Shown piece by piece: positions 1 through 43,662 of a stretch of 43,662 bases of DNA. Where the stretch lies: NCBI GenBank assembly GCA_030426515.1, contig JAUHYM010000005.1, positions 1 through 43,662 on the forward strand. The letters run 5' to 3'. Within the stretch, counting starts at the first letter, position 1. The number at the start of each line of letters is the position of its first letter. The stretch comes from Actinomycetes bacterium (GTDB taxonomy: Bacteria; Actinomycetota; Actinomycetes; Actinomycetales; Microbacteriaceae). A program made the translations under genes and the position numbers. The notes beneath the pieces are model-generated. The model was not told the DNA's origin and ran no database searches. It worked only from the letters and a program-made list of their open reading frames with translations.

Positions 1-1
1 G

Positions 2-646
2 CAGCAGGCCGCCGATGCTGCGCAGGCCGCGCTGGACGCGCAGACCCTCCACCTCGGCGAGCTGCAGGCCCAGCTCGCCGCCCTCGAGGACACCACCGCG
101 AAGACCATCGCCGACTATCAGGCCGGGGTGGAGGCTGCCCGCATCGCCGAGGAGCAGCGGCGAGCGGCGGAGCGCGCCGAAGCGGAACGGCTCGCCGCCT
201 CGGGAGGTGCTGGTGGGGGTGTGGTCAGCTCCGGGTGGGCACGGCCGACCTCCGGGCACCGCACCTCGGGGTTCGGGCCGCGCAGCTCCCAGTGTGGCAA
301 CGGGTACTGCTCGACCAGCTACCACTACGGCGTCGACCTCAGCGGCGGATGCGGCGCGGGGATCTACGCCGCCGCGGCCGGCACCGTCGTCTACGCCGGG
401 TACAACGGCGGCTACGGCAACTACATCAAGATCGACCACGGCGGCGGGATCGGCACCGGATACGCCCACATCCGCCCCGGCGGCTTCTACGTCGGATACG
501 GCCAACGCGTGAACGCCGGCGACCTGATCGGCAGCGAAGGCAACACCGGCAACGCGTTCGGCTGCAACCTGCACTTCGAGGCCTACGTGAACGGCTCCCC
601 GGTCAACCCCATCCCCTTCCTCGCCGACCGCGGCGTGTCCATCTGA
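2..646 (+). CDS. M23 family metallopeptidase, C-terminal part with coiled-coil region (5' end outside window)
   Basis: Frame open from base 2 (QQAADAAQAALDAQTLHLGELQAQLAALED..., coiled coil), then LytM/M23 signature HYGVDLSGGCGAGIYAAAAGTV...GTGYAHI...NLHFEAYVNG; stop at 646. Confidence 0.85.
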   Translation, partial: QQAADAAQAALDAQTLHLGELQAQLAALEDTTAKTIADYQAGVEAARIAEEQRRAAERAEAERLAASGGAGGGVVSSGWARPTSGHRTSGFGPRSSQCGNGYCSTSYHYGVDLSGGCGAGIYAAAAGTVVYAGYNGGYGNYIKIDHGGGIGTGYAHIRPGGFYVGYGQRVNAGDLIGSEGNTGNAFGCNLHFEAYVNGSPVNPIPFLADRGVSI

Positions 647-667
647 TCCGAAACGAACCAGGACATC

Positions 668-1546
668 ATGACTGACCAGACCACCCCACCCGGCGGCGGC
701 GACCAGCCCCAGACGCCCCCCACGCGCCGCAGCCTCCGCCGCGCCGCAACCCCGCCAGTCACCAGCATCACCACCCGCCCCCCACGGCGCCCGCCCGCAG
801 AAACGTCCGCCCGTGGTCGGGTAATCGCGCTGCGCCCAGTGCGCTCCCTGGCGGTCCTGACGGTGGTCACCGGCCTGATCGCCACCTTCGCCCTCCCCGC
901 GTATGCCGCCTGGCAGCCGGCGGACCTCGAGATCCCGACACTGCAGCAAGTCGCGTCCGAGGACGCGCAATCCTTGATCGTCGCCTCCGACGCGACTGGG
1001 ACGCAGCTCACACGGGAGAGCTACTCGGCCACCACCCAGGCGGAGATCGACCAGAAGAAGGCGGCAGAAGCAGCCGCAGAACGTGCCCGCGCCTCCGCAC
1101 AAGTCGCCTCGGTGCCCTTCGACTACAGCATCGTGCCCCAAGGCAGTGGAGCCGTGCGGTGGCCGGTGGGCGGTCCGTTCACCGTGACCGACCGCTTCGG
1201 TGCTCGAGGCGGCGCGCATATGGGCACCGACATGGTCGCTGCCGGCGGAACCCCCGTCTACGCGTCCGTCGACGGCGTCGTGCGGATCTCGCAGGACAGC
1301 TACGGCGGATACGGGGTGACCGTGGTGGTGGAGTCCGTGCTGAACGGGCAACAGGTGAGCACGGTGTACCCGCACATGCAGACCGGAAGCCGGCAGGTCG
1401 CCGCCGGGCAGACCGTCACGGCCGGGCAGCTGGTCGGACTCGTCGGCAGCACGGGACGCTCCACCGCGAACCATCTGCACTTCGAGGTCTACCTCGACGG
1501 AACCGCCGTGGACTCGCTGGCCTGGCTGGAAGCGAACGCGGGCTGA
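668..1546 (+). CDS. M23 family peptidase with N-terminal TM segment
   Basis: HMGTDMVAAGGTPVYASVDGVV...TVYPHMQTGSR...NHLHFEVYLDGTAVD, M23 domain; hydrophobic segment near residues 58-80. Confidence 0.85.
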   Translation: MTDQTTPPGGGDQPQTPPTRRSLRRAATPPVTSITTRPPRRPPAETSARGRVIALRPVRSLAVLTVVTGLIATFALPAYAAWQPADLEIPTLQQVASEDAQSLIVASDATGTQLTRESYSATTQAEIDQKKAAEAAAERARASAQVASVPFDYSIVPQGSGAVRWPVGGPFTVTDRFGARGGAHMGTDMVAAGGTPVYASVDGVVRISQDSYGGYGVTVVVESVLNGQQVSTVYPHMQTGSRQVAAGQTVTAGQLVGLVGSTGRSTANHLHFEVYLDGTAVDSLAWLEANAG

Positions 1547-1623
1547 CCGATGTGCACGGATCTACCGCGCCACCCCGCTCGCGGGCACCCCCTGACCGCA
1601 ACGACGAAGAGGACGACCCTGCC

Positions 1624-2640
1624 ATGACCGGAACCGACGCGCTCTCCCTCGACGGCATCTCACTGCTGCTGGTGTGGACGGCGATCGCCACCTACCTGCT
1701 CGCGTTCATCGCGTACACCATCGACCTGGCCGGGCGCTCCGTCCCCGCCAGCGTCCCGCAGCGGGAGCCGGTCCTGGCCGGCGCTACCGCACGGGCGGGC
1801 CAGCAGACGGACAACGCCCAGAGTGGGTCGGTGGACAGTGTTCGCACGCCGCCCGCGCAGCGTCAACGGCTGCTGTGGGCGCGGATCGGGACGTCGCTGA
1901 CGGTCCTCGCGTTCCTGTTCCACCTGGCCGGCACCATCCTGCGCGGCATCGCCGCGGAGCGGGTGCCGTGGGCGAACATGTACGAGTTCGCGCTGACCGG
2001 CACGGTCTTGATCGTGGCCGTCTACCTGCTGGTGCTGCGCCGCTACGACCTCCGCTTCCTCGGTGCGTTCCTGATCGGCATGGTGGTGCTGCTGCTGGGT
2101 GGCGCGACGGTCTCGTTCTACGTCGAGGTCGTTCCGCTGATGGATCCGCTCAAGAGCGTGTGGCTGGTCATCCACGTCTTCGTCGCGTCCCTGGCCACCG
2201 CCCTGTTCGCGATCGCCTGCGGCATCTCCATCACCCAGCTCCTGCAGGCCCGCCGGGAGCGCCGCACCCGAGCATCCTCGGACACTGCCCGCGCCGACGG
2301 TCTTGGGTTTCTGCGCACTCTGCCCGCCGCCGACGTGCTCGAGTCCCTCGCGTACCGGTTCGCGATCGTGGGGTTCGTGTTCTGGACGTTCACCCTGATC
2401 GCCGGCGCGATCTGGGCCAACGACTCCTGGGGTCGCTACTGGGGCTTCGATGTCAAGGAGGTGTGGACGTTCGTGATCTGGGTGCTCTACGCCGGCTACA
2501 TCCACGCCCGCGCGACCCGCGGCTGGCGCGGCACCCGCTCCGCCTGGCTGTCCATCATCGGGTTCGTCGCGGTGCTGTTCAACTTCACGATCGTGAACAT
2601 GTTCTTCCAGGGCCTCCACTCCTACTCCGGGCTCACATGA
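1624..2640 (+). CDS. ccsB: Cytochrome c biogenesis protein CcsB/ResC-like (CcmC/CcsA family)
   Basis: ATG at 1624 inside ORF 1159..2640; multi-TM protein with WGRYWGFDVKEVWTFVIWVLYAGYIHAR, the WWD-like heme-handling region of CcsA/CcmC proteins. Confidence 0.85.
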   Translation: MTGTDALSLDGISLLLVWTAIATYLLAFIAYTIDLAGRSVPASVPQREPVLAGATARAGQQTDNAQSGSVDSVRTPPAQRQRLLWARIGTSLTVLAFLFHLAGTILRGIAAERVPWANMYEFALTGTVLIVAVYLLVLRRYDLRFLGAFLIGMVVLLLGGATVSFYVEVVPLMDPLKSVWLVIHVFVASLATALFAIACGISITQLLQARRERRTRASSDTARADGLGFLRTLPAADVLESLAYRFAIVGFVFWTFTLIAGAIWANDSWGRYWGFDVKEVWTFVIWVLYAGYIHARATRGWRGTRSAWLSIIGFVAVLFNFTIVNMFFQGLHSYSGLT

Positions 2641-2769
2641 CCCCGCACCCCTGCCCCGCCCTCTTGCCCGAGCCGAAAGCACGCACATGACCCCGATACT
2701 CTCGATTCCCGCCACCACGGGTGCGGATGCCACTGAACGCGGACAGCGGTCACTCCGACCGCGACAGGA

Positions 2770-4749
2770 TTGACTCCTCGCGTCTTGCGGGTCGCAGGGC
2801 CTGCGATCCTCGGCGGGGTCGCACTCATCGCCTTGGTCGGGGCGTTGTGGTTCGGTGGGGGTGCTGCGCAGATCCCACTCGGCGACGCCGGCCCTGTTGT
2901 GCGCTGGGGGCTTCCGGTCACGAAACTGGTCGTGAATCTCGCCGCCGCGGGCATGGTCGGTGTGCTCGTGACCGCCTTGTTCACGCTGCGGGCCGGTGAG
3001 CGCGAGTTCGACGTCGCCCTCGATACCGCGTCGATCTCTGCAGCCCTGTTCACCGTGGCCGCGGGCGCGACCGGGTTCCTCACGCTTCTCAGCGTGTTCA
3101 ACCCGGCCATCGACGCAGGCCCCCAGTTCGGTGCCCAGCTCGGCCGGTTCCTCGTCGAGCTCGAGGTCGGCAGGACATGGCTGATCACGACGGTCGCCGG
3201 CGCCGCCCTCACCGTCCTGACATTCGCCGTGCGGTCCTGGGTCGGGACGCTTCTGGTCGCCCTGGTGGCGGTGGCCTCGCTCGTGCCGATGGGCACGCAG
3301 GGGCACTCCGGCGATGACGCCTTCCACCACGAGGCGATGATGGCGCTCATCCTGCACATCATCGGCGCCGCGGTGTGGCTCGGCGGGCTCCTGCTGCTCA
3401 TCGCCGTCCGTCCAGCCCTCGACCGTCGCCGCATCCCCGATCTCGTCGCCCGCTACTCGAGCATCGCTCTGGCCGCGTTCGTGCTCGTCGCCGTGTCCGG
3501 CACGGTGCGCGCCGCCATCGGCCTGCAGGAGTGGTCCGATCTGCTCTCGCCCTATGGCGCGATCTTGGGCATCAAGGTCGTCGCGCTCGTCGGCCTCGGC
3601 CTCTTCGGGGCGTGGTACCGCACCCGCCTGATCGGCAGGATGCGCAGCTCCGACGCGGCATCCCGCCCTTTCTGGATGCTCATCGCGTTCGAGCTGGCAC
3701 TGATGGGTGTGGCCAGCGGCGCCGCCGCAGCGCTGGCCCGCACTCCGCCACCGAACCCGGCCCCGCTTCCCGAGATCCCCTCGCCGGCAGAACGCCTCAC
3801 CGGTGCCCCGCTGCCCCCGGAGCTCACGATCGAACGGTGGGTCACCGCGTGGAACGTGGACATGTTGTGGGCGGTGCTCGCCGGGTTCGCGATCTTCTTC
3901 TATCTCGCCGGGGTGTGGCGGCTGCGCCGGCGCGGCGACGCGTGGCCTGTGTATCGCACGATCATGTGGGTCGCCGGCATGGTGCTGCTGGTCTGGGTCA
4001 CCGGCGGCGTCGTCAACGTCTACCAGGACTACCTGTTCAGCATGCACATGGTGGGGCACATGCTGCTCACGATGGCGATCCCGGTGCTGCTGGTCGCCGG
4101 CGCCCCGGTGACCCTCGCCGCCCGGGCGATCCGCAAACGCGACGACGGCACCCGCGGCGGGCGGGAGTGGATCCTGTGGGCGGTGCATTCGCCCGTCGCC
4201 CGCATCCTGACGAACCCGTTCGTCGCGGCCGCCCTGTTCATCGGCTCACTGTGGGTGTTCTATTACACCGACCTGTTCCGCTGGTCGCTGTACGACCACC
4301 TCGGCCACCAGTGGATGATCGCGCACTTCCTCATCACCGGCTACCTGTTCGCGCTCTCCCTGATCGGCATCGACCCGGTGCCGTGGCGGCTTCCCTACGC
4401 CGGCAGGCTGCTGCTGCTCATCGGTGTGATGGCGATGCACGCGTTCTTCGGCATCGCCATCATGATGCAGTCGGGGCTGATGGTCGCCGACTGGTTCGGG
4501 TCGATGGGTCGCACCTGGGGTGTCACACCGCTCGAGGATCAGTACACCGGCGGCGGTATCGCGTGGTCGATCGGTGAGATCCCCACCCTGATCCTCGCGA
4601 TCACGGTCGCGATTCAGTGGAGTCGCAGCGACGACCGCGAGACCAAGCGGCGAGACCGGCACGCCGACCGCACCGGCGAAGCCGAGCTCGAGGCCTACAA
4701 CGCACGCCTCACCGAGCTCGCCGACCGCGATGCTCGCAGCCGCAGATAG
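2770..4749 (+). CDS. CopD-domain / CtaG (caa3 cytochrome oxidase assembly) fusion membrane protein
   Basis: 659-aa multi-TM protein from TTG start; CopD-like N-terminal half, CtaG-like C-terminal half (DYLFSMHMVGHMLLTMAIPVLLVAGAP...WMIAHFLITGYLF...GVMAMHAFFGIAIM). Confidence 0.85.
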   Translation: MTPRVLRVAGPAILGGVALIALVGALWFGGGAAQIPLGDAGPVVRWGLPVTKLVVNLAAAGMVGVLVTALFTLRAGEREFDVALDTASISAALFTVAAGATGFLTLLSVFNPAIDAGPQFGAQLGRFLVELEVGRTWLITTVAGAALTVLTFAVRSWVGTLLVALVAVASLVPMGTQGHSGDDAFHHEAMMALILHIIGAAVWLGGLLLLIAVRPALDRRRIPDLVARYSSIALAAFVLVAVSGTVRAAIGLQEWSDLLSPYGAILGIKVVALVGLGLFGAWYRTRLIGRMRSSDAASRPFWMLIAFELALMGVASGAAAALARTPPPNPAPLPEIPSPAERLTGAPLPPELTIERWVTAWNVDMLWAVLAGFAIFFYLAGVWRLRRRGDAWPVYRTIMWVAGMVLLVWVTGGVVNVYQDYLFSMHMVGHMLLTMAIPVLLVAGAPVTLAARAIRKRDDGTRGGREWILWAVHSPVARILTNPFVAAALFIGSLWVFYYTDLFRWSLYDHLGHQWMIAHFLITGYLFALSLIGIDPVPWRLPYAGRLLLLIGVMAMHAFFGIAIMMQSGLMVADWFGSMGRTWGVTPLEDQYTGGGIAWSIGEIPTLILAITVAIQWSRSDDRETKRRDRHADRTGEAELEAYNARLTELADRDARSRR

Positions 4750-4759
4750 GGCGCACTAC

Positions 4760-5155
4760 GTGACGACGAAAGAGGAGCTCGCCGACCGCTACGGTCGGGG
4801 ACCGCGGCCCATCCGCCGCCGCGTGTTCTGGGTCACCGTCGCGACGGCGGCAATCCTGTCTGTCGCCGGGCTTTCGTGGCTGACTGTCTCGAACTCGCTC
4901 GACGACGTCGGATTCGACGAGACCGGATACGAGCTGGTCGATGCGCGCACCGTGACCGTATCCTTCCAAGCCACGCCACCCGCTGGGACGTCGTTCGCAT
5001 GCGCGGTGCAGGCATTGGATGAGGACTTCGGCATCGTCGGTTGGCGGGTCATCGAGTACCCCGCGTCCGAGGAGATCACACGAGCACTCGTGGAGACCAT
5101 CCCGACCGTCGCGCAGGCAACGACCGGCACCGTGCAATCCTGCTGGGCCACATAG
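4760..5155 (+). CDS. DUF4307-like single-TM protein
   Basis: VTTKEELADRYGRGPRPIRRRVFWVTVATAAILSVAG... GTG at 4760 chosen; ORF track starts at 4730. Confidence 0.6.
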   Translation: MTTKEELADRYGRGPRPIRRRVFWVTVATAAILSVAGLSWLTVSNSLDDVGFDETGYELVDARTVTVSFQATPPAGTSFACAVQALDEDFGIVGWRVIEYPASEEITRALVETIPTVAQATTGTVQSCWAT

Positions 5156-5194
5156 CCGCGCAAGGGAGGCCGTCGCCTGCGCCGGCTGAGTCTC

Positions 5195-7231
5195 TCAAGC
5201 GGTGGGCCTGTCTTCGTGGTCGATGCCGTGGTGCTCTTTGCCGCGCTCGAAGTTGAGCAGGCGGAGTGCGTTGCCGACGACGATCAGGGTGGAGCCTTCG
5301 TGGATGAGTACGACCGCGCCGATGTTCAGGCCGAGGAAGGTGGCGAGGATGAGGAACGCGACGATCGCGAGGCTGGCGATGAGGTTCTGCCGGATGATGC
5401 GGCTGGTGGCGCGGCTGAGCCGCACGGCGAACGGGACGCGGCCGAGGTCGTCGCTCATCAGCGCGATGTCGCAGGTTTCCAACGCGACGGTGGAGCCGGC
5501 GGCGCCCATCGCGATGCCGACGTCGGCGCGGGCCATCGCGGGGGCGTCGTTGACGCCGTCGCCGACCATCGCGATCGGTCGGTGGGTTTCGGCGAGGCGG
5601 GTGATCTGAGCGACTTTGTCCTCGGGGAGCAGTTCGCCGATCGCGGTGTCGACGCCGACTTCCCGGCCGACCGCGTCGGCGACGCGCTGGTTGTCGCCGG
5701 AGATCATCACGAGCTGCCCCACGTTCGCGCCCCGGAGCGCGCTGAGCACCTGGGCGGACTCCGCGCGGGACGCATCCATCACGCCGACGATGCCGAGGAA
5801 CCGGTCGCCACGGCGGATGATCATCAGCGTCTGCCCGGAGTCCCGCGCCTGCGTGTACGCGTCGGCGAGCGTGCCGGTCAGCGCGAGTTGCTGCTCGTCG
5901 AACATGCGCAGGTTGCCGACGTCGACCCGCTCGCCGTCGATCGTCGCCGTGACGCCACGCCCGACGACCGCGTTCAGGTCTGTCGCGGTGAGGCGCTCGG
6001 CCTGGGGGACGCGGGGCTCGAGGTCGCGGACGATCGCCTCGGCCAGCGGGTGATCGCTGAGCGCTTCGACAGCGACCAGAGTGCGGATCAGCTCGGACTC
6101 GGGCACGTCGGCGGCGGGGGTGACGGACGTCACCCGGGGGGCACCCCAGGTCAGGGTGCCGGTCTTGTCGAACGCCATCGCCTTGACCCGCCCGAGCGTC
6201 TCGAGCGGGGCGCCGCCCTTGACGAGCACCCCGGCACGCGCAGCACGGGCGACCCCTGCCAGCACCGCGGCCGGGGTTGCGATCGCGAGCGCGCAGGGGC
6301 TGGCGGCGACGAGCACGGTCATGGCGAGGTAGAACGCGTCGGGGAACGGTTGCGCGAACGCGAGCCAGGAGATCAGGAGGGTGACGGCGACCCCGAGGAT
6401 CACGGCGGGCACGTACCAACGCTGGAACCGGTCGATGAACTGCTGTGTGGGGGAGGCGGCCTGGTCGGCGGAGCGGACGAGCTCGACGACCTTGCTGAGC
6501 GTCGAGTCCGCGGAGGTCGCGGTGACCTCGACCTCGAGCACGCCGGACCCGTTCACGGTGCCGGCGAACACACGGTTGGCGGCGGGCAGGGTGTCGACGG
6601 TGCGCATCGCCCGCTCCGGGTCGGCCACCGGCTCCTTCTCCACCGGAATCGACTCCCCGGTGACCGCGGACTGATCCACCGCGGACACCCCGGAGATCAC
6701 GAACCCGTCTGAGGGAATGCGGGAGTTCGGGCGGATGACGACGATGTCCCCGACGACGATCTCCTCCACCGGCACCTCCACCGGCTCGTCCCCGCCGCGG
6801 CGCACCAGGGCGCTGCGGGGAGCGAGCTCGGCCAGGGACTCGATGGACTTGCTGGCACGGCTGAGGGCGTATTCCTCGAGCGCGTGGCCGAGGCTGAACA
6901 GGAACAGCAGCACCGCCCCTTCCGCCCACCGGCCGATGAGGGCGGCGCCGATCGCGGCCACCAGCATGAGGAAGTCGACCTCGAACTTCCCTCGCATCGT
7001 CGAGGCGATCGCGGTGCGGAACGTGAAGAACCCACCGAAGAAGTAGGTGGCGAGGAAGAACACCAACGGCCACCCGACCATCGGCAGCCCCAACGCGAAC
7101 TCGGCGATCATCCCGCCGGCGTAGGTCACGCCCGCGGCGATCGCGAACCACAGCTCCCACCGGGCCGAACCGTGGGAATGGTCGTGCGTCTCCGCAGCGG
7201 GCGCGGTAGTCGTCGGGGAAGAAGCAGTCAT
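5195..7231 (-). CDS. Heavy-metal translocating P1B-type ATPase (SPC in TM4, HEGST in TM6; P1B-4-like)
   Basis: SPCALAIATPAAV, DKTGTLTWG, GDGVNDAPAMARADVG, HEGSTLIVVGNALRLL; His-rich short N-terminus HDHSHG. Start MTASSP at 7231 preferred over 7249. Confidence 0.93.
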   Translation of the reverse strand: MTASSPTTTAPAAETHDHSHGSARWELWFAIAAGVTYAGGMIAEFALGLPMVGWPLVFFLATYFFGGFFTFRTAIASTMRGKFEVDFLMLVAAIGAALIGRWAEGAVLLFLFSLGHALEEYALSRASKSIESLAELAPRSALVRRGGDEPVEVPVEEIVVGDIVVIRPNSRIPSDGFVISGVSAVDQSAVTGESIPVEKEPVADPERAMRTVDTLPAANRVFAGTVNGSGVLEVEVTATSADSTLSKVVELVRSADQAASPTQQFIDRFQRWYVPAVILGVAVTLLISWLAFAQPFPDAFYLAMTVLVAASPCALAIATPAAVLAGVARAARAGVLVKGGAPLETLGRVKAMAFDKTGTLTWGAPRVTSVTPAADVPESELIRTLVAVEALSDHPLAEAIVRDLEPRVPQAERLTATDLNAVVGRGVTATIDGERVDVGNLRMFDEQQLALTGTLADAYTQARDSGQTLMIIRRGDRFLGIVGVMDASRAESAQVLSALRGANVGQLVMISGDNQRVADAVGREVGVDTAIGELLPEDKVAQITRLAETHRPIAMVGDGVNDAPAMARADVGIAMGAAGSTVALETCDIALMSDDLGRVPFAVRLSRATSRIIRQNLIASLAIVAFLILATFLGLNIGAVVLIHEGSTLIVVGNALRLLNFERGKEHHGIDHEDRPTA

Positions 7232-7251
7232 GCGACCAGGATACATCACAA

Positions 7252-7290
7252 GATCATGATATATTGTAGTTGTGAATGATTATCGTGATC
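7252..7290. promoter_or_regulatory. Putative divergent operator between ATPase and ArsR-family genes
   Basis: gatcatgata (7252-7261) and tatcgtgatc (7281-7290) form an inverted repeat with 9/10 matches in an AT-rich island between divergent starts; right arm abuts the ggagg RBS. Confidence 0.45.
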
Positions 7291-7300
7291 GGAGGGCACA

Positions 7301-7642
7301 ATGGTGAGCATGGCCGGTACTGAGACGCGTCGGGAAGCAGGCACCCTGTCCGTAGCGGATGCTGAGCGTCTCGCCGAGATCATGCAGGCACTGGCGTCAC
7401 CTGTGCGGCTGCGCATTCTGAGCGCGCTGAGTGTTCAGCCGAGCACCGTGACCGACCTCAGCGAACAGCTGCACATCGGACAGACGACCACATCGAACCA
7501 TTTGCGGCTGCTGCGGCATCTGAGCCTGGTCCTTGGCACGCGCGACGGCCGGCACATCCACTACTCGCTCTTCGACGACCACGTCTCCGAACTGCTCGAG
7601 GAGGCCATCGGGCACCTCGAGCATCTGCCCGGCGGAGGATGA
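7301..7642 (+). CDS. ArsR/SmtB-family metalloregulator with alpha-5 (SmtB/NmtR-type) metal site
   Basis: Winged HTH (TVTDLSEQLHIGQTTTSNHLRLLRHLSLV) and C-terminal DDHVSELLEEAIGHLEH = DxHx10HxxH. Confidence 0.9.
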   Translation: MVSMAGTETRREAGTLSVADAERLAEIMQALASPVRLRILSALSVQPSTVTDLSEQLHIGQTTTSNHLRLLRHLSLVLGTRDGRHIHYSLFDDHVSELLEEAIGHLEHLPGGG

Positions 7643-7874
7643 CGCCTGCCGGAGCTCCCCGATTGACGAGAGTATTCCCGTTCACGTCGGGGGGCGCTGC
7701 TGCGGCCGGGGAGAGCGCGTCGCTGCCGGTTCGGACACGCTGCATGGTGTGTAGCCGATCGCCGCGACGGCCATGAGCTCTTGTAAGAATCCGCCACTAC
7801 TCGCGGAATCCTGAACCCGAAACCCCAGCCAACTACCGTGGAATCGCGGCATTCCTCGCCATCTCGAGCGGGAA

Positions 7875-7900
7875 CCTACACCCGTGATGTAGGGGTTTTT
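7875..7900 (+). terminator. Putative rho-independent terminator
   Basis: cctaca-cccgtga-tgtagg followed by GG-TTTTT. Confidence 0.55.
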
Positions 7901-7921
7901 CTGAGATGTCCATTTCGCGGG

Positions 7922-7956
7922 TGAAATGTCCACGCGATGTCCATCTGGACATTTCA
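7922..7956. repeat. Perfect 11-bp inverted repeat tgaaatgtcca / tggacatttca in the left end of the cassette
   Basis: 7922-7932 and 7946-7956, 13-bp spacer containing another atgtcca copy. Confidence 0.75.
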
Positions 7957-8016
7957 GGGAGACTCGCGGCTCAAGGCGTGAGTGCACGGCCTACGGATTA
8001 GTACAGTTGCTGATGT

Positions 8017-8038
8017 ATAGTCACCGTATGCTGACTAT
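8017..8038. promoter_or_regulatory. Putative CmtR operator overlapping the cmtR start codon
   Basis: atagtca-ccgtatgc-tgactat: perfect 7-bp arms; ATG at 8028; TATAGT at 8016-8021 could be a -10. Confidence 0.5.
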
Positions 8039-8387
8039 TGCTGATCGACTCGATGTGATGAATCGGCTCGGCCGGGCTATGGCCGACCCGACCCGCTCTC
8101 GCATCCTCCTGACCCTGCTGGCCGGCCCGAGCTATCCCGCGGTGCTGTCTCGCGATCTGGGGCTGTCCCGGTCGAACGTGTCGAACCATCTGACGTGTTT
8201 GCGTGGGTGCGGGATCGTGGTGGCCGAGCCGGAGGGCCGGCAGACCCGCTACGAGGTCGCGGACCCGCACCTGGCTCGTGCTCTGACGGCGCTGGTGGAC
8301 GTGACGCTCGCGGTCGACGAGAGCGTGCCGTGCATGGACCCCGACTGTGGCGTTGAGGGCTGCGTGGCGGGGGAGGTGCGGGCGTGA
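8028..8387 (+). CDS. cmtR: ArsR-family Cd/Pb-responsive regulator CmtR
   Basis: SNVSNHLTCLRGCGIVVAEPEGRQTRYEVADPHLA with the CxxxC pair of CmtR and a C-terminal Cys tail (VPCMDPDCGVEGC). ATG at 8028 inside ORF 7926..8387. Confidence 0.85.
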   Translation: MLTIADRLDVMNRLGRAMADPTRSRILLTLLAGPSYPAVLSRDLGLSRSNVSNHLTCLRGCGIVVAEPEGRQTRYEVADPHLARALTALVDVTLAVDESVPCMDPDCGVEGCVAGEVRA

Positions 8388-10291
8388 GCGCGGTCACGGG
8401 TTCGCAGGTCGAGCACGTCGACCTCGATGACGATGATGACGATGACGATGACCGGCCGTGGTATCGGAGTCCCAGCGTTCTGATCCCGATTGCCTCCGGT
8501 GTCGCGTTCGGTGCCGGTCTGGTGTGCGAGTGGACCGGCGCGGAGACCGCGGGCCTGGTGCTGTTCTGGATCGGTCTGCTGCTGGGCGCGTACACGTTCG
8601 TGCCGGGCGCGCTGCGCAAGCTGTTCACGAAGGGCAAGCTCGGCATCGGCCTGCTGATGACAATCAGCGCCACCGGCGCGGTGATCCTCGGCTATGTCGA
8701 GGAGGCCGCCGCGCTGGCGTTCCTGTACTCCATCGCGGAGGCGCTGGAAGACAAGGCGATGGACCGCGCCCGTGCCGGGTTGCGGGCGCTGTTGAAGCTC
8801 GTGCCCGACACCGCACTCGTCAAGCGCGGCGACGCCACGGCCGAGGTCGAGGCGAAGGAGCTGCGCGTCGGCGACGTGCTCGTGGTCCGGCCGGGTGAAA
8901 GGATCGCGACTGATGGCATCGTGCGCGCCGGGCGGAGCAGCCTGGACACATCCGCGATCACGGGCGAATCGATCCCCGTCGAGGTCGAACCCGGCACCGA
9001 CGTCTCGGCCGGGTCGATCAACACCACCGGCGTCCTCGAGGTCGAGGCCACCGCCGCCGGCACTGACAACTCACTGACCACCATCGTCGAGCTGGTCGAG
9101 CAGGCCCAAGCTGAGAAGGGCGACCGTGCCCGCCTGGCCGACCGGATCGCCCGCCCCCTCGTGCCCGGCGTGATGATCCTCGCCGTGCTGGTAGGCGTGC
9201 TCGGTTCGCTGCTGAGCGGCAACCCCGAGCTGTGGATCACCCGTGCCCTGGTGGTGCTGGTCGCAGCCTCGCCCTGCGCCCTCGCGATCGCCGTCCCCGT
9301 CACCGTCGTATCCGCAATTGGCGCCGCGTCGAAGTTCGGTGTGGTCGTGAAGTCCGGGGCCGCGTTCGAGCGATTCGGTGGCATCCGTCACCTCGCCGTC
9401 GACAAAACCGGCACCCTCACCCGCAACGAGCCCACCATCACGCGCGTCGTCACCACCGGCGCGACCGAGACTGAGGTTCTCGCGTGGGCGGCGAGCGTGG
9501 AAGGTCACAGCACACACCCCCTGGCCGCAGCGATCACCAACGCGGTTCCCGACGCCCAGGACGCCGCAGACGTCACTGAGACCGCCGGGCACGGCATCGT
9601 CGGCACCCTCGACGGTGCCCGTCTCGCGGTCGGGAGCCCGCGGTGGCTGGACGCCGGCACACTGGCGGTCGACGTGGAGGCGATGGAGTCCGAGGGGATG
9701 ACCGTCGTCATCGTCCACCGCAACGACCAGCCGGCTGGCGCAATCGGGGTGCGGGACGAGCTGCGGCCCGAGGTTCCCGAGGTCATCGCCACGCTGAACC
9801 GCCGCGGCATCGGCGTGACGATGCTCACCGGCGACAACGCCCGCACCGCCGCAGCGCTGGCCGCCCAGGCCGGTATCAGCGACGTGCGCGCCGAACTGCG
9901 CCCCGAGGACAAGGCCACCGCCGTCGCGGAACTGTCGAAGTCACAGCCCACGGCCATGATCGGAGACGGCATCAACGACGCCCCCGCGCTGGCGGCCGCC
10001 GATCTGGGGATCGCGATGGGAGCCAAGGGCGCGGACGCTGCGATCGAGTCCGCCGACGTCGCGTTCACCGGCCACGACCTGCGCCTCATCCCGCAGGCCC
10101 TCGCTCATGCCCGCCGCGGCCGCAGCATCATCAACCAGAACGTGGTGCTGTCCATCGCGATCATCGCGGTCCTGCTGCCGCTGGCGATTACCGGCATCCT
10201 GGGCCTTGCCGCCGTGGTGCTCGTGCACGAGGTCGCGGAGGTCATCGTCATCCTCAACGGCCTCCGCGCAGCGCGGCGCACGAAGGCATGA
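8384..10291 (+). CDS. cadA: Cadmium/heavy-metal P1B-type ATPase with poly-Asp N-terminus
   Basis: SPCALAIAVPVTVV, DKTGTLTRN, GDGINDAPALAAADLG, HEVAEVIVILNGLRAAR; GTG start overlaps the cmtR stop by 4 nt. Confidence 0.92.
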   Translation: MSAVTGSQVEHVDLDDDDDDDDDRPWYRSPSVLIPIASGVAFGAGLVCEWTGAETAGLVLFWIGLLLGAYTFVPGALRKLFTKGKLGIGLLMTISATGAVILGYVEEAAALAFLYSIAEALEDKAMDRARAGLRALLKLVPDTALVKRGDATAEVEAKELRVGDVLVVRPGERIATDGIVRAGRSSLDTSAITGESIPVEVEPGTDVSAGSINTTGVLEVEATAAGTDNSLTTIVELVEQAQAEKGDRARLADRIARPLVPGVMILAVLVGVLGSLLSGNPELWITRALVVLVAASPCALAIAVPVTVVSAIGAASKFGVVVKSGAAFERFGGIRHLAVDKTGTLTRNEPTITRVVTTGATETEVLAWAASVEGHSTHPLAAAITNAVPDAQDAADVTETAGHGIVGTLDGARLAVGSPRWLDAGTLAVDVEAMESEGMTVVIVHRNDQPAGAIGVRDELRPEVPEVIATLNRRGIGVTMLTGDNARTAAALAAQAGISDVRAELRPEDKATAVAELSKSQPTAMIGDGINDAPALAAADLGIAMGAKGADAAIESADVAFTGHDLRLIPQALAHARRGRSIINQNVVLSIAIIAVLLPLAITGILGLAAVVLVHEVAEVIVILNGLRAARRTKA

Positions 10292-10848
10292 CCGGCCCCG
10301 TTGACGGTTCCGCTCTCACCCCGACCCGGGCGGACGCCGTGGAACTGAGCAACCGGAGTCCGGCAGCGGCACGAGGCCGGCTCGGCAGATTCCTGCTCGC
10401 GAGCGTTGTCGCAGCCGGTGCCATGCTGATCGACCAAGGCACCAAAGCCCTCGCCCTCGCCCAGCTCAGCGAACACGACCGCATCCCGCTCCTAGGTGAC
10501 TGGCTCGGCCTGCAGCTCGCGTTCAACCCCGGCACAGTGATGTCTCTCGGATCCGGTTCGACCTGGCTGCTCACCCTCATCGCGGCCGCAGCATCTGTGG
10601 TTCTGCTCATCGCCGCCACACGCGCCTGCACCGCGGGGTGGGCGGTCGCGATCGGGCTGCTGTGGGGAGGCGCGGTCGGCAACCTCCTGGACCGACTCTT
10701 CGCCCCACCCGGATTCGGCCGCGGCCACGTCACCGACTTCCTCGCCTACGGCAACCTATTCATCGGCAACCTCGCCGACGTCATCCTCGGTGTCGGCGTT
10801 GCGCTCGGGCTTCTGCTCTACCTCTCCAAGCCGAGGGCAGAAGGCTGA
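10288..10848 (+). CDS. lspA: Signal peptidase II (accessory copy linked to metal resistance)
   Basis: ATG at 10288 overlaps the cadA stop (ATGA). Catalytic-type motifs IDQGTKALAL, FNPGTVMSLG, GGAVGNLLDRLF...GHVTDF. Confidence 0.85.
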   Translation: MTGPVDGSALTPTRADAVELSNRSPAAARGRLGRFLLASVVAAGAMLIDQGTKALALAQLSEHDRIPLLGDWLGLQLAFNPGTVMSLGSGSTWLLTLIAAAASVVLLIAATRACTAGWAVAIGLLWGGAVGNLLDRLFAPPGFGRGHVTDFLAYGNLFIGNLADVILGVGVALGLLLYLSKPRAEG

Positions 10849-11073
10849 GTCATCAGCTCAACGAGAGCAGATCGACCTCGAAAGACATCTCGCTGCATGC
10901 TCGCGGCGGATCATCGAGGACATTTCGCTTGTCAACTCCCCGTCCTCCTGCTCCGCGGATGGACATCTCTGAGCGGTCCCTACAAGCCGTTGCACATTTG
11001 GCGGTCCCGGGCGCGTGCACACCCTGGGTGCGGGTGCAGTCGCTTCGCCGGCTGGTCGTTCAACTACATGGGA

Positions 11074-11520
11074 TCAAGATCTCACTCGCCAAGTAAGAGA
11101 AGGGTCGGAGGATTCAGGCGCGCGGGAACCCGGGTCGTTGTCAGGCGCCCCGAACGCACGCAGAAGGGACCGCTCGACATCGCTCGTGGGCACAGGGGCC
11201 AGCGCAAGCGCCTCTTCTCGGAGCAGCTCCAGCGCGTCTTCGATGAGTTGACGATGCGTGTCGCGCCACCGGCGGATCCCTATGTCGCTCAGGAGGCCGG
11301 ACTCCGAGCTTCCCGTGTAGTCGAGCAATAGTTCCGTGTCGACTACCGACGCCAGAACACGCGCATCGACCTCAGTGGACGGTCTCAGACTCGACAGGTG
11401 AGTGACGGCCTTCGAGTCGGATGCCTCAATTCGAAATCGCTGGATCTCGCCGAACTCGGTCGTCTTGGTCTCAACATGGGTCACAACGATGGTGCGGTCA
11501 CCGATCACGACTTTTCGCAC
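11074..11520 (-). CDS. Hypothetical protein
   Basis: 148-aa ORF (MRKVVIGDRTIVVTHVETKTTEFGEIQRFRIEA...); no family recognised. Confidence 0.5.
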   Translation of the reverse strand: MRKVVIGDRTIVVTHVETKTTEFGEIQRFRIEASDSKAVTHLSSLRPSTEVDARVLASVVDTELLLDYTGSSESGLLSDIGIRRWRDTHRQLIEDALELLREEALALAPVPTSDVERSLLRAFGAPDNDPGSRAPESSDPSLTWRVRS

Positions 11521-11639
11521 AGCTCCTCCTCAAGCGGAACAATGGTCCGCGAGACAACCTGCCAGCATCGCACATTCGCGGCCCACGGAACAGTACCGGC
11601 GGCGGCCGACTCTTTACTCAGGCCGAAGGCCAGTAGAGA

Positions 11640-11677
11640 GCGTTCCCCAGGTCTGTCACGCTGCCCTGGGGGAACGC
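11640..11677. repeat. Inverted repeat / terminator-like hairpin
   Basis: gcgttccccagg (11640-11651) vs cctgggggaacgc (11665-11677), one-base bulge, just downstream of the minus-strand wHTH gene. Confidence 0.5.
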
Positions 11678-11687
11678 GTCTCCGCGA

Positions 11688-11984
11688 TCAGCGGATGGGG
11701 TCGCCGATGTGTGCAAGCATCCGCAGCACGTCGGGCTTGGTCTTGCGGTAGAGAAGCGTCCGCTCGCCGGGCAGACCGCCCGCTCGCTCAATCACGCCGA
11801 TGCGAATCAAGCGAGAGATCAGGACGTGGATGCTGCTGCCCGCGAGACCGGTGATCGAAGCGATCTCAGGCGCTGAGAACTCATCGGTGTCGGTGCTATC
11901 GACGGCGACAACGACGGCGTGCATGTGCGAGCTGCCGTAGAGAGCCTTCGACAACTCACGATCGTCAAGCACAGTGCGCACCAT
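11688..11984 (-). CDS. Winged-HTH (MarR/ArsR-like) transcriptional regulator
   Basis: FSAPEIASITGLAGSSIHVLISRLIRIGVIERAGGLPGERTLLYR is a wHTH; start uncertain (ORF track start 12014, ATG at 11984 preferred). Confidence 0.6.
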   Translation of the reverse strand: MVRTVLDDRELSKALYGSSHMHAVVVAVDSTDTDEFSAPEIASITGLAGSSIHVLISRLIRIGVIERAGGLPGERTLLYRKTKPDVLRMLAHIGDPIR

Positions 11985-12017
11985 AGGTCGAGTTTTCCAC
12001 AGCCCATCGCACACCAG

Positions 12018-12039
12018 TGAATGTCACGTTCATCATTCA
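12018..12039. promoter_or_regulatory. Putative operator between wHTH gene and tnsA
   Basis: tgaatg-tcacgttcat-cattca, 6-bp exact inverted arms in the divergent intergenic region. Confidence 0.3.
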
Positions 12040-12082
12040 AGAACATTGGACATGGAATCCGGAATCTCGCTAGGTTGGCGAG

Positions 12083-12814
12083 GTGGGTGACACAGGATTT
12101 CGACTTCAGATTCGGACCGGGTCCGAGCGGTTCGAGGACGCTCCACTTCAGGACGTGACGTGGCGGTGGCTGCAACGGGCCATCCAGTTTCGAGAATTCA
12201 GGTACTGGAAGGGCCAGAAGCACTACCCCGGGCTGTACTGGTCATCGACCATGCGGGCGCACGTTGGATACGAATCGCGTCTTGAGCTCTGGTCGGCCCT
12301 CGGCGCTGACTTCGATCCGCACGTCTGCTTTCAGCTCTCGCAGCCGTTCGAGCTGTCCGAGGGCACAGGCACGCGGCGGCGGTACCACGTCCCGGACTAC
12401 CTCCTCAGGTACGACGATGGTCGGCTTTGTGTCGTTGACGTGAAGCCCGCCAGCAAGCTCGCGAAGCCGAAGGTTCAGGCTCAATTCGCCTGGACCCGTC
12501 GGGCGTTGAAGTCGCGCGGGTGGGAGTACCGCGTCGAGTCCGAGCCTGATGACACGTATCTGCAGAACCTGCGATTTCTTGCTGGCTACCGGCGGCGCAT
12601 ACAGTTCGACCAGGATCACGTCCACCTCGCTCATGAGCGCCTGAGCGGTCCGCTTTCTTTCGGCCAGGCTGTTGCTTCTGTGACGTCGATCTGCGGCGAT
12701 CGCGAGGAAGCTCGTGCCATCGTCCTGCACCTGCTGTGGACGCGGCACTTCAGGGCCGACCTCTCTGTACCGCTCCAGTTGACAAGCATCCTTGAGGCGA
12801 CTCGGGATGCCTGA
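12083..12814 (+). CDS. tnsA: TnsA-like transposon endonuclease
   Basis: YESRLELWSALG...YHVPDYLLRYDDGRLCVVDVKPASK: E...D...(V)xVK nuclease signature of the TnsA N-terminal domain; sits directly upstream of tnsB. Confidence 0.85.
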   Translation: MGDTGFRLQIRTGSERFEDAPLQDVTWRWLQRAIQFREFRYWKGQKHYPGLYWSSTMRAHVGYESRLELWSALGADFDPHVCFQLSQPFELSEGTGTRRRYHVPDYLLRYDDGRLCVVDVKPASKLAKPKVQAQFAWTRRALKSRGWEYRVESEPDDTYLQNLRFLAGYRRRIQFDQDHVHLAHERLSGPLSFGQAVASVTSICGDREEARAIVLHLLWTRHFRADLSVPLQLTSILEATRDA

Positions 12815-15023
12815 GCTCGCGATCGGACTTGAGCTCGTTTACTACGGCGACCGGTGTCAGATCGTCGAGATTCAGGGCGGCGCGGTAGTTCTCGTTGATT
12901 CCCGTTCGCGCGCGAGGCGGGTTCGGCTCATCGATCTCCTCAAACCCGCGGAGCATGGTGGTCTCGCGCAGCTGCCGCGCGACGGCAGCGACGACAAGGC
13001 CACTGACGAGAACGTCTTGTTCGGGGTTCAGTGGACCACCGCCACGCCGGCTGCACGCGCGGAAGCTCATCGTCTCGCAGAGCACATCCGGGAGCTCGAG
13101 ACCGGGTACCGGTCAGGGTCTTTCGAGATCGCTCGACCCGACGAACCGCGGCCACAGTACGACGTCGGGGCGACCACGATTGGGCAACGCGAGCGTTCCA
13201 AGGCCGAGGAACTCGGCAAGCACGTGCGGACCATCCAGAACTGGCGCCGCCTCTACCGCGATCTCGGCGAACCGGGCCTGCTGGATGGCCGAGCGGCGCG
13301 ACACGGCACGCTCCTGAAGAATCTGGATCCTGCGTGGCTTGATACGTGCAATTCGGTGCTCGACGACTTGGAGCCGCTCGCGAAGCGGGACAAGACAATC
13401 GTGATCGGTTGGATCGAGGATCGCGTCCAGCAACGCGAAGCTCGAGGCGACTACGGAGGGCGTGCCGTGCGCCGTCCAAGCAGGACGACGATCAACGAGG
13501 TGTTGAGAGAACTGGACCGCGGACGGGGACTGTTCACCGGCCCGACATCAACGAAGCGCTCCAGAGCGAGCGGACCGGACGGAGAGCACGGGCGGAATCG
13601 TGCGGTGCGACCGGGTGAGTATCTGCTGCTCGACACGACGAGGCTGAACCTCTTCGCCATGGACGCAACGCGTGGCTCCTGGGATCCTGTAGAGCTCACC
13701 AGCGCGCTCGACCTCGCGAACCGCACAGTGCGTGGGATCCGACTCACACCGCGGTCATCCAAATCGGTCGACGTGTCCTCGATTCTCTTCGAGGCCATGC
13801 AACCGTTCGAGCCGCCGAGCGAGTGGAGCTCCGAGGCGGTCTGGCCGTACGGCGGTATGCCGAAGCACCTCGTGGTCAACACCGAGAAGATCAAGGTCGC
13901 ACGATTCTGGACGGCTGAGGACGAGAAGATCCGTCGTGACCAGATCGCGCAGCGACGTGCGCAGGAGAAGCAGATCAAAGCGGGGGCGTTTGGCGAAGGG
14001 CTGCTCCCCGAGACGATCATTGTGGACCACGGCAAGGTTTACGTCTCGGAGCACCTCACGAACTTCTGCGCGAGGAACGGTATCTCGATCCAGCCAGCGC
14101 GCTTGGGAATGGGTGTGGACAAGGCTCAGAAGGAGCGATGGTACGGAACGTTCGAGTCACTCATCCAGGAGCTGCCGGGATACAAAGGCAGGTCGGTCGC
14201 AGGCCGAGGGCGCCGCCCCGAAAGCGAAGTCGTCTACACCATCCAGCAGCTAGAGCAGATCTTGCGGGAGTGGATCGCGACGGTCTACCACCACGCGCCG
14301 CACTCCGAGCTATTCGATCCACACCTGCCGGGCGTGTTCATGACGCCGCTACAGGCGTACGAACGCGGTGTCGCGATGTCCGGACGGTTGCGTGTGCCGT
14401 TCGACCGCAACCTGCTGATCGAGATGCTCCCCATCGAGTTGCGCCATTTCAATCACTACGGCGTCGAGATCAATGGACTCACGTACACGGGCCCGATCGT
14501 GGCGAAGTATCGAAACCGTTCTCGGCTGATCTCGTCTGGGAGCCGCGGCTGGCCGTTCCACTTCAACCCCGACGACATGACTCGGATCTACTTCCACGAC
14601 CCCGACGACCGGCAGTGGCACACGCTGCTATGGAACCGTGCCGCCGAGCTGAACATGCCCTTCGGCCTCGATGCTCTGGAATACGCCAAGTCGATCGCTG
14701 AGACACGCGCCGGCAAGAAGGACGTGGAGCGCGCACTCGTTGATCTGCTCCGAAGGCTCGGCATTGCCCGCGGGGACAACCCGCGGGAGAAGCTCATTGC
14801 AGCGCGGGCGGTGGCTCAAGCCCCGGATCCGCGTCTACCGCTGGACCAGCCGACGTCCCTGTCGACCGTGAGGCGTCTGCTGGACGCTCACAATGCCGCC
14901 AACGACCCACCGCTCACCGGAGAGAGCCCCACGCAAGAGATGGAGGCGGCGCCCACCGGGACACACAAGCCGCCTCTGACCCCGCGGGAGGACTTCTATG
15001 ACGATGATCTGGCGGACCTGTGA
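12807..15023 (+). CDS. tnsB: TnsB-like DDE transposase (Mu/Tn7 family, rve plus Mu C-terminal domain)
   Basis: GEYLLLDTTRLN...ETIIVDHGKVYVSEHLTNFCARNGISIQPARLGMGVDKAQKERWYGTFESL gives D/D/E; Mu_C-like region HFNHYGVEINGLTYTGP. Overlaps tnsA by 8 nt. Confidence 0.92.
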   Translation: MPELAIGLELVYYGDRCQIVEIQGGAVVLVDSRSRARRVRLIDLLKPAEHGGLAQLPRDGSDDKATDENVLFGVQWTTATPAARAEAHRLAEHIRELETGYRSGSFEIARPDEPRPQYDVGATTIGQRERSKAEELGKHVRTIQNWRRLYRDLGEPGLLDGRAARHGTLLKNLDPAWLDTCNSVLDDLEPLAKRDKTIVIGWIEDRVQQREARGDYGGRAVRRPSRTTINEVLRELDRGRGLFTGPTSTKRSRASGPDGEHGRNRAVRPGEYLLLDTTRLNLFAMDATRGSWDPVELTSALDLANRTVRGIRLTPRSSKSVDVSSILFEAMQPFEPPSEWSSEAVWPYGGMPKHLVVNTEKIKVARFWTAEDEKIRRDQIAQRRAQEKQIKAGAFGEGLLPETIIVDHGKVYVSEHLTNFCARNGISIQPARLGMGVDKAQKERWYGTFESLIQELPGYKGRSVAGRGRRPESEVVYTIQQLEQILREWIATVYHHAPHSELFDPHLPGVFMTPLQAYERGVAMSGRLRVPFDRNLLIEMLPIELRHFNHYGVEINGLTYTGPIVAKYRNRSRLISSGSRGWPFHFNPDDMTRIYFHDPDDRQWHTLLWNRAAELNMPFGLDALEYAKSIAETRAGKKDVERALVDLLRRLGIARGDNPREKLIAARAVAQAPDPRLPLDQPTSLSTVRRLLDAHNAANDPPLTGESPTQEMEAAPTGTHKPPLTPREDFYDDDLADL

Positions 15024-15997
15024 ATCCCGAGCTGGAACGGAAGGAGCGACTGTCGAAGTACGAGGGGTGGCGCGACTTCGCTGAGGGTGAGCCGGATCCC
15101 GAGCCGGATCTGCTCACCAAGAAGCAGATCCGTGCGCTGGGCGACGCGGCGCGCTTTGAGTACAACCGCGCGCGGGGCAGCTATCACGGGAACATCCTCG
15201 TCCGCACCCGTGAGGTCGATATCGCGATGGAGCATCTCGCCGATCAAGTGGAAAGCGCGATGCAGGGACCAGACCGCGTCAAGGGTGCGTCGGCCATCGA
15301 TGCGGCACCGTCAGTTGGCAAGAGCACGATCCTCACCCGATTCGGCCGCGAGTTCCACCGAAGCCAGATCGCTCGGTATGGGAGGTACCTCGACGATGGG
15401 GATACCCTCCACATCCCGGTATGCCACATCGGGTTCACCGGGAAGATGACCACGAAAGGTCTCAACGGCAAGATCTTCGACTTCTACAACCACCCGAGCG
15501 TGCACGACCGGAAGCGGCGTCCGGCGACGGATGACGGTCTCGCCGCCGAGGCGGCCGATGCGGCGGTGCGACACGGAACCCGCTTGTTCGTCGTCGATGA
15601 CGTGCACTTCCTGAAGCCCCTCACGAAAGACGGTGGTGAGGTTGCAAACCAGCTGAAGTGGATTGCGAACGAATACCCCGTCACCTTCGTGTACGCGGGA
15701 GTCAACCTCAACGACAAAGGCATCCTCGAGGAAGGGAGCATCCTCGAGACCGCGCAGACAGCACGCCGTTGGACGCTGATACCGCTCAACCCATTCACGA
15801 TTTTCGACCCAGTCCGTGAGCGTGAGTGGGAGCAGCTGATCAGGTCAATCGAGCGCCGCGTCGTACTGGCCGAGGCATACCAGGGGATGCTGTTGAGCAT
15901 CTCCGACTACCTCTTCGCGCGCAGCACCGGGTACATCGGCTCTCTCATGACGTTGATCACACGCGGGATAACGAAGAGCGATCCGAACCGGGGCTGA
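15020..15997 (+). CDS. tnsC: TnsC/TniB-like AAA+ ATPase (frame ends early; see 15972-16130)
   Basis: Walker A DAAPSVGKST, Walker B LFVVDDVHFL; GTG start overlaps the tnsB stop by 4 nt. Confidence 0.88.
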   Translation: MNPELERKERLSKYEGWRDFAEGEPDPEPDLLTKKQIRALGDAARFEYNRARGSYHGNILVRTREVDIAMEHLADQVESAMQGPDRVKGASAIDAAPSVGKSTILTRFGREFHRSQIARYGRYLDDGDTLHIPVCHIGFTGKMTTKGLNGKIFDFYNHPSVHDRKRRPATDDGLAAEAADAAVRHGTRLFVVDDVHFLKPLTKDGGEVANQLKWIANEYPVTFVYAGVNLNDKGILEEGSILETAQTARRWTLIPLNPFTIFDPVREREWEQLIRSIERRVVLAEAYQGMLLSISDYLFARSTGYIGSLMTLITRGITKSDPNRG

Positions 15998-16130
15998 GCG
16001 CCTCGACCAAGAGTTGCTCGACCGCGTCCTGACGGACACGGCCGCGGAGCGGCGACGCGTCGAGACCGCTGCCGCGGTCCAGGTTTTCCGCGAGACCGGA
16101 CGCATTCCACCTTGGGCTGTCAGTGCGTGA
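15972..16130 (+). other. Out-of-frame continuation of the TnsC/TniB-like C-terminus (+1 frame)
   Basis: +1 frame opens after TAA at 15969-15971 and reads RRAIRTGAERLDQELLDRVLTDTAAERRRVETAAAVQVFRETGRIPPWAVSA*. Its stop (16128-16130) overlaps the tniQ GTG (16123) by 8 nt, as in the other gene junctions of the operon. Confidence 0.7.
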
Positions 16131-18552
16131 GCGGTCTACGGATCCGCTACGCAGGCTACCGTTCCGCCTCCGCCCTCTCCCAGATGAGCCATTCGACTCC
16201 TGGCTAGAGGCATACGCACACGGCTATGGGGCATCGGTTGCGGAACTCGGCCTGTCACTGGGGCTGATCGATCCCGCCGTCTCGACACAGTCGACGCCCG
16301 TGGTCACGAACTCGTGGGCGACAACGCTCACCTCAATGCAGCTTGACAGCCTCGAAGAGACGACTGGTTTCCCTCGCCGCGCGTTCATTGAGATGACGCG
16401 GTTGAACTTCGCCGCCGCTGCTGTCCGCCTCACGAGCACCGGACGCATTAGCGCAAGTTGCGCGGGCTCTGGAGTGGCCGGCCGCTTCTGCCCGGAGTGC
16501 CTTCGCAACTCCGGTGGGCGCTGGCGACTCTCATGGCAGTTCGCCTTCGGATTCGCATGTCTGCGGCATCGCATACTGCTCGTCGACGTCTGCCCGCAGT
16601 GCGGCCAGAACCCTCGGAAACTCGGCCATCCGATAGCGCAGGTTCCCAAGCCAGGGCGCTGTCACAACCCCGTCCGCGATGCGACCGGCCAATCGCGCTG
16701 TGGCGCCGACCTCACCCAAAATACCGACCCGATCGCGGCGCCGGCGATTGTCCGCGACGCACAACGCACAATCCTCCACGTGATATCGCGCGGCTCGGCC
16801 CGGTTCGGCCTGTACAGCGCGGACCCTCAGCCGGCGCTGTTGGTCATGGAGGACTTCAGGCTCCTCAACAAGCTCACTCGAGCGAAGTTCCGCGTGGATG
16901 CCAGCGCGCTCGCGCAAGCGGAACTCGGCGACGACCTGTCGGGTCGGTTCCTCGCGCTTCGCGCGAGCGATGCCGAGCGACGATCCGTCCATCCAGCCAA
17001 TGCGGTGCTCGCAGCAGTCGGCAACGCGGGCGCATACCGTGCCATCTCTGATCCCACAGAGTTGCCCGCGCTCCTTGCCGACCGGCTCCCTAGGACCATG
17101 AGCACGAGTGGATACTCTCGACCGCTCGCGCAGCTGATCGATGCGAGCCTGGGCCGCCGTCACCGGCCTTCCACAACGCTCCGCGCAGCCGTAGCGGGAG
17201 TGGCGACGCGTCCCGAGGATCGTGCACGAAAGGTTCCCGCACTCTTGTGGCCGGCGTGGACCGAGAAGCTTGCGCCGAACCGACTAGACCGCGAAGTGGC
17301 CGCCAGCGCATTGGCCGCTTCTGTGCTCCTTGTGGGGAGCGACCTCACTCATGGCGCCGCGCTCCGCCTCCTCGATCCGGAGTCGCCCGGACGACGTGTC
17401 TCGCACCTGATGACCACTCTCGGAAGATCGCGCGCCGAGGGGCGAAGCATCGGGGCGATCGTCGAGCTCGCCGACTACCTCGACCGCACGGATGCGCCCA
17501 TCGACTACTCCCGTCGACGAGCCCTCGACTACTCGGCGCTGCTCCCCGAGCGCGAATGGCAAGACCTGTGCGAGGAAGAAGGGGTCAATGCTGGTTCCGG
17601 TCGCCGCTGGCGAGCAGCCCGGCACGCGCTTTTCGCCCTCGTCACGGGCAGCCGCGTCGATGCAGCTCCATTCCCAGACTCGCTCACCGGCCAGGCGCGG
17701 GCAATGGCGCGCGACTTCCTGGCCAGGGCGCCGGTGAGAGTCCGGCAGGCACTCGAGGGCGTCGCGGTGGCCTTCCTGCAGGCGAACAATATCGATGAGC
17801 CGTTGATATGGGCGCCCCCTACGCCAGACGCCCCAGAGACGGTCTCCGAGTCGGATGTCCCGGTGGTCGAGAAGCCTTGGGCGCGCGCTCGTCCAGGGGC
17901 GGATCGCCTGGCGGAGACCCTGCCCTCGGAGCGACTGACGGCCGCGTACGAGGCCGGTAGGTCGACGCGCGAGCTCGCTGTCGAGGGCAATGTCGCTCGT
18001 CAGACCGTTGCCCGCGCACTCGAGCGCGCCGGAACCCCGGCCAGACCGCCGGGCCGGAACAAGCGCATCGATATCGACAATGACTGGCTGAGGCAGCGGT
18101 ATGTCCAGGAGCATGCGACCATTCCCGAACTCGCAGTCGAGATCGGATGCTCCAACCAGTCCGTCAGCAGATTCCTGGAGCGCGCCGGCATCCCGGCGCG
18201 CCGGCGCGGAAGCGCCAGCCGCGCAGACTCGCTCCGCCCACATCCCATCGCGAAAGACTCTGCGCTGCTTCGGCGTGCGCTCATCGGCCAGGGCGCACGC
18301 CAACGTGCCCAGCGATTCCTGTTCGCCTGCGACTACGCGACGCTCACCGGAGCGGCCCGTGCGCTCGAGATCAGCCCCGCTACACTCACCACCCAGATGA
18401 GACTCCTCGGAACCGCGTCGGGCGGAGACCTGTTCGTGTCGGCCCAGCGCGGACAGCCGATGAGGCTCACGGAAACTGGGCGGCGCCTCAAGCGCGAGTT
18501 GCTCAAGGCACGGAGTGAGCACCCCGAGTTGTGGGGAGAGGACGGAGCCTAG
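16123..18552 (+). CDS. tniQ: TniQ/TnsD-family target-selection protein with C-terminal HTH modules
   Basis: PLPDEPFDSWLEAYAHGYGASVAEL start; zinc-finger cysteines FCPECLRNSGGRWRLSWQFAFGFACLRHRILLVDVCPQCG typical of TniQ; C-terminal HTH repeats. Confidence 0.88.
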   Translation: MRERSTDPLRRLPFRLRPLPDEPFDSWLEAYAHGYGASVAELGLSLGLIDPAVSTQSTPVVTNSWATTLTSMQLDSLEETTGFPRRAFIEMTRLNFAAAAVRLTSTGRISASCAGSGVAGRFCPECLRNSGGRWRLSWQFAFGFACLRHRILLVDVCPQCGQNPRKLGHPIAQVPKPGRCHNPVRDATGQSRCGADLTQNTDPIAAPAIVRDAQRTILHVISRGSARFGLYSADPQPALLVMEDFRLLNKLTRAKFRVDASALAQAELGDDLSGRFLALRASDAERRSVHPANAVLAAVGNAGAYRAISDPTELPALLADRLPRTMSTSGYSRPLAQLIDASLGRRHRPSTTLRAAVAGVATRPEDRARKVPALLWPAWTEKLAPNRLDREVAASALAASVLLVGSDLTHGAALRLLDPESPGRRVSHLMTTLGRSRAEGRSIGAIVELADYLDRTDAPIDYSRRRALDYSALLPEREWQDLCEEEGVNAGSGRRWRAARHALFALVTGSRVDAAPFPDSLTGQARAMARDFLARAPVRVRQALEGVAVAFLQANNIDEPLIWAPPTPDAPETVSESDVPVVEKPWARARPGADRLAETLPSERLTAAYEAGRSTRELAVEGNVARQTVARALERAGTPARPPGRNKRIDIDNDWLRQRYVQEHATIPELAVEIGCSNQSVSRFLERAGIPARRRGSASRADSLRPHPIAKDSALLRRALIGQGARQRAQRFLFACDYATLTGAARALEISPATLTTQMRLLGTASGGDLFVSAQRGQPMRLTETGRRLKRELLKARSEHPELWGEDGA

Positions 18553-18911
18553 GCAACACCCGGTGCGACGACATCCCCATGACCGGGAACATAGGAGATC
18601 ACGCCGAGGCGGGACCAGTAGCTCACGAACCACGCCTCAACCAGCGCACCTTGTTCACGGCGGTGCGCGAGCGAACGTCGAGGGTCTTCGATGACGCTGT
18701 CCCAGTCGAGGTTCGGGAAGACCTGGTTCATGAGCTCGGCGCGGGTCGGGCCTGTGCCGTGGAGGTCCCACCACCGGCGCGTAGCCTCACCGGCGCGCCG
18801 GGCGGTCTCGCTGCCGTTCGGTTCCTCGATCGTCCCGATCAGCACCTCGAGGAACGGGTCGGCAGCGGCCAATGAGAACGCCTCAATCTCGCCCGGATCC
18901 CGCTCTTCCAT
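18549..18911 (-). CDS. Hypothetical protein downstream of XRE regulator
   Basis: 120-aa ORF (ATRRWWDLHGTGPTRAELMNQVFPNLDWDSVIEDPRRSLAHRREQG...); no family recognised. Confidence 0.55.
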   Translation of the reverse strand: MEERDPGEIEAFSLAAADPFLEVLIGTIEEPNGSETARRAGEATRRWWDLHGTGPTRAELMNQVFPNLDWDSVIEDPRRSLAHRREQGALVEAWFVSYWSRLGVISYVPGHGDVVAPGVA

Positions 18912-18930
18912 GATCCGACGATGCCGTACG

Positions 18931-18941
18931 GATTAGGCCAT
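18931..18941. promoter_or_regulatory. Third copy of GATTAGGCCAT motif, upstream of ORF 18549-18911
   Basis: gattaggccat at 18931-18941, identical to an arm of the inverted repeat at 19255-19284. Confidence 0.5.
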
Positions 18942-18959
18942 GCCAATCACGCATGCCGA

Positions 18960-19241
18960 TCAACGTGCGGCGAGGTCAGGCGCCTTTGCGGGGAGCAGGT
19001 CCGTGAGCTCGACCTCGAGTACCTGCGCGATCGCCAACAGCGTCTGCAGGCGAGGGTTGGCGGGGTCGCCCGGACGAGACTCACCCTTCTCGAGCTTCTG
19101 GTAGGTATACCTGCTGAGCCGAGCCTCATACGCGACCCGCTCTTGGCTGTAGCCGCGCTCGACGCGATGCCGCTGGATGTTGCTGCCGATGTCCCGCGCG
19201 TACGACTCCCACGTCACGGAGGAGCGCTTGCTGCTGGGCAC
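18960..19241 (-). CDS. XRE-family HTH transcriptional regulator
   Basis: IGSNIQRHRVERGYSQERVAYEARLSRYTYQKLEKGESRPGDPANPRLQTLLAIAQVLEVELTDLL, classic Cro/C1 HTH. Confidence 0.88.
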   Translation of the reverse strand: MPSSKRSSVTWESYARDIGSNIQRHRVERGYSQERVAYEARLSRYTYQKLEKGESRPGDPANPRLQTLLAIAQVLEVELTDLLPAKAPDLAAR

Positions 19242-19254
19242 CTCCCAAGGCTGG

Positions 19255-19284
19255 CGATTAGGCCACCTCTACATGGCCTAATCG
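19255..19284. promoter_or_regulatory. Putative XRE operator: perfect 11-bp inverted repeat
   Basis: cgattaggcca (19255-19265), cctctaca, tggcctaatcg (19274-19284), between the XRE start and hsdM. Confidence 0.75.
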
Positions 19285-19441
19285 GTATGGCATTTTTCGA
19301 TGAATGTCACGTTGAGAGGTCGCAACCTCCGGCATCTCGGCTCTGACGACCCTGGACCGTCCGGGGCATGGGCCAGGATGGGAGGGTTCGCGGCGCCTGC
19401 GCCGCTTGTTCGTTGCTCTACAGCAGGAGTGCCCACCTGTG

Positions 19442-21388
19442 GTGAATCACGTCGCCTTCATCTGGAACATCGCCGAGTCTCTTCGCGGCCCGTTCAAGCC
19501 GTCCGAGTACGGGTCGGTCGTCCTTCCGTTCACGGTGCTCCGCCGCCTTGACGCCGTGCTCGCCGACACGAAGCCCGCAGTCCTCGAGGCTGCGAAAGGC
19601 ATAGAGACGCTCCCCGAGATGCTGCAGGCGATCAAGCTCCAGGAAGCTGCGGGCCACCAGTTCTACAACACGTCCCCGTTCGACTTCACCAAGCTCGTCG
19701 CCGATCCCGCCGACCTCCGCGCGAACCTCTCCGCCTACCTCGCCGGGTTCTCGCCGAACGTGCGGGACATCTTTGAGCGGTTCGAGTTCGACAAGACGCT
19801 GAACAAGCTGGCGGAGAAGAACAAGCTGTTCGCGGTGACAGAGAAGTTCGCGCAGGCCGACTTCCACCCCCGCACGGTCAGCAACATCCAGATGGGCCTC
19901 GTGTTCGAGGAGCTGATTCGGTTCGCGAACGAGAAGTCGAACGAGTCCGCCGGCGACCATTACACCCCGCGCGAGGTCATCAAGCTCATGGTCGAGCTGC
20001 TGTTCGCGCTCGACGACGACGCGCTGGCGAAGCAGGGTGCCGTCCGGTCCATCTACGACCCGACCGCCGGCACCGGCGGCATGCTGTCGGTCGCCGACGA
20101 GTACCTGCACACCCTGAACCCGGGCATCCAGCTCAGCCTGTACGGGCAGGACTACAACGACCAGTCGTACGCGATCTGCAAGGCCGACATGGTCATCAAG
20201 GGGCAGGATGTCGACAACATCGCCCTCGGCGACACCCTCACCGAAGACGCCTTCGACGACAAGAAGTTCGACTACGGCCTGTCCAACCCTCCGTTCGGGG
20301 TCGACTGGAAGGACCAGCGCGCCGTCGTCGACGACGAGCACACCAAGCTCGGCTTCAACGGCCGGTTCGGGCCCGGCACCCCCGCCGTCAGCGACGGGGC
20401 GATGCTGTTCCTCCTTCACCTGGTGTCGAAGATGCGTAAACCCGAAGACGGCGGATCCCGCATGGCGATCGTCCTCAACGGGTCACCGCTGTTCTCCGGC
20501 GGCGCCGGCGGCGGCGAGTCGAACATCCGCAAGTGGCTGCTCGACAACGACCTCGTCGAAGCGATCATCGGACTGCCGAAGGACATGTTCTACAACACCG
20601 GCATCTCCACCTACATCTGGGTACTCACCAACCGCAAAGACGAGAACCGTAAGGGCCGGGTGCAACTCATAGACGGGCGCGAGATGTTCACCAAGCTCCG
20701 CAAGGGCCTCGGCTCCAAACGCAACGAACTCTCCCCCAAGAACATCGAGACCATCGTCGGCTTGTACGCCGGGTTCGAGGACGGCGAGCACTCGAAGATC
20801 TTCCGCAACGAGGACTTCCTCTACCGCACCATCACCGTCGAACGCCCCCTCAAACTCAACTGGCACGCCACCCCTGAACGCATCGACACCGTCTTCGACG
20901 CCAAGGCCATCCAGAAGCTGAATGAGACGGATGCCGCAGCACTCCGCGCCGCCCTCGACCGGCTTGGCACCGCAACGGTGTGGAAGAACCGGGCTGAGTT
21001 CCAGAAGGTGCTGAAGGATGCCGCGAAAGCCGAAGGCCTCACCCTTCCCGCACCGCTCCTCAAGACCGTGACCACCGAACTCGGCGAGCAGGACGACACC
21101 GCCGACATCTGCACCGACGCCAAGGGCAACCCTGAGGCGGATGCGTCACTCCGCGACACCGAGAACGTGCCGTGGGACGAGGGCGTCGGCGCCTACGTCG
21201 CCCGCGAAGTCCTCCCATACGCACCCGACGCGTGGATCGACCACTCCAAGACCAAGGAAGGCGCGGAGATCCCCTTCACCCGCCACTTCTATAAGTACAT
21301 CGCGCCTCGACCACTCGAGGAGATCGACCGGGACCTCGACGCCGTCATGGACCAACTCCGCGCAATGCTCGCCGAGGTCGAGCGGTGA
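19442..21388 (+). CDS. hsdM: Type I restriction-modification system, DNA methyltransferase subunit HsdM
   Basis: VNHVAFIWNIAESLRGPFKPSEYGSVVLPFTVLRRLD; DPTAGTGGML and SNPPFG methylase motifs. GTG 19442 preferred over ORF-track start 19406. Confidence 0.95.
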   Translation: MNHVAFIWNIAESLRGPFKPSEYGSVVLPFTVLRRLDAVLADTKPAVLEAAKGIETLPEMLQAIKLQEAAGHQFYNTSPFDFTKLVADPADLRANLSAYLAGFSPNVRDIFERFEFDKTLNKLAEKNKLFAVTEKFAQADFHPRTVSNIQMGLVFEELIRFANEKSNESAGDHYTPREVIKLMVELLFALDDDALAKQGAVRSIYDPTAGTGGMLSVADEYLHTLNPGIQLSLYGQDYNDQSYAICKADMVIKGQDVDNIALGDTLTEDAFDDKKFDYGLSNPPFGVDWKDQRAVVDDEHTKLGFNGRFGPGTPAVSDGAMLFLLHLVSKMRKPEDGGSRMAIVLNGSPLFSGGAGGGESNIRKWLLDNDLVEAIIGLPKDMFYNTGISTYIWVLTNRKDENRKGRVQLIDGREMFTKLRKGLGSKRNELSPKNIETIVGLYAGFEDGEHSKIFRNEDFLYRTITVERPLKLNWHATPERIDTVFDAKAIQKLNETDAAALRAALDRLGTATVWKNRAEFQKVLKDAAKAEGLTLPAPLLKTVTTELGEQDDTADICTDAKGNPEADASLRDTENVPWDEGVGAYVAREVLPYAPDAWIDHSKTKEGAEIPFTRHFYKYIAPRPLEEIDRDLDAVMDQLRAMLAEVER

Positions 21389-22563
21389 GTGCACCTTGGC
21401 TCGGCGAACTGCCTAATGGGTGGCAGGAGATCGCGCTTCGCTATCTCGCGCGAATCGAGACAGGCTCCCGCGACACTGTAGATGCGGTACCGGGTGGTGA
21501 GTACCCCTTCATCATTCGCTCGCAGACGCCGCTTGAGATCGACACATACTCCTATGACACGGAAGCAGTCCTCACTGCCGGGGATGGAGCTGTCGGTGAG
21601 ATCTTCCACCACATCAATGGCCGATTCGAAGTCCATCAGCGCGTCTATGTCATGCACGACTTCCACGGTCTGGACGGACGCTACTTCTACTACTACTTCT
21701 CCTCGGAGTTCGGGCAGACAGTCGCATACGGGGGCGCACAGTCGACCGTCGCTTCTCTCCGACGGCCGATGTTCACTGGGTTCCCCGTGGCGGTGCCACC
21801 CTTGGAAGTCCAGCGGGCGATTGCGAACTATCTGGATCGGGAGACGGCGCAGATCGACGCGTTCATCGCGAAGAACGAGGAACTCATCACCCTCCTCACC
21901 GAACGCCGCGCCTCAGTCGCCTCCCGAGCAATCGATAGGGGATTCCCGGATGTCTCAGTGCGCCACATAGTGCGGCTCATCCAGACTGGACCGTTCGGCA
22001 GTCAGCTTCACTCCGAGGACTACGTGCCAGGTGGACATCCTCTGATCAATCCAATGCACATGATCGAAGGGCGAGCTGTCCCATCATCGGACGTTGCGAT
22101 CTCCGACGAAAAGGCGGATGAGCTTCGGCGCCATGAGCTCACGACGGACGATCTCGTCGTCGCAAGACGCGGAGAGCTCGGAAGATCGGCGCTCATCACC
22201 CGTGATGAAGTCGGATTCATCTGCGGAACGGGATCCATGCTCGTCCGTGCGGATAGCCGGCGAGTGGTAGCTCGCTACCTTCAACTCGCAATCGGGTCCG
22301 AGCGATCACGCGCGACGCTCCGCGAGCAATCAGTCGGATCGACGATGGAGAATCTCAATGCGGGTGCACTCAGCGCCCTCCGAGTGCCGCTGCCACCGAT
22401 CGACACCCAACGGGAGATCCTTCACGAGCTCGATGCTGCCAATGCTCGCATAGATGCGGCTCTAGCGACCGCGCGGCGGAGCATTGAACTTGCAGGTGAG
22501 CGTCGTGCCGCGCTGATTTCGGCTGCGGTGACGGGGAAGATCGACGTGGGGGTGGCGGTGTGA
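21385..22563 (+). CDS. hsdS: Type I restriction-modification specificity subunit HsdS
   Basis: Two target-recognition half-domains with VAVPPLEVQRAIANYLDRETAQIDAFIAKNEELI and VPLPPIDTQREILHELDAANARIDAALATARRSIEL conserved helices; overlaps hsdM by 4 nt. Confidence 0.92.
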   Translation: MSAPWLGELPNGWQEIALRYLARIETGSRDTVDAVPGGEYPFIIRSQTPLEIDTYSYDTEAVLTAGDGAVGEIFHHINGRFEVHQRVYVMHDFHGLDGRYFYYYFSSEFGQTVAYGGAQSTVASLRRPMFTGFPVAVPPLEVQRAIANYLDRETAQIDAFIAKNEELITLLTERRASVASRAIDRGFPDVSVRHIVRLIQTGPFGSQLHSEDYVPGGHPLINPMHMIEGRAVPSSDVAISDEKADELRRHELTTDDLVVARRGELGRSALITRDEVGFICGTGSMLVRADSRRVVARYLQLAIGSERSRATLREQSVGSTMENLNAGALSALRVPLPPIDTQREILHELDAANARIDAALATARRSIELAGERRAALISAAVTGKIDVGVAV

Positions 22564-25500
22564 GCGGTGTTGCTGGGGCACATTTGGAGTCGGTGCTGGA
22601 GAACGAGATCGCTGAGCATCTCGCCGCGAACGGCTGGTTGTACTCGCCGACCGACGCCGGGTACGACCGCCAGCTCGCACTGTTCCCCGAGGACGTGCTC
22701 GGCTGGCTAGAGGATTCGCAACCGACCGAGTTCGCGAAGGTCGTTCGTCCCGGTGACACCGAGGCTCAGCATGAGGCGGCTGGTCGCGGCATCCTGACTC
22801 GTCTTGCGAAGTCGCTGGATCTGGATCCGTTGAAGAACGGGGGGACGATCCGGATCCTGCATGAGGGTTTCTCGATGGTGCCGCTGCATGGGGGTGCGGT
22901 GAAGTTCCGGATGGCGCAGTTCCGGCCGGCGACCACTCAGAACCCAGACACGCTCGAGGCGTACGGGAAGATGCGGGTGCGGGTGATGCGTCAGGTGCAT
23001 TACTCGGCGAAGCATCCGAACAAGGCGCTGGATCTGGTGCTGTTCGTCAACGGCATCCCGGTCGCGACGGTCGAGTTGAAGACGGACTTCACCCAGTCGA
23101 TCGGAAACGCGGTGAACCAGTACCGGTTCGACCGGTCGCCCGCTGGTGAGCCGTTGTTCGGGTTCGCGAAGCGGTCGCTGGTGCATTTCGTGGTGTCGAA
23201 CTCCGAAGTGCAGATGACCACCAAACTCGCCGGGCCGAAGACGCGGTTCCTGCCATTCAACAAGGGTGCGGACGAGGGCGCCGGGAACCCGGTCAACCCG
23301 GACGGGTCGGCATCCGCGTACTTCTGGGAGGAGATCCTGCAGCGCGACACCTGGCTGCAGCTGCTGGGGTCGTTCGTGCACCTGCAGGTCGAGGTCGATG
23401 TCGACCCCGACACCGGCAAGAAGACCAAGACCGAGAAGGTGCTGTTCCCGCGCTACCACCAGTGGCGGGCCGTGACCCGGCTGGTCGACGCAGCGGGCGT
23501 GGAGGGACCGGGGAACCGGTACTTGGTGCAGCACTCGGCGGGGTCGGGGAAGACGAACTCGATCTCTTGGCTCGCGCACCGCCTCTCCCAACTCCACGAC
23601 GACCAGAACGCACGGGTGTTCGACACGGTCGTGGTGGTCACCGACCGGACCGTGCTGGACAAGCAACTGCAAGACGCGATAGCCCAGTTCGAGAAGCAGG
23701 CCGGGGTGGTGCAGTCGATCACCAAGGATGCGGGCGAGTCGAAGTCGAAGCAGCTCGCCGCCGCGCTGACCGGTGGCAAGAACATCGTGATCGTGACGAT
23801 CCAGTCGTTCGAGGCCCTGATCACCGCGATCCAGACCCTGCCCGAGTTGCAGGGGCGCCGGTTCGCCGTGATCGCAGACGAGGCGCACTCGTCACAGACC
23901 GGGTCAACCGCGGGGGCATTGACGAAGGTGCTGTCCCCGGACGAGCAGGCCGCGGTCGCCGAGGGCGCGCCGATCAATTCGGACGCGTACCTGCAGTGGG
24001 CGATGGAGGTCACCGCCGCCGCCCCCAACATCTCCTACTTCGCGTTCACCGCCACCCCGAAGGCGAAGACCCTGGAACTGTTCGGGCGGAAGCCGGAGGG
24101 TGGGGAACTGCCGGAGCCATTCGACCTGTATTCGATGCAGCAGGCGATCGAGGAGGGGTTCATCCTCGACGTGCTGCAGAACTACACGCCGTACAAGGTG
24201 GCGTGGAAGCTGCAGCATCCCGACTCCGAGTACGACGGTGCCGGAGAGGTCGACGAGTCGACGGCGGTGAAGGCGCTGGTGCAGTACGTCCGGTTGCATC
24301 CGACGAACATCAGCCAGAAGGCGAAGATCGTCGTCGACCACTTCCGCGCCTTCGTGCAGCCGCTGTTGGACGGCAAGGCGAAGGCGATGGTCGTCACCGG
24401 GTCACGTGTCGAGGCGGTGAGGTGGAAGAAGTATCTCGACAAGTACATCTCGGATGCCGGGGTGCTGGGGGTGCGGTCGCTGGTCGCGTTCTCGGGTACC
24501 GTCGAAGACCCGGACGATGTCGGTGAGGGGTTGACGGAGCGGACCCAGAACCCGGGGGTGCCGTCGGATCTTGCTGAGGCGTTCAAGCCGGCCACGTACA
24601 ACGTGATGATCGTGGCGGAGAAGTTCCAGACCGGGTTCGACCAGCCCCGTCTGGTCGCGATGTACGTCGACAAGAAGCTTGGCGGCGTGCAGGCGGTGCA
24701 GACCCTGTCCCGACTGAACCGCACCTACCCGGGCAAGGACAAGACCTTCGTCCTCGACTTCGTCAACGACCCGGTCGAGGTGCTGGACGCGTTCCTGCCG
24801 TACTACCGGAAGGCGACGCTCACCGCGACGACCGACCCGAACCTGATCTACGACCTCGTGACCAAGCTCGACGGTGCGGGGATCTACGACATGTCCGAGG
24901 TCGAGCAGGCGTTCGACGCAGCCCTCGCTCGCGGGGTGAATGTGAACTCGAAGGTGTCGGCCGCGACCGCGCCTGCGGTGGACCGGTTCCAGAAGCGGTG
25001 GGTCGCCGCGGTCCTGGATGACGACAAGGCTGAGCAGGACGAGCTACGACTGTTCAAGGCCGATGTCGGGAACTTCGTGAAGTTCTACGACTTCATCTCC
25101 CAGGCCCGTAACCTCGAAGACACCGACCTGCCCCGCCGACACTACTTCTTCCGCCGCATCCTCCCGCAGCTCTCGACCGCGACGATCCTCGAACCTGTCG
25201 ACATCTCCGACGTGACGTTGGTGGGCTACAAGATCAGTGCTGGCGAATCCGTGAAGCTCAACCTCGAGCAGGGGCCGGGGCTGGATCCGATCACCGCGAT
25301 CGGGTCAGGCGCAATCCACGAGAAGCACCGCTCCGCGCTCGAAGAGATCATCCATAAGCTCAACGAGCGCCTCGGCGACAAGTACGGCGTCGGCGTCATC
25401 GATCTTCAGATGAACCACATCGTCGGGAAGCTGGCGTTGGATGTCGAGCTCGCGAACCAGGCAGCGGTGAACAGCCCGCAGCAGTTCGCTGAGTCGCCGG

Positions 25501-25658
25501 CGTTGCCGAAGGCGTTCACGAAGGCGCTTCTCGGGGTGCGGGACGAAACGCCCGCGTTCATCGACGACCTGTTCAACGACAGTGGGCTGTACGCGGAGCT
25601 GGGGAAGGCGCTCCCGGCAATGCTCTACGAGTACCTGCGGGGAAGGAACTCAGCGTGA
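22560..25658 (+). CDS. hsdR: Type I restriction enzyme R subunit HsdR
   Basis: HsdR-type N-terminal nuclease region (DLVLFVNGIPVATVELKTDFT), Walker A HSAGSGKTNSISW, DEAH (VIADEAHSSQTG), FTATPKAKTLELFG; overlaps hsdS by 4 nt. Confidence 0.95.
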   Translation: MSGVAGAHLESVLENEIAEHLAANGWLYSPTDAGYDRQLALFPEDVLGWLEDSQPTEFAKVVRPGDTEAQHEAAGRGILTRLAKSLDLDPLKNGGTIRILHEGFSMVPLHGGAVKFRMAQFRPATTQNPDTLEAYGKMRVRVMRQVHYSAKHPNKALDLVLFVNGIPVATVELKTDFTQSIGNAVNQYRFDRSPAGEPLFGFAKRSLVHFVVSNSEVQMTTKLAGPKTRFLPFNKGADEGAGNPVNPDGSASAYFWEEILQRDTWLQLLGSFVHLQVEVDVDPDTGKKTKTEKVLFPRYHQWRAVTRLVDAAGVEGPGNRYLVQHSAGSGKTNSISWLAHRLSQLHDDQNARVFDTVVVVTDRTVLDKQLQDAIAQFEKQAGVVQSITKDAGESKSKQLAAALTGGKNIVIVTIQSFEALITAIQTLPELQGRRFAVIADEAHSSQTGSTAGALTKVLSPDEQAAVAEGAPINSDAYLQWAMEVTAAAPNISYFAFTATPKAKTLELFGRKPEGGELPEPFDLYSMQQAIEEGFILDVLQNYTPYKVAWKLQHPDSEYDGAGEVDESTAVKALVQYVRLHPTNISQKAKIVVDHFRAFVQPLLDGKAKAMVVTGSRVEAVRWKKYLDKYISDAGVLGVRSLVAFSGTVEDPDDVGEGLTERTQNPGVPSDLAEAFKPATYNVMIVAEKFQTGFDQPRLVAMYVDKKLGGVQAVQTLSRLNRTYPGKDKTFVLDFVNDPVEVLDAFLPYYRKATLTATTDPNLIYDLVTKLDGAGIYDMSEVEQAFDAALARGVNVNSKVSAATAPAVDRFQKRWVAAVLDDDKAEQDELRLFKADVGNFVKFYDFISQARNLEDTDLPRRHYFFRRILPQLSTATILEPVDISDVTLVGYKISAGESVKLNLEQGPGLDPITAIGSGAIHEKHRSALEEIIHKLNERLGDKYGVGVIDLQMNHIVGKLALDVELANQAAVNSPQQFAESPALPKAFTKALLGVRDETPAFIDDLFNDSGLYAELGKALPAMLYEYLRGRNSA

Positions 25659-25707
25659 CAGGGGTGCGTGCAATGCGGCACGACCACGAGATAGTTTCGG
25701 AGTGTTG

Positions 25708-26535
25708 ATGACGGCGCCCTTGCCACGCCCCGCCTACCTCGACTCGCTTGTCCCGAGCGGTGCGGGCCTGAAGTCGGTTGATGATCTGGATATCGAGCTG
25801 TGGGAGCTAACCGTACCGACGGACTCAACGGTTCTTAGCGAATGGGCCGATCGATTTCGGGAGGCGTATTGCCCCGAATCGGAGATCGACGCCCTCCGCG
25901 CAGGCACGGGCAAAACGCGAAGTGAATACCTTAGGGATCTCGTGTTCCCGAACGCATCTCAGGGCTTGGGGCCCGCGGTGCGAGCGGGCGATTTCACCGA
26001 GCTCCTAGTTTCGGATTTTCTCGAGAGCGAGCACGGACTCTGGGTGCCGAGGCAGAAGTACTCTACGAAACCAATACCGGACTCGTCGGCACAAGGCGTT
26101 GACATCGTTGGGCTCCGCATAGCGGACCCAACCAATTGGTGCGACGACGATCTTCTCGTTGTGTGCGAAGTGAAAGCCGGGCTTTCAGGTGCCCGTTACG
26201 GTGACCAGCTCCAGAATGCGATCACCGACAGCGCCAAAGACTACTTGCGAGTCAGCTTCACCCTCAACGCGACCAAACGTCGGCTACTGTCCGCGCAAGA
26301 CCATCTGGGCGCCGCAACGGTGGAGCGCTTTCAGAATCACGCAGATAGACCATACCGGTTCACGTCGACCGCTACTGCCGTCCTCGACACCAAGACTTTT
26401 GATCCGCTCGAGGTCTCGCAGGCAGATGCGAGCGCACACAACAACCGGGAACACCTGAGCTTGTTGGTCATTCGTGGCGCGGGCCTTATGGCTCTAGTCC
26501 ATGCGCTATACCAGGCGGCCGCGGATGGAGCTTGA
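25708..26535 (+). CDS. hamA: HamA-like DUF1837 nuclease (Hachiman defence effector)
   Basis: FTELLVSDFLESEHGLWVPRQKYSTKPIPDSSAQGVDIVGL...DDLLVVCEVKAGLSGARYGDQLQNAITDS, DUF1837-like PD-(D/E)xK pattern, followed immediately by a large SF2 helicase. Confidence 0.75.
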   Translation: MTAPLPRPAYLDSLVPSGAGLKSVDDLDIELWELTVPTDSTVLSEWADRFREAYCPESEIDALRAGTGKTRSEYLRDLVFPNASQGLGPAVRAGDFTELLVSDFLESEHGLWVPRQKYSTKPIPDSSAQGVDIVGLRIADPTNWCDDDLLVVCEVKAGLSGARYGDQLQNAITDSAKDYLRVSFTLNATKRRLLSAQDHLGAATVERFQNHADRPYRFTSTATAVLDTKTFDPLEVSQADASAHNNREHLSLLVIRGAGLMALVHALYQAAADGA

Positions 26536-29500
26536 GTCCAACAGCTTGCGGTTGCTTGCGGTTACTCGAGCTCAGGGCAAGGTCCGCGAGTTCCGCGTCG
26601 CAGAAGAGCACTACCCCGTTGTTCCTGACGAGGATGAGCCCGAGTCGCTCCTGCTCACCGCTGTTGGGATCCTCGGCGACGCCGCCGCGCACTACATCGA
26701 GCGGGGCAACTCCGGCTCCGACGATATGGTGGAGTCTCGCCTAGGACTCTGCGCCAAATGCTTCGACGCGCTACTCGAATCGGAACTTGCGCCGGAGATT
26801 GAGCGTGAACTGGTACTTCTTGCCGGAGCCTCCTACTTCCTCGCCGGTCGGCCAGGTAGCAGTGCAGTAATGGCGCGTCGATTGAGGGACACCACCTCAT
26901 CTGGAGCTCTCGATGAGCTTCTGGAATGGGTTCTGGGCGATGCCCTCAGCGAGGTTCCGTACCGCTATGCAACAGCCACCGGCGATGAACTTCACGCCGC
27001 GATCGTGGACCGCCTAAGCCAACACTTCGCCAACGGAGCTTCGGAGGCGGAGGCTCTGCCGTTGCTCGACGAGCTGCGATCGGGTGTCTATTCGGTCGGG
27101 ACACCGAGAGACCTTCTGTACGCAGACCTTGTGTACGTGGTGGCCCGGATGCGTTTGGCGGCCTCAGCATGGAACACGATTCCTGCGTTCAGTGACCTTC
27201 GCCGGGAGCAATGGGCGCCCGTGCTGAGAAAAGCTCGCTTTCCACGAGAGCTCTGGCCGAGCCAGCTGCTCATGGGACACGCCGGGTTGTTCCGAGGTCT
27301 TTCCGGCGCTGTCGTGATGCCGACGAGCGCCGGGAAAACCCGCGCAGTCGAGATCATCCTGCGGAGCGCCTTTCTTGCCGACAGGGCCAAACTCGGCGTC
27401 GTGGTCGCACCGTTCCGAGCGCTGAGCCACGAGATCGCCACGAGCCTGCGATCGTCGTTCGCCGGTGAGGCTGTACGAGTGAATGAGCTGTCGGATGCCC
27501 TGCAGCTCGATTTCGACGAGTTCCTGAGTCGACTGCTTTCTGGTGATCACGTGTCGCGCCCTGTCGTCCTCGTGCTTACACCTGAGAAGCTGCACTACGT
27601 CCTTCGACAGACGCCTTCGCTCGCCGCGCACATTGGCGTGATCGTGTACGACGAGTGCCACCAGTTCGATAGCGGTGCCCGCGGAGTCACGTACGAACTC
27701 CTGATCACCGAGATTTCTCGCGCGCTGAGTGGGTGTCAGACCGTGTTGGTCTCCGCCGTCATGTCCAACGCAAGGGATGTTGCGGAGTGGGTCCTGGGCT
27801 CCGAAGCCCAGGTGGTGGACGGTTCGCAGCTCGTGCCTACCGCTCGGGCCACTGCTTTCGCTTCATGGTCCCGGCGACTCGGACAGCTCCAAGTGTTCGA
27901 TGAGCAGGTCGGGGAGCGTGCGGACTACTTCGTTCCTCGAGTTATCGAGCAGTACTCACTTCAGCTGCGCGGGCGAGAACGTCGGGAGCGCGCGTTTCCG
28001 CAGAAGGGCGGCAACGCATGGAAGGATGTTTCGCTCTACCTGGGAATTAAGCTCGCCGCCGAAGGACCCGTGGCCATCTTCTGCGGTCGAAAGGACACAG
28101 CAAACGGCCTCGCTGCGATCATCGCAGACGCGTATGAGCGAGGGTTGCCCATTGCGCCGCCGGTCACGTACTCAGATTCGGTTGAAGTTGACAACATTTG
28201 GCGCCTGACCGCGAACCACTACGGTGCGCAGAGTTCGAGAGCTATCGCTGCCCGCCTCGGGATCTTCCTCCACCACGGCACGACCACGCACGGGCTGCGG
28301 TTGTCGGTTGAGCACGCAATGCAGCAGGGACAGATACGCCTCGTCGTGTGTACCTCAACGCTTGCACAGGGTGTGAACCTACCGATCCGCTACCTCGTGG
28401 TGTCTGGTACCCGCCAGGGCGCCGATCACATCAAGGTCCGCGATTTTCAGAATCTGCTGGGTCGTGCCGGGCGAGCAGGGATGCATACAGAGGGACTCGT
28501 GATCTTTGCCAACCCCGATCTATACGATCAACGGGAGCGGCGGTCCGGATCGTTCGCGTCGGCAACCAGCCTGCTGTCCTCGAGCATGATTGAAGACATG
28601 GGCAGTTCCTTGCTCGAGTCGATTTCACCGATCCGCCTGCAAGGGCCGCCTGCCGAAATCGACGTAGACCCGAGCGACATGATCGCTGCTCTCTACGCAT
28701 CGGAGGAGACGCGGAATAGTTGGGCGAATGCCGTCGCTCAAACGCGTGGACAATCGGGCCGCGGCTCGGAGATAGCGAAAGTGCTCGCCTCGAGGCGACG
28801 GGAACTAATGGCTCTTGAGAGCCACCTGATGGCGATGGGCCAGGAGGAGGACGGTGCGGCGGTGGCGACTCGCGCAGCCGCGCTTGCCAGTCACACGCTT
28901 GCCTTCGCGCTAGCCGATGAGCCGCAAAAGCGAGCCCTAGAGGCATTGTTCGAGCGTGTAGTCGCTCACGTGAACGAAATCGAGCCCGAGCCCGCGCGTC
29001 GGGCTCTCTACGCTCGCACAATGCTGGGTGCGGAACAGGCAGCCAGCGTATTCGAGTGGGTGCAGGGCAGGCGGCAGTATCTCGAGGCCATCGAGGGGGC
29101 GGAAGAGTGGCTCCTAGCATTGTGGGATCTATACGCTGAGGGCGCCAATTCTTCGTTCGTTCGATCGGCGGAACCCCGTTCAGCCCTTCGCACGATCGCC
29201 GCTGGATGGATATCCGGGTCGTCCTACGGTGAGCTTGCCGCAACCGCCACGGAGCTCGGACTCACCAAACCGCATGGCGCGCGCCGGATTTCTGTCTCCC
29301 CGGAGGACATCTTTACGTTCTGTGATCAGGCGCTGTCATTTGAGATGTCTTTGCTTGTGGCCGCCGTAGCCCTCGCGCTGGATGAGGATGACCCTACTTC
29401 ACCGATCGCCACGTTCCAGAAAAGCCTCAAGTACGGTCTTCCGAACGGGTTGTCCATCACGACATATGAATCGGGCGTCGCGGACAGATTCCTCGCCCAA

Positions 29501-29656
29501 CGTATCGCGCAGGAGTTGCTCGACGCGGGCTTTTTGGGCTTGAGCTTTGAAGAGGCGTGGTCGTCGCCCCTGCGAGAGGTCGTGGTTTCGGTTCTCCAAT
29601 CGGCACCGTCCTGGTTCTCGGATGCGGTACGGATACACGCCACGAGTGCCACGTAG
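26525..29656 (+). CDS. hamB: HamB-like superfamily 2 (Ski2-like) DEAD/DECH helicase (Hachiman)
   Basis: Walker A VVMPTSAGKTRAVEI, VIVYDECHQF, CTSTLAQGVNLPIRYLVVSGT, DFQNLLGRAGRAGM; ATG 26525 overlaps the hamA end by 11 nt. Confidence 0.85.
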   Translation: MELESNSLRLLAVTRAQGKVREFRVAEEHYPVVPDEDEPESLLLTAVGILGDAAAHYIERGNSGSDDMVESRLGLCAKCFDALLESELAPEIERELVLLAGASYFLAGRPGSSAVMARRLRDTTSSGALDELLEWVLGDALSEVPYRYATATGDELHAAIVDRLSQHFANGASEAEALPLLDELRSGVYSVGTPRDLLYADLVYVVARMRLAASAWNTIPAFSDLRREQWAPVLRKARFPRELWPSQLLMGHAGLFRGLSGAVVMPTSAGKTRAVEIILRSAFLADRAKLGVVVAPFRALSHEIATSLRSSFAGEAVRVNELSDALQLDFDEFLSRLLSGDHVSRPVVLVLTPEKLHYVLRQTPSLAAHIGVIVYDECHQFDSGARGVTYELLITEISRALSGCQTVLVSAVMSNARDVAEWVLGSEAQVVDGSQLVPTARATAFASWSRRLGQLQVFDEQVGERADYFVPRVIEQYSLQLRGRERRERAFPQKGGNAWKDVSLYLGIKLAAEGPVAIFCGRKDTANGLAAIIADAYERGLPIAPPVTYSDSVEVDNIWRLTANHYGAQSSRAIAARLGIFLHHGTTTHGLRLSVEHAMQQGQIRLVVCTSTLAQGVNLPIRYLVVSGTRQGADHIKVRDFQNLLGRAGRAGMHTEGLVIFANPDLYDQRERRSGSFASATSLLSSSMIEDMGSSLLESISPIRLQGPPAEIDVDPSDMIAALYASEETRNSWANAVAQTRGQSGRGSEIAKVLASRRRELMALESHLMAMGQEEDGAAVATRAAALASHTLAFALADEPQKRALEALFERVVAHVNEIEPEPARRALYARTMLGAEQAASVFEWVQGRRQYLEAIEGAEEWLLALWDLYAEGANSSFVRSAEPRSALRTIAAGWISGSSYGELAATATELGLTKPHGARRISVSPEDIFTFCDQALSFEMSLLVAAVALALDEDDPTSPIATFQKSLKYGLPNGLSITTYESGVADRFLAQRIAQELLDAGFLGLSFEEAWSSPLREVVVSVLQSAPSWFSDAVRIHATSAT

Positions 29657-30033
29657 GCCGGCCTCGAGTGTCGCGGAGGCGTCAGCGCGATTGGGCCGAC
29701 GGTCTCGTAGGAATTCGCAATCTAGAATCGACACGCGAGTGCCCGATCAGCCGAAAACTGTTGTGGATCTCGGTTTCACTGCGCAAGATCGATCGGGATC
29801 CGACACCCGGCATAGCCGCTGGTCGGCCGCATCCTCTGGCGCCCGACACGTCGTCGCTCGCGTTCGGATGCCGAGGGCATGCGGGCATTCCCTCCGGTCG
29901 GGCCCACCGGGCACACGCTCGCACACCCACGTGACAAGCGGGACGCCCACGCAGAGGCGGAGCGGCTCCCTGAGGGAACAGCCCCGCCTTTCGACCGCCC
30001 GACGGAGCGGTCATGGACGATGCCGGGTGGCGG

Positions 30034-30702
30034 TCAGTTTGCGATCCCGCCGCACAGCACCGGCACGGTGGCTTCGAGCGGAATGTCCGCACCCAGGGAG
30101 GACGAGCGGCTTGAGAACGGATCGTCGGCGTTGAACGCGTACTGCCCGTTGCCGTCGAAGTCGATGCCGTGCACGACGACCTGCACGGTGCCCGCGTCCG
30201 CATACCCCTCGGCGTTGGTCAGGGTGCGCTGGTAGTACAGGTAGCCGTTCGAGTCAGCCACGGCGTAGCGGTCCAGGGCGAGGGCGCTCGCGGCCGACAC
30301 GTCACCTGTCGAGGTGAGAGAGGTGAGGATTCCGCCATAGAACGGCGCGCCGTCCACGACGGTCACGACGCCGTCGGCGCCCGCAGCGGCAGGTCCCGGG
30401 CAAGCCATGTCAGCAGCGTCACCCGGGACGCCATGGAGGTGCATGGCGTGGGGCAGGTGGGGCGAGAGACCCCAGGCCTCCACCGTCACCTGGAGCTTGC
30501 CGTTGGGGAGGGCCTTCACTCGAGTGCTCCCGTGAGCTTCGCCGCCCGGAACGCTCGCTGGCTGGATCGCGTCGAGGGAGTAGCTGTAGCTCGCGACCTT
30601 CGGCGACGGGTTCTCGTCGTGCGCGGCGGACGCGGCGCTTGCGGTTCCCAGGGCGAGGGCGAGGGCCGCCAGCGCGGCGGCTCCGATCTTTGCGATCTTC
30701 AT
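30034..30702 (-). CDS. Secreted CHRD-like domain protein
   Basis: Signal peptide MKIAKIGAAALAALALALGTASAASAA; LPHAMHLHGVPGDAADMACPG...VVVHGIDFDGNGQY. ATG at 30702 with gaaggag upstream. Confidence 0.75.
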   Translation of the reverse strand: MKIAKIGAAALAALALALGTASAASAAHDENPSPKVASYSYSLDAIQPASVPGGEAHGSTRVKALPNGKLQVTVEAWGLSPHLPHAMHLHGVPGDAADMACPGPAAAGADGVVTVVDGAPFYGGILTSLTSTGDVSAASALALDRYAVADSNGYLYYQRTLTNAEGYADAGTVQVVVHGIDFDGNGQYAFNADDPFSSRSSSLGADIPLEATVPVLCGGIAN

Positions 30703-30936
30703 GGTGATGGACTCCTTCGTCTGGCGGCGTCGGGCCGCGACCGGACGGCGAGAATCGGCCGACGGGATGTCTTCGGAGCCCGCTCCGAGTCGGATTGTCG
30801 ACCCGCCCGATCCGGACGAACCCACGCGCGGTGAGGTGCCGCGGTCAGTCCGCGGCGGCTCATGGCCGGCGCCACGCCGGCCGGCCATCGTGTGACCCAT
30901 TGCGGGTGTCGAAGACGCTGGGATGCGACGGATGCC

Positions 30937-31005
30937 GGCGATCAACTCGCCCAGGTCGACCTGGCCGTCGCCCACTACTTCGGCACGCGAGATGTGATCC
31001 CGTAG
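30937..31005 (+). pseudogene. Remnant of MazF/PemK toxin C-terminus
   Basis: DAGDQLAQVDLAVAHYFGTRDVIP* resembles the end of the intact toxin (RDQLAEVDLAVAHYLGTQDVVP). Confidence 0.75.
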
Positions 31006-31091
31006 CGCGCGCTTCGGTGAAGGACCGAACTCGGACCGCACACACAGGAATCATGTTCTACATCTGTTCAACGCCCGCTATCCTGGGTCGC

Positions 31092-31292
31092 ATGGCTACG
31101 ACAATCGGATTCCGCCCGACCCCGGATGACGAACGCATTCTCCGCGAGGCTGCACAGGCAGGCGAGAGCACATCCGACACGTTGCGTCGCGCGTTGCGGT
31201 TGCTGGACCACGAGCGTTGGCTGGATCAGTTCCGCGCCGACGCGGAAGCGCTGGGGGACGAGAACGTGAACGCGGAGCCTGAGGCCTGGTGA
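31092..31292 (+). CDS. RHH-like antitoxin of MazEF-type TA system
   Basis: TTIGFRPTPDDERILREAAQAGESTSDTLRRALRLLDHERWLDQFRADAEAL; 4-nt overlap with the toxin. Confidence 0.75.
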   Translation: MATTIGFRPTPDDERILREAAQAGESTSDTLRRALRLLDHERWLDQFRADAEALGDENVNAEPEAW

Positions 31293-31630
31293 TCCGAGGC
31301 GCCGTCTATCGCATCGACTTGGGCAAGCCTCGCGGGCACGAACAGGGTGGGAAGCGTCTGGGGCTGGTGGTGTCGCCGTCCAACTCACCCCTGTCCGTCG
31401 CCACCGTGATCCCGTCCTCGACACCCGCGGGCCACTCCATCCACCGCCCTGAACTCGAGATCGCCGGCCGCCGCACCCGGCTGCTCGTCGATCAGATCCG
31501 GTCGATCGACGTTGACTGCGTCGTGGGGGATCCCGTCGACTACCTCACGCGTGATCAGCTCGCCGAGGTCGACCTGGCCGTTGCCCACTACCTCGGCACG
31601 CAGGACGTGGTCCCTCACCGAGCCCAGTAG
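31289..31630 (+). CDS. MazF/PemK-family toxin
   Basis: MIRGAVYRIDLGKPRGHEQGGKRLGLVVSPSNSPLSVATVIPSST...LLVDQIRSIDVDCVVG. Confidence 0.88.
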   Translation: MIRGAVYRIDLGKPRGHEQGGKRLGLVVSPSNSPLSVATVIPSSTPAGHSIHRPELEIAGRRTRLLVDQIRSIDVDCVVGDPVDYLTRDQLAEVDLAVAHYLGTQDVVPHRAQ

Positions 31631-31746
31631 CGCGCTCGTTCCGTTTCACGCTGGCGAACGCCCGCAGGAGGACCGGCGTTCGCGCGCGAGTCATGCGTCC
31701 TCTAGTGCGGTCCAATGACGTTGGTGTTGTATGTCACGATTGCTCC

Positions 31747-32313
31747 GTGACCGTGGACCCGCCCCTCCTGCCTGGTGAGGAGGTCTTGTGGACGGGTCGC
31801 CCCGATCCGAAACGAATCCTGACAGCGTGGGATGGCTTCCTCATTCCGTTGAGCGTGTTCTGGGTTGCGGTCGGCATAGATCTCGCGTTGGAGGCGGAAG
31901 GCGGCTCGCGCGTGGGCGCTCTGGTAGCAGTTGCTGTCACCGGCCTGTACCTCGTTGTCGGACGCTTCGTCGTGAAGGCCTGCCGGAAGCATCGCACCTG
32001 CTACTTCCTAACCGACGCGCGCGCGATCATCTGCAGACCAGGAAGGGCGTTCTCCTTCGACCTCGGCGAGATGAACCCGCACGTGCAGGTGATCGGAAGT
32101 CGACGCCACCGCACACTCAGGTTCACCTCAGACGACCCTCGCTCCTACGGCAAATTCGGCAGCGAGATGTTCGTCAACACGGGCCTAGACTTCCTGCTCA
32201 CACCAGGGGTCGACTCTCGCTTCACGTTCTCCGACGTCCTGCACACGGCCGCGCTCGACGCCGCCGTCGATGACGCGGTCGGCTCCGGCAGGGTCGCTCA
32301 AGGGATCGCATAG
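31747..32313 (+). CDS. Two-TM hypothetical membrane protein (PH-domain-like)
   Basis: LLPGEEVLWTGRPDPKRIL...WDGFLIPLSVFWVAVGIDLAL...YFLTDARAIICRPG; GTG at 31747 in frame within the 31693 ORF. Confidence 0.65.
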   Translation: MTVDPPLLPGEEVLWTGRPDPKRILTAWDGFLIPLSVFWVAVGIDLALEAEGGSRVGALVAVAVTGLYLVVGRFVVKACRKHRTCYFLTDARAIICRPGRAFSFDLGEMNPHVQVIGSRRHRTLRFTSDDPRSYGKFGSEMFVNTGLDFLLTPGVDSRFTFSDVLHTAALDAAVDDAVGSGRVAQGIA

Positions 32314-32405
32314 AGCCACTGCGTCCCGCGTCCCACACGCCGGCGCGTGGAGGCGGACCGGCTGACGTCCGGGTAGCGGAACAGGCACTGGATACCATCG
32401 GCACC

Positions 32406-32972
32406 GTGTTGCGCTTCGATGACGCCTTACCGATGCGGCCGAGGCGTGTTCTGGTCGCCGGAGTCTCAGGTGTGGGAAAGACGACTCTTGCTGGTCGGAG
32501 CGTGGCGATCGTGGATGCGCCTCATACGGAGATCGACGCGCTGTATCACGGGCCAGGGTGGGTTCCGCGGGACGAGTTCCTCGACGACGTTCGCAGGCTC
32601 GTCGCGGCAGAGTCGTGGACAACCGAATGGCAGTACGCGACCGCCCGCACACTCCTCACGGAAGCCGCTGACCTGGTGGTCTGGCTCGATCTCCCATTCG
32701 CGAGCGTGACCCTCCCCCGCGTGGTGCGACGCACGGTAAGCAGACGACTGAAGCGCGAGGTCCTGTGGAATGGCAACGTCGAGCCCCCGTTCCACACGAT
32801 CTTCACCGACCGGGAGCACATCGTGCGATGGGCATACTTCACCCGCAACAAGTATCAGGCGCGCATTCCGGCGATCGAGGCGACTCACCCCGACCTGACA
32901 GTGGTCCGCCTGAAGTCCCCGCGCCAAGTCGAGAGCTGGCTGACAGGCCCGCTCACCAACGCCGCCCGCTGA
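32406..32972 (+). CDS. P-loop nucleoside/adenylate kinase-like protein
   Basis: RRVLVAGVSGVGKTTLAGR Walker A; DLVVWLDLPF; C-terminal DLTVVRLKSPRQVESWL, topology-modulation/AAA_17-like. Confidence 0.75.
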   Translation: MLRFDDALPMRPRRVLVAGVSGVGKTTLAGRSVAIVDAPHTEIDALYHGPGWVPRDEFLDDVRRLVAAESWTTEWQYATARTLLTEAADLVVWLDLPFASVTLPRVVRRTVSRRLKREVLWNGNVEPPFHTIFTDREHIVRWAYFTRNKYQARIPAIEATHPDLTVVRLKSPRQVESWLTGPLTNAAR

Positions 32973-32998
32973 GCGACCGACGACGGCGTGCGCTCCTC

Positions 32999-33285
32999 AT
33001 GGAAGATGGGGATGTGAGCGCAAGTGCCCGGCGACGATGGAATCACAACCTCCATTTCCACCGCACGGTGATCAACGCGCTACCGGCCGGCGCATCCTCC
33101 GCCCTCGATGCAGGCACGGGCGACGGGTTCCTCGCGGTCGATCTGCGGCACCGCATCTCGGATGTGGCCGGGATCGACACCCCTGAGGACGTTCTGGCTG
33201 TCGCCGCAAACAACAATCCGCGCGTCACGTGGATCCACGGCGACGTGCACCGAGCCCGGGTTCTCGACATCCGCGCGTCGCGGTC
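32999..33285 (+). pseudogene. Truncated SAM-dependent methyltransferase (N-terminal part only)
   Basis: RRWNHNLHFHRTVINALPAGASSALDAGTGDGFLAVDLRHRISDVAGIDTPEDVL...WIHGDV then homology is lost and the frame runs antisense into the AraC gene. End coordinate approximate. Confidence 0.7.
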
Positions 33286-34150
33286 AGGTGTGTTCGATGG
33301 GGAGCCAGAGTTCGCACGTGGCGGTGCGGAAGTCGGCGGAGCGGTCGAGAACGGCGACGATCGCGGGGCCGGGGCGCAGCCTCCAGGGGTTCGAGGGGAA
33401 CCAGTCCGTGGCGGTCGCCGCCCACGTGTCCTGAAGCGCGGCCGGGTAGTCACCGGTGACCCGGAACACCGACCACGTCCCCGCCGGCACGTCGATCACG
33501 TCGAGATCGGCGGGCACGGCCGCGTCGTCGGTGACGGCGACACCGTGGAGGTAGGTGAGTTCGCTTCCCTCCGCGTAATCGGGATCGACGTCGGCGGAGA
33601 CCTGCAGCAACCCCGCGGGCACGGTGCTGCTGAGGCTCTTGAGGCGTTCATGCTCGGTGGCGGGCAGCGCGGCGATGTGGGCCTGGATGTGGGGGTTTGC
33701 GCCTCGGTGGATGAGCGGCACGCGAGCGGCGTGACCGATCAGCCGGAAATGCGGGCGGTCGGCGATGCGGGTGTCCATGGGGGTGTTCCCTTCGACGGTC
33801 AGGCGGAACCTGAGCTGCGGTTGTGAGCGAAGGGGGCCGCCATCGCGGCGCGCGTCGGCGGGGCTGACGCCGTGGACGGCGCGGAACGCGCGACCGAACG
33901 CCTCGGCCGAGCCGTACCCGTATCGGGTGGCGGTCTCGAGGATGCTGCCGGTCCCGCGCAGGTCTGCGACCGCGACGGTCATCCGCCGCCGTCGGATGTA
34001 CTCCGACAGCGGCATTCCGGCGAGCGATGAGAACATCCGGCGGACGTGATACTCGGTCGTTCCCAGGCGGGATGCCAGAGCAACGATGTCGATGTCAGCG
34101 TCGAGGTTCTGCTCGACGTGCTCGACGACCTCGTTCAGCGTCGCGATCAC
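33284..34150 (-). CDS. AraC-family regulator with C-terminal GyrI-like effector-binding domain
   Basis: IDIVALASRLGTTEYHVRRMFSSLAGMPLSEYIRRRRMTVAVADLR...GYGSAEAFGRAFRAVHGVSPADARR plus GyrI-like C-terminus. Confidence 0.88.
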   Translation of the reverse strand: MIATLNEVVEHVEQNLDADIDIVALASRLGTTEYHVRRMFSSLAGMPLSEYIRRRRMTVAVADLRGTGSILETATRYGYGSAEAFGRAFRAVHGVSPADARRDGGPLRSQPQLRFRLTVEGNTPMDTRIADRPHFRLIGHAARVPLIHRGANPHIQAHIAALPATEHERLKSLSSTVPAGLLQVSADVDPDYAEGSELTYLHGVAVTDDAAVPADLDVIDVPAGTWSVFRVTGDYPAALQDTWAATATDWFPSNPWRLRPGPAIVAVLDRSADFRTATCELWLPIEHT

Positions 34151-34287
34151 GGTTCCTCCTTCGCTCTCGAGCCTTCCGGCATCCGAGCCTTCTCACCCGA
34201 TGATCGCGGACCGATCCGATCGGAGCGACGCATGTCGCGTGATCGGTGGACCGCCACAATAGGTGAGACACGGCAACTCCTCCGTGG

Positions 34288-35142
34288 ATGATGCGGCACC
34301 TGGGGGCAATGATGAAGGCGACGACCGGATCGGTTCCTGTCGACGGGGCGCTGCTTCGATACCGACGAGCGGGTCGCCCCGGCGCACCGGTCCTCGTCTT
34401 GCTGCACGGGGTGACCGATGGCGGCGCGGTGTGGGCGCGTGTGGCGGATGAGCTGGTCGATCGGTTCGACATGGTCATGCCCGATGCGCGGGGGCACGGC
34501 GAGTCGAGCCGAACCCCCGACGGGATCGCCATCCCCGTGCTCGCGAGAGACGCCGCGAGTCTGATCGAACAGCTCGACCTGTCGCCCGCGCTCGTATGGG
34601 GACACTCGATGGGAGCCGCGACCGCGGCCATGCTGGCGGCCACGCGGCCTGAGCTCGTCCGGGCCGTGGTGCTTGAGGATCCGCCGTTCGTCGAGGGTGA
34701 GCTGGCGCTCTCCGAGGATGACGATCCGCGCGGATCCGAGTTCCGCGAGCTCATCGAGTCGATGGCCGCCCTCACCGCGGACGAGCGGCGTTCCGTCGCC
34801 GCAGAGGCCAACCCCGACTGGCACCCCGCCGAGCACGGCCCCTGGGCCGAGACCAAGGCACAGTTCGACCTCACCGCGCTGTCCCTGCTGGCGGACGGTC
34901 TCGGGATCGACTGGCGCGACACTGTCGCGGGGATGACCTGTCCCGCACTGGTCATCACCGGCGATACCGAGCTGGGCGCTCTGGTGACCCCCGAGGTTGC
35001 CGGCGAAATCGACCAGATGCTCGGATCAGGCGGCGTGGTGACGATCGCGGATGCCGGGCACAACGTGCATCGCGATCGCTTCGCAGAGACACTGGCCGCC
35101 GCCTCCGAGTTTCTTGACCGCCACGGCGCGCTCGGCGACTAG
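34288..35142 (+). CDS. Alpha/beta hydrolase
   Basis: VLVLLHGVTDGGAVW, VWGHSMGAATAAMLA nucleophile elbow, DAGHNVHRD catalytic His. Start may be 34309/34312. Confidence 0.88.
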   Translation: MMRHLGAMMKATTGSVPVDGALLRYRRAGRPGAPVLVLLHGVTDGGAVWARVADELVDRFDMVMPDARGHGESSRTPDGIAIPVLARDAASLIEQLDLSPALVWGHSMGAATAAMLAATRPELVRAVVLEDPPFVEGELALSEDDDPRGSEFRELIESMAALTADERRSVAAEANPDWHPAEHGPWAETKAQFDLTALSLLADGLGIDWRDTVAGMTCPALVITGDTELGALVTPEVAGEIDQMLGSGGVVTIADAGHNVHRDRFAETLAAASEFLDRHGALGD

Positions 35143-36869
35143 AAGAGGTCGGCGGCGGCCTCTGTGGGGATGCTGACGCGGAAGAGCTCGTTCTCGACGA
35201 CGCTTCCGGTGAGGAGACCGCCACATGGGCACCCCAACCAGACGTCGACAATCGTCGTGCCCTGGGGAACGACGACCGCGAAGGCGCCTTCCCTGCGCGT
35301 GTCGAGGTCTCCGAAGCTCTCGCAGACGGGAACGCTGCTCCCATCAGCGCTCGCCTGGAGGGGGACGCCGTAGTTGACGGCATTGAAGGAGAGCGAGGGC
35401 AGACTCGAGGTGTCGGGTCGATTACCCGAAACGACGGCGGGAACGACGACGAGGAAGTGATCACGCTCCACGCGTCCCAGCGAGCCGGTGGTGCATCCGC
35501 TCGGAAGGATTTCACCCGCGGGCGACAGTTCGCCGTTGAGGGTCAGGTACGGCGGTTCGTCGGTCTGGATCTCCAGTGTGACCCCGTGGGCTGCGTCACC
35601 TCCGTCGCTCGTGGGGTCCATCGGCACCTCGATGCTCGCCGGGGGAATCTCGCCGGTGAGCGGCAGCCGGGTCGGGTGCTCGCCGCGCCCTTCTTCGAAG
35701 ATCAGGGTGAGTTCTGAGAGCTCGGGATCCGTGTCGTACTCGAACCAGACCGTGCTCGATACATCGTCTGTGGGCCCGAGAGCCAACGCGCCTTCGTCGT
35801 CGACGAGAAAGCCGCTCTCGTCCGGTTGCTGCTCGCTCTCGAGCGTGAACAGACTCGCCGGCAACTCGAAGCTCTGATCCCGCAGCGGGTTCGACACCGA
35901 GAGATCGACGCCGACGAAGGCACGTTCGTTGGCGCCACCCTCTGGATCGCGCGGATCGACGTCTGTCACGACCACGGACGTCACCTCCACCCCAAGGACC
36001 CCGTGTTCGACGGCCCGAGGGAAGTCGACGGCGGCACCCCCTCCCATCACGCCCAGAAAGACAACGGAGCCTGTAGCGACAACGCCGCCCGTGGCCACCA
36101 GCACAGTTCCTGTGGTGCTCGCTGCGGCGGCCGACCCTGCCGCAGTCGAGCCGAACAGCCACACCCCTGCCGCCGCGAAGATGCTCGCCATTCCCGTGAC
36201 GAGCTTGTTCACCCACTTCACGAGTCCGGCGACGTGGCCGTACTTCTCCGTGTACCTGTCCAGACCGGCCTTCCGCCGACGCTCGAACTCTTTGATCCGA
36301 AGGTTGAGTCGTTCCGCGACTGTTCCCGCATGCCCCACGGTTGCAGAATCCACATGGACCACGTAGCTCGCGAACACGAGGTCGTGTGCTGCTCGGCGGT
36401 AGCGGCCGGTGAGGGCACCGACTCCTCCGATCCCAAAGCAGTCGACCACGAGGTACCCAATCGTCGCACGGGCGAATGCCCAGGCCAGCGTCGACGGCTG
36501 ACCATCCCAGGTTCGCGTTCCCGTATGGCGCACCTCCAACCCGCACACTGCCTTGCCGACCGACTGCCCGTCGCTCAGCCACGCGGCTGTCGCAGAGAGC
36601 GCGCCCGCCCCGATGACGATGAAGACAACGAAGGCGAGCAGTCCCCACGGTGTGGTCAGTATCGGGAAGCCCGTTGCGAGTGTCCCCGCGAATGCCAGAA
36701 CGCCGACGACGATGACCGGGAGCGCGAAGTCGATCGCGATCGCGACCAACCGGATGAGGCGCCCCGGGAGTCGAGCATCCTCACCGGCCCGAGCCGTGGC
36801 GGTGGCCAGTGAGCTGTCGCGCTGCGCCGGCGATTCGGGCGCGCGCTGCTCCGGCGGCTTCTGTCCCAT
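35139..36869 (-). CDS. RDD-family membrane protein with large C-terminal extracytoplasmic region
   Basis: RLIRLVAIAIDFALPVIVVG...SDGQSVGKAVCGLEVRHTG RDD signature; ATG 36869 preceded by ggaggt. Confidence 0.8.
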   Translation of the reverse strand: MGQKPPEQRAPESPAQRDSSLATATARAGEDARLPGRLIRLVAIAIDFALPVIVVGVLAFAGTLATGFPILTTPWGLLAFVVFIVIGAGALSATAAWLSDGQSVGKAVCGLEVRHTGTRTWDGQPSTLAWAFARATIGYLVVDCFGIGGVGALTGRYRRAAHDLVFASYVVHVDSATVGHAGTVAERLNLRIKEFERRRKAGLDRYTEKYGHVAGLVKWVNKLVTGMASIFAAAGVWLFGSTAAGSAAAASTTGTVLVATGGVVATGSVVFLGVMGGGAAVDFPRAVEHGVLGVEVTSVVVTDVDPRDPEGGANERAFVGVDLSVSNPLRDQSFELPASLFTLESEQQPDESGFLVDDEGALALGPTDDVSSTVWFEYDTDPELSELTLIFEEGRGEHPTRLPLTGEIPPASIEVPMDPTSDGGDAAHGVTLEIQTDEPPYLTLNGELSPAGEILPSGCTTGSLGRVERDHFLVVVPAVVSGNRPDTSSLPSLSFNAVNYGVPLQASADGSSVPVCESFGDLDTRREGAFAVVVPQGTTIVDVWLGCPCGGLLTGSVVENELFRVSIPTEAAADLF

Positions 36870-36995
36870 GACACCTCCCGCGCCCATGCTTTGAGGATGT
36901 GTGGAGCGTTGCGGTCGACAGCGGTCCGCCGTCGTTCCCCGCAGACCGGAGTTGGGCGAAGAATATCGGATGTGCCCGCCGAGGACTAGATCCGG

Positions 36996-37379
36996 GTGAG
37001 GATAGGGAACGTGGCACGCGAATGGACGGACGACCAGCTGCGCATCCTCAGCGAGGCGGCGGAGCTGCAGATCTCGGCGTCCCGCGTGGCCACCGCTCCG
37101 CGTGCGTGGGTGCCGATCTGGGTCGTCGTGCACGACCGGCGCGTGTTCGTGCGCACCTGGTACCGGCGGAGCACCGGCTGGTACGGGCACGCGGTCGCCG
37201 CGGGCGAGGCGTGGATCCGCGTGTCCGGCGACCCGGTTCGCGTGCGCGTGACGGTCGAAGGCGAAGAGAGTGTGGACGCCGTCGACGGCGCCTACCGGGC
37301 CAAGTACGGTGACGGGGCATCGTCCATGGTGACGCCCGAGGCGGCAGCATCCACTCTCTGTCTCACGCCCGTCCCGTGA
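36996..37379 (+). CDS. DUF2255-like protein
   Basis: ADDQ-type EWTDDQLRILSEAAELQISASRV...WVVVHDRRVFVRTWYRRSTGWYGHAVAAGEAWI; GTG start uncertain (36996 or 37011). Confidence 0.65.
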   Translation: MRIGNVAREWTDDQLRILSEAAELQISASRVATAPRAWVPIWVVVHDRRVFVRTWYRRSTGWYGHAVAAGEAWIRVSGDPVRVRVTVEGEESVDAVDGAYRAKYGDGASSMVTPEAAASTLCLTPVP

Positions 37380-37938
37380 ACGGGCCCGAGCCGGTGACGA
37401 TCCACGACGACCCCGGGGTCGTTGTGCTCGACGGCGGACTCTCGAACGCGCTCGCCGACCGTGGGCACGACCTCGCCGACGAGCTGTGGACCGCCCGGCT
37501 GCTGCGCGATGCGCCCGGCGAGATCGCGGCCGTCCACCGCGCCTACTTCGATGCGGGGGCCCGCGTCGCAACCACCGCCAGCTACCAGGCGAGCCTTGCC
37601 GGTTTCGCGCAGGCGGGCATGACGCGCGGCGAGGCGACAGAGCTCATCCAGCGCAGCGTCGAGATCGCGCGCGATGTGCGCGACGAGGTCACCGCGACTG
37701 ACGGAACGCCGCGGTTCGTCGCCGCGTCCGTCGGGCCCTACGGCGCGGTGCTCGCGGACGGGTCGGAGTACCGCGGGCGCTACGGACTCAGCCGCGCACG
37801 GCGCGCCGCTGGACGGGCGAGGCCGGCCTCGACCCCGAGCTGACGGCATCCTGGGCCCTGGCCGGGGCCCGCTTCGTCGGCGGATGCTGCCGCGTGGGCC
37901 CCGTCGCCATCGCCGCCATCGCGCGCGCCATGCCCTGA
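37376..37938 (+). pseudogene. Homocysteine S-methyltransferase with internal deletion and frame change
   Basis: N-terminal VVVLDGGLSNALADRGHDL...ASVGPYGAVLADGSEYRGRYGLS, then C-terminal WTGEAGLDPELTASWALAGARFVGGCCRVGPVAIAAIARAMP* in another frame; middle missing. Confidence 0.8.
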
Positions 37939-38056
37939 CGGCGTCGCAACGACCCCCGTATCGCGCGAGGCGATCGAGGAGTACCGTCAGCCGCACGTGC
38001 ACGTCGAACCTGTCGGGACCGATGGCGGCAACGGAGCCGCCGTGAAGGAAGCACTG

Positions 38057-41000
38057 ATGATCACGCACTCGCGAGTGAAGCTGTTGGCCGTCGCCGCAAT
38101 CGCCGCCCTGGGACTCTCCGTCCTTCCGGTCAGCGCCCACGCCGACCCACCCGACTCGACGCCACCGGACCACTCGCAGGCAGGCGGGCGACTCGACCTC
38201 TACGAGTTCGACACCACCGCGGATGTCGTCGCCGACATGATCGCCGCGGGCTACGACGTCGTCTCCACCGCTCACAGCGGCGACGAGATGCTGCACGTCG
38301 AGGTGGTGATGTCGCCGTCAGAGGCCAACAAGGCACGCAAGGCCTACGACCTCGATATCTCGCTGACGCGCAACGAAGACGGCGTGCCCACCGTCGACGC
38401 CGCATTCGAAGAGGGCAACGACGGGTTCGAGGTGTTCCGCAAGTGGTCGAGCGCCGGCGGGCACAAAGAAGAGATGGAGTTCCTCGCCCAGGAGTACGAC
38501 GACCTCACCCAGCTGATCACGATCGGCCAGTCGGTGCAGGGCCAGGACATCTACGCGATGCGCGTCACCAAGCGCGCTGATCGTACCCGCGCGGGGGCGC
38601 GCCCCGCGGTGCTCTACATCTCCACACAGCACGCCCGTGAGTGGATCAGCCCCGAAGTCAACAGCCGCCTCCTGAACTACCTGCTCTCGAACTACGGCAC
38701 CGACGACCGGGTCACTGACATCGTCGACACCACCGAGTTGTGGTTCGTCATCGCGGCGAACCCCGACGGGTATGACTGGACCTTCGAAGAGGGCCAGCGC
38801 CTGTGGCGCAAGAACCTCGCCGATAACAACGGCGACGAGCAGATCACCACCATCGACGGCGTCGACCTCAACCGCAACTTCGCCACCAACTGGGGCTACG
38901 ACAACGAAGGGTCCACCGACAACCCCAGCGGGCAGACCTACCGAGGGCCGTCCTCGCAGTCCGAGCCAGAAACACAGGCGATGGACGAGCTGATGGGATC
39001 GATCGACTTCTCGTTCATGGTCAACTACCACTCCGCCGCCGAGCTGATCCTCTACGGCACGGGATGGCAGGTCGACACTCCCACGCCGGACGACATCGTC
39101 AACATCGCGCTCGCCGGCGACGACGCCAACCCGGCGATCCCCGGCTACGACCCCGACCTGTCGGCCGAGCTCTACATCACCAACGGCGACACCACCGATC
39201 ACGCCGGCGACGCGCACGGGATCATGGCCTACACGCCCGAGCTGGCGACCTGCCAGACCGCGCTGAGCTACCCCGAGAGCACGCTGCCTGACGACTACTG
39301 CTCGGGCAGGTCGCAGTTCGAGTTCCCCGACGACGAGGCGCTCGTGCAGGCCGAGTTCGAACGCAACCTCCCCTACGCCCTCTCGCTCGCCGAGTCGGCC
39401 GACGACCCGGCGAACCCGGAGTCGTCGCTGGGGCTGGAGGCCGCGGACTTCGAGGTGCAGAGCTTCGAGGAGAGCTGGGGCACCGCGCAGGAGGTCGCGG
39501 TGTGGGCCAAGCGCGAGTTCAAGCAGCTGCGCATGCACAGCTCGATCAACGGCGCCGCAGCCACCACCCAGTCGATCAGCGAATGGGCCGGCGGAGAGGT
39601 CTACGGCAACGACGGCAACATCTGGTACGGCGAGTACCGCGGCACCGTCTCGGGTCTTGCGCCCGGCGATGCCGTCGAGGTGTGGTTCACCGCCGTCGAC
39701 ACACCCTCCGGCGGCGGTGGCCAGAAGGCCACCAAGGTCGAGAGCGAGCACGTCACGTTCGACGTGTCGACCGAGGCGACCGGCGCCGACGTCCTCATCG
39801 TCTCGGACAACAGCCCCGGCACACCCCTCGGCGGTGGCGCCGCGCTCGACTACCTGGAGTACTACACCGATGCCCTCGACGCCAACGGCGTCAGCTACGA
39901 CGTCTACGACGTGGGGGTCACCGGGCCGGCGCCCGACGCCACCGGCATCCTCGGTCACTACGACGCGGTGATCTGGTACGAGGGTGACAAGCTCGTCACC
40001 GACTATCAGGGAGGGATCGACACGACGCTCGTCGCCCACCAGATGAACATGGTGATGCGCGACTACCTGAACGAGGGCGGCAAGGTCCTCGCGACCGGCA
40101 AGAACCACGGGTTCGAGGAGTTTTTCCCGCTCGACTACGGCACCAACGGCGCACCCGGCGAGGTCTGCCACGGCGGCGACTGCCTCGTGCTGACCGACGA
40201 CGTCTACCAGTACTGGTTCGGCGCCAACAGCAGGGCCCGCCGCGGCGGGCTCGACGCGGACGGCAACGCGCTCGACGTCCGCGGCAACGGCGGCGCGTTC
40301 GACGGCTACACGTTCGGTCTCGACGGGCCCGACAGCGCGAACAACCAGGGCTCGAGCGACGGAACGAACGCCACGGGAACCGGCACGGCGTCGTACATCG
40401 TGACCTCCAGCGTGCTCGACGAAGCCGAGTTCCCGCAGTTCGCCTCCGACCGGTTCGCCAGCTGGGATGCCGGCGGGCTGACGCCCTTCGAGCCGGTCAC
40501 CGGGGACTGGCAGATGGCCACGGACCACGCGGACGTCGCCTACAAGCGCCTCTCCCGCACGATCGACCTCACCGGAGCGAGCGCGGCCAGCCTCGACTTC
40601 TCGACCTCGTACGCCATCGAGGCGAACTGGGACTACATGTTCGTCGAGGTGCACACGGTCGGTCAGGACGACTGGACCACGCTGCCCGACGCCAACGGGC
40701 ACACCGGCACCTCGACCGGCGACTCGTGCGCATCGGGCTGGGCAGAGGAGCTGCATCCGTTCCTGCTCCACTACCAGGACGACGCGTGCAACCCGACGGG
40801 CACCACGGGCGCGTGGAACGCGGCGACGGGCGCGTCGGACGGCGTCGAGGACTGGTCGATCGACCTGTCGGCCTACGCCGGCAGCGAGATCGAAGTCTCG
40901 ATCAGCTACGCGACCGACTGGGCCACGGGCGACCTCGGGGTGTTCCTCGACGACGTCACCGTCGACATCGACGGGAGCACTGAGACGGAGAGCTTCGAGG

Positions 41001-41209
41001 ACGGCCTCGGCGCCTGGTCGGTGCCGGGTGCCCCCGAGGGGAGCGCCGGCAACGCGAACGACTGGGAGCGCGTGGGCGTGCTCTTCGAGGTCGCCGCGAT
41101 CGTCGCGACCGACGACACGCTGCTGTTCGGGTTCGGCTTCGAGGGCATCTCGACCGCCGCGGAGCGCAACGAGGTGATGGCCCGCTCGATGGAGCACCTG
41201 CTCGGCTGA
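38057..41209 (+). CDS. Secreted M14-family zinc carboxypeptidase with C-terminal immune-inhibitor-A-like region
   Basis: Signal peptide; YISTQHAREWISPEV (HxxE), DGVDLNRNFATNWGYDNEGSTDNPSGQTYRGPSSQSEPETQAM, MVNYHSAAELILY. Confidence 0.9.
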   Translation: MITHSRVKLLAVAAIAALGLSVLPVSAHADPPDSTPPDHSQAGGRLDLYEFDTTADVVADMIAAGYDVVSTAHSGDEMLHVEVVMSPSEANKARKAYDLDISLTRNEDGVPTVDAAFEEGNDGFEVFRKWSSAGGHKEEMEFLAQEYDDLTQLITIGQSVQGQDIYAMRVTKRADRTRAGARPAVLYISTQHAREWISPEVNSRLLNYLLSNYGTDDRVTDIVDTTELWFVIAANPDGYDWTFEEGQRLWRKNLADNNGDEQITTIDGVDLNRNFATNWGYDNEGSTDNPSGQTYRGPSSQSEPETQAMDELMGSIDFSFMVNYHSAAELILYGTGWQVDTPTPDDIVNIALAGDDANPAIPGYDPDLSAELYITNGDTTDHAGDAHGIMAYTPELATCQTALSYPESTLPDDYCSGRSQFEFPDDEALVQAEFERNLPYALSLAESADDPANPESSLGLEAADFEVQSFEESWGTAQEVAVWAKREFKQLRMHSSINGAAATTQSISEWAGGEVYGNDGNIWYGEYRGTVSGLAPGDAVEVWFTAVDTPSGGGGQKATKVESEHVTFDVSTEATGADVLIVSDNSPGTPLGGGAALDYLEYYTDALDANGVSYDVYDVGVTGPAPDATGILGHYDAVIWYEGDKLVTDYQGGIDTTLVAHQMNMVMRDYLNEGGKVLATGKNHGFEEFFPLDYGTNGAPGEVCHGGDCLVLTDDVYQYWFGANSRARRGGLDADGNALDVRGNGGAFDGYTFGLDGPDSANNQGSSDGTNATGTGTASYIVTSSVLDEAEFPQFASDRFASWDAGGLTPFEPVTGDWQMATDHADVAYKRLSRTIDLTGASAASLDFSTSYAIEANWDYMFVEVHTVGQDDWTTLPDANGHTGTSTGDSCASGWAEELHPFLLHYQDDACNPTGTTGAWNAATGASDGVEDWSIDLSAYAGSEIEVSISYATDWATGDLGVFLDDVTVDIDGSTETESFEDGLGAWSVPGAPEGSAGNANDWERVGVLFEVAAIVATDDTLLFGFGFEGISTAAERNEVMARSMEHLLG

Positions 41210-41215
41210 CGCCTG

Positions 41216-41255
41216 CCGGGCGGATCCTCTCGCGCTGACGAGGAGATCCGCCCGG
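41216..41255. terminator. Hairpin between M14 peptidase and oxygenase genes, possible terminator
   Basis: ccgggcggatc (41216-41226) and gatccgcccgg (41245-41255), perfect 11-bp arms; no T-run. Confidence 0.45.
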
Positions 41256-41295
41256 GGGCGGTGCGGGACGGGTCGGGTGGTGGCAGGATCGCCGC

Positions 41296-42372
41296 ATGAC
41301 CTTCCGCATTCCTCGCGTCGACATCTCGGCCTACGTCACCGACGCCCCGGACGCCCACGACGCCCCGGACACTAGGGATGCCGCGAGCAGGCGCGCGGCG
41401 GTGGCGGCCGAGATCGACGCCGCGTGCCGCACGGCCGGATTCATCCAGATCGTCGGGCACGGCGTTCCCGAGACGGTCACCACCCGGTTCGTCGCGGCGA
41501 TGGACCGGTTCTTCGCACTCGACCTCGAGACCAAGAAGACCTATCGGACGCCGCCCGAGATCAACCGCGGGTATTCGCCGCCCAAGTCCGAGTCGCTCAG
41601 CCTGTCGCTGGGGGTCGAGTCGGCGAACCGCATGAACGACTTCTTCGAAGCCTTCAACGTGGGGGCGCGGGCGGCCGACTACCCCGACACCCCGGGGCTG
41701 CCCGATGCCGACTACCCCGAGAACGTGTGGCCCGAGGTCGACGACTTCGAAGCCGCCGTCACCGCCTACTTCGCCGAAGCGGCGCGCGTCGCCCGCACGC
41801 TCACCCGGATCTTCGCCGACGCGCTGGGCCTTGCGCCCGACTACTTCTCGGCGCGCACCGGGCACTCCATCGATGTCCTCCGCATGAACAACTACGCGCT
41901 GCCCGAGGGGACGGAGGTCGCCCTCGACGGTGATCTCATCGGCATGGGCGAGCACACCGACTTCGGGATCGTCACCGTTCTGTGGGCAGACCAGGTGCCC
42001 GGCCTGCAGGTGCTCGGCACCGACGGCGTCTGGCACGACGTGCAGCCCGATGACGGGGCGTTCCTCGTCAACCTCGGCGACATCACCGCACGCATGACGA
42101 ACGAGCGGTGGATGTCGACACTCCATCGCGTGAAGCCGCCGATCGTGAACGGCACGATCGAGCGCCGCCGCAGCGCCGCGTTCTTCCACGACGGCGACGT
42201 CGACGCGATCATCGACGTGCTGCCCTCGTGCGTCGACGAGGCCCATCCTGCCCTCTACGAGCCGGTGATCGTCGGCGAGCACATCACCGCGAAGCTGCAG
42301 GGGTCGCGTATCGGGCTCAGCAACGCCGGCGCCCAGCGGGAGTCGGCGCGGGTGCTCTCCAGCAAGCGCTGA
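41296..42372 (+). CDS. 2-oxoglutarate/Fe(II)-dependent oxygenase (isopenicillin N synthase family)
   Basis: CRTAGFIQIVGHGVP, GEHTDFGIVTVLWADQVPGLQV (HxD), NLGDITARMTNERWMSTLHRVKPP. Confidence 0.9.
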   Translation: MTFRIPRVDISAYVTDAPDAHDAPDTRDAASRRAAVAAEIDAACRTAGFIQIVGHGVPETVTTRFVAAMDRFFALDLETKKTYRTPPEINRGYSPPKSESLSLSLGVESANRMNDFFEAFNVGARAADYPDTPGLPDADYPENVWPEVDDFEAAVTAYFAEAARVARTLTRIFADALGLAPDYFSARTGHSIDVLRMNNYALPEGTEVALDGDLIGMGEHTDFGIVTVLWADQVPGLQVLGTDGVWHDVQPDDGAFLVNLGDITARMTNERWMSTLHRVKPPIVNGTIERRRSAAFFHDGDVDAIIDVLPSCVDEAHPALYEPVIVGEHITAKLQGSRIGLSNAGAQRESARVLSSKR

Positions 42373-42382
42373 GCGCGGCCGG

Positions 42383-43219
42383 TCAGGGGAGCGGCCCGGT
42401 GGCGACCGGCCGGTCGGGGTGGTTCGACCACTGGCTCCACGAGCCCGCGTAGAGGGCCGGTTCGAAGCCCGCGACGGTGAGCGCGAGCGCGGCGTGGGCG
42501 GCCGAGACACCCGACCCGCAGTACACGCCGACCGGCACGTCGGTGCGCGCTCCCAGCGCGGAGAACCGGTCGTGCAGCGCCGAGGGTGAGAGGAACAGGC
42601 CGTCCGCGTCGCAATTGTCGGTCGTGGCGGCGTTGACCGCCCCGGGAATGTGACCGGCGCGCGGGTCGATCGGCTCGGTCTCACCCCGGTACCGCTCCGG
42701 GGCTCGCACGTCGACCAGCAGCCCCTGCGCTGCCAGGGCCGCTGCCCCGTCGATCGACAGCTGCATCAGCCGCCCCGGCTGGACGCGGGCAGATCCGCGC
42801 GATCGCGCCGGGGCATCGCCGGTCTCGAGCGGCCCGTCGAGGGCGCGCCACGCGGCCAGGCCGCCGTCGAGCACCCGCGCCGGGATCCCGGCATCCGCCA
42901 GCATCCACCACGCGCGTGCCGCGCCGAAGCCCAGCCAGTCGTCGTACACGATGACCTCGTCGCCGTCGTCGATGCCCCACCGGTGCACCGTGTCGGCGAA
43001 GTGCGTCGCCGGCGGCAGCGGGTGGCGCCCGTCCGTCGGCTCGCCATGGGCGGCGAGGTCGTCATCGAGGCTCACATATTGCGCTGAGGGAATATGCCCG
43101 GAGCGATACGGCGCAGATCCGTCGGGAGCGTCGAGTCGCCAGCGCACGTCGAGGATCGGCGGCGCCTCACGCGCCAGCAGGTCGCGAAGTTCGTCGGCCG
43201 AGATGAGCGGGTGGGCCAT
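42383..43219 (-). CDS. Tandem-rhodanese sulfurtransferase (thiosulfate/3-mercaptopyruvate type)
   Basis: ISADELRDLLAREAPPILDVRW...VIVYDDWLGFGAARAWWMLADAG...VYCGSGVSAAHAALAL. Confidence 0.9.
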   Translation of the reverse strand: MAHPLISADELRDLLAREAPPILDVRWRLDAPDGSAPYRSGHIPSAQYVSLDDDLAAHGEPTDGRHPLPPATHFADTVHRWGIDDGDEVIVYDDWLGFGAARAWWMLADAGIPARVLDGGLAAWRALDGPLETGDAPARSRGSARVQPGRLMQLSIDGAAALAAQGLLVDVRAPERYRGETEPIDPRAGHIPGAVNAATTDNCDADGLFLSPSALHDRFSALGARTDVPVGVYCGSGVSAAHAALALTVAGFEPALYAGSWSQWSNHPDRPVATGPLP

Positions 43220-43240
43220 GCCTCGACGGTACGCCACAGC

Positions 43241-43662
43241 TCAGCGGTGCGGATCGATCATCGTCATGCCCGCGGGAGACGCCGCATCCATCACCGGGAG
43301 CAGGCGGGCAGCCTCCTCGAGCGACACCACCGAGTCGATGAGGTCCTGCGGGCGCAGCGCGCCGCTGTCGATGAGCGCCATCATGGCCGGGTAGTCCGCG
43401 GCCGCCATCCCGTGACTGCCGAGCACGTCCAGCTCCCACGCGATCGCCCGCGCCATCGGCACCGGCGAGAGCCCGGTTGCGGTGGGGAGCAGGCCGACCT
43501 GCACGTGTCGCCCGCGGCGCCGCAGCGAGAGGATCGCGTCCGCGCAGGTCTGCTCCGCGCCGACAGCATCCATCGACACGTGGCTGCCGCCGCCGGTGAG
43601 GGCGTGGATCCGCCCGGGCACGTCGCCGTCGGCGGCCGACACGACGTGGTCCGCACCGAGCC
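43241..43662 (-). CDS. Zinc-dependent (MDR) alcohol dehydrogenase, C-terminal part (5' end outside window)
   Basis: GADHVVSAADGDVPGRIHALTGGGSHVSMDAVGAEQTCADAILSLRRRGRHVQVGL...ELDVLGSHGMAAADYPAMMALI. Confidence 0.82.
   Translation of the reverse strand, partial: LGADHVVSAADGDVPGRIHALTGGGSHVSMDAVGAEQTCADAILSLRRRGRHVQVGLLPTATGLSPVPMARAIAWELDVLGSHGMAAADYPAMMALIDSGALRPQDLIDSVVSLEEAARLLPVMDAASPAGMTMIDPHR

Follow-up and report, generated by a model that had tools for sequence, protein, structure and literature searches.

The window, i.e., the whole analysed stretch of 43,662 nucleotides (contig C23), very probably represents an array of Tn7-like elements located just 3′ of dnaB in Microbacterium. 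The tail of a tns-less element A, the heptanucleotide CCCGTGA, a tns-less unit B and a partly decayed tns element with a type I restriction-modification (RM) and Hachiman cargo follow each other in this array (Table 1). The underlying assembly is a MAG of 230 contigs, which is about 73% complete and contaminated; its second dnaB contig (C130) is 99.7% identical to another MAG. The window was also searched for tRNAs and Rfam RNAs and none could be found.

Table 1. Features of the Tn7-like array and its flank in the window.
Feature	Position	Strand	Evidence
Left-end-proximal 7.9 kb of Tn7-like element A (M23 peptidase, CopD/CtaG, others)	1..7880	.	ends ...CGGGAACCTACA at 7880
CCCGTGA	7881..7887	+	between two element ends
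Unit B, tns-less 3,097-bp Tn7-like unit	7888..10984	+	right terminus TGTAGGGGTTTTT..TGTCCATTTC at 7888; left terminus ..GATGGACATCTCTGAGCGGTCCCTACA at 10984
CmtR, Cd(II)/Pb(II)-sensing repressor (cargo of B)	7926..8387	+	NCBIfam equivalog NF047906, 173.7 bits
CadA-type heavy-metal P-type ATPase (cargo of B)	8384..10291	+	TIGR01512, 495 bits
Signal peptidase II, LspA-like (cargo of B)	10288..10848	+	PF01252, 1.4e-23
Gene X, accessory gene of the tns element	11074..11520	-	52-65% amino acid identity to genes at the corresponding position before tnsA of related elements
Small winged-HTH regulator, divergent from tnsA	11688..12014	-	94% to G103; 36-46% in nearly all relatives; weak HTH Pfam matches
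tnsA	12083..12814	+	PF08722; NCBIfam TnsA_like_Actin NF033179
tnsB, DDE transposase	12792..15023	+	HTH/rve/Mu-C matches; profile against solved TnsB structures (7svw, 9.6e-23)
tnsC (TnsC/TniB), AAA+ regulator	15020..15997	+	PF05621, PF13401; Walker motifs
Large tniQ, TnsD-type target selector, 809 aa	16123..18552	+	PF06527, 2e-18; C-terminal HTH domains
Gene Y, accessory	18549..18911	-	88% in G103; 55-59% to gene upstream of tnsA in relatives
XRE-family regulator	18960..19241	-	PF01381, 1.9e-8
HsdM	19406..21388	+	PF02384; PADLOC MTase_I, 914 bits
HsdS	21385..22563	+	PF01420, two stretches
HsdR	22560..25658	+	SWI2_SNF2 + HSDR_N
HamA (DUF1837)	25708..26535	+	PF08878; PADLOC HamA1, 4.6e-89
HamB, DEAD-box helicase	26501..29656	+	PADLOC HamB1, 1095 bits; likely start 26525
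Left end of the tns/RM/Hachiman element	29696..29805	-	terminus TCGGGATCCGACA at 29793-29805; inner common motif GAATTCGCAATCTAG near 29.71 kb
M14 peptidase, native gene on the dnaB-downstream flank of the array	37997..41209	+	synteny with G299

Probable attachment site behind dnaB

The location of the array has to be deduced from its flanks, as the dnaB gene of the MAG lies on a contig (C185) that is unjoined to the window in the assembly, a point that speaks against this location. On C185, dnaB reads ...GACATCGGCCCGT directly followed by TGTAGGTTCC... at its 3′ end, so that CCCGT can be explained as the duplication from an insertion beside dnaB, and the CCCGTGA of the window would correspond to the original last codon and stop codon of the gene (G-P-stop). 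At the other flank, the M14 peptidase is 85% identical to a gene situated 3.3 kb behind dnaB in the same orientation in genome G299, which has no element between the two genes. Based on the match of CCCGTGA to the dnaB end and on this synteny, the flank of the window was assigned to the region downstream of dnaB.

In 18 relatives, as well as on C185, dnaB runs directly into an element end, with at least six types of end sequences, and elements of the long-TniQ type occupy this position in about 20 Microbacterium genomes. In many congeners, the position carries no element. Beyond the genus, elements with this TniQ type were also detected directly behind dnaB in Nocardia brasiliensis, Streptomyces caeruleatus and Agromyces italicus. 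Among the loci compared, an intact tniQ next to dnaB is always of the long type, and dnaB is present in none of the approximately 31 loci whose TniQ is distant. Some related elements (G133, G119, G124), which have no dnaB in the stretch examined, argue against this site. The 3′ side of dnaB, the gene of the replicative helicase, is best explained as the fixed attachment site for a clade of actinobacterial transposons with TnsABC and long TniQ, whose right ends point to the target gene. In the searched literature, no report of dnaB as a Tn7 attachment site was found.

The tns-less elements A and B

The tail of element A carries copper genes in the window, where positions 1505-7881 match element A of G127 and G303 with 99.95-100% identity. 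In G127 the element is complete (21,904 bp, target site duplication CATCG), and no tnsA, tnsB, tnsC or tniQ could be detected in it with profile HMMs. An identity of element A with the element on C185 was rejected, as their right ends differ; over 5.3 kb, the right end of the latter matches an element in Microbacterium sp. 67-17 with 100% identity.

Unit B has its own ends and target duplications and, with no tns genes found in or near it, represents a non-autonomous Tn7-like unit. It occurs as a single copy with the perfect target site duplication AACGC in five other genomes and in four tandem copies behind dnaB in G127, with CCGGG between the copies. An element starting at 7,888 and containing the cadmium genes was rejected, because the paired ends at 7,888 and 10,984 are of a different sequence family and delimit a unit of their own.

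The flanks of the window copy of B differ (CGTGA vs. AGCCG). This mismatch, the contamination of the MAG and the exact coincidence of the junction 10,984/10,985 with the terminus of B, which can be present in several copies, could also be explained by a misassembly, in which a tns element truly located elsewhere was connected to the dnaB array through collapsed B copies. We consider such an artefact unlikely, with a small but appreciable probability: the assembly contains only one copy of B, and the M14 peptidase at the far flank, whose place in G299 is behind dnaB, is what a real join would predict.

Ends of the tns element

Element ends were identified by comparison with relatives and not by an inverted-repeat scan; a brute-force scan of the regions 10.85-12.08 kb and 29.6-37 kb resulted in chance-level matches only. 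The relative in G103 is 96% identical to the window at 11690-13362 and 91% identical at both 18478-21393 and 22569-25636. Its element comprises 18,971 bp with exact 13-bp inverted termini, a right end abutting the dnaB stop codon, and GGTAG on both sides, a 5-bp target duplication of the kind that the first-pass annotation had suggested looking for.

In the window, the left terminus lies 137 bp past HamB and is identical in 13 of 13 positions to both G103 termini and in 17 of 17 positions to the G103 left end (expected 3e-5 in 200 bp). The 5 bp following it are CCCGG, which is not identical to the dnaB duplication CCCGT. The right end TGTCGGATCC is absent as an element end from the window and the rest of the assembly, and the only other exact copy of TGTCGGATCCCGA in the assembly was rejected as an end, as it is coding sequence (an oxidoreductase gene). 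Of the two ends that had been expected, near tnsA and past 29.66 kb, only the second was thus found, which leaves the window copy with a demonstrated boundary on a single side. The ...CCTACA end at 10,984, within the 10.97-12.08 kb interval that had been proposed for the start of the element, belongs to unit B. For these reasons, a single intact Tn7-like element reaching from a right end just upstream of tnsA to the left end just beyond HamB is improbable. The gene order, the left end and the CCTACA at 10,984 would fit such an element, but no matching right end exists and the end at 10,984 pairs with 7,888 as unit B, which stands alone with perfect duplications elsewhere.

The window copy, with a TGT...ACA terminus at its left end only and not at both ends as in G103, is a one-ended and partly decayed remnant of a Tn7-like element. 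Its right end was probably lost by recombination between two copies of B or by a deletion beside B and, due to this loss, the element is probably no longer mobile as a unit.

Defence cargo

HsdM, HsdS and HsdR are present together as a type I RM system, with NCBIfam scores below their cut-offs, and HamA (DUF1837) adjoins the HamB helicase as a Hachiman system (PADLOC HamA1/HamB1). The HamA ORF opens at 25582, the likely start codon is the ATG at 25708, and the HamA1 profile matches from residue 50 of the ORF. Both are predicted anti-phage systems, which may provide defence activity here.

The first-pass annotation had proposed that this defence block is cargo of the Tn7-like element. This was supported by the left end beyond HamB and by G103, in which tnsAB, the XRE regulator and HsdMSR lie between matching ends with GGTAG. 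It does not hold for the cargo as one fixed block: G103 lacks Hachiman, its slot being filled by UvrD/DarT/ADP-ribosylglycohydrolase genes, and in M. aerolatum the RM module is found on a quite different tns backbone, so that modules are exchanged. Among 369 congeners, only this copy has Hachiman, as no HamB homologs (E<=1e-60) were detected in 368 other Microbacterium genomes. Judged from these comparisons, the best explanation is that Hachiman would be recent and unique to this copy, and the RM system older and common to relatives.

The same exchange of modules is what could be expected if the tns operon and the hsd/ham genes were chance neighbours in a defence island, with independent boundaries. 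This is very improbable, as tnsAB and hsdMSR of G103 are enclosed by the same pair of ends with a target duplication, hsd adjoins tniQ inside the dnaB-attached element in 3/3 Microbacterium carriers, and the left end of the window copy lies outside HamB.

Transposition genes

The TnsA-, TnsB-, TnsC-, TniQ-, XRE- and HsdMSR-encoding genes and the DUF1837-helicase pair claimed beforehand were all found present and open in profile searches. The claim has to be corrected in two points: the XRE regulator is located on the minus strand, and a second minus-strand gene (Y) separates it from tniQ. The element contains a DDE transposase TnsB, an endonuclease TnsA and an AAA+ regulator TnsC, together with a TniQ/TnsD target selector, as is characteristic for Tn7-like transposons. 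TnsA scores 217.6 bits against NF033179 (cut-off 110) and has kept E64/D105/K121, D281/D412/E448 of TnsB are invariant across an alignment of 13 sequences, and Walker A and B are kept in TnsC. The catalytic residues of this element are intact.

The C-terminus of TniQ comprises a tandem HTH (593-679) and a LysR-like winged HTH (716-781). The AlphaFold model of TniQ is of moderate quality (pLDDT 71, pTM 0.39), and a Foldseek search with it returned no match below E 0.001. For this reason, the model served solely to look at the C-terminal HTH domains, which the sequence had already revealed. TniQ also weakly matches CAST-associated TniQ profiles, but the probability that the element is a CRISPR-associated (CAST) or TnsE-type one, directed by guides or replication forks, is negligible, as no cas or TnsE-like gene was found among the scanned proteins and the dnaB site explains the targeting.

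Proposed mechanism and significance

In the proposed mechanism, TnsB would bind repeated sites at the TGT...ACA ends, and TnsA and TnsB would excise the element. By analogy to TnsD and glmS, the long TniQ may bind and recognise the 3′ end of dnaB via its C-terminal HTH domains, and TnsC would bridge the TniQ-marked target and TnsA/TnsB. Insertion would proceed with the right end first, immediately after the stop codon of dnaB, duplicating 5 bp and leaving DnaB intact, and repeated use of the site would lead to the tandem array of A, B and the tns/RM/Hachiman element. A and B would be mobilised in trans.

A more general reading, to which we give an even chance, is that Actinobacteria keep a dnaB-anchored Tn7 'dock'. 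It would host autonomous TnsABC-TniQ elements and transposase-less satellites with matching ends (A, ~22 kb with metal genes; B, 3.1 kb with cmtR-cadA-lspA), the latter mobilised in trans, all stacked in tandem with a duplication each time and no effective target immunity. By such stacking, resistance and defence genes would accumulate behind dnaB.

The actinobacterial Tn7-like clade is hereby provided with a putative attachment site (the dnaB 3′ end), real boundaries and a candidate reader protein, which would also explain the origin of a class of Microbacterium defence and metal-resistance islands. Unit B offers natural minimal donors and empty sites are available as well, so that target choice, trans-mobilisation and target immunity are directly testable. 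Furthermore, a TniQ reading a conserved replication gene could serve as an insertion tool for actinobacteria.

Comparison with known systems

The matches to the HamA1/HamB1 and HsdM/S/R profiles cover most of the profile length and nothing unusual was seen in the Hachiman and RM proteins, so that the novelty is restricted to their carrier. With its actinobacterial TnsA/B and its defence cargo, the window element probably belongs to the same broad clade as the actinobacteria-dominated Tn7-like elements of Benler et al. 2021, which are described as experimentally uncharacterised (PMC8649781). dnaB is absent from the main text of that study, and its Hachiman carriers are listed only in Proteobacteria, Firmicutes and Spirochaetes (PMC8649781). 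Likewise, no dnaB site is listed in Table 1 of PMC11406308. Tn6022/AbaR and Tn6230-type islands (comM and yhiN sites) are similar in being chromosomal islands at one fixed gene with resistance and defence cargo, but differ in their target genes and selectors (TnsF/Orf3 in Tn6022).

Taken together with its relatives, the element shares with Tn7 (tnsABCDE, glmS 3′-end site) the core of TnsA, TnsB and TnsC with a TniQ/TnsD-type selector, the right end beside tnsA and facing the target gene, TGT...ACA ends, and an insertion site directly after a conserved essential gene, where 5 bp are duplicated. In contrast to Tn7, the target is dnaB instead of glmS, no TnsE was seen, and the 809-aa TniQ carries a tandem HTH and a LysR-like winged HTH. 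Moreover, several elements are stacked behind one gene, and any target immunity therefore does not act between them.

Gene Content of the tns Element

The genes for TnsA, TnsB, TnsC/TniB, a long TniQ, HsdM, HsdS, HsdR, HamA and HamB were identified by profile searches. All genes named in the first-pass annotation, which had proposed a Tn7-like element with type I RM and Hachiman cargo, are present at full length and in the order stated there. Across 13 aligned sequences, the catalytic residues D281, D412 and E448 of TnsB do not vary, and the catalytic motifs of TnsA and TnsC are conserved. At its C terminus, TniQ carries a tandem HTH region followed by a winged HTH of LysR-like type. On the 5′ side of tnsA are gene X and a small gene for a winged-HTH protein. 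Since X, Y and the winged-HTH gene are found alongside tnsABC-tniQ in related elements, they were assigned to the transposon backbone.

Features of the window
Feature	Position	Strand	Remark
Part of element A	1-7,880		
Unit B (cmtR, cadA, lspA)	7,888-10,984		3,097 bp
tnsA to hamB	12,083-29,656		
Gene Y	18,549-18,911	minus	between tniQ and hsdM
XRE regulator	18,960-19,241	minus	between tniQ and hsdM, with gene Y
Left terminus of the tns element	29,793-29,805		137 bp beyond HamB
PemK/MazF-type toxin and likely upstream antitoxin gene	31,082-31,630		toxin at 31,289-31,630
M14 peptidase gene	37,997-41,209		

Ends of the tns Element

A near-identical relative (G103) is 96% identical to the window at 11,690-13,362, 91% at 18,478-21,393 and 91% from hsdR to 25,636; a deletion has removed tnsC together with most of tnsB and most of tniQ (between window-equivalent 13,362 and 18,478). 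The right end of this 18,971-bp element (TGTCGGATCCCGA) lies directly 3′ of the dnaB stop codon, an inverted copy of the same 13 bp forms the left end, and GGTAG beside both ends provides the 5-bp target duplication that had been suggested as a check. The left terminus in the window is identical to that of G103 over 17 bp and is accompanied by the same inner motif CTAGATTGCGAA; the chance expectation for a 13-mer terminus in 200 bp is ~3e-5. Its position places hsd and ham inside the element, as hsd lies within the ends in G103, which supports the earlier proposal that the defence block is cargo. The left end was thus found past 29.66 kb, where the first-pass annotation had suggested looking, but the right end anticipated near tnsA is absent both from the window and from the rest of the assembly. 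Just outside the left end, a toxin gene and its likely antitoxin gene are located.

The right end is missing exactly at the left terminus of unit B, whose flanks in the window are unlike (CGTGA and AGCCG). Both observations would be explained if the right end was lost through recombination between two copies of B or through a deletion beside B. A misassembly across collapsed B copies is a less likely alternative, although just one B copy was assembled here.

Probable Position in an Array Behind dnaB

The fragmented host assembly (genus Microbacterium, 2.5 Mb, 230 contigs, 73% complete), of which the window is the entire contig C23, was taken as a MAG. It contains two dnaB genes, on contigs C130 and C185. 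C130 matches part of another genome (G308) at 99.7% identity and probably represents contamination. On C185, the end of dnaB (...GGC CCG T|TGTAGG...) runs straight into an element whose sequence agrees over 5.3 kb, at 100% identity, with one in Microbacterium sp. 67-17. Two element ends meet in the window, at 7,880 and 7,888, and the CCCGTGA that separates them reads as a CCCGT duplication plus the remainder of the old dnaB stop codon. On the other side of the array, the M14 peptidase gene is 85% identical to a gene located 3.3 kb behind dnaB in G299, in the same orientation. We infer that C23 and C185, which are separate contigs in the assembly, are linked. Stacked elements were also observed in G302 (contig C108, L073/L074) and G181 (contig C34, L044/L045/L075), each contig carrying two tns operons of differing types within ~15-35 kb.

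Window positions 1-7,880 correspond to the left part of element A, which is complete in G127 (21,904 bp, duplication CATCG), carries CopD/CtaG and other genes and contains no tnsA, tnsB, tnsC or tniQ there according to profile HMMs. The window and G127 copies are about 99.95% identical, but at different locations. As this near-identity extends across different Microbacterium species with differing insertion points (L087/L088/L108/L110), it is a sign of recent movement. The cadmium resistance unit B has Tn7-like ends and no transposase genes within it. G127 (L108/L109) harbors four tandem copies 3′ of dnaB with CCGGG between them, which could also stem from unequal crossing-over. Away from dnaB, B occurs as a single copy with a perfect AACGC duplication on both sides in five other genomes (L112-L116), and profile scans of four of these genomes showed no tns genes in its vicinity. 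The ends of B are similar to the ends of autonomous elements, e.g., of G187 and element T of G127. Both B and A may be mobilised in trans.

Cargo History

The RM module is common to the window and G103. In M. aerolatum (L230), a module with 81-82% DNA identity lies immediately 3′ of tniQ in a different element, likewise attached to dnaB, where the tnsB match is only partial. Elements of Cellulomonas and Paraoerskovia have related hsdM genes (52-55%) a few kb past tnsC. A search of 368 further Microbacterium genomes found no HamB homolog at E<=1e-60. In place of HamAB, G103 (L071:16251-19890) encodes between hsdR and its left end a UvrD-like helicase, DarT and an ADP-ribosylglycohydrolase, possibly a DarT-based defence or toxin-antitoxin set. 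Because RM is shared among relatives, HamB occurs only here among the Microbacterium genomes searched and G103 has other genes in its place, RM is the cargo of longer standing, and the position next to the left end is exchangeable. The three Microbacterium elements with RM all look damaged (no right end in the window, tns deletions in G103 and a partial tnsB match in M. aerolatum), and these three cases suggest that useful cargo may outlast the mobility of its element.

dnaB as Attachment Site

An element end directly follows the dnaB stop codon in 18 fetched relatives, with at least six end-sequence types, and many congeners have no element there. The adjacency also occurs in Nocardia brasiliensis, Streptomyces caeruleatus and Agromyces italicus. 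In M. ihumii (G362, L043:17109-19673), an insert resembling an intein interrupts a dnaB that also has an element 3′ of it. Among 62 TnsB-related loci, dnaB is nearby at 16, and those with intact tniQ encode the long TniQ type. Where TniQ is distant, as in Rhodococcus, Cellulomonas and others, dnaB is found at 0 of ~31 loci.

That a Tn7-like element carries defence genes is to be expected. Benler et al. (2021; PMC8649781) describe an Actinobacteria-dominated, experimentally uncharacterised Tn7-like clade, and list Hachiman carriers in Proteobacteria, Firmicutes and Spirochaetes only. The site dnaB is not named in that paper, in Faure et al. (2023; PMC10293859) or in the table of a 2024 review (PMC11406308), and text searches for Tn7-like and dnaB returned no title or abstract on such a site. 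The new part is the dnaB site with its stacked autonomous and tns-less units; for the site, this novelty is provisional, as the search covered openly accessible papers and main texts. Since dnaB adjacency tracks the long TniQ type and TniQ carries C-terminal HTH domains, the best inference is that TniQ recognises the 3′ end of dnaB, comparable to Tn7, in which TnsD reads glmS.
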